Positions 1 to 64,000 of a stretch of 64,000 nt of DNA are shown in pieces. Under the pieces are notes generated by a model, which worked only from the letters and a program-made list of their open reading frames with translations, was not told the origin of the DNA and ran no database searches. Each line of letters opens with the position of its first letter. Positions within the stretch are counted from its first letter, which is position 1. The position numbers and the translations under genes are program-made. The stretch lies in NCBI RefSeq assembly GCF_041154505.1, contig NZ_AP028672.1, positions 3,822,501-3,886,500 on the forward strand, written 5' to 3'. Source of the DNA: Acidovorax sp. A79. Lineage in GTDB: Bacteria > Pseudomonadota > Gammaproteobacteria > Burkholderiales > Burkholderiaceae_C.

Positions 1-1260
1 GTTCGGGCCGCGGATGCAGATCTCGCCCGGGTCGCCCTGAGGCACGCTGTGGCCGGCGTCGTCCTTGATGGCGATGTCGATGCCCGGCAGCGGCAGGCCG
101 ATGGTGCCGCTGAAGGTGGTGTTGTTCACCGGGTTGTTGGTGCCGATGGCGCAGGTCTCGCTCATGCCCCAGCCTTCGATCATGGTGCTGCCCGTGACCT
201 TTTGCCACTGCTTGGCCGTGCCTTCGCTGGCGGCCATGCCGCCGGCCTGCGACACGCACAGGTGCGAGAAGTCGAGCGTGCGGAACTGCGGGTTCTGCAG
301 CAGCGCGTTGAACAAAGTGTTCACGGCGGGCAGCATGTGGAAGGGGCGCTTCTTGAGCTCGGCCACGAACTTGGGAATGTCGCGCGGGTTGGGGATCAGC
401 GTGAGGCTGGAGCCCTGGCGGATGGCCAGCAGGCACAGCGTGAGCGCGAAGATGTGGTACAGCGGCAGCGCGGCGATGGAGTTGGCCTTGCTGATGTCGC
501 CCACCTTCGACAGCGCGGGCGTGAACCAGGCCTCGGCCTGCAGCGTGGCGGCCACGATGTTGCGGTGGGTGAGCACCGCGCCCTTGGACAGGCCCGTGGT
601 GCCGCCCGTGTACTGCAGGAAGGCGATGGAGTCGAGCGTGGCCTGGCTCGGGGCCAGGGACTTGTGCTCGCCCAGCGACAGCGCCTTCTTGAAGGTGACG
701 AGCTTGCGGCCGCCGGTCAGGGGCAGCTCGTAGGCCGGCACCATCTTGGCCAGGTGGCGCACCGCGAAGGTGATCCAGGCGCCGAACGCGGCGCCCAGCA
801 GGTCGCCCATCGAGGTCATCACCACGTGCTGGATGGCGGTGCGGTCCACCACCTCGGCCAGCGTGTGCGCGAAGTTCTCCAGGATCACGATGGCCGTGGC
901 GCCCGAGTCCCTGAGCTGGTGCTCCAGCTCGCGCGCCGTGTACAGCGGGTTCACGTTCACGCAGGTGTAGCCCGCGCGCAGCACGGCCGCCATGGTCACG
1001 CCGAACTGCGGGATGTTGGGCAGCATGATGGCCACGCGCGCGCCGGGGGCCAGGCCCAGGCTCTGCAGGTAGGCGCCCAGCGCGGCCGAGCGGCGCTCCA
1101 GTTCGCCATAGGTCATCCACCGGTCCATGCAGACCGAGAAGGGGCTCTTTGCGTGCTTGCGGAAGGATTCCTCCAGCAGGTGGGCCACGGAGCGGTATTG
1201 CTCGGGCTGCACATCGTGCGGTACGCCCGGGGGGTAGCTCTTGAGCCAGATCTTTTCCAT
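1..1260 (-). CDS. fadD: Long-chain fatty acid-CoA ligase, C-terminus beyond left edge
   Basis: This enzyme activates free fatty acids to acyl-CoA with ATP, the entry step of beta-oxidation, at the inner membrane. The visible 420 codons are open to the window edge and cover the N-terminal three quarters of a roughly 560-residue FadD. The AMP-binding P-loop reads YTGGTTGLSKGAVLTHRN near residue 214, followed by the A-motif region GWGMSETC. The start is set by the ATG at 1260, with an AAGGAA ribosome-binding site just upstream. The C-terminal lid domain lies outside the window. FadD is much more likely than a short-chain ligase because of the typical N-terminus (MEKIWLKSYPPGVP) and its match to the FadD core. 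Confidence 0.93.
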   Translation of the reverse strand, partial: MEKIWLKSYPPGVPHDVQPEQYRSVAHLLEESFRKHAKSPFSVCMDRWMTYGELERRSAALGAYLQSLGLAPGARVAIMLPNIPQFGVTMAAVLRAGYTCVNVNPLYTARELEHQLRDSGATAIVILENFAHTLAEVVDRTAIQHVVMTSMGDLLGAAFGAWITFAVRHLAKMVPAYELPLTGGRKLVTFKKALSLGEHKSLAPSQATLDSIAFLQYTGGTTGLSKGAVLTHRNIVAATLQAEAWFTPALSKVGDISKANSIAALPLYHIFALTLCLLAIRQGSSLTLIPNPRDIPKFVAELKKRPFHMLPAVNTLFNALLQNPQFRTLDFSHLCVSQAGGMAASEGTAKQWQKVTGSTMIEGWGMSETCAIGTNNPVNNTTFSGTIGLPLPGIDIAIKDDAGHSVPQGDPGEICIRGPN

Positions 1261-1329
1261 GCGCTTGTTTCCTTGTGCTCGCCAGTGAAAGGGTGGGCAC
1301 AGATTGTGGAAGCGCGGGCGTGCAGTCAG

Positions 1330-2076
1330 CTACCGGGCTTGTCCTAGGGTGCGCGCCAGTTGGGTCTCGCAGGTGACAGGATCGGCATCGAACAGCTGCG
1401 CCATCAGCGCACCTTCGCGCTCCTGGATGGTGGCCAGGAACTGCTCGACCCCGCCGCGCTGGCGCGCGAGCTGGCCAAAGGTGTCGAAGCCCGCCTCCAG
1501 GAACCGCTGCAGCGCGCCCATGCCGGCCGCCTGGGCGGGCGCGCGCATCATGCGCAGCATCATGCGCAGGCCGGGGGTGCGGGTCAGGCGGGCGAGGTCG
1601 GTGCCCATGGCCAGCACGCGCTGCAGTTGCTGCTGGCGCGCATGGCGCTGCCCCACGGCGCGCCAGGCGGCGGTGTAGCGGGCGGCGTCCGGCATGCCGC
1701 CCCCGCCGGAGGCGTCGAGCCAGGCGCGGCCCATCTCCTGGTCGAGCCCCTCGGTCTGCGCATGCAGCACGGCCAGCGCCACGGCGGTGGCCACCACGGG
1801 CTGGGGGAACATGGTCTGCAGCGTGCCCGCGATGCGGCCGAACTGCAGGTCGCGCTCGGTGTAGTCGGTGTCGCTGTACAGCTCCTCGAGGAAGAACCGG
1901 GCCGCGGGGCCGAACGAGGGCGAGCCCATGAGGTCGGCATAGGTGCCCCTGAAGCGCCGTGCCTGCAGGGTCTTGACCTGGCCCACCGCCGCGCCCAGTG
2001 CGGCATCGCCGGTGCGGTGCAGGCGCAGGGCCGTGACGTCGGCGATGCAGTCGCGGATGGTCTGGGCGGCATCCAT
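1330..2076 (-). CDS. FFLEELY-motif protein, function unknown
   Basis: A 248-residue protein with no signal peptide or membrane segment. It carries the sequence FFLEELYSDTDYTERD near residue 62, which is the hallmark of the uncharacterised 'FFLEELY motif' proteins of Betaproteobacteria. It appears largely helical. It lies 70 bp upstream of fadD on the same strand and may be cotranscribed with it, but that does not establish a role in lipid metabolism. I assign no biochemical function. Confidence 0.8.
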   Translation of the reverse strand: MDAAQTIRDCIADVTALRLHRTGDAALGAAVGQVKTLQARRFRGTYADLMGSPSFGPAARFFLEELYSDTDYTERDLQFGRIAGTLQTMFPQPVVATAVALAVLHAQTEGLDQEMGRAWLDASGGGGMPDAARYTAAWRAVGQRHARQQQLQRVLAMGTDLARLTRTPGLRMMLRMMRAPAQAAGMGALQRFLEAGFDTFGQLARQRGGVEQFLATIQEREGALMAQLFDADPVTCETQLARTLGQAR

Positions 2077-2169
2077 GGGGCGGGGTCCTTTCTACGTGCG
2101 GGGGGCGCCAGGGCAGGGCCCAGACCGCACAATGCGGCTGGTCAATTACAACATCTGCCCATCACCACC

Positions 2170-3066
2170 ATGATCGCGCGCTGGCAACGAACCCTGCTCC
2201 TGTTCATCCTGCTGACCATGGCCGCCTGGCTGGTGTGGCAGTGGCCGCATTCGCCCTTGCGTGCCGTGCTGGGGGCGTTGCTGCCCCTGGGGATATACCT
2301 CGCGGTGATGGCGGTGGAGTTTGTGCTGATGCACCTCACCAACCGCCAGGACGCCGCGCCCCGTGCGCGCCTCTCCCAGGTGCTGGCCGCCTGGTGGGCC
2401 GAGGTGTGGGTGGCATTGATGGTCTTTGGCTGGCGCCAGCCGTTTCGCCACCAGTCATTGCCCGACTGGCTGCCTGCGCAGCCGACCGGAAAGCGCGGCG
2501 TGGTGCTGGTGCACGGCTTCATGTGCAACCGGGGCCTGTGGTTGCCGTGGTTCGCGCCATTGCAAGCCCGGGACCATGCCCATGTGGCGGTGAACCTGGA
2601 GCCGGTGATGGGCTCGATTGACGAGTACGCCGACATCATCGAAGAGGCCGTGCGCAAGGTGACGGCGGCCACGGGCCAGGCGCCGGTGTTGCTGTGCCAC
2701 AGCATGGGCGGGCTGGCGGTGCGGGCCTGGCTGCGCGCGCACCAGGCGGACGGGCGGGTGCACCGGGTGCTGACGCTGGGCACGCCGCATGGGGGCACGT
2801 GGCTCGGGCGCTTCAGCCGGGCGGTGAATGGGCGGCAGATGAGTCTGGCGGGGGACTGGGTGGTGGCGCTGCAGCGGGCCGAGCCGGCGGGGCGGGCGGC
2901 GTTGTTCACGTGCTGGTACTCCAACTGCGACAACATCGTGTTCCCGGCGAGCACCGCAGCGTTGCCAGGGGCGGACAACCGGTTGGTGGAGGGCGTCGCG
3001 CATGTGCAGATGGCGTTTGACCCTGGGGTGATGGAGGCTTGTCTGGAGGAGATAGGTCGAGGGTGA
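2170..3066 (+). CDS. Membrane-anchored alpha/beta-fold hydrolase
   Basis: A 298-residue protein with two hydrophobic N-terminal segments (about residues 8-24 and 30-50), then a lipase-like alpha/beta hydrolase domain. The oxyanion-hole motif VLVHGFMCNRG lies near residue 112, the nucleophile elbow CHSMGG gives the catalytic Ser near residue 180, and the sequence TLGTPHGG follows, as in triacylglycerol lipases and PGAP1-like esterases. The GVAHVQM segment near the C-terminus supplies a plausible catalytic His. The substrate is unknown. It is probably an inner-membrane lipase or esterase. It is transcribed divergently from the FFLEELY gene. Confidence 0.85.
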   Translation: MIARWQRTLLLFILLTMAAWLVWQWPHSPLRAVLGALLPLGIYLAVMAVEFVLMHLTNRQDAAPRARLSQVLAAWWAEVWVALMVFGWRQPFRHQSLPDWLPAQPTGKRGVVLVHGFMCNRGLWLPWFAPLQARDHAHVAVNLEPVMGSIDEYADIIEEAVRKVTAATGQAPVLLCHSMGGLAVRAWLRAHQADGRVHRVLTLGTPHGGTWLGRFSRAVNGRQMSLAGDWVVALQRAEPAGRAALFTCWYSNCDNIVFPASTAALPGADNRLVEGVAHVQMAFDPGVMEACLEEIGRG

Positions 3067-3081
3067 TTCTGTGAGTTTTTT

Positions 3082-3131
3082 TGACTGCTTGCGCTTTTCT
3101 ATAAAGCGTTGATAGCTATCAATTTTGTAGT
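3082..3131 (+). repeat. Short palindromic element, copy A
   Basis: Just after the hydrolase gene is an A/T-rich stretch with a GCGCTT...AAAGCG hairpin followed by TTGATAGCTATCAA. It aligns along its length with the reverse complement of copy B at 3935-3996 (shared frame TTG.CTGCT.GCGCT...TTGA.AGCTA). Copies A and B therefore form an inverted pair that brackets the large palindrome between them. Confidence 0.7.
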
Positions 3132-3160
3132 TTTTGTTAGGTGTGCTGATTTAGCCGTAT

Positions 3161-3874
3161 GCCTTTGCTGAGGACGGGAGCCGGGTTGTCGCCCCGGCAG
3201 GCGAGTAACTTTCTTTTGCTTCGCCAAAAGAAAGTCACCAAAGAAAAGGCGACCCCCAGTCTGCGACCCCTGCGCTTTGCTCCGGGGCAAACCTGCGTCG
3301 TGTCGGTTGCGGGGTGCGCCGTGGAACTCGCTTTGCGCTGCGCGCGCCGCTCAGACAGCCACGGCGAGTCAGAGCACGAAGCATGGGCGCTGCGACGCCC
3401 ATGCCACCCCGCAACCGCCCCGCCGCAGGCGCAGCCAGCAGGGGGTGGACAGCAGAACATCCAAACAACCGAACAGCCGGACATCCCTTCGGGCCATCGC
3501 TGCGCTCGGCCCAGTTTGCGCAGCGCGTGGCGCTTGCACCCGCGAGAGGGGGCCGAGCGAAGCAATGGCCCGTGTGGATGTCCGTTTCTGGGTTCCCTTC
3601 TGCGCGTGCCGAGAAGCGCAGGGCAGGGGGTGCGTGCGTGTGCCGAAGGACACACGCACTTCGTGTACTGACTTGCCGCAGTTGTTTGAACGGAGCGCGT
3701 AGCGCGCAGTGAGTTCTGCGGCGCACCCCCTGTCCGAGCATCGCAGGTTGCCCGTAGCGTAGCGAAGGGACGCGCGCAGTAGGGTCGCCCTTTCTTTGGT
3801 GACTTTCTTTCGGCGACGCGAAAGAAAGTTACTCGCATGCCGGGCGACTCCCGGCCTCCGCCCTCAACCCAGGC
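3161..3874. repeat. Large imperfect inverted repeat (~0.7 kb)
   Basis: The left half (from about 3161) aligns with the reverse complement of the right half (to about 3874) over almost its whole length, with a centre near 3520-3550. The outer 50 bp match best: GAGTAACTTTCTTT at 3203-3216 recurs inverted near 3820-3834, and GAAAGTCACCAAAGAAA is also inverted on the right. Inner blocks also pair, for example GAGTCAGAGCACGAAG with the complement of CTTCGTGTACTGACTT, and CGCTGCGCTCGGCCC with GGGCCGAGCGAAGC near the centre. No open frame resembles a known protein, and every long frame here is probably spurious. It could be a repeat-family element or the DNA of a very long RNA hairpin. Confidence 0.8.
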
Positions 3875-3934
3875 ACGGAGACCGATACATCCACAACCTC
3901 CGACAGCCTCGGCCAAGTATTGCTGGGTGCAAAA

Positions 3935-3996
3935 GGGGTGCTATCAAAGACGTAGCTGTCAATGCATGATTCACTAGCGCTAGCAGCCAATATCAC
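3935..3996 (-). repeat. Short palindromic element, copy B
   Basis: The sequence TGCTATCAAAGACGTAGCTG, then TAGCGCTAGCAGCC and CACCAAAAAT, matches the intergenic copy at 21751-21814 position by position with few gaps. It lies just downstream of phhA's stop codon, which is on the opposite side of the large palindrome from copy A, and in inverted orientation to copy A. Confidence 0.7.
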
Positions 3997-4002
3997 CAAA
4001 AA

Positions 4003-4842
4003 TCAAGCCGCCACAGCCTCCCGCTCATCCGCCGCAAACTCCGGCAACCCCCGCAGCCGCTCATAGATCGGCGCAAAGTCCGCCGCCGTCATCTCGAACA
4101 GCTGCTCGAAACTGTCGATCACGAAATACGTCTGCTGGTACGTATCGATCTTGTAGCGCGTGCGCATGGTGCGCTCCAGTTGCAGCGCAATGCGCTGTGG
4201 CTCCGGGCTCTGCACGGAATACGCCAGTTCGCCCGAAGAACTCAGAATCCCCGCGCCGTACGCCCGCAACTGCCCCGCCTCGCGGATCAACCCGAACTCG
4301 ATCGTGTACCAGTACAGGCGGCTCAGCATCTCGCACGACCCCAGCCCCTGCGCCTTCAGCCCGCCCTGGCCATAGCGCTGCACATAGTCCGCGAACACCG
4401 GGTTGAACAGCAGCGGCACGTGGCCGAACAGGTCATGAAAAATGTCTGGCTCGACGATGTACTCGAACTCCTCGGGCTTGCGGATCCAGTCCGTCACCGG
4501 GAACTTGCGGTGGGCCAGCAGCGTGAAGAAGGGCACCTCGGGGATCAGGCCGGGCACGCCCACCAGCTCCCAGCCCGTGGCCTTGTAAAGGCGCTCGTTG
4601 ACTTCCTCAAAACGCGGAATGCGGTCGCTGGCGCCCAGCGAGGGCAGGGCGTCGATGAACGCCTGGCTCGCCAGGCCCGGCAGCAGGGCGCGCTGGCGCT
4701 CGTACAGGCGGCGGTAGGTGTCGTGGTCTGCGGCGGTATAGGCCGCGTAGTCCTGCGGGCAGGTGTAGTCCTCGCTGGCGCGCGAGTAGTCGCCCCGGGG
4801 TGGGCGGGTGGATTGGCCATAGACGACGGGGGCTTGTCCCAT
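4003..4842 (-). CDS. phhA: Phenylalanine 4-monooxygenase
   Basis: It hydroxylates phenylalanine to tyrosine in the cytoplasm using tetrahydropterin, O2 and non-haem iron. The 279-residue length is typical of bacterial single-domain enzymes. The iron ligands are visible: His136 and His141 in FHDLFGHVPLL, and Glu182 in YTIEFGL. The ATG at 4842 is preceded by an AAGGAG ribosome-binding site. Nearby on the same strand are a Bug receptor and hppD, so tyrosine made here can flow into 4-hydroxyphenylpyruvate and homogentisate catabolism. No pterin dehydratase (phhB) gene is visible next to it. Confidence 0.96.
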   Translation of the reverse strand: MGQAPVVYGQSTRPPRGDYSRASEDYTCPQDYAAYTAADHDTYRRLYERQRALLPGLASQAFIDALPSLGASDRIPRFEEVNERLYKATGWELVGVPGLIPEVPFFTLLAHRKFPVTDWIRKPEEFEYIVEPDIFHDLFGHVPLLFNPVFADYVQRYGQGGLKAQGLGSCEMLSRLYWYTIEFGLIREAGQLRAYGAGILSSSGELAYSVQSPEPQRIALQLERTMRTRYKIDTYQQTYFVIDSFEQLFEMTAADFAPIYERLRGLPEFAADEREAVAA

Positions 4843-4904
4843 TTTGTGCTCCTTGGCCGTCCTGGTGCGGCGCGCCGGGTGGCGCGCACCTGCCCGGGCG
4901 GCGG

Positions 4905-5882
4905 CTATTCGATCTTGATTTTTGCGGCCCGGATCAGGAACTCGTACTTGCTGTTTTCCGAGCGCACGAATTGCGCGAACCCGTCGAGCGTCAGCTCTTC
5001 GGGCGTGATGCCCATCTTCTTGAACTTCTCCTTGCCAGCGGGCGACTGCATGGCCGCCGAGAACGCGTTGGCGTAGCGGCGCGCGTCGGCGTCCGGCAGC
5101 GAGGCGGGCGCGAACAGGCCAAACCAGGTGGACACGTTGAAGCCCTGCACGCTGTCGTTGATGCTGGGCACGCTGGGCAGCGACTCGTTGCGGCTGAGCG
5201 TGGTCACGCCCAGCGCCAGCAGCTTGCCCGACTGGATCTGCGGCAGCGCCGAGGCCAGGTTGTCGAACACCATCAGCACCTGCCCCGACTCCAGCGCCGC
5301 CAGGGCGGGCTTGGAGCCCTGGAACGGCGTGTGGCCCATGCGGGTGTTGGTGAGCGACTTGAACATCTCGGCCGAGATGTGGCCGATGCTGCCGTTGCCG
5401 CCCGAGCCGTACTTGGCCTGGTCCGGGTTCTTCTTGAGGTACTGCACCAGGTCCGGCGTTGTCTTGATGCCCAGCCTGGCGGCCTGCTCCGCGTTCACCA
5501 CCAGCACATTGGGCGTGCGCGCCACCAGCACGAGGGGCTTGAAATCCTTGAGCGGGTTGTACGGGAAGTTCTTCTTGTACAGCCAGGGGTTGACGGCATG
5601 CGTGGCCACCGCGCCCATCAGGATCTGGTTGCTGGTCTTGGGTGCCTTGGCCACCTGGTCGGCCCCGGTGCCCCCGCCGGCGCCAGGCTTGTTCTCCACG
5701 GTGATGGAGCCCAGCTGGGCTGCGGCGCCTTCGGCCACGATGCGTGCCGAGGTGTCCAGCGGGCCGCCGGCAGGGTAGGGGACCACGATGGTGAGGGGGG
5801 CGGACGGGTTCTGCGCCTGCGCCGCCGTGGCGGCGCAGAGCAGGACGAGAACAACACTGGACAAGGTGCTACGGAGCGACAT
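4905..5882 (-). CDS. Bug-family tripartite tricarboxylate transporter receptor
   Basis: A 325-residue periplasmic solute-binding protein. A clear Sec signal peptide (MSLRSTLSSVVLVLLCAATA, cut near AQA) precedes the Bug/TctC fold, with the characteristic IVVPYPAGGPLDTSAR near residue 33. Such receptors bind small carboxylates, and many are orphans without adjacent membrane subunits. Here no tctA or tctB gene is present. Its position between phhA and hppD suggests an aromatic or amino-acid-derived ligand, but this is only inference. An AAAGGAT ribosome-binding site precedes the ATG. Confidence 0.9.
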   Translation of the reverse strand: MSLRSTLSSVVLVLLCAATAAQAQNPSAPLTIVVPYPAGGPLDTSARIVAEGAAAQLGSITVENKPGAGGGTGADQVAKAPKTSNQILMGAVATHAVNPWLYKKNFPYNPLKDFKPLVLVARTPNVLVVNAEQAARLGIKTTPDLVQYLKKNPDQAKYGSGGNGSIGHISAEMFKSLTNTRMGHTPFQGSKPALAALESGQVLMVFDNLASALPQIQSGKLLALGVTTLSRNESLPSVPSINDSVQGFNVSTWFGLFAPASLPDADARRYANAFSAAMQSPAGKEKFKKMGITPEELTLDGFAQFVRSENSKYEFLIRAAKIKIE

Positions 5883-5955
5883 CGGGATCCTTTTGAGTTC
5901 CGGGGAGCGCGCAGTATAGGCATCTGGTCAGGGTTAACCCGGGATGTCTGATGTC

Positions 5956-7068
5956 TTAGGTGTTGAGCACCCCACGGCGGATCTGGTCGCGCTCCAGCGA
6001 TTCGAACAGTGCCTTGAAGTTGCCTTCGCCGAATCCGTCGCGGTAGTCGCCTTCGCGCTGGATGAACTCAAAGAACACCGGGCCCAGCATGGGCGTGGAG
6101 AAGATCTGCAGCAAGAGGCGCGGCGTGCCGTCGGCCGTGGTGCCGTCGAGCAGGATGCCGCGCGACTGCAGCTCTGCCACCGGCTGGCCGTGGCCGGGCA
6201 GGCGGGTGTCCAGCATCTCGTAGTAGACGTCGTTGGGCGCGGTGGCCAGCGAGACGCCGGCCATGCCCAGCTTGTCCACCACGTCCTGCAGGTTGTCGCA
6301 GATCAGCGCGATGTGCTGGATGCCTTCGCCGTTGAACTGCATCAGGAATTCCTCGATCTGGCCGCCGCCCTGCTTGGACTCTTCGTTCAGCGGGATGCGG
6401 ATCTTGCCGTCGGGCGCGGTCATGGCCTTCGACGTCAGGCCCGTGTACTCGCCCTGGATGTCGAAGTAGCGGATCTCGCGGAAGTTGAACAGCTTCTCGT
6501 AGAAATTGGCCCAGAAGCCCATGCGGCCCCGGTACACGTTGTGCGTGAGGTGGTCGATCAGGTTCAGACCGTGGCCCACGGGGCGGCGGTCCACGCCTTC
6601 GATGAATTCGAAGTCGATGTCGTAAATGGACTTGCCGTCCTCAAAGCGGTCGATCAGGTACAGCGGCGCGCCGCCGATGCCCTTGATCGCGGGCAGGCGC
6701 AGCTCCATGGGGCCGGTGGGGATCTCGATGGGCTGGGCGCCCAGCTCCAGCGCGCGGTTGTAGGCCTTGTGCGCATCCTTCACGCGAAAGGCGAGGCCGC
6801 AGGCCGACGGGCCATGCTCGGCGCCGAAGTAGGCCGCCTGGCTGTGGGGCTCGCGGTTGAGGATGAAGTTGATGCCGTTCTGGCGGTACAGCACCACGTC
6901 CTTGGAGCGGTGCTTGGCCACCAGGGTGAAGCCCAGCTTCTCGAACACGGCTTCCAGCACGCCGGGTGTGGGCGAGGTGAATTCGACGAACTCGAAGCCC
7001 ATCAGGCCCATGGGGTTGTCCCAGGCTTCCAGCTGGGTGGCGGTTGTTGGGGGCAAGGCGGCGTTCAT
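5956..7068 (-). CDS. hppD: 4-hydroxyphenylpyruvate dioxygenase
   Basis: It converts 4-hydroxyphenylpyruvate to homogentisate with Fe(II) and O2, the second step of tyrosine breakdown. The protein has 370 residues and two vicinal-oxygen-chelate domains. The three iron ligands can be placed in [10 protein letters not shown] (His), [10 protein letters not shown] (His) and [10 protein letters not shown] (Glu). I chose the ATG at 7068 because GGAGA lies just upstream. An in-frame ATG at 7101 would add 11 residues that do not look conserved. The gene follows phhA and the Bug receptor in a common - strand group. The homogentisate-cleavage genes are not in the window. Confidence 0.96.
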
Positions 7069-7248
7069 GGGGTGTCTCCGGCATTCGTTGAGGAATGCCA
7101 TGGACTGTAGGCGTGCCCTGCCTCATGTTTCTGGCGAAATCAAGAGGCATTGGCCTTTGATTTGCAGGAATGTTGCGAATGGTCAAAAAATGGCGCAGGA
7201 CAGGCGCGCCACCCGGGCGCGCCGTCGAATGACACCGGCGCCCTGCGC

Positions 7249-8235
7249 TCAGGAGCCCGGCGTGGCCGGCGGGAGCTTTCGCAGCGCCAGGGCGGCATCG
7301 AGGCGCTGCTGCTCCTGCGGTGAGAACAGCTGCTGGCGCAATGATTCCAGTGCCCTGCCGTCGCCCGGCTGGGCACGGGCCTGGCTGTACTGGTCCAGGC
7401 GCTGCTGCCAGCTTTGCTCCTCCCGGTCCAGCTGGGCCATGGCGTGGGCCGCGGCCTCGCCGTACTGCGCGCTGCGCGCGGCGTGGCGGGTGCGTTCGTC
7501 GGTGTTTTGTGCGTTGAACGCGGCGGTCTGGGCCGCCGCGCTCAGGTGTTCGGTGGCCGCTGCGCGCTCCGCGCGGCGCGCCTGGGGCAATTCGTTCTCT
7601 GCATCGCGCAAGGCCTGGGTGCGCTGTTCGGCGGTGAGCCGGGGGTTGCGCTCGATCTCCAGGCGCGCCAGCGTGTAGCGGTCCAGGTCCGCCTCGCGGG
7701 CGAACAGGGCGTCGTGCTCGGGGCCGTCAAAGAACTGCTGGCGCACCTTGTGGCGCGCCTCCAGCGCTTCGCGCAGCGCGCCGGGGTCGGTCGGGTCCGG
7801 GGGCGTGCGCAGCTGGCCCAGCGCCACGCGGTAGTCCACGTAGCGCTCGGCCAGTGCCAGCGCCCGGGTGGCCAGTGCCGCCGGGAAGTGCTTGCCCACC
7901 AGGCCCGCCAGGCGCTGCTTGAGCGTGGCGGGGTCCGCCGCGCCGCCGTCCTGCGCTTCCATCAGCAGCGCCTCCAGCGTATCGCGCAGGCCGTGCACCA
8001 GCAGGGGGTCTTCGTGGCGGTCCGGGCCGGCGGCGCGGCGGGCGGCGAAGAAGCTGCTCTCCATGGGCCGTGCCGAGCCCGACGGGTTCTGGCGCGCGCT
8101 GCCGGCCTGCGGGCCGGCGCCTGGATGCGGGTCCTCCGCGCCCTGCAGGCCGTGCGGGGCCGTCCACCAGACCACGGCGGCCGTGGCGGCGGCCAGGGCC
8201 ACTGCGGCGGCGAAGGCGCGGGACCTTTTTTCCAC
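7249..8235 (-). CDS. Lipase-specific foldase (lipase chaperone)
   Basis: A 328-residue Lif-type steric chaperone, anchored in the inner membrane and acting in the periplasm to fold its partner lipase before export. An N-terminal signal-anchor (about residues 7-25) leads to a variable Ala/Pro linker, then a helical domain rich in Arg and Glu. The conserved signature region reads RQQFFDGPEHDALFAREADL near residue 165. Translation probably starts at GTG 8235, three bases after the lipase stop, so the two genes are translationally linked as in Pseudomonas and Burkholderia lipase operons. Confidence 0.9.
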   Translation of the reverse strand: MEKRSRAFAAAVALAAATAAVVWWTAPHGLQGAEDPHPGAGPQAGSARQNPSGSARPMESSFFAARRAAGPDRHEDPLLVHGLRDTLEALLMEAQDGGAADPATLKQRLAGLVGKHFPAALATRALALAERYVDYRVALGQLRTPPDPTDPGALREALEARHKVRQQFFDGPEHDALFAREADLDRYTLARLEIERNPRLTAEQRTQALRDAENELPQARRAERAAATEHLSAAAQTAAFNAQNTDERTRHAARSAQYGEAAAHAMAQLDREEQSWQQRLDQYSQARAQPGDGRALESLRQQLFSPQEQQRLDAALALRKLPPATPGS

Positions 8236-8238
8236 GGC

Positions 8239-9177
8239 TTACAGGCCCTGCGCCTTGAGGCGGTTGGCGTGCTGGCGGTACAGCGTCACCGGGTCGGTGG
8301 AGAACCAGTCGCGCAGGCCCAGCAGCTGGTTCACTTCGTCCAGGTGGTTCTGCCGGTGGTCGCCCAGGTGTTTGCCCAGGCGCGACGAGCAGGCGGAGAC
8401 CAGGCCGTCGTTGGCCTCGCCAAAGACCAGGCTGAGCACGCTCAGCAGGCCATCGCTGGCATCGAGCACGTTGGTCAGGGGCTGCGTGCCCGTCCAGGAG
8501 TAGTAGCGCACGCCGTTGGCCAGCTCCGCACCGCTGCCGCAGCCGCTGGGCAGGGCCTGCGGAAAGCGGCGGTTGAAGTCCGCGAGCCCGGCGGTGGTCA
8601 GCGAATCGAGCGCGGCGGTCGGCATCTGGGGCAGGGCCGAACCTCCGGATGTGAGGTTGATCAGGCTGACCAGCGCCCTGGCCGCGCCGCTGGCCACGGC
8701 CTCCGACACCGAACCGGCGGGGGCCACGCCCCGCAGGATGTCCGCCACGCGCGATCCCTTGTTGACCCCGCCCACCGAGGTGACCGACGCCACCAGCTGC
8801 GGCGCGACGCCCGCCACATAGCGCGTGGTGGGTCCGCCATGGGAGTGGCCCACGAGGTTGACCTTGGCCGCTCCGGTGATCGCCAGGATGGTCTTGACCT
8901 GCGCCAGCAGCTGCTCGCCCCGGACCTCGGTGCTGTTCGCGGCGGACACCTGCGCCACGTAGACCTTCGCGCCGCCCTGGCGCAAGGCGTCGGGAATGCC
9001 ATAGAAGTAGTCGATGCCCAGGGCCGAGTCGAAGCCGAAAAGGCCGTGCACCAGCACGATGGGGTAGCGCGTCTGGGTGTAGCCGCTCTGGGCCTGGGCG
9101 CTGGCCCCCAGGAGCAAGAGCCCGGCGCTGGCCGCCAGCGCGAGGCGCCGCAGAATGCGGCTGAGGAATCCGGTCAT
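8239..9177 (-). CDS. Secreted triacylglycerol lipase (family I.1/I.2)
   Basis: A 312-residue secreted lipase. A signal peptide runs to about residue 29 (ASAQA). The catalytic triad is Ser112 in GHSHGG, Asp257 in ANDGLVSAC, and His278 in NHLDEVNQL. Cys213 and Cys263 probably form the disulphide seen in Burkholderia and Pseudomonas lipases. Members of this family need a foldase (the next gene) and are secreted by a type II system, for which a candidate operon lies at 36-46 kb. I chose ATG 9177 over the upstream ATG at 9249 because a GGAGA site precedes it and the signal peptide then begins properly. Confidence 0.94.
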   Translation of the reverse strand: MTGFLSRILRRLALAASAGLLLLGASAQAQSGYTQTRYPIVLVHGLFGFDSALGIDYFYGIPDALRQGGAKVYVAQVSAANSTEVRGEQLLAQVKTILAITGAAKVNLVGHSHGGPTTRYVAGVAPQLVASVTSVGGVNKGSRVADILRGVAPAGSVSEAVASGAARALVSLINLTSGGSALPQMPTAALDSLTTAGLADFNRRFPQALPSGCGSGAELANGVRYYSWTGTQPLTNVLDASDGLLSVLSLVFGEANDGLVSACSSRLGKHLGDHRQNHLDEVNQLLGLRDWFSTDPVTLYRQHANRLKAQGL

Positions 9178-9342
9178 GTGGTTGTCTCCGTTGGATATGG
9201 TTTTTGTGCCTGCAAAAAACGAACGACCGTGCGTTTTTGCGGGATTCATTCTTCTGGTCCGGGCGTGGTGTCACTATCGGGACATACCCCAGCATGCAAT
9301 CGGGCAAGCGAAAAATGCGCGGATTCCATAAAATCCTGCGCT

Positions 9343-9825
9343 ATGCAAGCCTCAAGCGCACTCGACAAGCTGGACAGGGCCATATTGCGCCGTCTGCAAG
9401 AAAATGGCCGGGAGACGTATGACGTCATCGGTGAGCAGGTGGGCCTGTCGCCCAGCGCGGTGCTGCGCCGCGTCAAGCGCCTGGAGGAAAGCGGGGTGAT
9501 CGACCGCTACGTGGCGCTGGTGCCCCCCGAGGCCGTGGGCCTGGGGCTGACCGCCTACCTCAATGTGCGGCTGGAAAAGCACACCGAAAGCCACAAGCGC
9601 AACCCCATGGACCTGTTCCGCGCCAGCGTGCAGACGTGGCCCGAAGTGGTGGAATGCGCATCGCTCACGGGCGAGATGGACTACCTGCTGCGCGTGGTGG
9701 TGGCGGACATGGCGCACTACAGCCGCTTCATCATGGACACCCTGCTCAAGCACCCCAGCGTGCAGGACTGCAAGACCAGTTTCGTGCTCGACCGGGTCAA
9801 GGCCACCACCGCCGTGCCGGTGTGA
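9343..9825 (+). CDS. Lrp/AsnC-family transcriptional regulator
   Basis: A 160-residue feast/famine regulator. The N-terminal helix-turn-helix (about residues 8-50, including GLSPSAVLRRVKRLEESG) is followed by the RAM ligand-binding domain (VVVADMAHYSRFIMDTLL). Its closest functional context is the phhA/hppD group, since Lrp proteins often control aromatic amino-acid catabolism. The lipase-foldase pair now lies between them. It is divergent from the lipase with about 165 bp between start codons, so the regulatory region may be shared. Confidence 0.9.
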   Translation: MQASSALDKLDRAILRRLQENGRETYDVIGEQVGLSPSAVLRRVKRLEESGVIDRYVALVPPEAVGLGLTAYLNVRLEKHTESHKRNPMDLFRASVQTWPEVVECASLTGEMDYLLRVVVADMAHYSRFIMDTLLKHPSVQDCKTSFVLDRVKATTAVPV

Positions 9826-9952
9826 TGCCCTCGCGCCCCGGGACGCTTGCCGCGCGATGGCCGCCGCTATACCCTTGCGGGCGGCCGGCACCCGGCGCTG
9901 CGGGGCCGGGATGGGTCGCGCAGAAGACATCCGTGGGCCCTGGTGCAAGGCA

Positions 9953-10018
9953 ATTGCTATTAATTTAGTAGCGGATGGCGCCCATGGACAAAGCGCCGAG
10001 GGCTATTTTCTGCCTTGA
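9953..10018 (-). repeat. Short palindromic element, copy C
   Basis: The intergenic sequence GCTATTAATTTAGTAGC (9956-9972) is nearly identical to the GCTATTAATTTAATAGC of copy D. It is followed by a GGCGC...GCGCC hairpin and GGCTATTTTCTGCC. The rest of 9826-10211 shows no gene. An A/T-rich stretch at 10020-10095 probably holds the promoter of the acetyltransferase gene. Confidence 0.65.
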
Positions 10019-10211
10019 TTTGAGGCATCTCACTACTTTGCTGCAATGCAGCAATTTGTACTGGAAATAATGAGGGAAAACCCTTATATTTACAGCCATG
10101 TTCGCAACGAAAGACTGGCTCAAGGCATCCTGGCACGCAGGCAGGGACATGCTGCGCCCGGTGACGGGCGGCCCGTCTCCCCATGACACCCACGCAAAGC
10201 AGGAGGTGCCC

Positions 10212-10835
10212 ATGATGGTTCCCATCCGCGCCCTGGGCCCGTCCTACCGCGAGCGGATCACCCAGCATCTGCTGAAGCTCGAACCGGCGGACCGTTATCT
10301 GCGCTTCGGCTACGCGGCCAATGACGAGCAGATCCGCCGGTATGCCGAGCACCTCGATTTCAACCGCGACGAGATCTTCGGCATCTACAACCGCCGCCTG
10401 GAACTCATCGCGATGGCCCACCTGGCGTTCTCGGAGCATCCCGAGCACAAGCACTGCGCCGAGTTTGGCGTTTCCGTGCTCAAGCAGGCGCGGGGCCGTG
10501 GTTTCGGCGCACGCCTGTTCGAGCGCGCGGTGATGCATGCGCGCAATGAAGGCGTGAACATGGTCTTCATCCATGCGCTGTCCGAGAACACCGCGATGCT
10601 CAAGATTGCCCGCAAGGCGGGCGCCACCGTGCGCCGCGACGGCTCGGAGTCCGAGGCCTACCTCCAGATCCAGCCCGCCAGCCTGGACACGCGCATGGCC
10701 GAGATCGTGGAGCAGCAGTTTGCCGAGGTGGACTACCAGATCAAGAAGCAGGCCAAGCAGTTCTGGGATTTCCTGGCGGGCGTGCAGGAAGTGCGCAGCG
10801 GCGTGCAGCACGCGCGCCACCAGTCCGCCGAGTGA
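10212..10835 (+). CDS. GNAT-family acetyltransferase
   Basis: A protein of about 207 residues with a GNAT fold: the central strand HLAFSEHPEHKHCAEFGVSV leads into the acetyl-CoA loop QARGRGFGARLFERAV, then MVFIHALSENTAMLKIARKAG. A helical tail of about 60 residues follows. The acceptor is unknown. The start is set by a strong AGGAGGT at 10201-10207, five bases before ATG 10212. An ATG at 10098 is in frame but has no ribosome-binding site. Confidence 0.8.
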   Translation: MMVPIRALGPSYRERITQHLLKLEPADRYLRFGYAANDEQIRRYAEHLDFNRDEIFGIYNRRLELIAMAHLAFSEHPEHKHCAEFGVSVLKQARGRGFGARLFERAVMHARNEGVNMVFIHALSENTAMLKIARKAGATVRRDGSESEAYLQIQPASLDTRMAEIVEQQFAEVDYQIKKQAKQFWDFLAGVQEVRSGVQHARHQSAE

Positions 10836-10932
10836 CCAGCGGCGGGCCCGGGCCGCAAGGCGCGGGCGCCATGGCGCGCTGTCACAACAATCCGCTATCC
10901 TAGGGGCCTGATTCACTACCCGCACGTCCTCA

Positions 10933-11817
10933 GTGTCTGACCCGCACCCTGCGCACTCCGGGCGCTTGCCCGAGAGGGAAGACAAGCGCACCTTCCTGCA
11001 GAAAGTGGCCGAGTTCATCCATCCGGGGCCGGACTCCACGGAAGAGCTCATCGAAACCCTGGCCGAGGCCGAGGACAACGAGGTCATCGGGGCCGAATCG
11101 CGCGTGATGCTCGAGCGTGTCATCCGCATGGCCGACATGACGGCGGGCGACGTGATGGTGGCCGCGCCGCGCATGGACCTCGTCAACATCGACGCGCCGT
11201 TCGACGAGCTGCTGCACCTTGTCATCAACACCGCGCATTCGCGGTTTCCGGTGTACCAGGGCGAGCGCGAGAACATCATCGGCATCCTCATGGCCAAGGA
11301 CCTGCTCAAGCTGCAGCGGGCACCCGAGCTGAACATCCGCGCGCTGCTGCGCCCCGCCGTCTTCGTGCCCGAAAGCAAGGGCCTGAACGACCTGCTGCGC
11401 GAATTCCGCGGCAACCGCAACCACCTGGCGATCGTGATCGACGAGTTCGGCCGCGTGGCCGGGCTCATCACCATCGAGGACGTGCTCGAGCAGATCGTGG
11501 GCGAGATCGAGGACGAGTTCGACATTCCCGAGGACGACGGCGACATCTTCGGGCTGGCCGACCGCACCTACCGCGTGAGCGGCGACACCTCGGTCGAACG
11601 GGTTTCCGAGGCGTTCGACGTGCTGGTCCAGGGCAGCGACCCCGACGAAACCTTCGACACCATCGGTGGCCTGATCGCCCACGAAATGGGCCATGTGCCC
11701 AAGCGCGGCGAGCACCTGCAGCTGGGCGGGCTGCACTTCGTCGTGCTGCACACCAAGGGCGGCGCCGTGCGCTGGTTCAAGGTGTCGCGGGTCGAAGACG
11801 CCAGCGCCGGCGGCTGA
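10933..11817 (+). CDS. corC: CorC/HlyC-family CBS-domain protein
   Basis: A 294-residue cytosolic protein with paired CBS domains (about residues 68-190, including MTAGDVMVAAPRMDLV and VAGLITIEDVLEQIVGEI) and a C-terminal CorC_HlyC domain. Such proteins are linked to Mg/Co efflux and to envelope maintenance. The GTG at 10933 is the likely start. It overlaps lnt by one base, a pairing conserved in many Proteobacteria (ybeX-lnt), so the two are cotranscribed. Confidence 0.9.
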   Translation: MSDPHPAHSGRLPEREDKRTFLQKVAEFIHPGPDSTEELIETLAEAEDNEVIGAESRVMLERVIRMADMTAGDVMVAAPRMDLVNIDAPFDELLHLVINTAHSRFPVYQGERENIIGILMAKDLLKLQRAPELNIRALLRPAVFVPESKGLNDLLREFRGNRNHLAIVIDEFGRVAGLITIEDVLEQIVGEIEDEFDIPEDDGDIFGLADRTYRVSGDTSVERVSEAFDVLVQGSDPDETFDTIGGLIAHEMGHVPKRGEHLQLGGLHFVVLHTKGGAVRWFKVSRVEDASAGG

Positions 11818-13436
11818 TGGCCCGCGCGCGCACGACGCCGGGGCTGCCGCTGGCCCTGCAGGCGCTGCTGGCCGTGGCTGCCGGCGTCGCGCAGGCGGCC
11901 TCGCTGGCCTGGCCGTGGAGCGGCGAGCCCCTGTGGTGGCTGCAGATCGCCTCCATGGCGATGCTGGCCTGGCTGGTGCGCCCGCAGGCCACCGCGTCCG
12001 TGGCCTGGCGGCGCGGTGCCGCCATCGGCGGCCTGTTCGCCACGGCCTGGCTGGCGGGCACGTTCTGGTGGCTTTTCATCTCCATGCACACCTACGGCGG
12101 GCTGGCCGCGCCGCTGGCGGTGGCGGCGGTGCTGGGCCTCGCGGCGTTCCTGGGCAGCTACTACGCGGTGATGCTGGGGCTTTTTTGCCGCCTGGCGCTT
12201 GCCAACAGGGCGCTGACAGCTATTGTTTTCGGAGCATTCTGGCTGCTGGCCGAACTGGCGCGCGGCACGCTGTGGACGGGTTTCCCGTGGGGCGCGGGCG
12301 GCTATGCCCACGTTGACGGGCCGCTGGCGGTGCTGGCGCGTATCCTGGGCGTGTACGGCGTCGGGGCGGTGGCTGCGATGCTGGCGATGCTGGCCGTGCA
12401 ATGGCGCCCGGGGGATCTGCGCCACTGGCGCCTGTGGGGGCTGGCCGGCGTTCTCGCGGCGGGCCTGGCGGGCGCCACGCTGGAGCGCCATTGCGCGGTG
12501 AACCTGTGCCATACGCCATCGGCCCGCGCGGCGCCGCCGATGACCCTGGAACTGCTGCAGGGGAACATCCCGCAGGACGAGAAGTTCCAGCAGGGCAGCG
12601 GCGTGCCGATGGCGCTCAAGTGGTATGCCGACGCGCTGCGCGACGCCAGGGCCGACCTGGTGGTGGCGCCCGAAACCGCCATCCCGCTGCTGCCCCAGCA
12701 GCTCATGCCGGGCTACCTGGAAGGCATCCAGCAGCGCTACGCGCAGGGCTCCCAGGCGGCGCTGCTGGGCATTCCGCTGGGCAGCGAAACGCTGGGCTAC
12801 ACCAATTCGGTGCTGGGCATCGGCCCCGGCCACCAGAAGACGCCGTACCGCTATGACAAGCACCACCTGGTGCCGTTCGGGGAATTCATCCCGCCGTTCT
12901 TCAGATGGTTCACGGCCATGATGGACATCCCGCTGGGCGATTTCAACCGCGGAACCGTGGGCCAGGCCCCGTTTGCCTGGGCAGGCCAGCGCATCGCCCC
13001 CAACATCTGCTACGAAGACCTTTTTGGCGAGGAACTGGGCGCGCGGTTCGCCAACCCGGCGCAGGCGCCGACGGTGTTCGTCAATTTCAGCAACATCGGC
13101 TGGTTCGGCGACACCGTGGCCATCGACCAGCACCTGCACATCAGCCGCATGCGCTCGCTGGAATTCGAGCGCCCCATGGTGCGCGCGACCAACACGGGCG
13201 CCACCGCCATCATCGACCACCGGGGCGTGGTCACCCACCAGCTGGCGCGGCACACGCGGGGCGTGCTCAAGGGCGAGGTGTGGGGCCGGGGGATGGATGC
13301 CGCCAGTGGCTGGCACATCACGCCGTACGCGTGGTGGGTGTCGCGCTGGGGGCTGGTGCCCCTGTGGATCTTCGGGGGGCTGGCCCTGGTTTTTGCCCTG
13401 GTGGCGAGGCGGTGGCAGACGGTGCGCGGGAATTGA
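11817..13436 (+). CDS. lnt: Apolipoprotein N-acyltransferase
   Basis: It adds the third acyl chain to the N-terminal Cys of lipoproteins in the inner membrane. The 539 residues comprise an N-terminal block of transmembrane helices to about residue 222, then a periplasmic nitrilase domain with the catalytic triad Glu286 (VAPETAIP), Lys348 ([11 protein letters not shown]) and Cys398 (NICYEDLFG). The start ATG overlaps the corC stop. Residues 124-140 ([16 protein letters not shown]) are encoded by a stretch that resembles the short palindromic elements found elsewhere in this window. Confidence 0.96.
12187..12236 (+). repeat. Possible translated palindromic element, copy G (inside lnt)
   Basis: GCTATTGTTTTCGGAG at 12219-12234 differs by one base from GCTATTGTTTTAGGAG inside the histidine kinase gene (62965-62980). 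It is preceded in both by CCGC.TGGCGC at the same spacing and is read in the same frame. Within lnt it falls in a transmembrane region, so part of the similarity could be native sequence. Confidence 0.5.
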
Positions 13437-13596
13437 TCCAGGTCATGTGCTGCCGGGGTGTCCCGGTGCCTTGCCGGGCCAAAACCGGGATGTGTCTTTC
13501 TCTGCCTTGATAATGGAGCCCCACAAGCGGGGGCTTGTGTTTGCATACAACGATGATTTGAAGCGGGCCCACCGCTGTTCTGGAGCACGACTGAAG

Positions 13597-14127
13597 ATGG
13601 CTGATTCCTTTTCCTACGAACAACTGATCGCCTCGGGCGAGGGCCGGCTGTTCGGCGCTGACAGCGGGCGCCTGCCGCTGCCGCCCATGCTGATGTTTGA
13701 CCGCATCACGCACATCGACAGCGATGGTGGCGCGCACGGGCTGGGAAAGATCCGCGCCGAACTTGACGTGCGCCCGGACCTCTGGTTCTTTGCCTGCCAC
13801 TTCCAGGGCGACCCGGTCATGCCCGGCTGCCTGGGGCTGGACGCCATGTGGCAGCTCATCGGCTTTTACCTGACCTGGCTGCAATTGCCTGGCCGCGGCC
13901 GGGCGCTGGGCGCGGGCGAGGTCAAGTTCACCGGCGAAGTGGGCCCGGACGTGAAGCTCGTCACCTACGAAATCGACATCAAGCGCGTCATCAAGCGCAA
14001 GCTGGTCATGGCCATTGGCGATGCCCGGCTGCTGGCCGATGGCAAGGAAATCTACGTGGCCAACGACCTGCGTGTGGGCTTGTTCAAACGCGAGGAAGAT
14101 GGCGCCGCACAAGGAGCCGCAGCATGA
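13597..14127 (+). CDS. fabA: 3-hydroxydecanoyl-ACP dehydratase/isomerase
   Basis: It dehydrates 3-hydroxydecanoyl-ACP and isomerises trans-2 to cis-3-decenoyl-ACP, the branch point of anaerobic unsaturated fatty acid synthesis. The 176-residue hotdog protein has the active-site His68 in [14 protein letters not shown] and Asp82 in [13 protein letters not shown] 13597 is chosen because it gives the normal FabA N-terminus and length. An in-frame ATG at 13513 lacks support. A small CACAAGC-GGGG-GCTTGTG hairpin lies in the leader at 13522-13539. The gene overlaps fabB by 4 bp. Confidence 0.96.
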
Positions 14128-15338
14128 AACGCGTGGTGATCACGGGCGCGGGCATTGTCTCGTGCATCGGCAACGACATGGGCACCGTCACGCAGTCGCT
14201 GCGGGAGAGCCGCTCGGGCATCCGTGCCATGCCGCAGTTCACCGAGCTGGGCATGCGCAGCCAGGTGGCGGGCGTGCCGCAGATCAACCTCGAAGAGCTG
14301 ATCGACCGCAAGCAGCTGCGCTTCATGGGCGATGCGGCAGCCTATGCGCACATCTCGCTGGCCAACGCGATCGCCGAATCGGGCCTCACGCCCGAACAGG
14401 TGTCGCACCCGCGCACCGGCCTCATCATGGGCTCGGGCGGCGGCTCGCCCGCCAACCAGATCGAGGCGGCGGACATCCTGCGCAGCAAGGGCATCCGCCG
14501 CGTGGGGCCCTACCAGGTCACGCGCTGCATGAGCTCCACCGTGTCCGCCTGCCTGTCGACCAACTTCGGCATCAAGGGCATCAACTACTCCATCACCTCG
14601 GCCTGCAGCACCTCGGCCCACTGCATCGGCGCGGCCGCCCAGCAGATCGCCTGGGGCATGCAGGACGTGATGTTCGCCGGCGGCGGCGAGGAGGTCACCT
14701 GGGGCATGGGCCTGCTGTTCGACGCCATGGGCGCCATGTCCAGCGCCTACAACGCCACGCCCGAGAAGGCCTCGCGCGCCTATGACGCCAACCGCGACGG
14801 CTTCGTGCTGTCGGGCGGCGGCGGCGCCGTGGTGCTGGAGAGCCTGGAGCATGCGCAGGCGCGCGGCGCCACCATCCTGGGTGAGGTCATCGGGTTCGGC
14901 GCCACGTCCGACGGCGCCGACATGGTGGCCCCTTCGGGCGACGGCGCGATCGCCTGCATGCGCCAGGCCATCTCCACCGTGAGCGAACCCATCGACTACA
15001 TCAACACCCACGGCACCTCCACGCCCGTGGGCGACGTGCCCGAGCTGCGCGCCATCCGCGAGGTGTTCGGCGACGCGATTCCGCCGTTCTCGTCCACCAA
15101 GTCGCTCACCGGCCACTCGCTGGGCGCCACGGGCGTGCAGGAGGCGATCTACTGCCTGTTGATGCTGCGCCAGGGCTTCATCGCGGGCTCGGCCCACATC
15201 GAGACGCTGGAGCCCGCCGCCGAGGGCATGCCCCTGGTGCGCGAGACGCGCGATGCGCCCATCCGCACGGCACTGTCCAACAGCTTCGGCTTTGGCGGAA
15301 CCAACGCCAGCCTGGTCCTGCGCCGCTGGGATAACTGA
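14124..15338 (+). CDS. fabB: 3-oxoacyl-ACP synthase I
   Basis: It elongates the cis-3-decenoyl-ACP made by FabA and so commits carbon to unsaturated fatty acids. The 404-residue thiolase-fold enzyme has the Cys-His-His triad: Cys161 (TSACSTSAH), His296 ([11 protein letters not shown]) and His331 (GHSLGATG). The ATGA overlap with fabA implies translational coupling in a classic fabAB operon. A strong terminator follows. Confidence 0.96.
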
Positions 15339-15359
15339 GCCGAGAGGTTTTCAGCGCAA

Positions 15360-15393
15360 CCCGCCATCCCGCGAGGGATGGGCGGGTTTTTTC
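15360..15393 (+). terminator. Rho-independent terminator of fabAB
   Basis: CCCGCCATCCC pairs with GGGATGGGCGGG (one bulged base) across a four-base loop, followed by TTTTTT at 15387-15392. The tract runs into the stop codon of the convergent LysR gene. Confidence 0.9.
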
Positions 15394-16297
15394 ATACCGC
15401 CTTTGCCGAAAGGGCTCGGTGCAACAGCCCCGGCAGCATGGCCAGCATGCGCGTGGCGGGCAGGCCCTGGGGCAGGGCGCGGGCGTGGTAGCTGTACAGC
15501 GACATGGGCGGCAGCTCGTGCAGCTCCAGCGCCACCATGGTCCCGGGGTCGAGCTGGGTGGCGGTGAGAAAGTCGATCACCGTCCAGCCCATGCCCCGGC
15601 GCACCAGGTCCAGCGCCAGGCGCGAGGTCTGCACCTGCAGGCCCGGCCCCGCGGGCGTGCCCAGGCGCTGTGCGAGGTCGTCGATGGACTGGCGCATGGG
15701 GTCGTCCCCCACCAGGCGGATCACCGGCACCTGCGCCAGCCGGGCGCTGGGCGCCACGGCGCGCGGCGCGCGCGTCCACACGGACTGCGCCACCGCCAGG
15801 TACATGCGCCCGCTGACCAGCAGATCGCTGCGGATCTGCGGGTGCGGGTGCTTGTAGAAGCCCAGGCAGAAATCCACGCTGCGAGTGAGCAGGGCCTGCG
15901 TCATCTGGTCCTGGTGGATGGTGCGCACTTCCACGCCCACCTGCGGGTAGCGCAGCGCATGCTCCTGCAGCACCAGGGGCAGGAACTCGTGCGTGATCGA
16001 GGGGATGGCCGCCAGGCGCACGTCGCCCGTGTCGCTGGTGCCCAGGTTGCGCGCCGTGCGGCGCAGGGCGTCGAGCTGGCGGTGGATGCCCGTGGACTCG
16101 GTGGCCAGCACCTGCGCCTCGGGCGTGGGCGTGAGGCCGGCCGGCGTGCGCACGAACAGCCGGTAGCCCAGCTGCAGCTCGGTGTGCGCCACGGCCTTGC
16201 TCACGGCCGAGGGGGTGATGCACAGCAGCCGCGCCGCGGCGCTCATGTTGCCGGTTTGCAGAACGGCCTGGAACACCTCGAGTTGCCGCAGGTTCAT
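15392..16297 (-). CDS. LysR-family transcriptional regulator
   Basis: A 301-residue regulator. The winged helix-turn-helix occupies residues 1-60 (MNLRQLEVFQAVLQTGNMSA and LCITPSAVSKAVAHTE), followed by a periplasmic-binding-type effector domain. It is divergent from the asparaginase gene across about 170 bp, the usual arrangement for a LysR regulator and its target, so it may control asparaginase expression in response to an amino acid. The effector is not deducible. Confidence 0.9.
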   Translation of the reverse strand: MNLRQLEVFQAVLQTGNMSAAARLLCITPSAVSKAVAHTELQLGYRLFVRTPAGLTPTPEAQVLATESTGIHRQLDALRRTARNLGTSDTGDVRLAAIPSITHEFLPLVLQEHALRYPQVGVEVRTIHQDQMTQALLTRSVDFCLGFYKHPHPQIRSDLLVSGRMYLAVAQSVWTRAPRAVAPSARLAQVPVIRLVGDDPMRQSIDDLAQRLGTPAGPGLQVQTSRLALDLVRRGMGWTVIDFLTATQLDPGTMVALELHELPPMSLYSYHARALPQGLPATRMLAMLPGLLHRALSAKAV

Positions 16298-16328
16298 GGC
16301 CAGGGTCCGGTGGTAGGGATATGAGTGA

Positions 16329-17537
<1,209 letters not shown>

Positions 17538-18024
17538 GCTCCCCCCTGAGGCGCTGCGCGCCTTCCCCCCTGAGGGGGACGCACCCGGTGGACTGGCGGA
17601 GCCAGATCCACGGGTGCTCTCGCGATAACGGCGCGCCTTGTTGTACGGGCTGGGTATGGCGAGCGACGGATTTTTTACTGATTTGGTGCACTGCTGTGCA
17701 CCGATGGTTGCCTGCAAGGGCGGCACCTGCACGCGGTGGCTTATGGGCGGCGCGGATGGGTTGGAAAGGCTGGGGCTCCACGAGGGCTCTGGCCTTTTTT
17801 CATGGGGCGGGCGGTTTCGACCTCCGGCTGCTGGCAGCGACTGGCGGTGGCGTCGCGGTGTTTGCAGGGCGGCCTTGCTGCGGCGCCGTAAAATGATCGG
17901 TTCGCGTGTGCGATGCCCGTCCGTGCTGCCCGGGGTGGTCGGCAGGCCTTGCGCCCACGCCTTGCATCGTTTTTCTTTTCTCCTCCTACTTGCCCGGCCC
18001 TGGCTTGCCAGTGCCACAGACGCC
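17538..18024. other. Gene-free spacer with stacked hairpins before glyQ
   Basis: These 487 bp carry no credible gene. They hold a CCCCC-CTGA-GGGGG hairpin (17563-17578), a long stem CACCCGGTGGACTGGC/GCCAGATCCACGGGTG at 17582-17616, and a GGTGCAC-TGCT-GTGCACC dyad at 17685-17702. The first two look like a transcription-stop or repeat unit for the asparaginase gene. A TAAAAT at 17889 is a candidate -10 for glyQ, but I cannot place a convincing -35. Confidence 0.55.
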
Positions 18025-18930
<906 letters not shown>

Positions 18931-18935
18931 GAGAA

Positions 18936-21083
18936 ATGACGATGACAACCCAAAACCTTCTCGTTGAACTGTTTGTCGAAGAGCTGCCGCCCAAGGCGCT
19001 GCAGAAGCTGGGCGATGCCTTTGCCACCGTGCTGGGCGACCAGCTCAAGGCGCAGGGCCTGGCCACGGCAGCGTCCGTGGTCACGCCCTTTGCCTCGCCC
19101 CGCCGCCTGGCCGCGCATGTGACCGGCGTGGCCGGCAAGGCGGCTGACAAGGCCGTGCAGCAAAAGCTCATGCCCGTGACCGTGGGGCTCGACGCCAGCG
19201 GCAACGCCAGCCCGGCGCTGTTGAAAAAGCTGCAGGCCCTGGGTGCGGATGTGTCCGACCCGGCAGCCGCCGTGGCGGCGCTCAAGCGCGCGCAGGACGG
19301 CAAGGCCGAGGCCCTGTTCTACGACAGCGTGGTGCCCGGCGCGACGCTGCAGGACGGCCTGCAGAAAGCGCTGCAGGAAGCCATCGCCAAGCTGCCCATC
19401 CCCAAGGTCATGAGCTACCAGCTCGAGACCGACTGCGAACTGCCCGGCTGGACCAGCGTGAACTTCGTGCGCCCCGCGCACGGCCTGGTGGCGTTGCATG
19501 GCAGCACCGTGGTGCCGGTGAAGGCGCTGGGCCTGTCGGCGGGCAACAGCACGCAGGGCCACCGGTTTGAAGCCGCCGTGTCGCCCGTGGTGCTGGCAGA
19601 CGCCGACAGCTATGCCGCCACGCTGCGAAAAGACGGCGCCGTGATCGCATCCTTTGCCGAGCGCAAGGCCGAGATCGTCCGCCAACTGGCCGCAGCCGCC
19701 GCCCAGGTGGGCAACGGCGCGCGCCCCATCGAAGATGAGGCCCTGCTCGACGAAGTGACCGCGCTGGTCGAGCGGCCCAACGTGGTCACCTGCTCGTTCG
19801 AGACCGAGTTCCTCGACGTGCCACAGGAATGCCTGATCCTCACGATGAAGGCCAACCAGAAGTACTTTCCGCTGCTGGACGCCGCGGGCAAGCTCACCCA
19901 CAAGTTCCTGGTGGTGAGCAACATCAGCCCCGAAGACACGAGCTTCGTGACCGGCGGCAACGAGCGCGTGGTGCGCCCGCGCCTGGCCGACGCGAAGTTC
20001 TTCTTCGACCAGGACCGCAAGAAGACCCTGGAGTCTCGGGTCGCGGGACTCTCCAAAGTTGTCTACCACAACAAGCTTGGCACTCAAGGCGAGCGCATGG
20101 AGCGTGTGTGCTCCATCGCGAAATTCATCGGACAGCAACTGGGTGGCGCGGAGCTTGCCGAAAAGGCAGTGTTGGCTGCGCGTCTCGCCAAGGCCGACTT
20201 GCTGACGGATATGGTGGGGGAGTTTCCGGAGCTGCAGGGCATCATGGGTAACTACTACGCCCGCAACGATGGCTTGAGCGAGGAAATTGCAAACGCTATT
20301 TCTGACCATTACTGCCCACGTTTTTCTGGCGACTTCTTACCCACCAGTTTGGTGGGTGTGTCTGTCGCGCTGGCCGACAAGCTGGAAACCCTGGTCGGCA
20401 TGTTCGGCATCGGCAACCTGCCCACCGGCGACCGCGATCCGTTCGCGCTGCGCCGCCATGCGCTGGGCGTGATCCGCATGCTGGTCGAAAAAGACCTGCC
20501 ACTGCAGCTCAACGACCTGCTGGCCGGTGCCGTGCCCGCCTTTGGCGACAAGATCACCGACGCATCGGCGCCCCTGGCCGACTTCATCTACGACCGCCTC
20601 GCCGGCAGCCTGCGCGAGCAGGGCTACCGCGCACAGGAGGTCGACGCCGTCATGGCCCTGCGCCCGCAGCGCCTGGCCCTGGTCGAAAAGCAGCTCGCGG
20701 CCGTGCGCGCCTTTGCCGCACTGCCCGAAAGCCCGGCCCTGGCCGCGGCCAACAAGCGCGTGGGCAACATCCTGAAGAAGGCCGAGGTCGAAGGCGCTGT
20801 GGATGCCCACGTGAACCCCGAGCTGCTGCAGGAAAAGGCCGAGCAGGACCTGTACGCCGCGCTGCAGCGCTTCGTGCCCGAGGCCAACGCCCAGTTCGAC
20901 GCGGGCGACTACACCGCCAGCCTGCAGACCCTGGCCGTGCTGCGCGCGCCGGTGGATGCGTTCTTCGACGACGTGATGGTCAACGCCGAGCAGCTGGATG
21001 TGCGGATGAACCGCCTGGGTCTGCTCAAGATGCTGCACAACGCGATGAACCGCGTGGCCGACCTCTCGCGCCTGGCCGTTTGA
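18936..21083 (+). CDS. glyS: Glycyl-tRNA synthetase beta subunit
   Basis: The beta chain binds tRNA(Gly) and is needed for charging. It has 715 residues if ATG 18936 is used, or 713 from ATG 18942. The start region reads TQNLLVELFVEELPPKALQKL, and an anticodon-binding-like helical domain closes the C-terminus. The segment about 20030-20360 has codon choices (tct, ctt, gtt, att, aaa) visibly different from its flanks while the protein stays intact. Confidence 0.97.
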   Translation: MTMTTQNLLVELFVEELPPKALQKLGDAFATVLGDQLKAQGLATAASVVTPFASPRRLAAHVTGVAGKAADKAVQQKLMPVTVGLDASGNASPALLKKLQALGADVSDPAAAVAALKRAQDGKAEALFYDSVVPGATLQDGLQKALQEAIAKLPIPKVMSYQLETDCELPGWTSVNFVRPAHGLVALHGSTVVPVKALGLSAGNSTQGHRFEAAVSPVVLADADSYAATLRKDGAVIASFAERKAEIVRQLAAAAAQVGNGARPIEDEALLDEVTALVERPNVVTCSFETEFLDVPQECLILTMKANQKYFPLLDAAGKLTHKFLVVSNISPEDTSFVTGGNERVVRPRLADAKFFFDQDRKKTLESRVAGLSKVVYHNKLGTQGERMERVCSIAKFIGQQLGGAELAEKAVLAARLAKADLLTDMVGEFPELQGIMGNYYARNDGLSEEIANAISDHYCPRFSGDFLPTSLVGVSVALADKLETLVGMFGIGNLPTGDRDPFALRRHALGVIRMLVEKDLPLQLNDLLAGAVPAFGDKITDASAPLADFIYDRLAGSLREQGYRAQEVDAVMALRPQRLALVEKQLAAVRAFAALPESPALAAANKRVGNILKKAEVEGAVDAHVNPELLQEKAEQDLYAALQRFVPEANAQFDAGDYTASLQTLAVLRAPVDAFFDDVMVNAEQLDVRMNRLGLLKMLHNAMNRVADLSRLAV

Positions 21084-21135
21084 CCGGATGGCCCAAGCTG
21101 ATAGGCTGGCGATTCTCACAAGGTAACCAAGCCCC

Positions 21136-21750
21136 ATGAAACTCGCCATCCTCGACCGCGACGGCACCCTCAACCCGCTGGGGGAGGACTACATCACCTC
21201 TGCCGACGAGTGGACCGCCGTGCCGGGCGCGCTCGAAGCCATCGCGCGCCTGAACCATGCCGGCTGGCATGTGGTGGTGGCGACCAATCAGCCGGGGCTG
21301 GGCCGGGGGCTGTTCGACGTGGTGGCCCTCAATGCCATCCATACCAAGATGCACCGGCAGGTGGCCGCCGTGGGGGGGCGCATCGACGCGGTGTTCTACT
21401 GCCCGCACGCGGCCGACGAGGAGTGCGCCTGCCGCAAGCCCGCCCCGGGCCTGCTGGAGCAGATCAGCGACCGCTATGGCGTGGAGCGGCAGGACGTGCG
21501 GGTGGTGGGCAGCTGTGCCGCCCATCTGCAGGCCGGCGCCGCGCTGGGCGCGCAGCTGCACCTGGTGTGCACGGGGCAGTCGGCCCAGGTGCACCCCGGT
21601 GGGCCGCTGCCGGCGGGCATTCCGGCGGGCACGCTGGTGCACGCCAGCCTGGGGGATTTCGTGGACCAGCTGCTGCCCGCGGTGCAGGTGCCGGCGGCAG
21701 CGCTGGCGGCCATTCCCCTGCCCCTGCACGGCAGTGCCCCATCGTCTTGA
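21136..21750 (+). CDS. gmhB: D,D-heptose 1,7-bisphosphate phosphatase, altered motif IV
   Basis: Expected to dephosphorylate D-glycero-D-manno-heptose 1,7-bisphosphate in LPS core heptose synthesis. The 204-residue HAD protein has the nucleophile motif ILDRDGT (Asp7, Asp9), the ATNQPGLGRG loop, zinc ligands in YCPHAADEECAC, and the Lys of CRKPAPG. However, the usual motif IV (GDxxxD) reads VVGSCAAHLQAG, so both metal-site acids are replaced by Ser126 and His130. Activity is therefore uncertain. Its place between glyS and plsC is the conserved one. Confidence 0.85.
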   Translation: MKLAILDRDGTLNPLGEDYITSADEWTAVPGALEAIARLNHAGWHVVVATNQPGLGRGLFDVVALNAIHTKMHRQVAAVGGRIDAVFYCPHAADEECACRKPAPGLLEQISDRYGVERQDVRVVGSCAAHLQAGAALGAQLHLVCTGQSAQVHPGGPLPAGIPAGTLVHASLGDFVDQLLPAVQVPAAALAAIPLPLHGSAPSS

Positions 21751-21814
21751 TGCTATTAATTTAATAGCTTCCAGCGCTTGATGATCAAGCGCTGGCAGCC
21801 GAAAACTCCTAAAA
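21751..21814 (-). repeat. Short palindromic element, copy D (clearest copy)
   Basis: The element fills the whole gmhB-plsC gap. It starts at the base after the gmhB stop and ends at the plsC ATG. It holds two perfect dyads: GCTATTAA-T-TTAATAGC (21752-21768) and CCAGCGCTTG-ATGAT-CAAGCGCTGG (21771-21795). It then runs through GCAGCCGAAAACTCCTAAAA into the start codon. No Shine-Dalgarno sequence is left upstream of plsC. Confidence 0.85.
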
Positions 21815-22561
21815 ATGGCTTTTATCCGTTCCGTCATTCACCTTCTCTGGATGGGCATCACCGTCGTGCCCTATGCGCTGGCCATCATGCTGGGCACCCT
21901 GCTGGGCGTGCGCGGAGGGCCGCTGTACCGCATCGCACGGGCATGGCTGTCGCTGTGCATCAGCGGTGCCCGGGTGATCCTGGGCGTCCGCGCCCATGTG
22001 ACCGGCATGGAAAACCTCCCGCAGGGCGAGAACGCCGGGGCCGTGCTGCTGGTCAAGCACCAGTCCACGTACGAAACCTTCCTCATGCCCACGATCATGC
22101 CGCGCCCGCTGGCCTACGTGTTCAAGAAGGAGCTGCTCTACGTTCCCTTCTTTGGCTGGGCGATTGGCCGCCTGGACATGATCCACATCGACCGCAACCA
22201 GCGCACGCAGGCGTTCAACAAGGTGGTGCAGCAGGGCAAGGACCTGCTGGCCAAGGGCATCTGGATCATCATGTTCCCCGAGGGCACGCGCATCGAGCGC
22301 GGGCGCAAGGGCAACTACAAGACCGGCGGCACGCGCCTGGCCATCGACACCGGCGCGCCCGTGGTGCCCATCGCCGTGACCTCGGCCAAGGTCTGGCCGC
22401 GCAAGGCCTTCATCAAGCGGCCCGGCGTGGTGGACGTGTCCATCGGCAAACCCATTTCCAGCGTGGGCCGCCAGCCCGACGAGCTGATGCGCGAGGTCGA
22501 GGCCTGGATCGAGGCCGAGATGCGCCGCCTGGACCCCGAGGCCTATGAGAACACCCCCTGA
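21815..22561 (+). CDS. plsC: 1-acyl-sn-glycerol-3-phosphate acyltransferase
   Basis: It acylates lysophosphatidic acid to phosphatidic acid at the inner membrane. The 248 residues include an N-terminal membrane segment (about 8-32), the catalytic box KHQSTYETF (His-x4-Glu variant), and the substrate box FPEGTR near residue 153. Downstream VPIAVTSAKVWPRKAF is typical of the family. Its initiation region consists of palindromic element D, so translation may depend on coupling to gmhB. Confidence 0.94.
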   Translation: MAFIRSVIHLLWMGITVVPYALAIMLGTLLGVRGGPLYRIARAWLSLCISGARVILGVRAHVTGMENLPQGENAGAVLLVKHQSTYETFLMPTIMPRPLAYVFKKELLYVPFFGWAIGRLDMIHIDRNQRTQAFNKVVQQGKDLLAKGIWIIMFPEGTRIERGRKGNYKTGGTRLAIDTGAPVVPIAVTSAKVWPRKAFIKRPGVVDVSIGKPISSVGRQPDELMREVEAWIEAEMRRLDPEAYENTP

Positions 22562-22725
22562 GCTGCTTCTCCTGAAGTGCCGCGCTGCGCGAGGGCGCCA
22601 CCAGCGCATGCCGGCAAGGCGCCGCCAGCGTGGCGGGGCGGCCCTGGCGCGGCGGCCGCTGGCCTGGGAAGCGCCGGTGCCGGATGCTCTGGATGGCTGC
22701 TCGTCGCTGGGGAGCTGTTGATTCC

Positions 22726-23703
22726 ATGCACCGGCTTGTGCAATTGGCGCTCGACCTTTTCGACCCGCCGGCCGCACCGGTTGCGGCACCGGCGGCGCAG
22801 GCTTCAGGTTTCAAGCCTGGAGCGCCGCTGGCGCAGAATGATCAAGCGCTGGTAGCTCCTAAAACGATAGCAAGCGGGCCTGCGGCACCGGCGGTGCCCT
22901 TGCCGTCCCTGCTGTCCCCGGCCGAGTTCCGCCACCCGCAGGCCAGCCGCGAAGTGCTGCTGGGCGACGCCGTGGTCGCCTATGCGCTGCAGCGCGCACG
23001 GCGACGCACCATCGGCTTCACCGTGGGCGCGGATGGCCTGTCGGTGCGCGCGCCCAGCTGGGTGACCCTTTCGGCGGTGGACGCCGCGCTGCGCGACAAG
23101 TCGGACTGGATCCTGCGCAAGCTGTCGGAGGCCCGCGAGCGCCAGCAGCGCATGGAGGGCGGCCGCATCGTCTGGGCCCATGGCGCGGTGTTGCCGTACC
23201 TGGGCGAGCCGCTCACGGTGGTGCTGGACCCAAGCCATGGCTTTGCCGGCAGGGGCGGGGCGCTGGTGCCGTCCGCGCCGCCCTCGGCCGGGGAAGAGGG
23301 CATCGCCGTCGCCCGCAGCCTGCACATCGGCCTGCCCCACAGTGCCAGCGCCGCCCAGATCCGCGACGCCGTGCAGGCCTGGCTCATGCGCGATGCACGC
23401 CGCCACTTCACCGCGCGGCTGGACCACTTCGCCCCGCTGCTGGGGGTGCGCTGGGCCAGCCTGCGCCTGTCCAGCGCGCAGACCCGCTGGGGCAGCGCCA
23501 AGGCCGACGGCTCCATCCGCCTGAACTGGCGCCTGCTGCACTACCGCCCGGCCATCATCGACTATGTGGTGGCCCACGAGCTGGCCCACCTGCGCGTGAT
23601 GGACCACAGCCTGCGCTTCTGGGACACCGTGGCCACCGTGGTGCCCGACTACGCGGTGCTGCGCAGCCGCCTGCGCGATGAACCCGCTCCGCTGTGGGAG
23701 TGA
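22726..23703 (+). CDS. YgjP-like (DUF45) zinc metallopeptidase
   Basis: A 325-residue protein of the YgjP/WLM metallopeptidase family. The zinc-binding HELAH lies at residues 284-288 with a further His near 294 (VMDHS), after the typical TRWGSAKADGSIRLNWRLL. The substrate is unknown. The first 65 residues are a low-complexity Ala/Pro linker that includes PLAQNDQALVAPKTIAS, encoded by a palindromic element (copy E). ATG 22726 has a GGGGAG site upstream. Its position after plsC is common in Betaproteobacteria. Confidence 0.82.
   Translation: MHRLVQLALDLFDPPAAPVAAPAAQASGFKPGAPLAQNDQALVAPKTIASGPAAPAVPLPSLLSPAEFRHPQASREVLLGDAVVAYALQRARRRTIGFTVGADGLSVRAPSWVTLSAVDAALRDKSDWILRKLSEARERQQRMEGGRIVWAHGAVLPYLGEPLTVVLDPSHGFAGRGGALVPSAPPSAGEEGIAVARSLHIGLPHSASAAQIRDAVQAWLMRDARRHFTARLDHFAPLLGVRWASLRLSSAQTRWGSAKADGSIRLNWRLLHYRPAIIDYVVAHELAHLRVMDHSLRFWDTVATVVPDYAVLRSRLRDEPAPLWE
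22824..22871 (+). repeat. Translated palindromic element, copy E (in peptidase gene)
   Basis: GCCGCTGGCGCAG.ATG.TCAAGCG (22824-22848) recurs at 62934-62958 with two base differences. CTCCTAAAACGATAGC (22856-22871) is the reverse complement, with one mismatch, of GCTATTGTTTTAGGAG in the same kinase gene. It also shares ATGATCAAGCGCTGG and CTCCTAAAA with intergenic copy D. Confidence 0.8.
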
Positions 23704-23774
23704 CGCATTCGCCCCTGTGGCGGGCCGTGGGCCCGTCCCGTGGACCGGTTAACCGAGATGAAAGGAGCTAGCTG

Positions 23775-24194
23775 ATGACCATCCCGCAAACGATCACTCC
23801 CGCCGAAGGCTACGCGGGCGATGTCACGCCGCAGCAGGCCTGGCAGTGGATGCAGGCCGGCCAGGCCGTGCTGGTGGACGTGCGCAGCGACGCCGAACGC
23901 GAATGGGTGGGACAGGTGCCCGGGGGCGCCGCCGTGGCCTGGAAGCAGTGGCCAGGCATGGCCCTGAACGCCGGATTCGACACCCAGCTGCGCGCGGCCG
24001 CACCCGCCGGCGCCACGCTGGTGATGCTGTGCCGCAGCGGCGTGCGCTCCATCGCCGCGGCGCGACGCGCCACCGAACTGGGCTTCACGGCCTACAACAT
24101 CCTGGAAGGTTTCGAGGGAGATGCCGACGCCCAGGGCCAGCGCGGCAGGAAGGGCGGCTGGCGCTTTCACGGGCTGCCCTGGCGGCAAAACTGA
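23775..24194 (+). CDS. Rhodanese-like sulfurtransferase
   Basis: A 139-residue single rhodanese domain, presumably cytoplasmic, that would transfer sulfane sulfur via the active-site Cys in VMLCRSGVRSIAA near residue 78. The conserved VLVDVRSDAEREWVGQVPG precedes it. Single-domain rhodaneses act in sulfur trafficking or cyanide detoxification; the acceptor is not evident. An AAAGGAG ribosome-binding site lies upstream of ATG 23775. Confidence 0.9.
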   Translation: MTIPQTITPAEGYAGDVTPQQAWQWMQAGQAVLVDVRSDAEREWVGQVPGGAAVAWKQWPGMALNAGFDTQLRAAAPAGATLVMLCRSGVRSIAAARRATELGFTAYNILEGFEGDADAQGQRGRKGGWRFHGLPWRQN

Positions 24195-24228
24195 GAGACG
24201 ACCCGCCGGTGCGCGCGATGGGCGCGCC

Positions 24229-24262
24229 CAAAAAAAAGCGGGCCTGGTGGCCCGCTTGCCCG
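24229..24262 (-). terminator. Terminator of the BON-LysM gene
   Basis: The stem AGCGGGCC-TGGT-GGCCCGCT is bordered on its left by a run of A, which reads as poly-U on the - strand transcript coming from the gene at 24282-24764. Confidence 0.85.
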
Positions 24263-24281
24263 TCAGGACGTCTTGCCCTGC

Positions 24282-24764
24282 TCAAAGCGGCGGAATGCGC
24301 AGCTTCTGGCCGGGGTAGATCTTGTCGGGATGGGTCAGCATGGGCTTGTTGGCCTCGAAGATCGCGGGGTACTTGTTGGCGTCGCCATAGAACTTCTTGG
24401 CGATGGCGCTGAGCGTGTCGCCGCGCACCACGTCGTGGTACTGGGCCTCGGGCTCGGGATTGGTCACCTCCATCAGGTTCTCGACGCTGGTCACGCTGGC
24501 CACGTTGCCGCAGCACAGGGTGACTTTTTCCTTGGCGCCTTGCGTGGGGGCGGTGCCCTTCACGGTGACCTTGCCCTGCGTGCCGTCGAACGCCACCTGC
24601 ACGTTGCTGGCGCCCAGGTTCTGGGCCGCGATGTAGGTCTCGATGGCCTTGGCCGCCTTGGCATTGAGTTCATCCTGCGTGGGCGCAGCGGCCGTGGCTG
24701 CCTGGGCCTCCTTGCCGCCGAACAGCTTTTCGCCGGCTTCCTTGATGAAACTGAAAAGACCCAT
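24282..24764 (-). CDS. BON and LysM domain protein (Kbp/YgaU-like)
   Basis: A 160-residue protein beginning [20 protein letters not shown] domain (about residues 30-95, including [16 protein letters not shown]) is followed by a C-terminal LysM domain ([20 protein letters not shown] to [10 protein letters not shown]). E. coli YgaU (Kbp) has this architecture, binds K+ and is cytoplasmic. No signal peptide is seen here either. A textbook AGGAGGT lies before the ATG, suggesting good expression. Confidence 0.88.
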
Positions 24765-24941
24765 GTCGTACCTCCTAAAGTTGCAGAAACAGGAACGACC
24801 ACTGTAGCGTGCAAAGCGTGGCGCTGGTGTGTCGCACAGGCGCGCGAAACGATTTTTGACATTCTTTCCGCGCCATCCCGCCGCCGGCGCCTGTCGCCGC
24901 GGGTACGCGGGGGCGCCGCAAAACTCGGGATAATCCCCCGC

Positions 24942-25709
24942 ATGACATTTCTGGCCATCGACGTCGGCAACACCCGTCTCAAATGGGCGTTGTACGACGC
25001 TCCCCGCCCCGGGGCTGCGCTGCTGGCGCATGGCGCCGAGTTTCTGGACCACATCGACCGCCTGGCCGAGGGCAGCTGGGCGCCCTTGCCGCACCCCCAG
25101 CGCATGCTGGGGTGCGTGGTGGCGGGCGACGCCGTCAAGCGCCGGGTCGAGGAGCAGATGGAGATCTGGAACGTCGAGCCCTCGTGGGTGGTGTCGTCGG
25201 CGCAGGAGGCAGGCCTTGCCAACGGCTACGACCATCCCTCGCGCCTGGGCTCCGACCGGTGGGTCGCCATGGTCGGTGCGCGCCACCATGTGCTGCGCCA
25301 GGGCCCGGCGCGGCCGCTGGTGGTCGTCATGGTGGGCACGGCGGTCACGGTGGAGTGCATCGACACCGAGGGCCGGTTCATGGGCGGGCTCATCCTGCCG
25401 GGCCACGGCATCATGCTGCGCGCGCTGGAGTCCGGGACCGCCGGGCTGCACGTGCCCACGGGCGAGGTGCGCATGTTTCCCACCAACACCAGCGATGCCC
25501 TCACCAGCGGCGGCACCTATGCGATCGCGGGGGCCGTGGAGCGCATGGTGCAGCACGTCATCCAGCACTGCGGCGAGGAGCCGGCGTGCCTGATGACCGG
25601 CGGCGCGGGCTGGAAGATGGCGCCCAGCATGACGCGCCCTTTCGAACTGGTGGACAACCTGATCTTCGACGGCCTGCTGGAGATTGCCTTGCGCCGCTTT
25701 GCCGGCTGA
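24942..25709 (+). CDS. coaX: Type III pantothenate kinase
   Basis: It phosphorylates pantothenate, the first step of CoA synthesis. The 255-residue ASKHA-fold enzyme has the phosphate loop [13 protein letters not shown] at the N-terminus, the catalytic-Asp region [17 protein letters not shown], and the [14 protein letters not shown] and GGLILPG segments. No ribosome-binding site is visible; a GGATAAT lies about 9-15 bases before the ATG, which would fit a leaderless or very short-leader mRNA. The usual upstream birA gene is absent. Confidence 0.93.
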
Positions 25710-25810
25710 CCTGGAGCGCGCGGGCTTCGCGGCCCGGCCGCATTCCGCGGCGCCACGGGCGGTCCTGGATTTTCAGGACGGGCGCGGCCAGGCCAGGGGG
25801 TGTTCCGAAT

Positions 25811-26584
25811 TCAATCTTCCAGTTCGGCGCGCGCCATCTCCACGTCCAGGCGCTCCATCGCATCGGCGGGTTCGCTGGCGGCGGCCTTTTCGTAGAACCC
25901 GGTGGCTTCCTTCATCTTCTTGTCGCCTTCGAGCATGACCAGGGCGTTGGCGTATTCGATCATGCAGATGGCCGAGCCGGGGTTGAGCTTGAGGGCCTCC
26001 TGGAACAGCTTGAGTCCGGTGTCCTTCTTCGCGCCGTAGGTCATGCCGCCGATCAGCGAGCCCACCTTGTCGATCACCTCGGCATGGAATGCGCCCAGCG
26101 CGATGCGTGCATCGGCGTGCTTGGGCGACAGGGCGATGGCCTTCTCCAGCGATTCCTTCACCTTGCCGCCCAGGCCCTGTGCCAGCGCCTTGGCCACGCT
26201 GATGCCCTGGCTGTAGCGGCCCAGCGCGTAGGCGTGCCAGTACCAGGCATTGGCGTTGCCGGGCTCCGCCGCGGCCTGCGCCTCGGCGCGCTCCGCCACC
26301 TGGGTGAAGAGGTCGAGCCGGGTCTTTTCCCTTTGCTCCAGGTAGTTGGCGTAGATGGAGGCTGCCTTGTTGGCCACCGTGATGCCAGGGCCGCCGGCCG
26401 CCAGGCCGGCCGCCGCTGCCTTCTCGAAGTCGCCGTTGTGGAACATCGCCCAGGCTTCGAGCACCGCGGTGTCCTTGGGGCAGGGCTCGGCATCGCCGCT
26501 GTGCAGCCGGGCCCAGTGCTTCTTGACGCTCGCGGCGTCGAACGCATAGTCGCCTGCGTGGGGGAAGGGGGTCCATTTGGCCAT
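25811..26584 (-). CDS. TPR-repeat protein, function unknown
   Basis: A 257-residue soluble protein built of tetratricopeptide-like helical repeats (for example ANAWYWHAYALGRYSQG, LEKAIALSPKHADARIALG and LFQEALKLNPGSAICMIEYA). No enzymatic motif or signal peptide is visible. The arrangement resembles the RMD/FAM82-type TPR folds, but I would not transfer that function. It lies downstream of a TetR gene on the same strand with a 77-bp gap. Confidence 0.7.
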   Translation of the reverse strand: MAKWTPFPHAGDYAFDAASVKKHWARLHSGDAEPCPKDTAVLEAWAMFHNGDFEKAAAAGLAAGGPGITVANKAASIYANYLEQREKTRLDLFTQVAERAEAQAAAEPGNANAWYWHAYALGRYSQGISVAKALAQGLGGKVKESLEKAIALSPKHADARIALGAFHAEVIDKVGSLIGGMTYGAKKDTGLKLFQEALKLNPGSAICMIEYANALVMLEGDKKMKEATGFYEKAAASEPADAMERLDVEMARAELED

Positions 26585-26661
26585 GGTGTGTGTCTCCTGA
26601 AGTTCTTGTGGGAGGGGGGGGCCTGTCGTGCTGCCGTGAGGCGGGTGCTTGCTGCCTGCGC

Positions 26662-27324
26662 CTATCCCGGCGCAGCGGCGTAAGCGCCCACCAGCTCCAG
26701 CAGATGGGCCCGCTGGCTGCTTTCGAGGTAGGGCATGAGCAGGTTCAGCACATGGTGGGCGCCGCGCAGGAGCGCGGCCTGGGCGCTTTCAGGCTCCAGC
26801 GCGCGGCGCGGGTCGCGCACGTACTCGAAGCTCAGCCAGTAGGTCAGCACCACCACCATGCTGGTGGCGGTGGCTTCCAGCTCGCGCGAGTCGATGTGCA
26901 GGCTGTCCGCGCGGCCCATGCCATCGAGCATGGCGCGCACGGCCCGGGTCTTGTTCTTGAGGATGGCCTGGAAGTGGGTTTCCAGGCGCCGGTTCTTGGA
27001 CAGCAGGTCGTTCAGGTCGCGGTACAGGAAGCGGTACTGCCAGATCAGCTCGAACAGCGTGTGCATGAAGAACCAGGCATCCTCCACATTGCGCACGCCG
27101 TCACTGGCCGTGAGGAGTTCGGTGAGCGAGCGTTCGTAGCGGTCGAACAGCGCGTTGATCAGCTCATCCTTGGCGGGATAGTGGTAGTAGAGGTTGCCCG
27201 GGCTGATGCGCAGCTCGGCGGAAATCAGGGTGGTGGAGACGTTGGGTTCGCCGAACCGGTTGAACAGGTCCAGTGTCACTTCCAGAATGCGTTCTGCGGT
27301 GCGGCGTGGCGCTTTCTTCACCAT
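26662..27324 (-). CDS. TetR-family transcriptional regulator
   Basis: A 220-residue repressor-type protein. The N-terminal helix-turn-helix (about residues 12-55, including TTLISAELRISPGNLYYHYP) is followed by a larger helical effector domain. I chose ATG 27324 (MVKKAPRRTAERIL) because it gives a normal TetR start; an upstream ATG at 27414 adds an unconserved tail. Its neighbours, a phasin and a fatty acyl-CoA reductase, suggest control by an acyl-CoA or fatty acid, but no operator could be identified. Confidence 0.88.
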   Translation of the reverse strand: MVKKAPRRTAERILEVTLDLFNRFGEPNVSTTLISAELRISPGNLYYHYPAKDELINALFDRYERSLTELLTASDGVRNVEDAWFFMHTLFELIWQYRFLYRDLNDLLSKNRRLETHFQAILKNKTRAVRAMLDGMGRADSLHIDSRELEATATSMVVVLTYWLSFEYVRDPRRALEPESAQAALLRGAHHVLNLLMPYLESSQRAHLLELVGAYAAAPG

Positions 27325-27483
27325 GTGTGCGGGCCCCTTCGCGTCGTTTTGCGTCGTTGTTTCGATGTCTCTGGTGGTTACTCTAACCGACACAGAAATG
27401 CTGCACTGCGGCATCGCGCCTGCATATCAGCGCCGCTGCGTCCCTGTCGTGGGCGGCCTGGCGCGAGGGCGTGGGCTCCGGCC

Positions 27484-27528
27484 AAAAAAAGCGGCCAACA
27501 CGCTCTCGCGCGTTGGCCGCTTTTTTTT
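27484..27528. terminator. Bidirectional terminator downstream of the phasin gene
   Basis: AAAAAAA, then GCGGCCAAC with a short loop and GTTGGCCGC, then TTTTTTTT. The A and T tracts on both sides make it usable from either strand. On the - strand it ends the phasin transcript before the TetR gene. Confidence 0.92.
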
Positions 27529-27573
27529 CAGGGGCGGCACGGTGGTGTTGCCTGCCGCCTGCCTGATGTGCAA

Positions 27574-28176
27574 TCAGCTGCCCGATGGGGTGTTGGCGCC
27601 GGTGTCGGCTGCCGCGCGTGCGGCAGGCTTCTTGGCGGCGGCCTTCTTGGCCGGAGCGGCCTTGGCGGCGGGCTTTGCAGCCGCCTTGGCAGGGGCCGCC
27701 TTTTTCGCGGGGGCCTTCTTGGCCGGGGCCTTGGCGGCGGGCTTTGCGGCAGCTGCGGCCTTGGCGGGGGCTGCCTTGCCGCCCTTGGCCAGTGCATCCA
27801 CGCGGGCGCTCAGTGCCTGCAGGTCGCGGGCCGATGGCACGCCCAGCTTGGACAGGGCCTTGGCGACGCGGTCTTCAAAGATGTTCTCGAGCTTGTCCCA
27901 CTGGCCCTGGGCCTTGGAGCCGATGTCGCTGGCCATGGTGGTCACGCGGCTGGTGGCCTCGGTGATCTTTTCCTCGGCCACGGCCTGGGTCTTGCGCTGG
28001 ATGGTCAGGCCTTCCTTGACCAGGGCTTCGAACACCCGGCCGCCTTCTTCCTGCGCCTTGGAGAAGGCGCCCAGGCCCGCCAGCCAGATCTGCTGGGCGG
28101 AGTCCTTGACGGTGCTGGACAGTTGGGCGTTGCTCTTTTTCTTGTCGGCGCTGAGTTTCTGCAGTTTCTTGACCAT
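27574..28176 (-). CDS. PhaF/PhaI-like phasin with Lys/Ala/Pro-rich tail
   Basis: A 200-residue granule-associated protein. The first ~125 residues form an amphipathic helical phasin domain (STVKDSAQQIWLAGLGAFSK, then VFEALVKEGLTIQRKTQ). The C-terminal ~65 residues are repeats of the AAKPAAKAPAKKA type, resembling histone H1 and the DNA-binding tail of Pseudomonas PhaF. Such proteins coat polyhydroxyalkanoate granules and can tether them to the nucleoid. No PHA synthase gene is in the window. It is divergent from the fatty acyl-CoA reductase gene. Confidence 0.88.
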   Translation of the reverse strand: MVKKLQKLSADKKKSNAQLSSTVKDSAQQIWLAGLGAFSKAQEEGGRVFEALVKEGLTIQRKTQAVAEEKITEATSRVTTMASDIGSKAQGQWDKLENIFEDRVAKALSKLGVPSARDLQALSARVDALAKGGKAAPAKAAAAAKPAAKAPAKKAPAKKAAPAKAAAKPAAKAAPAKKAAAKKPAARAAADTGANTPSGS

Positions 28177-28274
28177 GGGGCCTCCGTTGTGCGGTTGGGT
28201 GGGTTTGCCAGGGCGGATTGCCTCTGACGCATGGCCGCACTGTACGCCGCGCGGCGCGCAAGGTGTAGGCGCGC

Positions 28275-28291
28275 GCTCCTAAAAATGTAGA
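28275..28291 (-). repeat. Fragment of the short palindromic element
   Basis: GCTCCTAAAAATG in the divergent phasin/reductase spacer matches the right end of copy D, with only a GCGCGC remnant before it. Otherwise the 227-bp spacer (28177-28403) should hold both promoters, and nothing more is recognisable. Confidence 0.45.
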
Positions 28292-28403
28292 GCGTGCCGT
28301 CTAGCCCGCGCCGGGCTGCGGGCCCTAGGATCGGCGCGGGTTTCTGCTGAATCGGTGCGCGCAGGCCTTGGGCAAGAATGAAGCTATCTCACAGGAGTTT
28401 TCC

Positions 28404-30392
28404 ATGCAGTATTTCGTGACGGGGGCAACGGGTTTCATTGGCAAGCGGCTGGTCAAGAAGCTGCTGGAGCGCAAGGGCGCGGTGGTGCATTTCCTGCTTC
28501 GCAAGGAAAGCGCGGACAAGGTGGCCGACCTGCGCAGCTTCTGGGGCGTGGGTGCCACGCGCGCCATTCCCGTGTTTGGCGACCTCACCGCGAAGAAGCT
28601 GGGTGTGGCTGCGGAAGACGTCAAGAAGCTCAAGGGGCAGATCGACCACTTCTACCACCTGGCCGCCGTGTATGACCTCTCCGCGGACGAGGAAACCCAG
28701 GTCGCCGTGAACATCGAGGGCACGCGCAACACGGTCGATCTGGCCAAGGCCATCGACGCCGGGCACTTCCACCACGTCTCGTCCATCGCTGCCGCGGGCC
28801 TGTATGAAGGCGTGTTCCGCGAGGACATGTTCGAGGAGGCCGAGGGCCTGGACCACCCGTACTTCCAGACCAAGCACGAGAGCGAGAAGATCGTGCGCCA
28901 GGACTGCAAGGTGCCCTGGACGGTGTACCGCCCCGCCATGGTGGTGGGCGACAGCACGACCGGCGAGATGGACAAGATCGACGGCCCGTATTACTTCTTC
29001 AAGCTCATCCAGCGCCTGCGCCAGCTGCTGCCGCCCTGGATGCCCACCGTGGGCCTGGAGGGCGGGCGCGTGAACATCGTGCCGGTGGACTTCGTGGTGA
29101 ACGCGCTCAACGTCATCAGCCACCAGAAGGACATCGGCAAGAAGTGCTTCCATCTGGTGGACCCGGTCGGCTACCGCGTGGGCGATGTGCTCGACATCTT
29201 CAGCCGCGCCGCGCATGCGCCGCGCATGAACCTGTTCGTCAACGCCGCGCTGCTCGGCTTCATCCCCAAGAGCATCAAGAAAAGCCTGATGGCCCTGGCG
29301 CCCGTGCGCCGCGTGCGCAATGCCGTCATGAAGGACCTGGGCCTGCCCGAGGACATGCTCACCTTCGTGAACTACCCCACGCGCTTTGACTGCCGCGAAA
29401 CGCTGGCGGCGCTCAAGGGCTCGGGCGTGACCTGCCCCAACCTCAAGGACTACGCCTGGCGCCTGTGGGACTACTGGGAGCGCAATCTTGATCCCGAGCT
29501 GTTCATCGACCGCACGCTCAAGGGCACGGTGGCGGGCAAGGTCGTGCTGATCACCGGGGGGTCTTCGGGCATCGGCCTGGCGGCGGCGCACAAGTTCGCC
29601 GAGGCGGGTGCGACCACCATCATTTGCGGGCGTGACCAGGACAAGCTCGACGAGGCGTGCGCGGAGGCCAAGGCCAAGGGCTACGCCTTCATCGCGTATT
29701 CGGCCGACATCGCCGACATGACCGATTGCGACCGCTTCGTGCAGCTGCTGATCGACAACCACGGCGGCGTGGACTTCCTGATCAATAACGCGGGCCGCTC
29801 CATCCGCCGTGCCATCGAGTCGAGCTACGACCGCTTCCACGACTACGAGCGCACCATGCAGCTCAACTACTTCGGCTGCCTGCGCGTGACCATGGGCTTT
29901 CTGCCCGGCATGGTGGCCAAGCGCAAGGGCCATGTGGTCAACATCAGCTCCATCGGCGTGCTGACCAACGCGCCGCGCTTTTCGGCCTATGTGGCCAGCA
30001 AGGCGGCGCTGGATGCCTGGACACGCTGCGCATCGAGCGAGTTCGCCGACCAGGGCATCACCTTCACTACCATCAACATGCCGCTGGTGCGCACGCCCAT
30101 GATCGCGCCCACCAAGATCTACAACAACGTGCCCACGCTGAGCCCCGAGGAGGCGGCCGACATGATCGCCCAGGCCTGCATCTTCAAGCCGGTGCGCATC
30201 GCCACGCGCCTGGGCATCACCGGCCAGCTGCTGCATGCGCTGGTGCCCCGCGTGGCGCAGATCACGATGAACACCAGCTTTCGCATGTTCCCGGATTCCA
30301 CCGCCGCCGCCAAGGGTGACAAGGGCGCCAAGCCGCAGCTGTCGGCCGAGGCGGTGGCGCTGCAGCAGATGATGCGCGGCATCCACTTCTGA
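28404..30392 (+). CDS. Two-domain fatty acyl-CoA reductase (alcohol-forming type)
   Basis: A 662-residue protein with two fused reductase domains. The N-terminal male-sterility/FAR-type Rossmann domain starts FVTGATGFIG (residues 4-13) with Tyr153-x3-Lys157. The C-terminal classical SDR domain has TGGSSGIG near residue 387, NNAGRSIRR, and YVASK near residue 529. The layout, length and long identical stretches (for example REDMFEEAEGLDHPY and ISSIGVLTNAPRFSAYV) recall the Marinobacter enzyme Maqu_2220, which reduces fatty acyl-CoA through aldehyde to fatty alcohol. A CAGGAG site precedes ATG 28404. No wax ester synthase gene is nearby. Confidence 0.85.
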   Translation: MQYFVTGATGFIGKRLVKKLLERKGAVVHFLLRKESADKVADLRSFWGVGATRAIPVFGDLTAKKLGVAAEDVKKLKGQIDHFYHLAAVYDLSADEETQVAVNIEGTRNTVDLAKAIDAGHFHHVSSIAAAGLYEGVFREDMFEEAEGLDHPYFQTKHESEKIVRQDCKVPWTVYRPAMVVGDSTTGEMDKIDGPYYFFKLIQRLRQLLPPWMPTVGLEGGRVNIVPVDFVVNALNVISHQKDIGKKCFHLVDPVGYRVGDVLDIFSRAAHAPRMNLFVNAALLGFIPKSIKKSLMALAPVRRVRNAVMKDLGLPEDMLTFVNYPTRFDCRETLAALKGSGVTCPNLKDYAWRLWDYWERNLDPELFIDRTLKGTVAGKVVLITGGSSGIGLAAAHKFAEAGATTIICGRDQDKLDEACAEAKAKGYAFIAYSADIADMTDCDRFVQLLIDNHGGVDFLINNAGRSIRRAIESSYDRFHDYERTMQLNYFGCLRVTMGFLPGMVAKRKGHVVNISSIGVLTNAPRFSAYVASKAALDAWTRCASSEFADQGITFTTINMPLVRTPMIAPTKIYNNVPTLSPEEAADMIAQACIFKPVRIATRLGITGQLLHALVPRVAQITMNTSFRMFPDSTAAAKGDKGAKPQLSAEAVALQQMMRGIHF

Positions 30393-30433
30393 CGACCGTC
30401 CGGCCCGCGCAGATGCCCATGCGTTGAACTCTG

Positions 30434-30463
30434 TTACCTGGTGGCCGGGCAGGGTGGGATAAT
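30434..30463 (+). promoter_or_regulatory. Candidate sigma-70 promoter of the rhamnose operon
   Basis: TTACCT (30434-30439) and GATAAT (30458-30463) are separated by 18 bp and lie about 40 bp before the rfbB start, in the only sizeable gap ahead of the operon. Confidence 0.5.
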
Positions 30464-30503
30464 CGCGGGTTCTGCCGAGCTGGCATTTCACACAGCCCTC
30501 CCT

Positions 30504-31598
30504 ATGATTCTGGTTACTGGCGGCGCGGGTTTCATTGGCGCCAACTTCGTTCTTGACTGGCTTGCTGCCTCCAGCGAGCCCGTGGTCAACCTCGACAAGC
30601 TCACCTACGCTGGCAATCTGCACAACCTGGACAGTGTTCAGGGTGATGCGCGCCACATCTTCGTGCAGGGCGATATCGGCGACACCGCCCTGGTGGCCCG
30701 CCTGCTGGCCGAGCACAAGCCCCGCGCCGTGGTCAACTTCGCGGCCGAGTCGCATGTGGACCGTTCCATCCACGGGCCGGAAGACTTCATCCAGACCAAC
30801 ATCGTGGGATCGTTCCGCCTGCTGGAGGCCGTGCGCGCCCACTGGAGCGCGCTGCCCGAGTGCGAGCGCGCGGCGTTCCGCTTCCTGCATGTGTCCACCG
30901 ACGAGGTGTACGGATCGCTGGCCCCCACCGACCCGGCCTTCGCCGAGACACGCGGCTTCGAGCCCAACAGCCCCTACAGCGCCAGCAAGGCCGCCAGCGA
31001 CCACCTGGTGCGCGCCTGGCACCACACCTACGGCCTGCCGGTGCTCACCACCAACTGCAGCAACAACTACGGTCCCTATCACTTCCCCGAGAAGCTGATC
31101 CCGCTGATGATCGTCAACGCCCTGGCCGGCAAGAACCTGCCCGTGTATGGCGACGGCATGCAGGTGCGCGACTGGCTGTACGTGAAGGACCACTGCAGCG
31201 CCATCCGCCGCGTGCTCGAAGCCGGTGCGCCCGGCGAGACCTACAACGTGGGCGGCTGGAACGAGAAACCCAACATCGAGATCGTGAACATGGTGTGTGC
31301 GCTGCTCGACGAGCTGCGCCCCCGTGCCGACGGCCAGAGCTACCGCACCCAGATCACCTATGTGAAGGACCGCCCCGGCCACGACCGCCGCTACGCGATC
31401 GACGCGCGCAAGATCGAGCGCGAGCTGGGCTGGAAGCCTGCCGAAACCTTCGACACCGGCATCCGCAAGACGGTGCAGTGGTACCTGGAGCATGCCGACT
31501 GGGTGGCCAGCGTGCAGACCGGTGCCTACCGCGACTGGGTGCAGACCCAGTACGCGCAGGAGGCACCAGCCGCAGCCGTTGCGGACGCCAGCGCATGA
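30504..31598 (+). CDS. rfbB: dTDP-glucose 4,6-dehydratase
   Basis: Second step of dTDP-L-rhamnose synthesis: dehydration of dTDP-glucose to the 4-keto-6-deoxy sugar. The 364-residue extended SDR enzyme has [12 protein letters not shown] at the N-terminus, the STDEVYGSL motif with catalytic Asp/Glu, and [10 protein letters not shown] (Tyr-x3-Lys). It is the first gene of a tightly packed B-D-A-C operon and overlaps rfbD by 4 bp (ATGA). Confidence 0.96.
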
Positions 31599-32485
31599 AC
31601 ATCCTGCTCTTTGGCAAGGGCGGCCAGGTCGGGTGGGAGCTGCAGCGCAGCCTGTCCTTGCTGGGCACGGTAACGGCCCTGGACCATGACAGCACCGACC
31701 ACTGCGGCGACTTTGCCAACCCGGCAGGGGTGGTCGACACGGTGCGCGCCCTGCGCCCCGACGTCATCGTCAATGCCGCGGCCCATACCGCCGTGGACAG
31801 GGCCGAGAGCGAGGCCGACTTTGCGCGCACGCTCAATGCCACCACTCCCGGCGCCATCGCGCAGGAGGCTGCGCGGCTGGGCGCCTGGCTGGTGCACTAC
31901 AGCACCGACTATGTGTTCGACGGCAGCGGCCGCCGCCCCTGGGTGGAGACCGATGCGCCTGCCCCGTTGAGCGTCTACGGCCGCACCAAGCTCGAAGGCG
32001 AGCAGCTGATCGCAGAGGCCGGTGCCAAGCACCTGATCCTGCGCACCAGCTGGGTCTACGCCGCGCGCGGCGGCAACTTCGCCAAGACCATGCTGCGCCT
32101 GGCCCAGGAGCGCAATCGCCTGACCGTCATCGATGACCAGTGGGGAGCCCCCACCGGCGCGGACCTGCTGGCGGATGTGACCGCCCATGCACTGCGCCAC
32201 CTGCAGCAGCGCCCGCAGGACGCCGGGCTCTACCACTGCGTGGCGGCCGGCGAGACGAACTGGAACGAATACGCAAAATACGTTCTTGCGCAAGCACAGC
32301 TTGTACAACCTGCTATTGAAATCAAAGCAAAAGAAGTGGCGCCAGTTCCGACAAGCGCATTCCCCACCCCTGCGGTGCGCCCTCACAACTCGCGCTTGAA
32401 CACAGGCAAGCTGCAGGCCGCCTTTGGCCTGCAGATGCCGCCTTGGCAGTCTGGCGTGGCGCGCATGCTGGCTGAAACTCTCTGA
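31595..32485 (+). CDS. rfbD: dTDP-4-dehydrorhamnose reductase
   Basis: Final NAD(P)H-dependent step that yields dTDP-L-rhamnose. The 296-residue SDR protein has [14 protein letters not shown] at the N-terminus, [10 protein letters not shown], and Tyr-x3-Lys in [12 protein letters not shown]. The stretch [18 protein letters not shown] (codons from 32282) is A/T-rich compared with the rest of the gene and resembles the translated palindromic elements. It sits just before the conserved [13 protein letters not shown] segment, so the core fold is intact. Confidence 0.95.
32282..32328 (+). repeat. Possible translated element inside rfbD
   Basis: CTTGCGCAAGCACAG...CCTGCTATTGAAATC (32285-32319) is A/T-rich against its surroundings. 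It gives [13 protein letters not shown], with the same LAQ......AI spacing and frame as copies E/F/G, and ends in GCTATTGAAATCAAAGC, an imperfect dyad like those of the other copies. The nucleotide match is weaker than for E and F. Confidence 0.35.
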
Positions 32486-32498
32486 ACGGCACCTGACC

Positions 32499-33383
32499 AT
32501 GACGCAACGCAAAGGCATCATCCTCGCCGGAGGCTCTGGCACCCGGCTGCACCCGGCCACCCTGGCCATCAGCAAGCAACTGCTGCCGGTCTACGACAAG
32601 CCCATGATCTACTACCCGCTGAGCACGCTGATGCTCGCGGGCATCCGTGACATCCTGGTCATCAGCACGCCGCAGGACACCCCGCGCTTCGAGCAACTGC
32701 TGGGCGATGGCAGCCAGTGGGGGCTGAACCTGCAATATGCCGTGCAGCCCAGCCCGGATGGCCTGGCCCAGGCCTTCATCATCGGTGAAGCATTCCTGGA
32801 CGGCGCGCCCAGTGCCCTGGTGCTGGGGGACAACATCTTCTACGGCCATGATTTCCATGAGCTGCTCGGCAATGCACAGCAGCGCACGGTGGGTGCCAGC
32901 GTGTTTGCCTACCATGTGCACGACCCGGAACGCTATGGCGTGGCTGAATTCGACGCACAGGGCAAGGTGCTGTCCCTGGAGGAAAAGCCCGCCCAGCCCA
33001 AGAGCAGCTATGCCGTCACCGGCCTGTACTTCTATGACAGCCAGGTGGCACAGATGGCAAAGAGTCTCAAGCCGTCGCCACGGGGTGAACTTGAAATCAC
33101 CGACCTGAACCGCCTGTACCTGGACCAGGGCCAGCTGAATGTCGAGATCATGGGCCGTGGCTACGCCTGGCTGGACACGGGCACCCACGAGAGCCTGCTG
33201 GAGGCCAGCCAGTTCATTGCCACGCTGGAGCACCGCCAGGGCCTCAAGATCGCGTGCCCTGAAGAAATCGCCTGGCGCTCGAACTGGATCGACAGTGCCC
33301 AGCTCGAGCGCCTGGCCCAGCCTCTGTCCAAGAACGGTTACGGCCAGTACCTTCAGCGCCTGCTGAACGACAAAGTTTATTGA
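32499..33383 (+). CDS. rfbA: Glucose-1-phosphate thymidylyltransferase
   Basis: First step of the pathway: glucose-1-phosphate and dTTP give dTDP-glucose. The 294-residue nucleotidyltransferase has the signature [14 protein letters not shown] at the N-terminus, [29 protein letters not shown] with the metal-binding Asp, and EEKPAQPKS. The gene follows rfbD by 13 bp. Confidence 0.96.
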
Positions 33384-33389
33384 ACCGCC

Positions 33390-33935
33390 ATGCATTCCAT
33401 CCGCCAATCCATCCCTGATGTCGTACTGATCGAGCCCAAGGTGTTCGGCGACAGCCGGGGGTTCTTCTACGAGAGCTTCAACCAGCAGGCCTTCCAGGAG
33501 GCTACCGGCGTCCAGTGCGACTTCGTGCAGGACAACCACAGCCGAAGCAGCCAGGGCGTGCTGCGTGGCCTGCACTACCAGCTGCCTCCCAGGGCCCAGG
33601 GCAAGCTGGTGCGGGTGGTGCGGGGCGCGGCGTTTGATGTCGCCGTTGACATCCGCAAGGGATCGCCCACCTTTGGCCAGTGGGTCGGAGCGCTGCTGAC
33701 GGAAGACAACCACCGGCAGCTCTGGGTGCCGCCGGGGCTTGCCCATGGTTTCCTGGTGGTGTCCGAATCGGCTGATTTCCTCTACAAGACCACCGATTAC
33801 TACAGCCCTGAGCACGAACGCTGCATCCGCTGGGACGATCCACAGCTGGCCATCGCCTGGCCTGCCGTCGATGCCGCCATCCAGCTGTCCGCGAAGGACC
33901 AGGCGGGACGCTGGTTCGCCGAGGCGGACCTTTGA
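33390..33935 (+). CDS. rfbC: dTDP-4-dehydrorhamnose 3,5-epimerase
   Basis: Third step: double epimerisation at C3 and C5. The 181-residue cupin has the catalytic His in SSQGVLRGLHYQ, VRVVRGAAFDVAVDIRKGSP, and LWVPPGLAHGFLV with YKTTDYY. It completes the set for dTDP-L-rhamnose, which the following glycosyltransferases and those at 50-53 kb presumably use. Confidence 0.96.
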   Translation: MHSIRQSIPDVVLIEPKVFGDSRGFFYESFNQQAFQEATGVQCDFVQDNHSRSSQGVLRGLHYQLPPRAQGKLVRVVRGAAFDVAVDIRKGSPTFGQWVGALLTEDNHRQLWVPPGLAHGFLVVSESADFLYKTTDYYSPEHERCIRWDDPQLAIAWPAVDAAIQLSAKDQAGRWFAEADL

Positions 33936-35125
33936 GCTTGGCACCGACGCAGGTGCTTGCGACCGGCGCCCGCACAAATCCGGCCGCGCTGCGGATCGCC
34001 ATCCTCGGAGCCCGGGGCATTCCGGCGAGTTATGGGGGGTTCGAGACATTCGCCGAACAGCTCGCTACCCGCCTGGTGGCGCGGGGCCATGAGGTCACCG
34101 TGTATGCGGAAACCGGCGAGTCGTCGGTGCAGGACACTTTCTACCAGGGTGTTCGCGTGCGGTACAAGCGCCGTCCGCGGTGGGGGGCGGCATCGGTCCT
34201 GGCCTACGATTGTGCTTGCCTCTGGGATGCCTGCCGTGGCTACGACCTTGTCTACATGCTGGGCTATGGCGCTGCATGGGCCTGCTGGTGGCCCCGGGTG
34301 TTCGGTGTCCCGGTCTGGATCAACGTGGATGGGCTCGAATGGGCCCGCAGCAAATGGGGCCGGGGCGCGCGCCTGTATTTGCGTTGCATGGAATGGGTAA
34401 CCACCAAGGCCGCGACGCGCCTCATCGCCGACGCCGAGGCCATTGCGCAGCGGTTCCGCCAGACCTATCCCCGGGGGGCGCCGTCGAGCTTCATCGCCTA
34501 CGGCGCGGAACTGGTCGAGGGGCGGCAAGTGGACCCTGCCGTGCTTTCCCTCTGGGGCCTGCAAGCCCATCGGTACATGCTGGTGGTGGCGCGGCCCGAG
34601 CCAGAGAACCATATCCTCGAGATCATCCAGGGCCATGTGATGCACGGCGGAGACTGGCCACTCGTCATCGTGGGGGATGTCTCGGGTGCCACGGCCTACC
34701 AGCGGCAGTTGCAGCAGCACGCGAGTGAGCGCGTGCGGTTCATCGGGGGCATCTACGACGGCGGGCAGCTGGCGAGCCTGCGCGTGCATGCCGCCTGCTA
34801 CCTGCATGGCCATTCGGTGGGGGGGACGAACCCTTCGCTTCTGGAGGCCCTGGCCTGTGGAAACTGGGTGATCGCGCACGACAACCCGTTCAACCGCGAG
34901 GTTGCGCGCGATGCGGCCGACTATTTTGCGACCCCCGAGCAGCTCGCGCGCAGCCTGGATCTGGTGGTGCGCGAGTCGGACGCCCTGCGGCACCGGCGCG
35001 CCCAGCGCGCGCGGGGCATTGTGGCGGAGCACTACACCTGGGATGGCATCACGGATGCCTATGAGGCGCTGATGCATTCGGAATGCCGCCCTCGCAGCGC
35101 GGCGGCAGGCACGAGGGCGCCGTGA
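33932..35125 (+). CDS. DUF1972-type glycosyltransferase (probable rhamnosyltransferase)
   Basis: A 397-residue GT4-like enzyme with the N-terminal DUF1972 block ILGARGIPASYGGFETFAEQ near residue 32 and a GT-B C-terminal half (VGGTNPSLLEALACGN). Homologues such as the WchF type add rhamnose to lipid-linked glycans, which fits the preceding dTDP-rhamnose genes. The likely start is TTG 33932, which overlaps the rfbC stop codon; other TTG or internal starts are possible. It overlaps the next glycosyltransferase by 4 bp. Confidence 0.85.
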   Translation: MSLAPTQVLATGARTNPAALRIAILGARGIPASYGGFETFAEQLATRLVARGHEVTVYAETGESSVQDTFYQGVRVRYKRRPRWGAASVLAYDCACLWDACRGYDLVYMLGYGAAWACWWPRVFGVPVWINVDGLEWARSKWGRGARLYLRCMEWVTTKAATRLIADAEAIAQRFRQTYPRGAPSSFIAYGAELVEGRQVDPAVLSLWGLQAHRYMLVVARPEPENHILEIIQGHVMHGGDWPLVIVGDVSGATAYQRQLQQHASERVRFIGGIYDGGQLASLRVHAACYLHGHSVGGTNPSLLEALACGNWVIAHDNPFNREVARDAADYFATPEQLARSLDLVVRESDALRHRRAQRARGIVAEHYTWDGITDAYEALMHSECRPRSAAAGTRAP

Positions 35126-36135
35126 TCTCCCACGCGGATGGGCCCATTTCCTTGCCCGCTGGATCCGGCGGGGCTGCCACCACGGCGCTGCCGCTGGTGG
35201 ATGTGCTGCTGGCAACCTACAACGGGGCCAAGTACCTCGAAGGCCAGCTCGACTCGATCTGGGCCCAGACACACAGGAACTTCCGGCTCCTGGTCAGCGA
35301 CGATGGCTCCTCGGATGCGACGCTGGCGATCCTGGAGCGCTCCAAGGAGCGCTTTGGCGAGCAGCTGGTGGTGCTGCCCCATCCGTCGCGTGGCCATGGG
35401 GTTGTCCGCAATTTCGAGAATCTCATGGCAGCCAGCCTGCGTGACGGGCTGGCGGAATGGGCCGTGTTCTCGGACCAGGACGATGTCTGGCTGCCCCGGA
35501 AAATAGAGGTTTCGTTGCAGGAGATGATGCGGATGGAGGAGGAAGGAGGGCGTGGCCTGCCCTGCCTGGTCCATGGCGATCTGACCGTGGTCGACGAGAG
35601 CCTGAATGTGATCTCCGATTCGTTCGCCGCGTACCAGAGGATGGATCCCCGGCAATGTTCCCCGCTCTCCCTGCTCAGCGTGAACGAGGTGACGGGATGC
35701 ACGATGATGGTGAACCGCACCCTGCTGCAGATGGCCTTGCCCATGCCGCCCCATGCCATCATGCATGACTGGTGGTGTGCGCTGGTGAGCGGGAGTGGCC
35801 GTCGGAGCTTCCTTCGCACCCCGCAGATCCTGTACCGCCAGCATGGCGCCAATCAACTGGGCGCCAAGGACCGCAGCCTGGGGACGCGCTTGCTGCGCTT
35901 TTTCACCAACGGCCGCGGGGTCGTCAGGCGCGTCAGGTCGCTGGGAGAGGGCACCTATCTGCAGGCCCGGGCGCTGCAGCAGCGGTTGCGAGCCCTGGGG
36001 CTGGACGAGGGCTACGTGTCAAAATACTTGGCGTGGAGGGACGGGCCGCTTGTGGCGAGGATTGTGGGATATCGCCAATATTATGTGGGTCCCGAGCTGG
36101 ATCGATTAAGCCGCTGTTTGTTGTGGTTCAAGTGA
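35122..36135 (+). CDS. Family 2 glycosyltransferase
   Basis: A GT-A enzyme of about 337 residues. After a short N-terminal tail come VDVLLATYNGAKYLEGQLDS, LVSDDGSSDATL and the FSDQDDVW acidic motif that coordinates the metal and sugar nucleotide. The pattern resembles family 2 rhamnosyl- and glucosyltransferases. I chose GTG 35122 because it forms a GTGA overlap with the upstream gene; ATG 35083 would add 13 residues. Donor and acceptor are not known, with rhamnose plausible from context. Confidence 0.85.
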   Translation: MISHADGPISLPAGSGGAATTALPLVDVLLATYNGAKYLEGQLDSIWAQTHRNFRLLVSDDGSSDATLAILERSKERFGEQLVVLPHPSRGHGVVRNFENLMAASLRDGLAEWAVFSDQDDVWLPRKIEVSLQEMMRMEEEGGRGLPCLVHGDLTVVDESLNVISDSFAAYQRMDPRQCSPLSLLSVNEVTGCTMMVNRTLLQMALPMPPHAIMHDWWCALVSGSGRRSFLRTPQILYRQHGANQLGAKDRSLGTRLLRFFTNGRGVVRRVRSLGEGTYLQARALQQRLRALGLDEGYVSKYLAWRDGPLVARIVGYRQYYVGPELDRLSRCLLWFK

Positions 36136-36207
36136 TTCGCCCCTGCGGGTGATGCAAATCATGCCTGGGTATTTTGGTTGTTGAAAGAATGTTCAAAGGC
36201 GTCGGTA

Positions 36208-37926
36208 ATGAAGCTCTCGGCTGAAGTAGGTGAAGTGGAAAGCGTTGATGTCGCTGCGCCCAGGCTCGGGGAGATGCTCCTTGCGGACCAGAAATTGTCG
36301 CGCAACGACCTGGAGAGGGCGCTGGAGGTCCAGCGCTCCATGGGCGGACGCCTGGGCCGCCTGCTCATCAGCCTGGGACTGGTTTCCGAGGTCGACGTGT
36401 ACGCCGCACTCTCCCGGCAGATTGACCTGCCTCTGGTGCGCCAGGACGCCTTCCCCAAGGAGAAGCCCGCCACGTCGCGGCTCAATACCAGCTTCTTGCT
36501 GGCCAACAACCTGCTTCCCCTGGGCAATGCGGAGGATGCGGACTCCATGCCGGAGTTTGCATCGGTGGACCCCCGGAGCGCTGCATTGCGCGATGCATTG
36601 CGCCTGGTGTTCGGGGATGTGCCGAAGATATTCTTCGGCCTCGAAACCGAAATATCCAGCCAGCTCAACGAGTGGTACGTCCAGGACCCCGAACAGAACG
36701 AAGAAACCGGGGGCGACCAGTTCGAGGCCTCCGAATTCATCGAGCACCTGCGGGACATGGCCTCGGAGGCCCCCATCATCCAGCGGGTGAGCCACATCCT
36801 TTCACAGGCGGTGGCAGCCCAGGCCTCGGACATCCATATCGAAACCTACGAAGAAAAATCGGTGGTCCGCATTCGGGTGGACGGCGAGCTGTATCCCATC
36901 GACGAGATCGACAACAAGGATGCCCCCGCGGTCGTGTCCCGCATCAAGATCCTCTCGCAACTGGACATTGCGGAACGCCGGATGCCCCAGGATGGCCGCA
37001 CCAAGCTGCGCGTGCATGGAAAGGAAATGGACTCGCGCGTGTCCACCATCCCCACCATGTTCGGCGAATCCGTCGTCATGCGGTTGCTGGAAAAAAACTT
37101 CGACCTGCTTTCACTGGAAAGCCTGCATTTCACGCCGCCCACGCTGAAAACCATGCGCCAGCTTCTGAGCGTGCCGCATGGCATCTTTCTGGTGACAGGG
37201 CCCACGGGGTCGGGTAAATCCACTACGCTGTATGCCTCGATGCAGGAGCTGGAGGGCGAAAACCTCAAGATCCTGACGGTGGAAGACCCGGTGGAGTACC
37301 GGTTGCAGTGGCTCAACCAGGTGCAGGTGCAGCCCCAGATCGGACTGACCTTTGCCAAGGTGCTGCGCTCTTTCCTGCGCCAGGACCCGGACGTCATCAT
37401 GATCGGAGAAATGCGCGATGGCGAAACCGCCGAAATCGCCGTGCAGGCCGCGCTGACGGGTCACCTGGTCATGTCCACGCTGCACACCAACAGTGCGCTC
37501 GGCGCCATCGTCCGCCTGATCAACATGGGGGTGGAGCCCTATCTGATCACGGCATCCGTGGTCGGCGTGCTGGCGCAACGCCTGGTGCGCAAGCTGTGCG
37601 AGGAGTGCAAGACCCCGCTTTTGCCGGACCAGGCGCAGGCCGCGGCGGCATCCCTGGGGGTGCCTTTGCAAGAGGGGCAGGTCATTTACAAATCCGTGGG
37701 TTGTGCCGCCTGCCGGGGCACGGGCTATCGGGGGCGGATCGCCGTCCATGAACTGCTGGTCCTCACGGAAGACGTCAAGAAGGTGGTCCTTGAAAGGGGC
37801 TCCAAGCTCAGCAGCGAAGACGGCGCCTATGCCGGGGGGAACTTGTTGCAGGATGGCGCCACCAAGGTCTTCAAGGGTCTGACAACGGCAGAAGAAGTCC
37901 TGCGCGTCGCTCGTCAAAATGATTGA
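36208..37926 (+). CDS. gspE: Type II secretion ATPase GspE
   Basis: Cytoplasmic hexameric ATPase that powers pseudopilus assembly. The 572 residues contain an N-terminal MshEN/GspE-N domain, Walker A GPTGSGKST near residue 330, Walker B region DPDVIMIGEMRD, and a tetracysteine zinc motif (CEECK with CAACRG). The ATG at 36208 has weak support; a TTG at 36178 is an alternative start. It opens an eleven-gene operon in the order E-F-G-H-I-J-K-L-M-N-D and overlaps gspF by 8 bp. Confidence 0.94.
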   Translation: MKLSAEVGEVESVDVAAPRLGEMLLADQKLSRNDLERALEVQRSMGGRLGRLLISLGLVSEVDVYAALSRQIDLPLVRQDAFPKEKPATSRLNTSFLLANNLLPLGNAEDADSMPEFASVDPRSAALRDALRLVFGDVPKIFFGLETEISSQLNEWYVQDPEQNEETGGDQFEASEFIEHLRDMASEAPIIQRVSHILSQAVAAQASDIHIETYEEKSVVRIRVDGELYPIDEIDNKDAPAVVSRIKILSQLDIAERRMPQDGRTKLRVHGKEMDSRVSTIPTMFGESVVMRLLEKNFDLLSLESLHFTPPTLKTMRQLLSVPHGIFLVTGPTGSGKSTTLYASMQELEGENLKILTVEDPVEYRLQWLNQVQVQPQIGLTFAKVLRSFLRQDPDVIMIGEMRDGETAEIAVQAALTGHLVMSTLHTNSALGAIVRLINMGVEPYLITASVVGVLAQRLVRKLCEECKTPLLPDQAQAAAASLGVPLQEGQVIYKSVGCAACRGTGYRGRIAVHELLVLTEDVKKVVLERGSKLSSEDGAYAGGNLLQDGATKVFKGLTTAEEVLRVARQND

Positions 37927-39127
37927 ATTTCAATACGATGGCATCACGTCCGAGGGCAAGGCCTGCCAGGGGACCGTCCGCGCGCTGAATCTGGAAAGTG
38001 CGCGGCTGCGGCTTATCGGGCAGGGCGTGACACCGGTGCGCATCGCGGATGGATCGGGGGCGGTCTCCCAGGATGAGCCGCAAGGCCGGGGCGCAAAGCT
38101 CAAGCGCAGCGAAATACTGCTGTTCAGCCGTGAAATGGCACACCTCAAGCAGGCCAACATGCCGCTCGACAAGGCGCTGGTCATGCTCAAGGAGACGGCG
38201 AACACGGAGCGGCTGAAAGCATTCATTGCCAAGGTGGAGGAGGGGGTACGGGGCGGGAAATCGCTGTACCAGTCTCTGCTGCCTTTCGAGCGGGACCTGG
38301 GGCGCCAGTATCTGGTCCTGATACGGGCCGGGGAAACCTCTGGTTCGCTGCATGTGGTCCTGAAGGAACTCACGGTCCAGCTCGAGGCCGAGGACAAGCT
38401 GCGCAACTACGTCATTTCTTCCATGACGTACCCGGTCATCTTGCTGGTGGTCGCTGTCTTGTCCGTCGTTCTCCTGCTGGCGTTCGTGGTTCCCCAGTTC
38501 CGGGAAATCTTCGACTCCATGGGCGACAAGCTGCCCTATTCGACCCGGCTGGTGGTCGACCTCAGCGATCTGATCCGCTCCCACTGGATGGCGATCCTGT
38601 TAGGCTTGGCGGTTGCGCTGTTCCTGGGCTCGCGATGGAGCGCAACGCCCACGGGGCGGTTGCGTCTCGACAGCGTGCTGCTGGATCTTCCCCTGTTCGG
38701 CAAGGTGCTGCGGAACCTGCAGTTCGCCATCTATTTCCGGACCTTCGGCATTTTGCTGCAGCGGGGCGTTCCGATGGTGGATGCCTTGCGCATTGCAGTG
38801 GATACGTTGACCAATACCGCGCTGCGCAAGGATATCGAGCCGCTGGTCGGTATCGTGAAAACCGGCAAGCGGCTTTCCACGGGTTTTTCGTCTCCGTACT
38901 TTGCAAAATCCAGCACTCCGCAGCTCATTCGCGTGGCAGAGGAAACCGGCCAACTGGATATTACGCTGCTGGGCTTGGCGGATCGCTACGAGGATGAGGG
39001 CCGCCGGACCATGGGGCGTGTCTTGGCGGCCATGGAGCCTTTGATAATTATTATTCTGGGGGCCTTGGTCGCATTCATCATTATTGCAATCCTGGGCGGT
39101 GTCTTGTCGATTAACGACACAATTTGA
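37919..39127 (+). CDS. gspF: Type II secretion platform protein GspF
   Basis: Inner-membrane platform subunit of 402 residues with two GspF cytoplasmic repeats and three hydrophobic segments (near residues 165-190, 220-240 and 370-395). The conserved RKDIEPLVGIVKTGKRLS and PQLIRVAEETGQLD are present. It is translationally coupled to gspE. Confidence 0.93.
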   Translation: MIEFQYDGITSEGKACQGTVRALNLESARLRLIGQGVTPVRIADGSGAVSQDEPQGRGAKLKRSEILLFSREMAHLKQANMPLDKALVMLKETANTERLKAFIAKVEEGVRGGKSLYQSLLPFERDLGRQYLVLIRAGETSGSLHVVLKELTVQLEAEDKLRNYVISSMTYPVILLVVAVLSVVLLLAFVVPQFREIFDSMGDKLPYSTRLVVDLSDLIRSHWMAILLGLAVALFLGSRWSATPTGRLRLDSVLLDLPLFGKVLRNLQFAIYFRTFGILLQRGVPMVDALRIAVDTLTNTALRKDIEPLVGIVKTGKRLSTGFSSPYFAKSSTPQLIRVAEETGQLDITLLGLADRYEDEGRRTMGRVLAAMEPLIIIILGALVAFIIIAILGGVLSINDTI

Positions 39128-39151
39128 TTTTGATTGTTTAAGAGATTTGAT

Positions 39152-39595
39152 ATGAATGTAAAGAATTCTGGCAGCAACGGAATGGCGCGGGCGAAGCGTT
39201 CGTCGGGCTTCACACTGATCGAATTGCTGGTGGTGTTGGTGATCCTCACGCTGCTTGCAGGGCTGGTGGGCCCGAAGGTGCTGGATCAGCTTGGCGGCGC
39301 CAAGTCCAAGACCGCCCGTATTCAGATTTCTGAAATCGAACAAAGCCTGGATCTCTTCAAACTGGATGTGGGCCGTTACCCCAACGACGCCGAGGGGCTG
39401 CGCGCCCTGGCGGACCGGCCCGCGACAGCGCCGGGCTGGAATGGCCCATACTTGAAGAAGGGTCTGCCTTCTGACCCATGGGGTGCCGCCTATCTTTACA
39501 AGAACCCGGGCCGCAACGGGGGGCCGGACGTGTTTTCCCTGGGGGCCGATGCCAAGCAGGGCGGGGATGGCGAAAACTCGGACGTTTTTAACTGA
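39152..39595 (+). CDS. gspG: Major pseudopilin GspG
   Basis: A 147-residue prepilin-like protein that forms the shaft of the T2SS pseudopilus. Prepilin peptidase should cut at G^FTLIELLVVLVILTLLA, leaving a mature N-terminus with Glu at +5. The C-terminus has the calcium-loop region ending SLGADAKQGGDGENSDV, typical of GspG. The peptidase itself (GspO/PilD) is not in this window. Confidence 0.95.
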   Translation: MNVKNSGSNGMARAKRSSGFTLIELLVVLVILTLLAGLVGPKVLDQLGGAKSKTARIQISEIEQSLDLFKLDVGRYPNDAEGLRALADRPATAPGWNGPYLKKGLPSDPWGAAYLYKNPGRNGGPDVFSLGADAKQGGDGENSDVFN

Positions 39596-39637
39596 GCCGC
39601 GTCCCCGTTTGCAGCACCGCTTGGTGGTTTCTTTCGC

Positions 39638-40132
39638 ATGAGCCCTCTCTTGATGGCGCCACTGCGCCGCGTCCAGGGCTTCACTTTGCTGGAGATGCTG
39701 GTCGTGCTGGTGCTGGCCGCCATTACCGTGTCGGTGGTCGGCGCCGGGGGGCAGGCGTACATGGAGCGGTCTCGCTACAGCCAGGTGGTGCGGGACGTCT
39801 CCAGCCAGCTCAACAAGGCGCGCGCACTCAGTGTTCAGGAGGGCCGGCCGGTGACCGTGACCTACCAGCCGGAAATCCGCAGGCTTGTAGTGGACGGACG
39901 GTTGACCCTGGACGTGCCTGGACCATTGCTGGTTCAGTGGGAAGCCATCGAACGCAATCCCAAGTCCACCAAGGCTGCAGGCGCAGCGGGAGAGCCGATT
40001 TTTGTGTTCAGTGCAGACGGTGGTGCTCGAGGCGGGCGGTTGGCGGTCCTGCGCGGCGGGCAAGGTGTCACTTTTCGCGTGAACTGGTTGCTGGGAACGG
40101 TGGAGCAAGCCACGACCGTGGCCCCGTCATGA
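39638..40132 (+). CDS. gspH: Minor pseudopilin GspH
   Basis: A 164-residue pseudopilin with the cleavage site QG^FTLLEMLVVLVLAAI. The globular part resembles GspH/FimT. It would sit near the pseudopilus tip complex. It overlaps gspI by 4 bp (ATGA). Confidence 0.88.
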   Translation: MSPLLMAPLRRVQGFTLLEMLVVLVLAAITVSVVGAGGQAYMERSRYSQVVRDVSSQLNKARALSVQEGRPVTVTYQPEIRRLVVDGRLTLDVPGPLLVQWEAIERNPKSTKAAGAAGEPIFVFSADGGARGGRLAVLRGGQGVTFRVNWLLGTVEQATTVAPS

Positions 40133-40581
40133 CGGTGAAACGCTGCCTGCCCCTTTTTCTGAACCCGCGTTTTCAGCAATGCAGGCGAGAGCCTCGACCG
40201 CAGCGGGGTTTCAGCCTGCTGGAGGCGCTGGTTGCCATGGCCATCGCTTCCATCGCACTGGCAAGCCTCTATCGAAGCGTGGGGCAAAGCTCCAAGAACG
40301 TCGTGGATGTGGAGGCTCGCGTGGAGGCCTCTTTGGTGGCCAGGTCGGCACTGGCCGCCGGGGTTTATGCCGAGGATCTGATCAAGCAGGATTCCGGGCA
40401 GTCGGGCGTGTGGCGCTGGCGCATCCAGGTGGTGCCCGAGCAGGTTCCCATGATGGACGAAAGCGGTCGTCCTGCGCCAGGAGAGCCGGTGCGCGCCGCG
40501 AGGGTCACGGTGGAGGTCAGCAGAGACGGGATGACCGCGGTGACGTGGACCACCTGGAAGCCATACAGGTCTGCGCCATGA
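40129..40581 (+). CDS. gspI: Minor pseudopilin GspI
   Basis: A 150-residue pseudopilin with RG^FSLLEALVAMAIASIALA as the cleavage and membrane segment and a short C-terminal domain typical of GspI. It forms the tip complex with GspJ and GspK. The prepilin leader of about 27 residues is longer than usual. Confidence 0.88.
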   Translation: MTVKRCLPLFLNPRFQQCRREPRPQRGFSLLEALVAMAIASIALASLYRSVGQSSKNVVDVEARVEASLVARSALAAGVYAEDLIKQDSGQSGVWRWRIQVVPEQVPMMDESGRPAPGEPVRAARVTVEVSRDGMTAVTWTTWKPYRSAP

Positions 40582-41189
40582 GCCAGGCCTTTCGAAAAAC
40601 CTCTCGCGGGTTCACCTTGCTGGAACTGCTGATCGCCCTGGCCGTCACGGCCGCCGTGGTGGCGCTGATGTTTGCGGGTGTCGGCGTGATAGGCCGCTCC
40701 GCGGAGCGCAACCAGCGGGTGATCGACAGGTCCGATCGGATGATGGTGGTGAGCCAATGGCTGGGGCGCAAGTTTGACACCCTGCGTTTGTTGAGCCGGC
40801 GCAACGAAAACACCTTCGTGAACTTCTTCAGCGGGAATGCTGCAGGCGTCATATGGGTGGCACCGCTGCCGGAGCGAGGCGACGCCGGTGGACTCTATGT
40901 ATTCCGTACAAATCCTCTGCGCCATCAGGACGGACGGGTCGATCTGTCGATTGAAGCTGTTCCCTACGATGGCGCATTGATGGCGCTGGATTGGAGCCGT
41001 GCCTTGCGCGAGACGCTTTTGGCGGACGTGAGAACACTTCAATGGCATTACCAGGATGGGCAGACGGGTGAATGGACGCAGCAATGGGATTCCGCCAAGG
41101 CGCAGTACCCGGCGCGGATCCGGGTTGAAATTGCTGACGCGCAAGGGGATTGGCCCCCGTTGGTATTTCCGTTGGTGAGGGCGCGGTGA
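40578..41189 (+). CDS. gspJ: Minor pseudopilin GspJ
   Basis: A 203-residue pseudopilin with RG^FTLLELLIALAVTAAVVA and a beta-rich C-terminal domain. It overlaps gspI by 4 bp and abuts gspK. Confidence 0.9.
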   Translation: MSQAFRKTSRGFTLLELLIALAVTAAVVALMFAGVGVIGRSAERNQRVIDRSDRMMVVSQWLGRKFDTLRLLSRRNENTFVNFFSGNAAGVIWVAPLPERGDAGGLYVFRTNPLRHQDGRVDLSIEAVPYDGALMALDWSRALRETLLADVRTLQWHYQDGQTGEWTQQWDSAKAQYPARIRVEIADAQGDWPPLVFPLVRAR

Positions 41190-42103
41190 TGGTCCAGGGT
41201 ATCCGTGGTAGCCGGGGCGCCGCATTGATTCTGGTGCTATGGCTGGTTGCTTCGCTGTCGTTGGTCGTGATGGCGAGTGCCCGCGGCGTGCGCCAACAAA
41301 CGCAGCGCGCTGCGCTGGATATGGAACGCATGCGCGCGGAGTCCGTGCTGGATGCTGCAATCGAATTGGCAGCGCAGCGAACGATGTCCGAGAAAACTGC
41401 CGACAGTTGGTACCGCATTCAGCGTCTGCCGCTGGGGTCGCAGGAGGTATGGGTTGAAATCACACCTTCCGGTGGGCTGGTCGACGTGAATGTCGCCAGT
41501 GAAGCCTTGATGCAGGCATTGTTTCAACGGGCTGGCGGATTGTCATCGGGCGAGGCCGCAATTTTGACCTCTCGCGTGAAAGACTACATTGATCCGGACG
41601 ATACGCCTGGCGGCGTAGGGGGCGCTGAGGCGGCTCAGTACCGTGGGGCTGGCTGGCCTTCGATGCCGCGCAACGGGGCGCTTGATGACCTCTCCGAATT
41701 GCGATCGGTGCTGGGTATGACGTCCGAGCTCTATGAGATAATCGCGCCCCATTTGGGCATCAATGGGCAGCAGCGCATCGAAATCGATTCAGCCCCCCCC
41801 GCATTGATCGACGCTCTGACAGGGCAGCCAGGCTTGGGGGCGCGCATTCACAAATCCCCTCCAGAAACGCGAGCTGGGGTACTCCTGACGGGAGCAGCCG
41901 CTGAATTCTTTTCGCCTGCCCGTGCGGGCGGTGGGCAGACCGTACGCCTCAAGGCGTTTGTGCAGACTGAGGGCGATCGGTGGTGGCAGCGTGAGGCGTG
42001 GGTTGATCTCAGCGAGCGCCCGGGCAATTTGACGCCCTGGACAATGCTCTCGCTGGAGCCGACACGCCGCTATAACAAGCCGGAACAGGAATTCAAGCCA
42101 TGA
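41189..42103 (+). CDS. gspK: Pseudopilus tip protein GspK
   Basis: A 304-residue protein with an atypical prepilin start, RGAALILVLWLVASLSLVVM, that lacks Glu at +5 as expected for GspK. The large helical insertion domain includes VKDYIDPDDTPGG. It caps the pseudopilus and may contact cargo. It starts at the last base of gspJ. Confidence 0.9.
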   Translation: MVQGIRGSRGAALILVLWLVASLSLVVMASARGVRQQTQRAALDMERMRAESVLDAAIELAAQRTMSEKTADSWYRIQRLPLGSQEVWVEITPSGGLVDVNVASEALMQALFQRAGGLSSGEAAILTSRVKDYIDPDDTPGGVGGAEAAQYRGAGWPSMPRNGALDDLSELRSVLGMTSELYEIIAPHLGINGQQRIEIDSAPPALIDALTGQPGLGARIHKSPPETRAGVLLTGAAAEFFSPARAGGGQTVRLKAFVQTEGDRWWQREAWVDLSERPGNLTPWTMLSLEPTRRYNKPEQEFKP

Positions 42104-43101
42104 CAGGTTGGGGGCAACTATCTCTTCGTGCGCAAAAGGCGCTGGACCGACTGGCCTGGGGTTTCGGTGATCTCAAGCGTGTCCTGGTGGAGCATGGGGC
42201 TTGGCCCTCGCTCGCGAATCCAGCCGTGGCTCCCGACGGCGGGCGCTGGTCCATTGCAGGCACACGCCTGCGCAAGCGTACCAACAGCCGCAAGGCGGCC
42301 AGCCTGCTGGTGCCAGAAGCTGACTGCCTATGGGGTACGGTGCAGTTGCCGGACATGCCCCAGCGCTCCCTGGTCGGGGGGGTGGAGGAAGCCCTTTGGC
42401 GGGTTTCGCCCATGCCTCCAGAGCAAATCGTGGCCGCGTGGCGTGCCGAGCCGAAGGCCCAGGGCGGATGGGTGGTCGAGTGGGGCATGTGCCGGCGCAG
42501 TGCCCTGGAGCAGCAACTGGCGCAGCATGGATTTGCGGGGAACGCCCCGGTGTACATGGTGCGCCAAGGGCGCGCTCTCCCTGTCCACGGTGCGGCATGG
42601 CAAAAGCAGAGCAGCCGCCAGCGCTGGATAGATGGCGCCGCCGCGGCATTTTTGCTGCTGTTGCTGCTCGCCTTGTCGCTGCCTGCCGCGATGCCGCTGG
42701 TGCTGAAGCGGCAGGCGGTGGTCCGCGCCGTGGAGCATGTCAGCATGCTTGAGCCCAAGGCAGCCCCTCTTCGGCAAAAGATGGATGAACTGCGCAATCA
42801 GGCTGGAATGGCGGAGGACTTGCGAAAGAGCATCGTGACTGACATGCCTCTGGCCAGCGTGATTGATGGACTGTCATCTGCCATCCCCTCCGATACCTGG
42901 CTGGATCGCATCGAGGTCAACGGCCCCGAGGTGAAGATCACGGGTTTGACCGCCAATGCCACAGAGCTCATCGGATACCTTGGGCGGCAGCCTGGATTTG
43001 CCGATGTGCGGGCCACCGCCGCGAACGTGCGGGACAGCACGTTGAACAAGGAGCGCTTCACCATCGAGCTACGGTGGCGAGGTGAGGGAGCAAAGCCATG
43101 A
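42100..43101 (+). CDS. gspL: GspL-like T2SS assembly protein with PilN-like domain
   Basis: A 333-residue bitopic inner-membrane protein. A cytoplasmic part (1-175) lacks obvious actin-like motifs. A single transmembrane helix (about 180-205) is followed by a periplasmic PilN/GspL ferredoxin-like domain (LASVIDGLSSAIPSDTWLDR onward). It should link GspE to GspM. It is shorter than classical GspL (about 400 residues), so this is a divergent version. Confidence 0.78.
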   Translation: MTGWGQLSLRAQKALDRLAWGFGDLKRVLVEHGAWPSLANPAVAPDGGRWSIAGTRLRKRTNSRKAASLLVPEADCLWGTVQLPDMPQRSLVGGVEEALWRVSPMPPEQIVAAWRAEPKAQGGWVVEWGMCRRSALEQQLAQHGFAGNAPVYMVRQGRALPVHGAAWQKQSSRQRWIDGAAAAFLLLLLLALSLPAAMPLVLKRQAVVRAVEHVSMLEPKAAPLRQKMDELRNQAGMAEDLRKSIVTDMPLASVIDGLSSAIPSDTWLDRIEVNGPEVKITGLTANATELIGYLGRQPGFADVRATAANVRDSTLNKERFTIELRWRGEGAKP

Positions 43102-43652
43102 AGATGAATATTTGGCGGCGACATTCGATGGTCTTGCTCCTGGTGCTGTTCATAGGCGTTCTCGCATGTGCAGCACTGATCTATCGATCCCTCTGGGTCC
43201 GGTACGACGGCGCACTCCGCCAGCTGGAGCCGCGCAGTGAGCGGCTGGAAGGGGTGGTGAATGCAGGTTCCGAAATCGAAACACTGCTCGGTTCTGTCAG
43301 CAGCACCGTGGCCCCTTTGCTTCACCCAGCCGGGGAAACTGCACAGAACGACATTCAGCAGAAACTTCGCCAGTTGATCATGGCCTCTGGCAGCACGCTG
43401 GTTTCCTCGCAGGTCGCCTTGGAGCCAGGAGGGGATGGCAAGCTGGCGCGCATCCGCCTGACGGCTACCGTCAGTGGCGAATGGGCCAAACTCGTGAGTT
43501 TCATGGAAAGCCTGCAGACACAGCGTGCACCTTTCTGGGTGCGCACGGCCAACATCATGCGCGAAGGGGCCAGCTCTGGGCCCGGCCCTCAGACCGCCCG
43601 GCTGACGCTGCAATTGGAAGCTCCCTTGGCTCCAGAAAAGGCCAAGCCATGA
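43098..43652 (+). CDS. gspM: GspM-like T2SS assembly protein
   Basis: A 184-residue bitopic protein: short cytoplasmic N-terminus, one membrane helix (about residues 10-30), a coiled-coil stretch, and a C-terminal PilO/GspM-like domain. It overlaps gspL by 4 bp and would partner its periplasmic domain. Confidence 0.78.
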   Translation: MKMNIWRRHSMVLLLVLFIGVLACAALIYRSLWVRYDGALRQLEPRSERLEGVVNAGSEIETLLGSVSSTVAPLLHPAGETAQNDIQQKLRQLIMASGSTLVSSQVALEPGGDGKLARIRLTATVSGEWAKLVSFMESLQTQRAPFWVRTANIMREGASSGPGPQTARLTLQLEAPLAPEKAKP

Positions 43653-44155
43653 TCAAGCCCTGGTATCTTGGTCCCGTGCTGGCGATTGCCGCCCTGGCAG
43701 CCAGTGCGTACTGGTGGCATGCCGAAAAAGATCGTTGGAGTCCGCCGTCCCCGCGCAAGCCCGATCTGCCCAAGGTCGAGCCCATGCCACAGCCAATCAA
43801 GGTTCACGCGAAGCAGGCCGTGGAGCGGCCTTTGTTCTGGGCATCCCGGCGCCCGGTGGTGGTGGATGAGAAGAAAAGCAGTTTGGTCACGGAGCTGTCG
43901 CAGTCTCGCCTCACCGCCGTGCTGGAGTCTGGTGCGCAGCGTGTGGCGATCCTGCTGCGCGCTGACGGCACGACCCTCAAGGTAACTGGGGAAACCAAAC
44001 CGTGGCGGTTGGAATCATTTGACGGTCGCAAGGCGGTGTTTGTGTCGGCTGACGACCAGCGCGTAGAGCGCCCGCTGGAGGCGGGTAGCGTCGTTGCGGC
44101 GCCGAAAGCCGGCCCCATCGGCGACCGCCTGCGCAGGCCCGCCACAAATCAGTAA
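43649..44155 (+). CDS. GspN/GspC-like bitopic T2SS protein
   Basis: A 168-residue protein with one N-terminal transmembrane helix (about residues 7-22), a proline-rich linker (PPSPRKPDLPKVEPMPQP) and a small beta-rich periplasmic domain (TAVLESGAQRVAILLRADG). It sits where some systems encode GspN and may take the place of GspC's homology-region domain in contacting the secretin, because no separate gspC is present. Family assignment is tentative. Confidence 0.6.
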   Translation: MIKPWYLGPVLAIAALAASAYWWHAEKDRWSPPSPRKPDLPKVEPMPQPIKVHAKQAVERPLFWASRRPVVVDEKKSSLVTELSQSRLTAVLESGAQRVAILLRADGTTLKVTGETKPWRLESFDGRKAVFVSADDQRVERPLEAGSVVAAPKAGPIGDRLRRPATNQ

Positions 44156-44192
44156 GCCACAGCGGCATATCCCATATTGGAGCTATATCTCT

Positions 44193-46580
44193 ATGAACAT
44201 TCGGCCATCCATCCTTTTGCTGGCGTTGCTGGCTGCCGGTTGCGCCAGTACGCAGGGAGGACCTGCCGCGGCCCCTTCTTCCGATTCGAAAATGGAACCG
44301 GCCAAAGAGGTGGCCGCGACCTCGCTGAACCTCGCACCGACTACCGCACCCGTACCGGCTGCGCCAGCGGCGGCAAGCCCTGCGGAGGCCGCCTCGGCCG
44401 CCAAGCCGCCGGTGCCAAAGAGCGCACCTTCCAGCACGCGCCTTTTTCCTGGAAATGACCAATTCTTCAAGCGCGATGTTGCTCCCCGGGTAGACCCCGT
44501 TCTCGCAAAGGGGGACAAGGTCTCCCTCAACTTCGAGAATGTCACGGTCGGCAATCTGGCGGTGGCTCTGCTGGGTGACCTGCTCAAGCTCAACTACACC
44601 ATTGACGCCGGGGGAGAGACGGTGGTGAGCCTGCATACTCGCCAGCCACTGCTGCGCAGCCAGGTCCTGGACGTGCTGGATGCGGTGCTTCTGCCCCACG
44701 ATCTGGCGATCGTGCGCGACAACGCAGGGGTTTATCACGTCACCAAGCGCACCGTCACTCTGGGTGCGCGCCCGGTGGTGGGGGCTTCGCGTTTCAAGGA
44801 CCTGTCGGGTGCAGGCACTGTCATCGTTCCGCTGAACCACATCGCTGCGGCCGAGATGGCCAAGATACTCGCGCCCATCGCACCACGTGAAGCCATTGTC
44901 TATGTGGATCCCATGCGCAACCTGCTGGTGCTGCAGGGCAGCAAGGCCCAGCTGGGCGGCTGGCTGGAAATGGTGGAGGCGTTTGACGTGGACTTCCTCT
45001 CTGGCATGTCGCTGGGGGTGTTCGTGCTGGAAAACGCCAATGTCAATGTGGTGCGTGACTCCCTGCAGGCGTTGCTTGGTGGCGACAAGGCCTCCGACCC
45101 TTATGGCGGGGGCGGAGCTGGTGCAGCCCCTGGCGGAGGCGCGCCGGGAGCTGCCGGTGGGGGGGCTGGCGCTAGTGCTGGCGCCAGCGGTGCTGCGGCA
45201 CAGATGGCCAATCCGCTGGGGGGCTTGATCCGCGTGTTTCCGGTGGAACGACTCAATGCCTTGGTTGTTGTGACCCCGCGCAGCCATCTGCTGGCCCAGG
45301 TCGAGACCTGGATTCGCCGTCTGGATCGTCCTACCGATACTCTTGAGGCCAGCCTTTTTGTGTATCCGGTGCAGAACGGGTCTGCCTTGCAACTGGCGGA
45401 AATGCTCAATGGTTTGTTTGGCGGCCAGTCCGGGCAAGCCAAGTCGAGCGGTGTTGCAGCGGGCTCCGCACCGACGCAGTTCTCGCAGGGTGCGGGTCTG
45501 GGAGGAGGGCTGGGTACGGCCAGTTCTGGCAATACCGGGCTTTCTGGCAATGGTGGAACGGGCAGTAGTCCGCTCGGTGCAGGCCTCGGTGCGGGAGGCA
45601 ACAAAACCTCTTCCAACAACACCTCACAGACATCGACCAGCCAATTGGACGGTAACGTGCGCGTGGTTGCCGATGAGAAGCGCAATGCGCTGCTGATCCG
45701 GGCGCCGCGAACTGAATATCGTCGGATTGAACAGGCCTTGCGCGAACTTGACAAGGCCCCAATGCAAGTGTTGATCGAGGCCAGTATCGTAGAGGTGAGC
45801 CTCACGGGTAACCTGGAATATGGCGTTGAGTGGTACTTGCAGAACGGTCTTAGCAGGGACCGTCAAGGTGGGGCGCTGTTGGACCTCGGCACCAGCGGCA
45901 TAGGCCCCAAAGTGCCTGGTTTTTCGTACACCATCAGTAAGGCGAACGTAGTTCGCGCCGCGCTGAACGCCGTTGCCACTAAATCCCAGGTGCGGTTGTT
46001 GTCCAGTCCGTCTATCTTGGTTCTGAACAACCACACCGCCAACATTCAGGTCGGCCAGCAACAACCTATCCTGAGTTCAACTTCGGCCGCTACTGGCGGT
46101 AATTTTATCAGTCAGTCCATTACATACAAAGACACTGGGGTGCTGCTCTCCGTCACGCCATCCGTCAATGCGGGGGGGTTGATATCCATGGATATCTCTC
46201 AGCAAGTCACCGATGTGGGTGAGGAGGACGATGTGACGAAACAGCGGTCCTTTCAGACCCGGCAAATACAAACGCGTGTCGCAGTGCGTTCCGGTGAGTC
46301 CATCGTTCTGGGCGGATTGATCCGTGAAAATGACAGCAACACCCGTAGCGGTTTGCCGGGGCTTGCAAGCGTCCCATTGTTGGGAGCCCTGTTCTCCAAT
46401 ACGTCAAACCTGCGTAACCGCACGGAGCTGTTGGTGTTAATGACGCCCCGTGCCTTGGAAGACGATGATCAGCTGCGTTCGGCCAGTGCGGAGATGCGCG
46501 AACGCATGCGCTCTTTGTCCTTGCAAGCCCAGCCAATGAGTTTCCGCCCGCCAGATGCCCCGTTGCAACCCTCGCGCTGA
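44193..46580 (+). CDS. gspD: Type II secretion secretin GspD (lipoprotein)
   Basis: Outer-membrane secretin of 795 residues. The signal peptide ends in a lipobox, LLAAGC (Cys17), so the protein is probably self-piloting. The N0-N1-N2-N3 domains are followed by the secretin core with VRLLSSPSILVLNNHTANI and VLGGLIRE. Two low-complexity Gly/Ala/Ser inserts (about residues 305-335 and 425-485) sit within and after the N domains and are unusually long. It is the last gene of the operon, rather than near the front as in many gsp loci. Confidence 0.94.
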   Translation: MNIRPSILLLALLAAGCASTQGGPAAAPSSDSKMEPAKEVAATSLNLAPTTAPVPAAPAAASPAEAASAAKPPVPKSAPSSTRLFPGNDQFFKRDVAPRVDPVLAKGDKVSLNFENVTVGNLAVALLGDLLKLNYTIDAGGETVVSLHTRQPLLRSQVLDVLDAVLLPHDLAIVRDNAGVYHVTKRTVTLGARPVVGASRFKDLSGAGTVIVPLNHIAAAEMAKILAPIAPREAIVYVDPMRNLLVLQGSKAQLGGWLEMVEAFDVDFLSGMSLGVFVLENANVNVVRDSLQALLGGDKASDPYGGGGAGAAPGGGAPGAAGGGAGASAGASGAAAQMANPLGGLIRVFPVERLNALVVVTPRSHLLAQVETWIRRLDRPTDTLEASLFVYPVQNGSALQLAEMLNGLFGGQSGQAKSSGVAAGSAPTQFSQGAGLGGGLGTASSGNTGLSGNGGTGSSPLGAGLGAGGNKTSSNNTSQTSTSQLDGNVRVVADEKRNALLIRAPRTEYRRIEQALRELDKAPMQVLIEASIVEVSLTGNLEYGVEWYLQNGLSRDRQGGALLDLGTSGIGPKVPGFSYTISKANVVRAALNAVATKSQVRLLSSPSILVLNNHTANIQVGQQQPILSSTSAATGGNFISQSITYKDTGVLLSVTPSVNAGGLISMDISQQVTDVGEEDDVTKQRSFQTRQIQTRVAVRSGESIVLGGLIRENDSNTRSGLPGLASVPLLGALFSNTSNLRNRTELLVLMTPRALEDDDQLRSASAEMRERMRSLSLQAQPMSFRPPDAPLQPSR

Positions 46581-46654
46581 ATGCGTCTGGCTACTGCAGC
46601 TCTAGCCAACGTCGCGCCTTCCATATATAGATAGTCAATCAGGAGATTCTTAAC

Positions 46655-47104
46655 ATGACAAGACCTGTTACCCGTCGTCATTTTGTCGTGACCCTGGCAG
46701 CGCCTGCGGTTCTGGCGGTGCTCGTGGGCTGCGCCGCCACTGGCGGTGCAGTGGTGTCGGCTGAAGATGACCAAGCAGCACTTCTAGCCCGGTCGAAAGC
46801 GTACTGGACACTTATTCAGAAAAACGACCGTGTAGGCGCATGGGCCTATGAGACGTTGTCCAAGGATCCGAGCGCCACCTTGGAAGGCTATCTCAAGCGT
46901 GGGGGCATTGCATTTGATGCCGTAGAGGTGCGTGGGGTGCGCAGCATTGATGGAGATCGCGCGACCGTCAGTGTGTGGATGCGGTACTCCCTGCCACTGT
47001 TGCGTGTAAAAAAACAGGAAGTCGTTGTAGACGACGAATGGCGCCGGATTGATGGTGCGTGGCATCATGTGCAGCGCCGTAGTGCCATGTTCCCAACACA
47101 GTAG
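46655..47104 (+). CDS. Small lipoprotein with a Tat-like signal, function unknown
   Basis: A 149-residue protein with TRRHFVV near the N-terminus and a lipobox VLVGC at Cys26. The remaining ~120 residues resemble an NTF2/SnoaL-like small domain (YWTLIQKNDRVGAWAYETLS), but I do not recognise the family. An AGGAG site precedes the ATG. It lies between gspD and the putative surface protein gene, so a role in secretion or assembly is possible. Confidence 0.7.
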   Translation: MTRPVTRRHFVVTLAAPAVLAVLVGCAATGGAVVSAEDDQAALLARSKAYWTLIQKNDRVGAWAYETLSKDPSATLEGYLKRGGIAFDAVEVRGVRSIDGDRATVSVWMRYSLPLLRVKKQEVVVDDEWRRIDGAWHHVQRRSAMFPTQ

Positions 47105-47164
47105 TCGTGGTTCGTTGTTTGAGTGCAACAAACGCACGCGCAGTGGTTTTCTGACTGAAATAGG

Positions 47165-47192
47165 TTGAAAAAATCGAAGGTATCAGTATAAG
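47165..47192 (+). promoter_or_regulatory. Strong sigma-70 promoter of the surface protein gene
   Basis: TTGAAA (47165-47170), a 16-bp spacer, then TATAAG (47187-47192). It leaves an 80-nt leader with a CAACCCA/TGGGTTG hairpin (47200-47226) and an AAGGA ribosome-binding site at 47267-47271. A long structured leader is a common feature of abundant surface protein mRNAs. Confidence 0.7.
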
Positions 47193-47279
47193 ATTGCATC
47201 AACCCAAACGGAGTACGGATGGGTTGCAGATCCCGCACAGGGTGGGAAAGCTTCCTTCAATTATCTAAGGACTGAGAAG

Positions 47280-48242
47280 ATGAAAAAATTTGCAATGGCA
47301 GCCGTTGCAGCCGCTGCGCTGAGTGCAGGTGTGGCGCAGGCGTACACCGTGGGTACGTACAGCAATGGTTTCGTGGTTCCTAACGTGATCCACAATGGCG
47401 ATGCCGATACCACTGCTGTTGGTATCGTCAATCAAACCGGCAATGTTGTGCCTGTGTTCTGGACGTTCTTCGATGCGAACTCCAACCACGTCACCGACGG
47501 TTGCTTCCCCATGACCAACAAGGACTTTGAGCCCTTCGTTTGGTCGCAGCAATCCGGTAACGGTCTGGCTGGCACGCGTGGCTACTTGGTGTTTGCTGTC
47601 GGTGCAAACACTTCTTCCACCAGTGCTGCCACCGCATGTAACGTGGCTAATGCAACGGCTGGTGCAGCTGCTAATGGTCAAATCGGTGCCAGCGCCTTCC
47701 AGGTGACCACCGCTGCCCAAGACGTGGCTTATGTTCCAGTGATCGACGGTCCTCTGAATCTCGCCACTGGTTCCGATTTGACCATTCTGGGTCCAAATAG
47801 CCTGCTGTCCGTTGGCGGCGCTCGTGCTGTTGGTGCTTTTGCTGTTGCTCCAGCAACGCCTAACCCTTCGTTCAGCATGCGTTATGCTATTGACAATACG
47901 GCTAATGCTGGCCTGGAAACTCGTATTGTGGTTTGGTCGACTGGTGACCAGCGTGGTACCCACACGGTCAACATGTATGATGCGGCTCAAAACCGTAAGT
48001 CTGTGAACTTCGCTCTGGCTGAGGCCGAGCTGGCGTTCTTCAACCCAGAAACGATCCCTGGCCGTCCTGCAAACTTTGGCGATGGCTTCATCGAGTGGGC
48101 GCCCATGTCTGCTGAGCCAGCTGACTATCCAGGTGTTGGTGGCCAATCGCTGTTCTCCCTGGGTGGCTCCGTGTTCACGTACAGCGTGATCTCTATGCCT
48201 GCCTTCGGTGCTGTGCAGTCCATCCTCGGCACGCACAACTAA
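47280..48242 (+). CDS. Exported protein, putative S-layer/nanopod-type surface protein
   Basis: A 320-residue precursor with a clean Sec signal peptide (MKKFAMAAVAAAALSAGVAQA^Y). The mature ~299 residues are rich in Ala, Gly, Asn, Thr and Val, with two Cys (DGCF and TACN) and a C-terminus of aromatic/beta character. Codons lean to T-ending forms (ggt, gtt, cgt), there is a strong promoter and leader, and a perfect terminator follows, so very high expression is likely. The T2SS operon upstream and glycan genes downstream fit a secreted surface-layer subunit. I recall that Comamonadaceae (Delftia) make nanopods from a similar-sized protein (NpdA), but the homology is untested. Confidence 0.6.
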   Translation: MKKFAMAAVAAAALSAGVAQAYTVGTYSNGFVVPNVIHNGDADTTAVGIVNQTGNVVPVFWTFFDANSNHVTDGCFPMTNKDFEPFVWSQQSGNGLAGTRGYLVFAVGANTSSTSAATACNVANATAGAAANGQIGASAFQVTTAAQDVAYVPVIDGPLNLATGSDLTILGPNSLLSVGGARAVGAFAVAPATPNPSFSMRYAIDNTANAGLETRIVVWSTGDQRGTHTVNMYDAAQNRKSVNFALAEAELAFFNPETIPGRPANFGDGFIEWAPMSAEPADYPGVGGQSLFSLGGSVFTYSVISMPAFGAVQSILGTHN

Positions 48243-48314
48243 TTTTCTTGACATGCGCGGCGGTTTACGCTGTGCATAAAAAAGAAAAGCAAGTGGCCCC
48301 ACTGGGGTTGCTCC

Positions 48315-48347
48315 AAAAAAATGGCGCCGTTCGGCGCCATTTTTTTT
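48315..48347 (+). terminator. Perfect terminator of the surface protein gene
   Basis: AAAAAAATGGCGCC-GTTC-GGCGCCATTTTTTT: a fully symmetrical stem with A and T tracts. It isolates the highly expressed gene from the lipoprotein gene downstream. Confidence 0.95.
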
Positions 48348-48364
48348 GCATGTCTGGGGTCTCT

Positions 48365-49477
48365 ATGAAATTGTCTTGCTCTGTTCCTTTTCGACTTCTT
48401 GCTGTGCTGGGCGTTTGGGGGCTGGCGGGCTGCCAGATGCAGCCCGTATCTGTTGAAGGAGGAGGGGCTCCTCCTGCCAAGGCGCCAGTCACTCAAGAGG
48501 CTTCTGATCGAACGGTCATTGAAGCTCACATGGTCTGGGGTGGTGAGGTGCGCTGTTTTGCCAAGGGCGAATGTCGCTTCGTGTTGGTCGAGCATGAAGA
48601 GGGGCGGGTGGTTCTGCACCAACTCAGTGGAAGGACTTCTCGTCAGCTGGATCGCCAACCTGTGGCCTACCATCCAGATTCTGCTGTATGGTTGTCGGAC
48701 ACTTTAGTGGCTGCAGCTGTTGAGGCTACGGGTAGTCTCGATATCTTCAGGGTTGAGGGCGAGCGCCTGGTGCGGATACATCAGGCGCCTGTCGGTTTTG
48801 CTCCGCGTGATGTGATCTTGGTCAGTGCGTCACAAGGTCGATACAAGTTGTTGGCAACACCATACAGCGGAAAGAATGTGACTTGGATTGATTGGCACGA
48901 AGACAATCGACAAGCGGCGGTATCCAAAAATGTGCGTTGGTGTGAGGCGCCTTGGCATCCTGTTCGCGTGACCAAAATTCCTGGCTTGGCAGGTGGTGGG
49001 TTTGCTGTTGCTTGTCTTGACGATCGCAAGGTTGTCGCAGTCTCGGATTCAGATCTTTTGGCGACCCCCCGGGTGCTTGCCACTTTTGGTGCCGTCGCTC
49101 GCCATGCGCGACCTTCGCCTTCGGGCCAATGGTTGTATGTGGCTTTAGAGACCGGTGCACGCAATGCCCGTATCAACATGCAAACCGGGGAACTCCAGTA
49201 CATCCAGTCACCTCTGACGGGCAGTGTTGCTGTCGCTCCACTGTCTGACGATCTGGTCGTGTGGGCTGAAGATGGAAAGATGTACCTGCAGCGCCTGGAT
49301 GCTGACGCTAAGGTATTGGACACACGCTGGATAAAGACTAGCGGGTTCTCTACGGGTTTGCAGCTCATCGATGTGGATGGCGATGGTGAGCAAGATCTGG
49401 TGGTGCTCAATTCCGTCGATACCGTCGTGGATGTGATCTACGGCCCGCTTTGGGATCGCGCTGTCGAACGCCTGTGA
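48365..49477 (+). CDS. Propeller-like outer-membrane lipoprotein, function unknown
   Basis: A 370-residue lipoprotein with a signal peptide ending VWGLAGC (Cys near residue 21). The rest is a series of beta-strand repeats (for example LVEHEEGRVVLHQLSG, WLYVALETGARNARINMQTG) with a final DVDGDGEQDLVVLNS like FG-GAP/VCBS calcium loops, so a beta-propeller is likely. No enzymatic residues are seen. It is downstream of the terminator of the surface protein gene and touches the next gene. It may help assemble or anchor the surface protein. Confidence 0.65.
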   Translation: MKLSCSVPFRLLAVLGVWGLAGCQMQPVSVEGGGAPPAKAPVTQEASDRTVIEAHMVWGGEVRCFAKGECRFVLVEHEEGRVVLHQLSGRTSRQLDRQPVAYHPDSAVWLSDTLVAAAVEATGSLDIFRVEGERLVRIHQAPVGFAPRDVILVSASQGRYKLLATPYSGKNVTWIDWHEDNRQAAVSKNVRWCEAPWHPVRVTKIPGLAGGGFAVACLDDRKVVAVSDSDLLATPRVLATFGAVARHARPSPSGQWLYVALETGARNARINMQTGELQYIQSPLTGSVAVAPLSDDLVVWAEDGKMYLQRLDADAKVLDTRWIKTSGFSTGLQLIDVDGDGEQDLVVLNSVDTVVDVIYGPLWDRAVERL

Positions 49478-49500
49478 ATTTGTTTTTTGTAGTTATTTCT

Positions 49501-50394
49501 ATGACCCCCTCTTTGTGCAATCCGGGCTGGCTTCGAGCCTTTGTAATGTGTGTTGCGGCCGCTACTGCCTCGTTGGTAGGTGCGTCGGAGACACTGGTTC
49601 GTCTATCTAATGGTGAAACGATCAGTCAAGATGACTTTTCGGCCTATGTGGAGAAGCGGATAGATCTGCGGGCGTCCAGTCGCAACGTTTGGGGTGTGCA
49701 AACTGTATTGCGAGAAATGGCCACGGTGCGCGTACTCTCCCTGGAGGGCGCACAAATAGGGGAGCCGCGCCAAGAAGGAAGAGAGGAGCAGCGTTTTGAT
49801 GATGTCTATGCGCACGCTGTCCATACCAAGTTGCTTCCTGTATGTGCGCCTCCTGCCGACGAGAGGGCATCGCGCCAGTATTTCAACAACAACCCTCAGG
49901 CATTCCGGGTGCCGCCGATGGCACGGCTAAGTCGAGTAATTCTTCCTGCATCCGAGACCTTGGAGGGTGAACCTGCCGCAGCATGGCTTATGAAAGAGGC
50001 GGAAGCTGTGGCTTCGGGGAAGAAGTCGTTTGATGATTTGGTCAAGCAAGCAGAAGCTGTGTACAAGCTGGACCCTCAAGGCGATTTGGGGTGGATTACC
50101 CTCTTTGACGAAGATGCCAGTGTGCTGCGTGTTTTGGCCACGACAAAACAAGGGGAGATGGTAGGCCCACTGCGCGAAGGTGATTTCACCTATCTTTTCA
50201 AGGTGAATGAAAAGCGGGAAGGACGTCAGCTGGCATGGGAAGAAGTGGCGGTATCCGTGCCAGCCCGGGCAGTGTCCTTCTGTCGCCAGGAGGGGGTCAA
50301 GAAGGTTCGGAGCGATCTGTTCACGAAGTACGGTGTTGAGCTGGATAACACTGCAATTCGGGCGCTGTTCCAGAAACAGTCTGCAGCAAAATAG
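49501..50394 (+). CDS. Parvulin/SurA-like peptidyl-prolyl isomerase
   Basis: A 297-residue exported protein. The signal segment is FVMCVAAATASLVGA (about residues 12-28). A SurA-like helical N-part leads to a divergent parvulin domain (ARLSRVILPASE, FDDLVKQAEAVYKLDPQGDLGWI, PLREGDFTYLFKVNEKREG). It should act as a periplasmic foldase or chaperone. ATG 49501 gives a normal start; a GTG at 49474 overlapping the previous stop is an alternative. Its position suggests a client in this locus, perhaps the surface protein or exported glycan machinery. Confidence 0.75.
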   Translation: MTPSLCNPGWLRAFVMCVAAATASLVGASETLVRLSNGETISQDDFSAYVEKRIDLRASSRNVWGVQTVLREMATVRVLSLEGAQIGEPRQEGREEQRFDDVYAHAVHTKLLPVCAPPADERASRQYFNNNPQAFRVPPMARLSRVILPASETLEGEPAAAWLMKEAEAVASGKKSFDDLVKQAEAVYKLDPQGDLGWITLFDEDASVLRVLATTKQGEMVGPLREGDFTYLFKVNEKREGRQLAWEEVAVSVPARAVSFCRQEGVKKVRSDLFTKYGVELDNTAIRALFQKQSAAK

Positions 50395-50553
50395 TTGCCT
50401 CAAAATCAGCGACCAGGGTAGTGTAGTCGTGCTTTGGAGGGGCGCAGTACAATGGTCGGTTTTGCGGATTGCGATGGCATCGTTGCTAGAAGGCGCAATC
50501 TGACGATCAGGCGCATAGCGCCCTCTTTCTAGTGAGACCCTGCAGCTCTGCCA

Positions 50554-51531
50554 ATGACTGAAATACGCGCCTCCGTGTTGATCCCCGTCAAGAACGGAGG
50601 GCCTTTGTTGGGTGATGTGCTGGATGCCGTGCTGGCCCAGAAAGCGCCATGGCCCTTTGAGGTCATTGTGGTGGATTCCGGCTCCTCCGATGACTCAGTG
50701 AAGTGCGCCCGGCAGCGCGGTGTTCGCGTGGAGAGCATTCCAGCTGCAGAATTTGGGCACGGGCGCACCCGCAATTTGCTCGCCTCCATGGCAAGGGGGC
50801 AGTTCCTTGTGTTCATTACGCAAGACGCGCGGCCCGCGAGTCCACAATGGCTTTTCAACATGGTCCAAGGCTGTGATGCAGAGCCTGGTGTGGCCGGTGC
50901 TTTCGGCCCTCATCGCGCGCATCCGCATGCGCGGCATGTCACCCACTGCGAATTGAATCAACACTTTGCAGGGTTTGGAGACAAGCTCTCAGTGATTCGT
51001 CTGGAAGACCGTGCGCGGTTCGCCAGTGACCCTGGTTACCGCCAATGGCTTCACTTTTTCTCCAGCAACAATTCATGCATTCGCCGTGCGGTCTGGGAGC
51101 AGCTGCCTTTGCCAGAGGTGGCTTTTGCAGAAGATCAAACATGGGCTTTGCGCGCTATCGAGGCCGGGCACGCGAAAGCCTTTGTGCCTGACGCAGTTGT
51201 TTACCATTCACACGACTTCGGTGTCTGGGAGACACTGCAGCGCAATTTTGACGAAGCGCGTTCTTTCAACCTCTATTTTGGCTACCGCATTCAGGACAGC
51301 CTGGTGCAGGCCTTGAAATCCGGCGTGCACCTTGCAAAGCGTGATCTGGGCTGGCTGCGCAGCGGGGGATTGCGCGGCTGGCGGCTCTTCAAGAACGCGG
51401 GCTACATGAGCCTTGTGGAAATGGCGCGGGTCGCAGGGCAGTACCTGGGCACCCGGCACGACCGCTTGCCGGCATGGCTATTGCGCTCGGTGTCGCGCGA
51501 TGAGCAATTGCAGCGCGCGGGAGCGGCCTGA
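50554..51531 (+). CDS. Family 2 glycosyltransferase (rhamnosyltransferase-like)
   Basis: A 325-residue GT-A enzyme with SVLIPVKNGGPLLGDVLDAV at the N-terminus, VVDSGSSDDSV, FITQDARPA as metal motif, and FAEDQTWALRAIEAGH later, a pattern typical of bacterial rhamnosyltransferases. It starts a + strand operon of about ten genes. The 160-bp gap before it (50395-50553) has no gene and probably holds the promoter. Confidence 0.85.
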   Translation: MTEIRASVLIPVKNGGPLLGDVLDAVLAQKAPWPFEVIVVDSGSSDDSVKCARQRGVRVESIPAAEFGHGRTRNLLASMARGQFLVFITQDARPASPQWLFNMVQGCDAEPGVAGAFGPHRAHPHARHVTHCELNQHFAGFGDKLSVIRLEDRARFASDPGYRQWLHFFSSNNSCIRRAVWEQLPLPEVAFAEDQTWALRAIEAGHAKAFVPDAVVYHSHDFGVWETLQRNFDEARSFNLYFGYRIQDSLVQALKSGVHLAKRDLGWLRSGGLRGWRLFKNAGYMSLVEMARVAGQYLGTRHDRLPAWLLRSVSRDEQLQRAGAA

Positions 51532-51533
51532 CC

Positions 51534-52757
51534 ATGGCGTTGAACCTGTCAAAGAAGCTCTGGCGCGTGAAGGAGATGGCGCGCAAGGAAGGGGTGTTCG
51601 CCGCCTTGCGGGCCGTGGTGCGCCGCCTGCGCCAGGGGCCTGGGCGGTATGTCGATGTCTTTCGGCACTACGGCTTTGCGTTGCCCTATGTCCTGCCGGC
51701 CCAGCCGGGCGAGCCCGCAAAGGGGTCGCTGCTGTGGTTCATCCCGGACTTCAATCTCGGCTCCGGCGGTCATCTGAATATTTTCCGTACCATCTGGCAT
51801 CTGGAGCAGATGGGATACACGTCCAGCATCGTGATCGGTGCGCCCGTCATGCACCAGGATGCGCAAGAGGCCCGCGATGCCATTCGCGAGCACTTCTTTC
51901 CCCTGCAGGCGCAGGTGCTTCTGGGGCTGGAGAACTTGCCGCCATGCGAATTTGCGGTTGCCACAGGCTGGGACACGGCGTACGCGGTCCGCGCATTCAC
52001 CGGTGCCACGCACAAGCTGTATTTTGTGCAGGATTACGAGCCGCATTTCTACCCGGTGGGGTCCGAGTCGGTGCTGGCGCAGAATACCTACCACTTCGGT
52101 TTCTTCGGCATCACGGCAGGGGGCTGGCTGGCCACCAAGCTGGCGCAGGAGTATGGGATGGTCACACATCCTGTGGGTTTCGGCGTGGAACTGGAGCGCT
52201 ACCGGCGCCTGCCGCGCAGGGAGCCCGAGATACGCCGGGTTTTCTTCTATGCGCGTCCCCCCACGCCCCGGCGGGCATTTGAAATCGGCCTGCTGGTGCT
52301 GAATGCCGTGTGGGAGCGCATGCCCAACACGCAGTTCGTGCTCGCAGGCTGGGACACCGCCGGCTACCATATTCCGTTCCCCCATCTTGCCTGCGGCACC
52401 GTGGCGCTGGATGATTTGCCCGATCTGTACAGCCAGTGCGACGTGGCGCTGGTGCTCTCGCTGACGAATGCCTCGCTGCTGCCCCTGGAGCTGATGGCCT
52501 CCGGCTGCGCCGTGGTGTCCAACCGGGGCCCCAATGTGGAATGGCTGCTCAACGACGACGTAGCCATGCTCGCCGATTCTTCTCCGGAGGGCCTGACCAA
52601 CGCGGTTTGCGCGCTGCTGCAGGACGATGCGCGGCGCCATGCCCTGAGCGAGTGCGCCGAAGTGTTTGCCCGGGCGCAGACCTGGGACATGGTGGCGAAG
52701 GACTTCGAGTCGGCCCTGTTGCACGCCCGGGCCCAGAATCCGCGGGGCGAATCCTGA
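51534..52757 (+). CDS. WsaF-like rhamnosyltransferase (GT-B)
   Basis: A 407-residue GT-B enzyme. It contains LLWFIPDFNLGSGGHLNIFR, YFVQDYEPHFYPVGSE and PLELMASGCAVVSNRGPNVEW, the characteristic pattern of WsaF, the polyrhamnosyl transferase of the Geobacillus S-layer glycan. Probably transfers rhamnose from the dTDP-rhamnose made by the rfb genes. It shares one base with the following epimerase gene. Confidence 0.82.
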   Translation: MALNLSKKLWRVKEMARKEGVFAALRAVVRRLRQGPGRYVDVFRHYGFALPYVLPAQPGEPAKGSLLWFIPDFNLGSGGHLNIFRTIWHLEQMGYTSSIVIGAPVMHQDAQEARDAIREHFFPLQAQVLLGLENLPPCEFAVATGWDTAYAVRAFTGATHKLYFVQDYEPHFYPVGSESVLAQNTYHFGFFGITAGGWLATKLAQEYGMVTHPVGFGVELERYRRLPRREPEIRRVFFYARPPTPRRAFEIGLLVLNAVWERMPNTQFVLAGWDTAGYHIPFPHLACGTVALDDLPDLYSQCDVALVLSLTNASLLPLELMASGCAVVSNRGPNVEWLLNDDVAMLADSSPEGLTNAVCALLQDDARRHALSECAEVFARAQTWDMVAKDFESALLHARAQNPRGES

Positions 52758-53677
52758 TGCGTTGCGCGATTCTCGGAGGAGCGGGTTTCCTGGGCCGCCA
52801 CATTGGCCGGGCCATGGCGGCCGAAGGAGCACATGTGTGGTCGGTCGACCGCGCATTGCCCGCGCCGGGCAGCGCCCCCTGGTTGGCTGGCGCAGTGCAG
52901 GCGGACTGTTTTGACTTGCCCTCCTGGTGGGATGCGGTGGGAGGGGCGGACGTCATCGTTCACCTTGCTTCCTCCACGGTGCCAGCCACGGCCAGTCAAG
53001 ATCCGATCCAGGACGTGCAGACCAATCTGGTGGGCACGTTGCGCCTGCTGCAGGCGCTGCGTCAGAAGGCTGCACGTCCCAGGTTGCTGTTCGCATCCTC
53101 GGGAGGCGCCGTCTATGGTCGGCCGCAGTCGGTACCGCTGGCAGAGACACACCCCACCATGCCCATGGGCGCCTATGGGGCCACCAAGCTGGCGATCGAG
53201 CACCATTTGCGCATCGAGGAGGCGCAACACGGCCTGCCGTGCCGGATACTGCGTTTGAGCAATCCGTATGGGGAATGGCAACAGCCCCACGGCGTCCAGG
53301 GGGTGATCGCTGTTTTTGCGCACCGCGCGCTCAAGGCACAGCCTGTGGATGTATGGGGGGATGGTTCCGTGGTGCGCGACTTTGTCTATGCCGCCGATGT
53401 GGGGCGGGCTTTCGTGGCCGCCTCGCGCCATGAGGGGGAGGCCCGGGTCTTCAACATTGGTGGCGGCGCGGGGCACAGTGTCAATGACATCGTGCGCACG
53501 CTGGAACAATTGATCGGTCACCCTGTGGAACGGCGTGTATTCCCGGCACGCCCGTTTGATCCGCCCGTCAATGTGCTGGACATTCAGCGCGCCCAGGAAG
53601 AACTGCACTGGAAGCCGGCCATGGCTTTCGATGAAGGGGTGTCCAAGTCGGTCGAATGGCTGCGGACGGTGGCATGA
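52757..53677 (+). CDS. NAD-dependent nucleotide-sugar epimerase/dehydratase
   Basis: A 306-residue extended SDR protein with AILGGAGFLGRHIG at the N-terminus, Ser in FASSGGAVYG, Tyr-x3-Lys in GAYGATKLAIEHH and RDFVYAADVGRA. It resembles UDP-glucose/GlcNAc 4-epimerases and related sugar reductases; the exact substrate cannot be told from sequence. It probably supplies a second sugar for the exported glycan. Confidence 0.85.
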   Translation: MRCAILGGAGFLGRHIGRAMAAEGAHVWSVDRALPAPGSAPWLAGAVQADCFDLPSWWDAVGGADVIVHLASSTVPATASQDPIQDVQTNLVGTLRLLQALRQKAARPRLLFASSGGAVYGRPQSVPLAETHPTMPMGAYGATKLAIEHHLRIEEAQHGLPCRILRLSNPYGEWQQPHGVQGVIAVFAHRALKAQPVDVWGDGSVVRDFVYAADVGRAFVAASRHEGEARVFNIGGGAGHSVNDIVRTLEQLIGHPVERRVFPARPFDPPVNVLDIQRAQEELHWKPAMAFDEGVSKSVEWLRTVA

Positions 53678-54498
53678 CGCGTCCTGTATCTCCTTCCTCC
53701 GCCGTGTCTTCGGCCGCGCCACGCAATCCGCGCCAGTTGTGGGTGCTGTGGCGGTATTGGATGATGCGCGAGTTCAAGACCCGCTATGCGGGCTCGGTAC
53801 TGGGCTTTGCGTGGGCGTTCGTCCAACCCCTTGCCACCCTGGCCATCTTCTACGTCCTGTTCGGGCTGGTTCTTGCCGTGCGCGTTCCGGGTCTGGATGT
53901 GGGCAACGGCTACCTGCTGCACTTGCTCGCCGGGCTGGCCGTTTGGCTCCCCTTCACCGATGCGATTGGACGGGGCGTGGGAAGCCTGGCCGCCTATGAG
54001 GATTTTCTGCGCAAGCAGCCCATGCCGGCCGAAATCCTGCCTGCGGTATCGGTGGGCGGGAGCCTGCTGGTTCTCGGGATCGGCTATGGGTTGCTGCTGG
54101 TGCTGTCTGTGGCGCAGGGTGTGGGGCCCTACGCATCGATGGCGTGGCTGCCTGTGCTGGTGCTGGCACAGATTGCGTTGACCTTTGGCCTTACCCTGTT
54201 GTTGAGCATGGCCCACTTTCTCTGGCGTGATGTGGGTTCGATGGTGGCTTTCGCGTTGCAGCTTTGGTTCTATGTGACGCCCATTGTTTACCCGCTGTCC
54301 CAGGTGCCCGAGAAGTTCCATGGCTGGTTCCTCTTCAATCCCTTGGCGTGCCTGGTGCTGATGGTGCAAAGCACGGTGCTGCACATGCCTGTCCCGCCGG
54401 GAACTCCGGTGGCCCTGGCTGTCTGGGTCGTGCTGCTGGCGGGGGGCGGATGGTGGTTTTTCCGTTCCATGAAGTCGGCATTGGGCGAGGCCTTGTAA
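53674..54498 (+). CDS. wzm: ABC-type polysaccharide export permease (Wzm-like)
   Basis: A 274-residue ABC-2 membrane protein with six predicted transmembrane helices. The N-terminal amphipathic part MMREFKTRYAGSVLGFAWAF is a hallmark of O-antigen/teichoic acid exporters. It exports undecaprenyl-linked glycan across the inner membrane with the Wzt ATPase encoded 4 bp downstream. The start ATG 53674 overlaps the epimerase stop. Confidence 0.92.
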   Translation: MTRPVSPSSAVSSAAPRNPRQLWVLWRYWMMREFKTRYAGSVLGFAWAFVQPLATLAIFYVLFGLVLAVRVPGLDVGNGYLLHLLAGLAVWLPFTDAIGRGVGSLAAYEDFLRKQPMPAEILPAVSVGGSLLVLGIGYGLLLVLSVAQGVGPYASMAWLPVLVLAQIALTFGLTLLLSMAHFLWRDVGSMVAFALQLWFYVTPIVYPLSQVPEKFHGWFLFNPLACLVLMVQSTVLHMPVPPGTPVALAVWVVLLAGGGWWFFRSMKSALGEAL

Positions 54499-54502
54499 CG
54501 CC

Positions 54503-55729
54503 ATGACCATACGCTTTGAGGGCATAGAAAAAACCTACATGGTGTACGGCCGCCCCCAGGACAGGCTGTGGGAGTGGGTGACCCGCAGGCAGCGCCACCG
54601 CGTGCACGTGGCGCTGACCGGCGTGGACTTTGAAGTCCAGGCAGGAGAAACGTTTGGGCTGATCGGTGAAAACGGCGCGGGCAAGAGCACCTTGCTGAAG
54701 ATTGCCGCCGGCACCATTCGGCCTACCCATGGCCAGGTGTCGCAGGAAGGCCGTGTTGCCGCGCTGCTGGAACTGGGGGCCGGATTCCACCCGGAGGAGT
54801 CAGGCTACGACAATATCCGCTTCATGGCCGCACTGCATGGCCTGGAAGGCGGTGCCATGGAGGATTTCATCATCCGGGCCACCGCATTCTCCGAGTTGAC
54901 CAGGGAGACGCTCCAACGGCCGGTGAAGACCTACTCTTCAGGCATGTTCATGCGGCTGGCATTTGCCGCGGCGACGGCCATCGATCCCGACGTGTTGATC
55001 GTGGACGAGGCCCTGTCGGTGGGGGATCTGCATTTTCAGAAGAAGAGCCTGAACCGCATCCTGGAGCTGCGCGAGCGTGGCGCCACCGTGCTTTTCTGTT
55101 CCCACAACCTGTACCAGGTGCGCAGCCTGTGCCAGCGGGCGGCGTGGATTCACGGTGGCCGCATACAGGCCATCGGGTCGACGGAGGATGTGGTGACCGC
55201 CTATGAATCGCACGAGCGGCGCAGGTATGCCCATTTGCGCGTCGAGTCGCATGAGGCCGCAAAGAAGGACGATGCGGCGGAGCAGCCTGCAGCCGCCGCT
55301 GCCTCGGGCGCGCCTTTGGTGAAGATTGCGGGCCTGCTGATCGAGACAGGGGACGGTATCAACCCCGCGCAGGTGGATTCATTCCAGGATCTGTTGGTGG
55401 AGATCGAGATCGAGTCCTATGCGGATGCGCCGTTCCATGTGCTGTTTGCGATAGTCCGCCCGGACAAGGACAATGTCTTCGGCACCAGTACCCAGTTCCG
55501 CGCCGGCGGTTCACCGCTGCAGGGCATCGGCAGCCACCGTATTCGCGCCCGGTTCCCGCGATTGCCGCTGCTGTCCGGCGAATACCTGTGGAGTGTGTAT
55601 GTGCTGGACGATTCGGGGATCCAGGTGCTGGACATGGCCGAGCTCATTCAGCCCTTTACCGTGCTGAACCAGCGGCACCGCGAGTTCGGTGTGGCCTGGC
55701 TGGAGCACGAGTGGGTGCTGGTGGAATGA
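54503..55729 (+). CDS. wzt: ABC-type polysaccharide export ATPase with Wzt C-terminal domain
   Basis: A 408-residue protein. The ATPase domain has Walker A GENGAGKST near residue 56, the signature YSSGM and Walker B VLIVDEALS. The C-terminal ~150 residues (from about 255) form a Wzt-C-like beta-sandwich (PLLSGEYLWSVYVLDDSG). In E. coli O9a that domain recognises the modified non-reducing end of the finished chain, so a chain-terminating modification is expected in this system. Confidence 0.93.
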   Translation: MTIRFEGIEKTYMVYGRPQDRLWEWVTRRQRHRVHVALTGVDFEVQAGETFGLIGENGAGKSTLLKIAAGTIRPTHGQVSQEGRVAALLELGAGFHPEESGYDNIRFMAALHGLEGGAMEDFIIRATAFSELTRETLQRPVKTYSSGMFMRLAFAAATAIDPDVLIVDEALSVGDLHFQKKSLNRILELRERGATVLFCSHNLYQVRSLCQRAAWIHGGRIQAIGSTEDVVTAYESHERRRYAHLRVESHEAAKKDDAAEQPAAAAASGAPLVKIAGLLIETGDGINPAQVDSFQDLLVEIEIESYADAPFHVLFAIVRPDKDNVFGTSTQFRAGGSPLQGIGSHRIRARFPRLPLLSGEYLWSVYVLDDSGIQVLDMAELIQPFTVLNQRHREFGVAWLEHEWVLVE

Positions 55730-56619
55730 CGCGTGCCTGGTCTCTCGACCTGCTTTTCCCTTCCATTGCCCGATTGCCCACGACCCTTCCCTGGAGGCTG
55801 GCTGGGCGGATAGGGCGTGAATCTGCGGCAGAGCGTGAGCACCTGCTGGGCTGGCTGGAGGGGCTGTTTGCGCGGGTTTTCCCAAAGGCCACTCAGATGG
55901 AGCATGCCCAATGGGCGCGGGCCCATCTGGCCATGCTGGCGCAGGAGATGGTGGATGCGATGGCCTTCAGCCGGCTGGGCCGGCCCGGAGGGCCGACGAT
56001 TGAACTCCAGGGGGTGGAGTTCGCCAGGAATCTGGCCCGCCAGGGCAAGGGCTTCATCCTTGTCCTCAACCACTATGACCGGCTCCTGACGGCACCGGTT
56101 GCCTTGGCGAGAGAAGGGGTCTCCACCAACGTCCTGACCATGCCGGTCTTGGACAACCCGGAGCTTGGGGCCTCGCAGCGCCGTTTCTTGCTGCGAAAAA
56201 TTCAAGGCTATACCGAGGTGACTGGTGGAAAATGGCATACCACCAGCGATGGACTGCGCCCGGTGCATGAAAGCCTCAGGGCGGGGCAGGGGTGGGTGAT
56301 TCTGGCCGATGCCTGGCGACCCGAGTTTGGCCGTTTGCGTGGCAGGCCCTTCCTGGGTGGGTGCCTGAACCTGCCCACGGGGATTGAGCGCTTGGCTCAA
56401 TCCACGGGCGTTCCGTTGCTGCATGCCGTGACCTATTCGCACTGTCCAGACCGTCTGAAGGTTGTCGTCGAGCCATTGCCCGCAGATCCCGGCCACGCGA
56501 TTGACACAGTCATCCAGCGGCTGGAACAGGACGTTCTTGCCCGCCCTTGGGCGTGGTGGCAGTGGGGACTGTGGGATCAGATGTGGCAGCCGGCCTCGGA
56601 GGCGGAGGGAAAACCATGA
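55726..56619 (+). CDS. LpxL/HtrB-like acyltransferase-fold protein
   Basis: A 297-residue protein of the LpxL/LABLAT type (GKGFILVLNHYDRL, GQGWVILADAWRPE, RPFLGGCLNLPTGIERLAQS). The usual His-x4-Glu/Asp dyad is not present: His116 is followed five residues on by Leu121 (NHYDRLL), with Asp118 nearer. It may use a different acid or have lost transferase activity. Lying inside the glycan export operon, it might acylate a glycan or lipid carrier. It overlaps wzt and the next gene by 4 bp. Confidence 0.72.
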   Translation: MTRAWSLDLLFPSIARLPTTLPWRLAGRIGRESAAEREHLLGWLEGLFARVFPKATQMEHAQWARAHLAMLAQEMVDAMAFSRLGRPGGPTIELQGVEFARNLARQGKGFILVLNHYDRLLTAPVALAREGVSTNVLTMPVLDNPELGASQRRFLLRKIQGYTEVTGGKWHTTSDGLRPVHESLRAGQGWVILADAWRPEFGRLRGRPFLGGCLNLPTGIERLAQSTGVPLLHAVTYSHCPDRLKVVVEPLPADPGHAIDTVIQRLEQDVLARPWAWWQWGLWDQMWQPASEAEGKP

Positions 56620-57629
56620 CCAATATTGAGCGATACGACTACGCATTCGATCCGGACGGCGAGGAGTGGGCCGCCCGGTTGCTGCGCCGTATTCCGTCCG
56701 ACGGAGGCTCGGTGCTGGAACTGGGCCCCGGGCCCGGGGCCATGACCCGTGTCCTGCTGGCGCGGGGCCATCGCGTCACGGTGGTTGAAAACGACCCCGA
56801 AGCACTGGAGGTGCTCAAGACGCTGGGCGTGGAGGTCATTCCCGGAAATCTGGATGGCACGGACTGGCTGGATGCGATCGCGGGCAGGCGGTTTGATGCG
56901 GTGATGGCCTGCGATGTGCTGGAGCACCTCAGAAAACCGGAGGACGTGCTGCAGCGGTTGAGCGAATTTGTGGCCCCCATGGGCCGCCTGCTGATCTCCG
57001 TCCCGAACATTGCCTATGCCGGGGTGCTGGCGGCGATGCGCAATGGCATCTTCGACTACTCGGACAAGGGCCAGCTGGACAGGACCCATGTCCGGTTCTT
57101 TACCAAGCGCAGCATTGAAAAAGTACTGCTGGACTGCGGGTGGGCTCCCCGGATCTGGGAGGCCAACAGGGTGCCTGTCGAATGCAGCGAATTCGCCTGG
57201 TACTGGAGCGCCCTGCCCGGCGAGCAGCGCCAGGCCTTGCTGGCGGGGTGGCAGGATTTCGATGTGTACCAGTGGATGGTGGTGGTCACGCCCTCCATCG
57301 ACGCTTCCGCCTGGGAGTTGTCCGAAGCACGTGGCACAGCGGACAGGCTGCGCGACGAGTTGCAGGCACTCACGGTGGTGCACCAGCGTGAGCGCGCATC
57401 GTTGCTGGAGCACCAGAAAGCCTTTTCGGAAGCCAAGGAAATCATCGCGAAGATGCAGCTGGAGATCAAGGATCTGCGCACCGACATGGAACTGCTGCGG
57501 ACGGAAAAGACCGCGGTGGAGGCCGAACTCTCCGCGCTGCAAGCGCAGCCCCAGCCCGAACCTCCTCCTCCTGCAGGCCCATGGCTGCGGCTGCAGCGCA
57601 GACTCCTGGGCCGCGCGGACGGCGCGTGA
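56616..57629 (+). CDS. SAM-dependent methyltransferase with C-terminal coiled coil
   Basis: A 337-residue protein. The class I methyltransferase domain (1-230) has motif I VLELGPGPGAMT near residue 33, VMACDVLEHLRKPEDV and LISVPNIAY. From about residue 235 to 315 is a long heptad-like coiled coil (LRDELQALTVVHQRERASLL, DLRTDMELLRTEKTAVEAEL) followed by a Pro/Arg-rich basic tail. In Wzm/Wzt systems a coiled-coil methyltransferase (WbdD) caps the chain and sets its length. By analogy, this protein may be the chain terminator for the Wzt encoded upstream. Confidence 0.82.
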   Translation: MTNIERYDYAFDPDGEEWAARLLRRIPSDGGSVLELGPGPGAMTRVLLARGHRVTVVENDPEALEVLKTLGVEVIPGNLDGTDWLDAIAGRRFDAVMACDVLEHLRKPEDVLQRLSEFVAPMGRLLISVPNIAYAGVLAAMRNGIFDYSDKGQLDRTHVRFFTKRSIEKVLLDCGWAPRIWEANRVPVECSEFAWYWSALPGEQRQALLAGWQDFDVYQWMVVVTPSIDASAWELSEARGTADRLRDELQALTVVHQRERASLLEHQKAFSEAKEIIAKMQLEIKDLRTDMELLRTEKTAVEAELSALQAQPQPEPPPPAGPWLRLQRRLLGRADGA

Positions 57630-58288
57630 CGGATTGCGGAACGGACATGTTGCTCGGGGTTCCTGATTTCACGGCATCGCATGACGGCGTGGACAGCATC
57701 GGTGCGGATTGCCGGATCGATTCGTCCGTTTCCGTCATGCGGTTTGGGCAGCGCCCTGGCGTGCTGTGCCTGTCGGACGGGGTCAGCATCTACGCGCAGA
57801 CAAGGCTGGTGCTGGGGGATGTGGTCGCGGACCCTTGCGTGGGAATCCGCATCGGCGCCCGCACCATTGTCAACGTGGGCGGCTATCTGTCTGGCGAAGG
57901 GGGCTTGGAGATTGGCGAGGACGTTTTGATCGGCCCCCACGTCAAGTTGCTGTCGGCCGGCCACGCCATAGACGAAGGGGATGCGGTCATCGCGCGCAAC
58001 CGCATCACCCGCGCAAAGATCGTCGTGGAGGACGGCGCCTGGATAGGGGCCGGAGCCATCGTGCTCGAGGGGGTTACCATCGGGCGCGGCGCGGTGGTGG
58101 CCGCCGGCGCGCTTGTGCGGCAGGATGTCCCCGCGGGGATGGTGGCGGCGGGAATGCCCGCTCGGCTGCTGCGCTCGCGCCGTGGGGATGCATGGCCGGC
58201 GGCACTGGCCCCCGTGCCATCCACCTGGTTTGAACGGGTCGGGGTCCGGCTGAAGAGCTTCTTGTACCAGGGACGCGGTGCCAAATGA
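57626..58288 (+). CDS. Left-handed beta-helix acyltransferase
   Basis: A 220-residue hexapeptide-repeat protein of the WbbJ/maltose acetyltransferase type (GGLEIGEDVLIGPHVKLLSAGH, IVVEDGAWIGAGAIVLEGV, ending VVAAGALVRQDVPAGMVAAG). Catalytic His is probably in LLSAGHAID. It likely O-acetylates a sugar of the exported glycan. GTG 57626 overlaps the preceding stop; ATG 57647 is an alternative start. Confidence 0.82.
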   Translation: MTDCGTDMLLGVPDFTASHDGVDSIGADCRIDSSVSVMRFGQRPGVLCLSDGVSIYAQTRLVLGDVVADPCVGIRIGARTIVNVGGYLSGEGGLEIGEDVLIGPHVKLLSAGHAIDEGDAVIARNRITRAKIVVEDGAWIGAGAIVLEGVTIGRGAVVAAGALVRQDVPAGMVAAGMPARLLRSRRGDAWPAALAPVPSTWFERVGVRLKSFLYQGRGAK

Positions 58289-58992
58289 CAAGCAAGAGTG
58301 AATTTCGCAGAAGCTCCGACGGGCGCGGATGGGGATCGAACATGGTGGAAAGCCTGCGCAGGGCGGCGATTACAGTGATCTTCCTGATGGGACTCCCTGC
58401 CTCTTCCTGGGCCGACCAGGTGTGGGAGTTCGTGGACAAGGATGGAGTGACCCACATTGGCAACGTGGCGCCGGGGGCGGCCGCGTCGCGGGGGCTGGTC
58501 TGGCTCCAACGTGTGCCTCCTGCCTCCGTGATGAGGAGCAAGGAGCGCGGCACCTCCGCACTGCAGTTTCCTGGCTACGACGATGTCAAGCAGCACCTGG
58601 AGGCGGCGGCGGAGGCGCAGTCGCTGGATCCGGCATTCGTGATCGCCGTTGCCGCTGCGGAATCGGCCTTCAATGTGAAGGCCGTTTCGCGCAAGGGCGC
58701 CCTGGGCTTGATGCAGGTGATGCCCGCGACCGCCGAGCGCTATGGGGTCGCGGCCCGTCCGCCTTCAGAGGGAGAACATGCCGCCATGGAGCCCAAGGTG
58801 AATGCGCAGATCGGCACACGCTATCTGGCGGACCTGCTGCGCATGTTCGATGGCGACAAGGAGCTGGCGCTGGCGGCCTACAACGCCGGGGAAGGAGCCG
58901 TGATCAAGCATGGCCGCCGGATTCCGCCATATCCCGAAACACAGCAGTACGTGGAAAAGGTGATGCGCTTTTACCGCGGTCTGGCCCGGTAG
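58285..58992 (+). CDS. SLT-type lytic transglycosylase with DUF4124 segment
   Basis: A 235-residue exported protein. A signal peptide (about residues 24-43, ending SSWA) and a short DUF4124-like stretch (VWEFVDKDGVTHIGN) precede a family 1 transglycosylase domain: catalytic Glu in AAAESAF, then GLMQVMPATAERYG and AAYNAGEGAV. It cleaves peptidoglycan and may open gaps for envelope-spanning export or secretion complexes. It overlaps the acyltransferase by 4 bp. The 220 bp after it show no gene. Confidence 0.9.
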   Translation: MTSKSEFRRSSDGRGWGSNMVESLRRAAITVIFLMGLPASSWADQVWEFVDKDGVTHIGNVAPGAAASRGLVWLQRVPPASVMRSKERGTSALQFPGYDDVKQHLEAAAEAQSLDPAFVIAVAAAESAFNVKAVSRKGALGLMQVMPATAERYGVAARPPSEGEHAAMEPKVNAQIGTRYLADLLRMFDGDKELALAAYNAGEGAVIKHGRRIPPYPETQQYVEKVMRFYRGLAR

Positions 58993-59211
58993 TGGCCCTG
59001 GATCGGGCAGCGTGGGCTTTTCCGTGATCCGTCGGTGCCTGCGTTGGCCTGCTGGGTGGGGTCCGTGCGTGGGCACCCAGGGCGCCACTTCCGGCTTCCT
59101 GCAGTGGGGGGCCGTATTCCAAGCCAACCGCATGGGGCTGCCGGTGCGGGTGGCGCCAGCTAGCGCTTTCTTACAGGCATCCGCGCAGAGTACGGGTACC
59201 ATCGGCCGCTC

Positions 59212-60315
59212 ATGATCTGGTTATCTGTGGTGGCATTCATCGTTGCAGCGTTGGCGGCAGGGTTCATCGTGCGGTGGATGCGCAGCCACGCTTCCGTGTA
59301 TGGCAGCAGCATGCCGCAGCGGTTTCACCTCGGGGATATTCCCCGCCTGGGCGGGGCCGCGCTGCTGTTGGGTATCGCGTGCAGCTGGAGCCTGGGCATG
59401 CTGCAGTCGTCCCATTGGGGAGATCCTGGTTCCCTCAGGCTGGGGGCGTGGGTCGGCGGCTGGCTGGTGGTCTTGCTGCCGGCTGCTCTGGGGGGGATCG
59501 CGGAGGACATGACCCAGCGCCTGTCCGTCCGGTATCGGTTAAGCCTGACGGGCGCGTCCGGTGCCCTGGCGGTGGTGTTGCTGGACCTGTCCCTGCCCCG
59601 CATGGGGTGGCCCTGGCTGGACTCCGTGCTGGCCGCTGCCCCGTGGCTGGGCATCGCCATCGTTGTACTTGCCGTTGCGGGGCTGCCCCACGCGTTCAAC
59701 ATCATCGACGGCTACAACGGCCTGGCGGGCATGGTTGCACTGATCGTGTGCCTGGCCTTGGCGCACGTGGCATTGCAGGTGGGGGATCGCGCCCTGGCGG
59801 CGCTGCTGGTGTCCACCGCCGCCGCCACCGGGGGATTCCTGGTGTGGAACTACCCGCGGGGAATGCTGTTTGCCGGCGATGGCGGGGCGTATATCTGGGG
59901 CGTGGTCATCGCCTTGGCCAGCATTTCGCTGGTGCAGCGCAATGCCGACGTGTCGCCCTGGTTCCCCATGCTTTTGCTGATCTACCCTGTCTGGGAAACG
60001 ATCTTCTCGATCTATCGCAAGACGGTGCGGGGCGTGTCACCCGGCGTGGCCGATGCACTGCATTTTCACCAGCTGATCTACCGGCGCATCGTGCGGGGCG
60101 TTTTCCACGACGACGAATCCCGCAGGGTGCTGATGCGCAACAACCGCACATCGCCCTACCTCTGGGGCTTCACCTTGCTCACGGTGGTGCCGGCGGTGCT
60201 GTTCTGGAGCAATACCCCGCTGCTGATGGCGTTTTGCGGCTTGTTCGTCATCAGCTATGTGATGGCGTACCTTGCCATCGTGCGGTTCAAGGTGCCGCAC
60301 TGGCTGCGCCACTGA
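59212..60315 (+). CDS. WecA/MraY-family glycan-initiating transferase
   Basis: A 367-residue polytopic membrane protein of the polyprenyl-phosphate N-acetylhexosamine-1-phosphate transferase family, with about ten hydrophobic segments. Motifs: LGDIPRLGG near the N-terminus, GGIAEDMTQRLSVRYRL, FNIIDGYNGLAG and FAGDGGAY, ending with an HFHQLIYRR basic loop. It would place the first sugar phosphate on undecaprenyl phosphate and so start the glycan exported by Wzm/Wzt. It lies just after the glycan operon in the same orientation. Confidence 0.88.
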   Translation: MIWLSVVAFIVAALAAGFIVRWMRSHASVYGSSMPQRFHLGDIPRLGGAALLLGIACSWSLGMLQSSHWGDPGSLRLGAWVGGWLVVLLPAALGGIAEDMTQRLSVRYRLSLTGASGALAVVLLDLSLPRMGWPWLDSVLAAAPWLGIAIVVLAVAGLPHAFNIIDGYNGLAGMVALIVCLALAHVALQVGDRALAALLVSTAAATGGFLVWNYPRGMLFAGDGGAYIWGVVIALASISLVQRNADVSPWFPMLLLIYPVWETIFSIYRKTVRGVSPGVADALHFHQLIYRRIVRGVFHDDESRRVLMRNNRTSPYLWGFTLLTVVPAVLFWSNTPLLMAFCGLFVISYVMAYLAIVRFKVPHWLRH

Positions 60316-60399
60316 GGGCTGTTGCGCAGGCCACCCCAGGGTGCCGCGCGAATGCGGCACAATTTGCGCCTCACCGTTTTCTCTGGATGGCCCGCCTCC

Positions 60400-61290
60400 A
60401 TGACCGACCTTCTTTCGATTGCTCCGCGCGACAAGGCTGAAATCCTGGCCCAGGCGCTGCCCTACATCCGCAAGTTCCATGGCAAGACCATGGTCATCAA
60501 ATACGGTGGCAACGCCATGACGGACCCTGCGCTGCAGGCCGACTTTGCCGAAGACGTGGTGCTGCTCAAGCTCGTGGGGATGAACCCCGTGGTGGTCCAC
60601 GGCGGAGGCCCGCAGATCGAGACGGCCCTGAACCGCCTGGGCAAGAAGGGCGAGTTCATCCAGGGCATGCGCGTGACGGACGCCGAGACCATGGAAGTGG
60701 TCGAGTGGGTGCTGGCCGGCGAGGTGCAGCAGGACATCGTGGGCCTGATCAACCAGGCCGGCGGCAAGGCCGTGGGGCTCACGGGCCGCGACGGCGGCAT
60801 GATCCGCGCGCAGAAGCTCAAGATGGTGGACAACAAGAACCCGAGCATCGAGCACGACGTGGGCCAGGTGGGGGACATCGTGGCCATCGACCCGAGCGTG
60901 GTCAAGGCGCTGCAGGACGATGCCTTCATCCCCGTCATCAGCCCCATCGGCTTCGGCGAAAACAACGAGAGCTACAACATCAACGCCGACGTGGTGGCCA
61001 GCAAGCTGGCCACGGTGCTGCAAGCTGAAAAACTCATGCTCCTGACCAACACGCCCGGCGTGCTGGACAAGGCGGGCAACCTGCTCACCGACCTCACGGC
61101 CCGCGAGATCGACGCGTTGTTCGCCGATGGCACCATCTCCGGCGGCATGCTGCCCAAGATCGCGGGCGCGCTCGATGCCGCCAAGGCCGGCGTGCACGCC
61201 GTGCACATCATCGATGGCCGTGTGCCGCATGCCATGCTGCTCGAAATCCTGACCGACCAGGCCTACGGGACCATGATCCGCTCGCATTGA
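60400..61290 (+). CDS. argB: Acetylglutamate kinase
   Basis: Second step of arginine synthesis, phosphorylating N-acetylglutamate. The 296-residue amino-acid kinase shows [31 protein letters not shown], and [18 protein letters not shown] 60400 gives the normal N-terminus. In many Comamonadaceae argB is followed by slmA; here a two-component pair sits between them. Confidence 0.96.
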
Positions 61291-61309
61291 CCCTTTTTCG
61301 TAGCCTGCT

Positions 61310-62002
<693 letters not shown>

Positions 62003-62046
62003 GCGGAATCGGTCTGGCTCAGCGCCCGCGCCGGTGAAGACCCACC

Positions 62047-63546
62047 ATGACGATGCCGGACCGGGCCCCTCCTTCCCAGCGGCTTGGCCTGCGCGCCATG
62101 ACCTCCGACCTGCGCAACCGGCTGCTGCTTTTGCTGGTGCTGCCCTTGTGCCTGCTCGCGCTCGCGGGCGTGTGGCTGGACTACCGCTCGGCCGATGAGG
62201 CCGCCGGACGGCATGACCAGCGCCTGCTGCGGCTGCTTCCGGCGCTGGCCGATTCGGTACTGGCACCCGCGATCCGTGACAACGAGCCGCCCCTGCTGCT
62301 GCTGGCGCCGCCGGTCGAGGACTTCCTGCGCCAGAACGCCGGGTTTGCCGGGTACAGCGTGCGCGACGCCTCCGGCCGCCTGCTGCTGGGGGACGACTGG
62401 GTGCACAGCGCCGTGCCGACCACGCAGGCCCCCGAATTCCACAGCGTCGAATTTGGCGGCGTGACCTACCGGGTGGCCGTGCAGCGCGGCCGCACGGGGG
62501 CCGGCGAGCTGGTGGTGGCGCTGGCCGACGGGTCGGACCCGCGCCAGCAGTGGGCGCAGCAGCTTCTGCTGCGCGTGCTGCTGCCCAACCTGGTGCTCGT
62601 GGCCGCCGCCGCGCTGGCCATCCACTGGGCCGTGGGGCGTGCATTCAAGCCGCTGGTGGATCTGGCCGAAGCGGTGGAGCACCGCTCGCCGCGCGATCTC
62701 AGCCCCATCGACGAGGCCTCGTCGCCCGCCGAGGTGCGCCCGCTCGTGCATTCGCTCAACCGGCTGTTCGCGTTGGTCAATGCGCAGGCGGAAGGGCAGC
62801 GCCGCTTCGTGGCCGACGCGGCGCACCAGCTGCGCACCCCGCTGGCGGGCCTGCAGGCGCAGGTCGAGGCCTGGGCGATGATGGCCAAGGCCGCCGGCCC
62901 GCGGGTATCGCTGCCGGATTTTGATCGACAAATGCCGCTGGCGCAGGATGGTCAAGCGAAAGGCGCTATTGTTTTAGGAGTTGATCAGATCGAGAAGCTG
63001 CGCAATGCCACGCGCCGGACCTCGCAGCTCGCGCACCAGCTGCTGGCCCTGTCGCGCGCCGACGCGCGCAGCCTGGATGCGCAGCCGCCGCAGCGCGTGG
63101 ACCTGAAGGACCTGTGCGAGGCGCTGCTCGAGACCTTTCTCGATCCGGCCACCGGCAAGGGGCTGGACCTGGGGCTCGACGTGCAGCCCGTGCATGTCAC
63201 CGGCCATGGCTGGCTGCTGCGCGAATTGCTGTCCAACCTGGTGGACAACGCCATCAAGTACACGCCGGCGGGGGGCATTGTCACCATCCGCTGCGGCATG
63301 CGCCAGGGGCGCACCGGGCCACCCCGCGTGTACCTGGAGGTCGAGGACGACGGCCCGGGCGTGCCCGAGGCGGAGCGCGCCCGCGTCATGCAGCGCTTTT
63401 ACCGCGTGCCTGGCACGGTGGGGGAGGGCACGGGCCTGGGGCTGGCCATCGCCGACGAGATCGCGCGCGTGCACCGCGCCTCCCTGACGCTCGGGACGGG
63501 CCCCCAGGGGCACGGGCTGCTGGTGGCTGTGGTGTTTCCGCTGTAG
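62047..63546 (+). CDS. Sensor histidine kinase (TctE-like, 2CSK_N)
   Basis: A 499-residue inner-membrane kinase. Transmembrane helices lie at about 23-42 and 172-195 and flank a 2CSK_N periplasmic sensor. The H-box FVADAAHQLRTPLAGL gives the phosphorylated His260. N-box LSNLVDNAIKYTPAGG and G-boxes EVEDDGPGVP and GEGTGLGLAI follow. Between the two helices of the dimerisation domain is an inserted segment (about 284-312) containing MPLAQDGQAKGAIVLGV, which is encoded by a palindromic element. Confidence 0.93.
   Translation: MTMPDRAPPSQRLGLRAMTSDLRNRLLLLLVLPLCLLALAGVWLDYRSADEAAGRHDQRLLRLLPALADSVLAPAIRDNEPPLLLLAPPVEDFLRQNAGFAGYSVRDASGRLLLGDDWVHSAVPTTQAPEFHSVEFGGVTYRVAVQRGRTGAGELVVALADGSDPRQQWAQQLLLRVLLPNLVLVAAAALAIHWAVGRAFKPLVDLAEAVEHRSPRDLSPIDEASSPAEVRPLVHSLNRLFALVNAQAEGQRRFVADAAHQLRTPLAGLQAQVEAWAMMAKAAGPRVSLPDFDRQMPLAQDGQAKGAIVLGVDQIEKLRNATRRTSQLAHQLLALSRADARSLDAQPPQRVDLKDLCEALLETFLDPATGKGLDLGLDVQPVHVTGHGWLLRELLSNLVDNAIKYTPAGGIVTIRCGMRQGRTGPPRVYLEVEDDGPGVPEAERARVMQRFYRVPGTVGEGTGLGLAIADEIARVHRASLTLGTGPQGHGLLVAVVFPL
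62934..62980 (+). repeat. Translated palindromic element, copy F (in histidine kinase)
   Basis: GCCGCTGGCGCAG.ATG.TCAAGCG is shared with the peptidase gene copy E, and GCTATTGTTTTAGGAG is close to that in lnt. The element keeps the frame and adds residues between the two dimerisation helices of the kinase. Neighbouring codons are strongly GC-rich; this stretch is not. Confidence 0.8.
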
Positions 63547-63721
63547 ATCCGCGCCCGCGCGCTCCTTGCGCGTGTCCGTGCGCGGGCCGGGCAAAAGCCT
63601 GTGCGAGAATCATTTCCATACATGATTTACGCCTGCCGCTGGCCCGTGCATGCCCATCCGGCATGTGAACCGGGCGCCGGGTGCCACTGGCCGCATGGCC
63701 CTACCAGAGCCCCTGTCCTGC

Positions 63722-64000
63722 ATGTCCGAACTTTCTCCCCTTCCAGAGCCCGCCAGTACCGACGACGCGGGTGACACGCCGGCCGCGCGCAAGCGGCCCA
63801 AGCCGGGCGAGCGCCGCGTGCAGATCCTGCAGGCGCTCGCGGCCATGCTGGAGCAGCCGGGCGCGGAGCGCATCACCACCGCCGCGCTGGCGGCGCGCCT
63901 GTCGGTGAGCGAGGCGGCGCTGTACCGCCACTTCGCGAGCAAGGCGCAGATGTTCGAGGGGCTGATCGACTTCATCGAGCAGTCCGTGTTCACCCTCGTG
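63722..64000 (+). CDS. slmA: Nucleoid occlusion factor SlmA, cut by right edge
   Basis: The first 93 codons of a TetR-like protein: a charged tail ([20 protein letters not shown]) leads into the helix-turn-helix [20 protein letters not shown] and [16 protein letters not shown]. These are typical of SlmA, which binds DNA and blocks FtsZ ring formation over the nucleoid. Its nearness to argB agrees. ATG 63722 is used; ATG 63695 is also in frame. Confidence 0.88.

Follow-up and report, generated by a model that had tools for sequence, protein, structure and literature searches.

A dispersed palindromic motif of Comamonadaceae, probably a genome-wide DNA recognition signal formed within native genes

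The palindromic repeat family dispersed through the genome of Acidovorax sp. A79 probably serves Comamonadaceae as a genome-wide DNA recognition signal, one that formed within native genes and is kept by a putative factor. We propose that this factor, acting in trans, would read the motif as double-stranded DNA. Inside genes, base substitutions would create the motif where a linker or loop tolerates it, and selection or drive would then hold it there, with the consequence that codons and some amino acids would be dictated by the motif. Genomes that are poor in the motif would have lost it.

A repeat family in coding and intergenic DNA

The motif is about 65 bp long and is built of a 5' GGCC block, the palindrome AGCGCTTG-N5-CAAGCGCT and then an AT palindrome, GCTATTnnTTTnnTAGC, which lies about 23 bp from the first, centre to centre, a spacing of about two helical turns between the dyads. 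Most full-length copies, themselves about 65 bp in length, have a GC content of 33-56%. An 864-kb sample of the source genome contains 89 copies, against 0 in a reversed control, and from this we estimate about 600 copies in the 5.9 Mb of the whole genome by extrapolation, or about one per 10 kb; Acidovorax-like genomes carry hundreds. Within the sample, 57 copies are intergenic, 17 are at gene edges and the rest lie in genes (10 sense, 5 antisense). The second replicon has 8 copies in 80 kb. As with uptake sequences, over-representation is strong in both coding and non-coding DNA; the conserved columns, however, span about 50 bp instead of forming a short core of 10-12 bp. In open-licence papers we found no description of this repeat family, and the motif strings matched no paper.

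Because the training set of the profile model R1 held the lnt and kinase copies (with three other in-gene or gene-start copies), significance was taken from a second model, R2, built from 30 other copies without those in lnt, the kinase and the peptidase, with E-values over the 864 kb. The R2 set includes the window copy at 21749 and five copies inside predicted genes (L053, L054, L056, L059, L070). Genes were predicted with a home-made codon-usage caller, which is rough and missed the N-terminus of the peptidase; orthologues suggest that this protein truly starts at the ATG at 22726.

A preliminary description of the window, by which we mean the whole 64-kb stretch of DNA analysed here, had pointed to a palindromic repeat translated in one frame inside unrelated proteins and sharing its modules with intergenic copies. 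All of this was borne out. The string gccgctggcgcagaatgatcaagcg lies at 22824-22848 in the peptidase frame and gccgctggcgcaggatggtcaagcg at 62934-62958 in the kinase gene, while GCTATTGTTTT(A/C)GGAG is exact at 62965-62980 (kinase) and 12219-12234 (lnt) and recurs inverted in the peptidase with one mismatch (minus strand, 22856-22871); when up to three mismatches are allowed, it has 4 matches against 0.57 expected by shuffling. R2, which is blind to the copies in lnt, the peptidase and the kinase, scores them at E 1e-6 to 1e-5 (Table 1), and the repeat family is genuine. All three are read in the only sense frame of the consensus that is free of stops across the two palindromes, the frame used by 7/10 sense in-gene copies in the 864-kb sample, or by 8/11 when the peptidase copy missed by the caller is counted. 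The same modules recur in four further full-length copies in the window, all intergenic. A stretch of RfbD, which had been put forward as a tentative further copy, fared less well, as neither R1 nor R2 matches it at E 1; its profile score exceeds those of all 300 random 240-bp pieces from the same region (maximum -19.9), and it is possibly an eroded copy at most.

Table 1. Motif copies and host genes in the window
Feature	Positions	Strand	Evidence
In-gene copy, histidine kinase, loop between two DHp helices (PLAQDGQAKGAIVLG)	62915..62984	+	R2 27.9 bits, E 1.3e-6
Host gene, sensor histidine kinase (TctE-like by source names)	62047..63546	+	
In-gene copy, lnt	12169..12238	+	R2 25.3 bits, E 8.5e-6
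Host gene lnt, apolipoprotein N-acyltransferase	11817..13436	+	PDB match 5n6m
In-gene copy, N-terminal linker of metallopeptidase-like protein (PLAQNDQALVAPKTIA)	22805..22874	+	R2 27.4 bits, E 1.9e-6
Host open frame, metallopeptidase-like protein	22630..23703	+	Name from preliminary description and HELAH motif, without family search
Canonical intergenic copy	21749..21818	-	R1 and R2; itself in R2 training set
Intergenic copy	3065..3134	+	R2 38.0 bits
Intergenic copy	3937..4006	-	R2 29.0 bits
Intergenic copy	9953..10022	-	R2 22.9 bits, E 4.6e-5
RfbD stretch, not a significant copy	32262..32331	+	Profile score -9.9; synonymous test 36/5000

Conservation of the DNA inside genes

That the DNA itself is conserved is seen in a recoding test, in which the protein is held constant and the motif score is compared with those of 5000 synonymous recodings. 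For the window copies the resulting z is 7.0 in the kinase, 5.2 in lnt and 6.7 in the peptidase, and in each case 0/5000 recodings reach the observed score. Since the in-gene copies of the source genome (G000) were chosen by score, their z values are inflated and orthologues provide the fairer test. Across motif-rich genomes, whose species are related so that the per-genome tests are not independent, mean z is 5.2 for lnt (n=26), 5.9 for the kinase (n=26) and 6.0 for a carboxylase encoded outside the window (n=28). Random coding 70-mers, used as a control, give a mean z of -0.19 (sd 1.03, maximum 3.84), with z of at least 3 in 2/400. In two genomes nearly without the repeat family the values for lnt, kinase and carboxylase are 0.2, -0.8 and 1.0 (G004) and -0.7, -1.0 and -0.5 (G031). 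Conserved rare-codon columns are likewise concentrated in the motif: 7/10 such columns of the kinase lie within it (23 of 490 codons, p ~2e-8), as do 8/14 of those of lnt (24 of 489 codons, p ~2e-8), a concentration for which GC3 does not account. The kinase fragment L132 was set aside in the codon analyses.

GC drift as the cause of the recoding in motif-poor genomes was rejected on a comparison of kinase GC3, because G023 and G007 (0.95) keep the motif, whereas G004 (0.91) and G031 (0.88) do not. Retention differs among genes: a score of at least 18 is found among motif-rich genomes in 10/26 for lnt, 23/26 for the kinase and 27/28 for the carboxylase. Some motif-rich genomes score negative in lnt (to -32.7), retaining mainly the AT part, and the motif is absent from the peptidase of motif-rich G015. 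The five motif-poor genomes occupy three places in a three-gene tree that includes the motif columns. G029 has retained the lnt signal (z 4.8) and lost that of the kinase (z 1.9), and G001 shows a trace (z 2.4 in lnt, 3.7 in the carboxylase). Motif-poor genomes may also use a diverged dialect that escapes R1.

The motif appears to steer the codons and some of the amino acids of its host proteins, and the protein stretches concerned may mirror a DNA signal and not a protein function. If this is true, a long palindromic signal in native genes would make drive and selection separable by test in a fresh lineage with natural losses.

Genomic placement and the putative reader

How such a signal would be maintained is a matter on which we lean one way only tentatively. 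The likeliest mechanism is an uptake-type signal, whereby motif-bearing DNA would be preferentially taken up and recombined, so that the motif would be spread and restored. Against this, the motif is longer and sparser than uptake sequences, and its dyad symmetry would suit a protein that binds DNA as a dimer no less well. Second in rank, although we regard it as rather unlikely, is that a nucleoid or chromosome-organising protein binds the copies, every one of them under direct selection and without a role in uptake. As this reading is contained in that of a recognition signal, the probabilities of the two overlap. The spacing of the dyads, the presence of copies on the second replicon and their even spread all suit chromosome organisation, yet some 600 long sites, each under its own selection, would be demanding, and the factor is putative.

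The spread was assessed over 149 of 150 places (one, on contig C2, was omitted). It is even across 300-kb bins, the largest gap measuring 202 kb where about 191 kb would be expected, and no terminus gap or strand bias was seen across the 149 places. Plus-strand copies number 42/83 in the first ten bins and 37/66 in the other nine, which argues against a replication-strand signal only if, as we assume, the contig begins at the origin. On a local scale, intergenic gaps of 40-400 bp carry a copy in 30/207 tandem, 14/87 divergent and 11/68 convergent cases, with no orientation preference.

Transposition, insertion and RNA structure

The intergenic, palindromic character of most copies, and their proximity to gene ends (34/61 within 30 bp of a neighbouring 3' end, 25/67 of a 5' end), would also suit a selfish repeat of the REP/RAYT or MITE type, with intergenic copies placed by transposition and coding copies of long standing in gradual decay. 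The copy at 21749 occurs at the same place in 12/12 other motif-rich syntenic genomes, and in two motif-free genomes the gap there is about 35 nt shorter; most copies being intergenic, gain by insertion may have occurred at places such as this. Nevertheless, we consider a selfish repeat quite improbable, as orthologous copies retain their modules and synonymous spelling genus-wide and the testable coding copies lack any insertion. A REP/RAYT system was rejected because the family does not track a Y1_Tnp/RAYT gene: in a search of 36 genomes, one Y1_Tnp match is present in motif-free G001 and none in motif-rich G018 (82% complete), and the 12-kb stretch around the match in the source genome contains 0 copies. 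BLASTN against phage records, a weak test, gave no match to the motif. A loose pattern matched 42 stretches of viral contigs of unidentified host against 12 in 864 kb of the source genome, and a strict pattern matched 0 in the viral contigs and 0 in our own 864-kb sample.

The preliminary description had gone further and interpreted the in-gene copies as insertions into proteins on the pattern of Rickettsia palindromic elements, proposing a comparison of orthologues as the check. Its repeat family, unrelated host genes, shared frame and common intergenic modules all survive, but the insertion fails wherever the site can be decided, namely in Lnt and the carboxylase. The length of Lnt at the motif site is constant in 14/14 syntenic genomes, whether or not they carry the motif, and no gap occurs there among the best 120 listed homologues, which include the window's own protein. 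(The homologue searches reported 6536 and 7999 matches, of which the best 120 were listed; the kinase alignment has 121 rows, all but a few of them inspected.) The carboxylase shows no gap in 41/41 orthologues compared, a set drawing on 9 of 80 named carboxylase loci. When 57 of the 80 loci were viewed, small indels appeared in 7 (5 extra residues in L288, 2 in L291, single-residue gaps in L309, L319, L320, L325 and L328); the 5 extra residues found in one Variovorax carboxylase accompany a weak motif (score 14). For these two proteins, insertion of the Rickettsia type was rejected.

Other host proteins give a more varied picture. The kinase loop exceeds that of QseC by about 25 residues and may be an old insertion; it is of similar length in 29/29 genus orthologues, three of them motif-free (L126 and L131 were left out of the loop display), and its residues GAIVLG also occur in G004 and G031, where ordinary GC-rich codons encode them. 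The peptidase copy falls in a linker whose variable length leaves insertion at this site undecided. RarA, which has a copy, is not longer than its structural match, and DapE exceeds its structural match by 8 residues at the copy. We take PDB entries 5n6m and 3u9r to be from P. aeruginosa, 4ppz from Neisseria and 3pvs from E. coli. The dispersed family and the mostly single frame, together with the longer kinase loop, DapE and Variovorax carboxylase, are what could be said for a mobile repeat that was inserted in frame and later decayed. Set against the constant Lnt, the gapless carboxylase, a RarA no longer than its match and a nucleotide spelling that is conserved and not decaying, they leave this explanation very improbable in our judgement.

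Least probable of all is a hairpin conserved at the level of RNA, whether as a terminator, an mRNA stabiliser or a small RNA. The consensus can fold into an 18-pair stem and copies often lie close behind genes, but no covariation of base pairs was found (the observed score is reached by 438 and by 393 of 500 shuffles, on which basis a structured RNA was rejected), tandem, convergent and divergent gaps are used alike, some in-gene copies are antisense, and a scan of the window against Rfam at gathering thresholds gave no match.

Comparison with known systems

We return to the recognition signal and its closest parallels. Pasteurellaceae and Neisseriaceae are the two families for which one source names uptake sequences (PMC7811141). 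DUS and USS are described as over-represented in intergenic and coding DNA and in both orientations, one being commoner in genes, and Neisseria has almost 1,500 per genome (PMC2346458). Both kinds are about 10-12 bp long. They have been argued to accumulate through mutation and uptake bias (PMC1939737) and come in dialects (PMC3630211). Like the Neisseria DUS and Pasteurellaceae USS, the Acidovorax motif occurs in coding and intergenic DNA and in either orientation, and it lies within native genes that show no insertion and whose synonymous codons favour it. Unlike them, this candidate signal is about 65 bp long, bipartite, palindromic and sparser, with about 600 copies estimated per 5.9 Mb. 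We know of no third family with established uptake sequences. If the reader were DNA-uptake machinery, the motif would represent a further uptake-sequence system, independently evolved and of different architecture. It is possible, though we would not yet wager on it, that Comamonadaceae have an undescribed self-recognition code, substituted into native genes, reshaping their proteins and disappearing from some lineages along with its reader.

Rickettsia palindromic elements and intragenic REPs are dispersed palindromic families inside unrelated genes (PMC3733652). The Acidovorax motif is likewise a dispersed palindrome read in frame in unrelated genes; however, the Rickettsia elements are inserts that add residues, whereas at decidable sites the Acidovorax motif shows no insertion and no in-frame insert missing from some orthologues. 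Within Comamonadaceae, and in Bordetella, BRE repeats are reported as usually intergenic with some copies in genes, about 90 bp long, of mean 69% GC in Bordetella and sometimes in tandem; no genome has more than 29 copies, and Acidovorax sp. JS42 has 1 (PMC3110155). Our motif resembles BRE in its host family and in being mostly intergenic with some in-gene copies, but differs from these GC-rich repeats in length and composition, a distinction drawn on traits and not on the sequences themselves.

Protein-family annotation

All 4/4 matches of Pfam DUF1010 (PF06231) in the source genome coincide with same-strand copies of the motif, 1/4 of them scoring above the Pfam cut-off. The first 25 or so positions of the DUF1010 model look like a conceptual translation of the motif, although the rest of the model falls beyond it and some matches in other genomes span only that later part. 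Annotators should bear in mind that a DNA signal may be what lies behind this part of DUF1010 and behind similar-looking peptides of unrelated proteins. One plasmid-borne DUF1010 match adjoins aminoglycoside-resistance genes, at a locus that looks to us like an integron cassette.

The repeat family

The strings quoted in the preliminary description were all recovered where it had placed them, and are pieces of a repeat of ~65 bp with the consensus GGATTTTGAGTnAAATTGGCCTCCAGCGCTTGTTnATCAAGCGCTAGCAGCTATTAATTTnATAGCATT, in which two prominent dyads are centred at columns 36 and 59. A profile (R1) trained on 35 copies, some of them in-gene, finds 7 full-length copies in the window and at least 150 throughout the source genome (5.87 Mb, two contigs); named close relatives of the window's proteins come mostly from Acidovorax. 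Because that training set held in-gene copies, we built a plain sequence model (R2) from the 30 best copies, none of them the window's in-gene copies, and searched 864 kb, made up of the window and 40 stretches of 20 kb at even spacing, recovering all three in-gene copies. When these 864 kb are scored with a weight matrix built on those 30 copies, 89 places reach 18, and in the reversed sequence none reaches even 14. Extrapolation from this sample therefore gives roughly 600 copies genome-wide. The window has no Rfam match at gathering thresholds, and the base pairs of the stems show no covariation.

Coordinates of repeat copies and related features (E values: R2, 864 kb)
Feature	Location	E value
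lnt copy	window 12169-12238	8.5e-6
Intergenic copy	window 21749-21818	
Peptidase copy	window 22805-22874	1.9e-6
Stretch with no copy (~40 kb)	window 22875-62914	
Kinase copy	window 62915-62984	1.3e-6
Copy at gene start	L039:1447-1545	
Copy at gene start	L029:1483-1545	
Plasmid DUF1010 gene	L357:2399-2689	

According to the gene caller, 57 of the 89 sampled copies are intergenic, 17 lie at gene edges and 15 lie in genes (10 sense, 5 antisense). No type of intergenic gap is favoured: of those 40-400 bp long, a copy occupies 30 of the 207 between tandem genes, 14 of the 87 between divergent genes and 11 of the 68 between convergent genes. The second replicon carries 8 copies in the 80 kb sampled. 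The copy-free stretch of the window is partly of lower GC, and the two lowest-GC chromosomal stretches of the sample likewise hold no copy, a pattern to be expected were the signal missing from acquired DNA; as a counter-example, a second-replicon stretch of 61.9% GC carries 4.

Insertion into host proteins

The preliminary description had proposed a protein-inserting repeat, like the Rickettsia palindromic elements, from the peptides PLAQ..QA..AIVLG read in one frame in unrelated proteins. In the sense orientation a single frame is free of stops in both palindromes; in that frame the consensus translates to PPALVHQALAAINLIA, which accounts for the shared peptides. The orthologue comparison that the description had suggested contradicts in-frame insertion into Lnt: flanking anchors lie the same distance apart in all 14 of the 14 syntenic genomes compared, among them G031 and G001, two relatives without the motif at the site. 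None of the best 120 homologues listed has a gap there, and at the site the Lnt of known structure, 5n6m, has two residues more rather than fewer. The profile nevertheless scores 50 in G006 and 48 in G024 at this fixed place. Another in-gene copy of this genome, in the methylcrotonyl-CoA carboxylase beta subunit, gives the same answer, its site being gap-free against structure 3u9r and in 41 of 41 aligned sequences (32 from genomes of the genus and 9 from the 80 named loci, a range that extends from motif-rich species out to Massilia and Cupriavidus). In a scan of 57 named carboxylase records, 7 have small indels close to the site, one being a Variovorax strain with a weak motif and 5 extra residues. 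RarA has no extra length relative to its structural match. DapE, the kinase and the peptidase do not settle the matter, since at its copy DapE has 8 residues more than its structural match, the kinase loop exceeds that of QseC by about 25 residues, and the peptidase linker varies freely in length among relatives.

Outside genes, the copy at 21749 lies between the same two genes in each of the 12 other syntenic genomes rich in the motif; G031 and G001 lack it and have a gap shorter by ~35 nt, so intergenic copies may be gained or lost by insertion or deletion. At the peptidase loci (L134-L155), many relatives have an extra intergenic copy on the gene's other side that the window's genome lacks.

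Constraint on coding copies

The kinase codons GCT ATT GTT are the same in 26 of 26 motif-rich species, although each is a minority choice for its amino acid in this genome (fractions of 0.13, 0.17 and 0.15); in G004, G031 and G029 the kinase residues are identical or almost so, and are spelled with GC-rich codons. Conserved rare-codon columns, with a rare codon in at least 80% of motif-rich species, number 10 of 490 in the kinase, 7 of them in the 23-codon motif, and 14 of 489 in lnt, 8 of them in the 24-codon motif (Fisher p ~2e-8 for each). Recoding with random synonymous codons, drawn at this genome's usage with the protein fixed, gave high z in rich genomes (those with many copies; poor genomes have few or none), compared with a mean of -0.19 (sd 1.03, maximum 3.84, 2 at 3 or more) for 400 random coding 70-mers. 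Where lnt of rich genomes scores below 18, chiefly the AT part is retained.

Recoding of three in-gene copies in rich and poor genomes
Gene	Mean z, rich	z, poor	Rich scoring at least 18	Mean recoded score, rich	Mean recoded score, poor
lnt	5.2 (26 genomes)	G001 2.4, G031 -0.7, G004 0.2, G029 4.8	10/26	-16 to -71	-34 to -56
Kinase	5.9 (26 genomes)	G031 -1.0, G004 -0.8, G029 1.9	23/26	-11.5 to -35.8 (26 genomes)	-50 to -52 (3 genomes)
Carboxylase	6.0 (28 genomes)	G001 3.7, G030 1.2, G004 1.0, G031 -0.5	27/28	-9.8 to -35.8 (28 genomes)	-38 to -70 (4 genomes)

The mean score of recoded sequences measures what the protein alone permits. By this measure the motif also pulls on amino acids, clearly at the kinase and carboxylase only, two genes of three, because the lnt ranges overlap; part of the difference could stem from common descent among the poor genomes.

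Distribution and interpretation

Under strict filters and with no more than 84 candidates scored in each genome, R1 matches 34 of 60 relatives at E 1e-5, all 34 within the 36 same-genus genomes, and 0 of 24 genomes from other families of the order. A same-family sample of 200 genomes, with at most 25 candidates scored in each, has matches in 52 genomes and 42 of 141 genera. Within the genus, G001 and G030 have 0 copies, G031 1, G004 3 and G029 22; the remaining 31 genomes have from 35 to at least 84 each. The poor genomes occupy three places in a three-gene tree (few genes, midpoint root, motif columns included), a placement that suggests repeated loss of the family. In the intermediate G029 the lnt copy keeps its spelling and the kinase copy is recoded, possibly a family caught mid-decay.

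Presence on either strand, indifference to gene context, occurrence in native coding DNA with no insertion and dependence on lineage together characterise a DNA recognition signal. The known case with this profile is that of uptake sequences, which number from hundreds to thousands, in genes too, with one orientation favoured (PMC2346458), and which mutation plus biased uptake can build up (PMC1939737). Because the repeat departs from them in its length, its dyad symmetry and its low density, we propose a resemblance and not membership. The main rival to an uptake-type reading of this recognition signal is a chromosome-organising protein. Identity with BRE of Bordetella and Comamonadaceae is set aside on the traits that PMC3110155 describes for that element, which is GC-rich, about 90 bp long and at times tandem. 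A Y1_Tnp-linked repeat is rejected, as Y1_Tnp genes fail to track the family across 36 genomes.

At two gene starts (L039, L029), the frames ..ALVAIVLVASGSAFAQ and ..AVAAIVLVAGALPAWAQ resemble by eye a signal peptide's hydrophobic core, and the motif may have helped to form signal peptides at some gene starts. The first ~25 positions of Pfam DUF1010 resemble the translated repeat, and all 4 DUF1010 matches in this genome coincide with same-strand copies; a single one of these matches exceeds the Pfam cut-off. Resistance plasmids also carry a copy in an annotated DUF1010 gene; in the one region opened, on plasmid pBH3a of Brevundimonas sp. BH3, this gene adjoins aminoglycoside-resistance genes, which suggests a cassette from Comamonadaceae.
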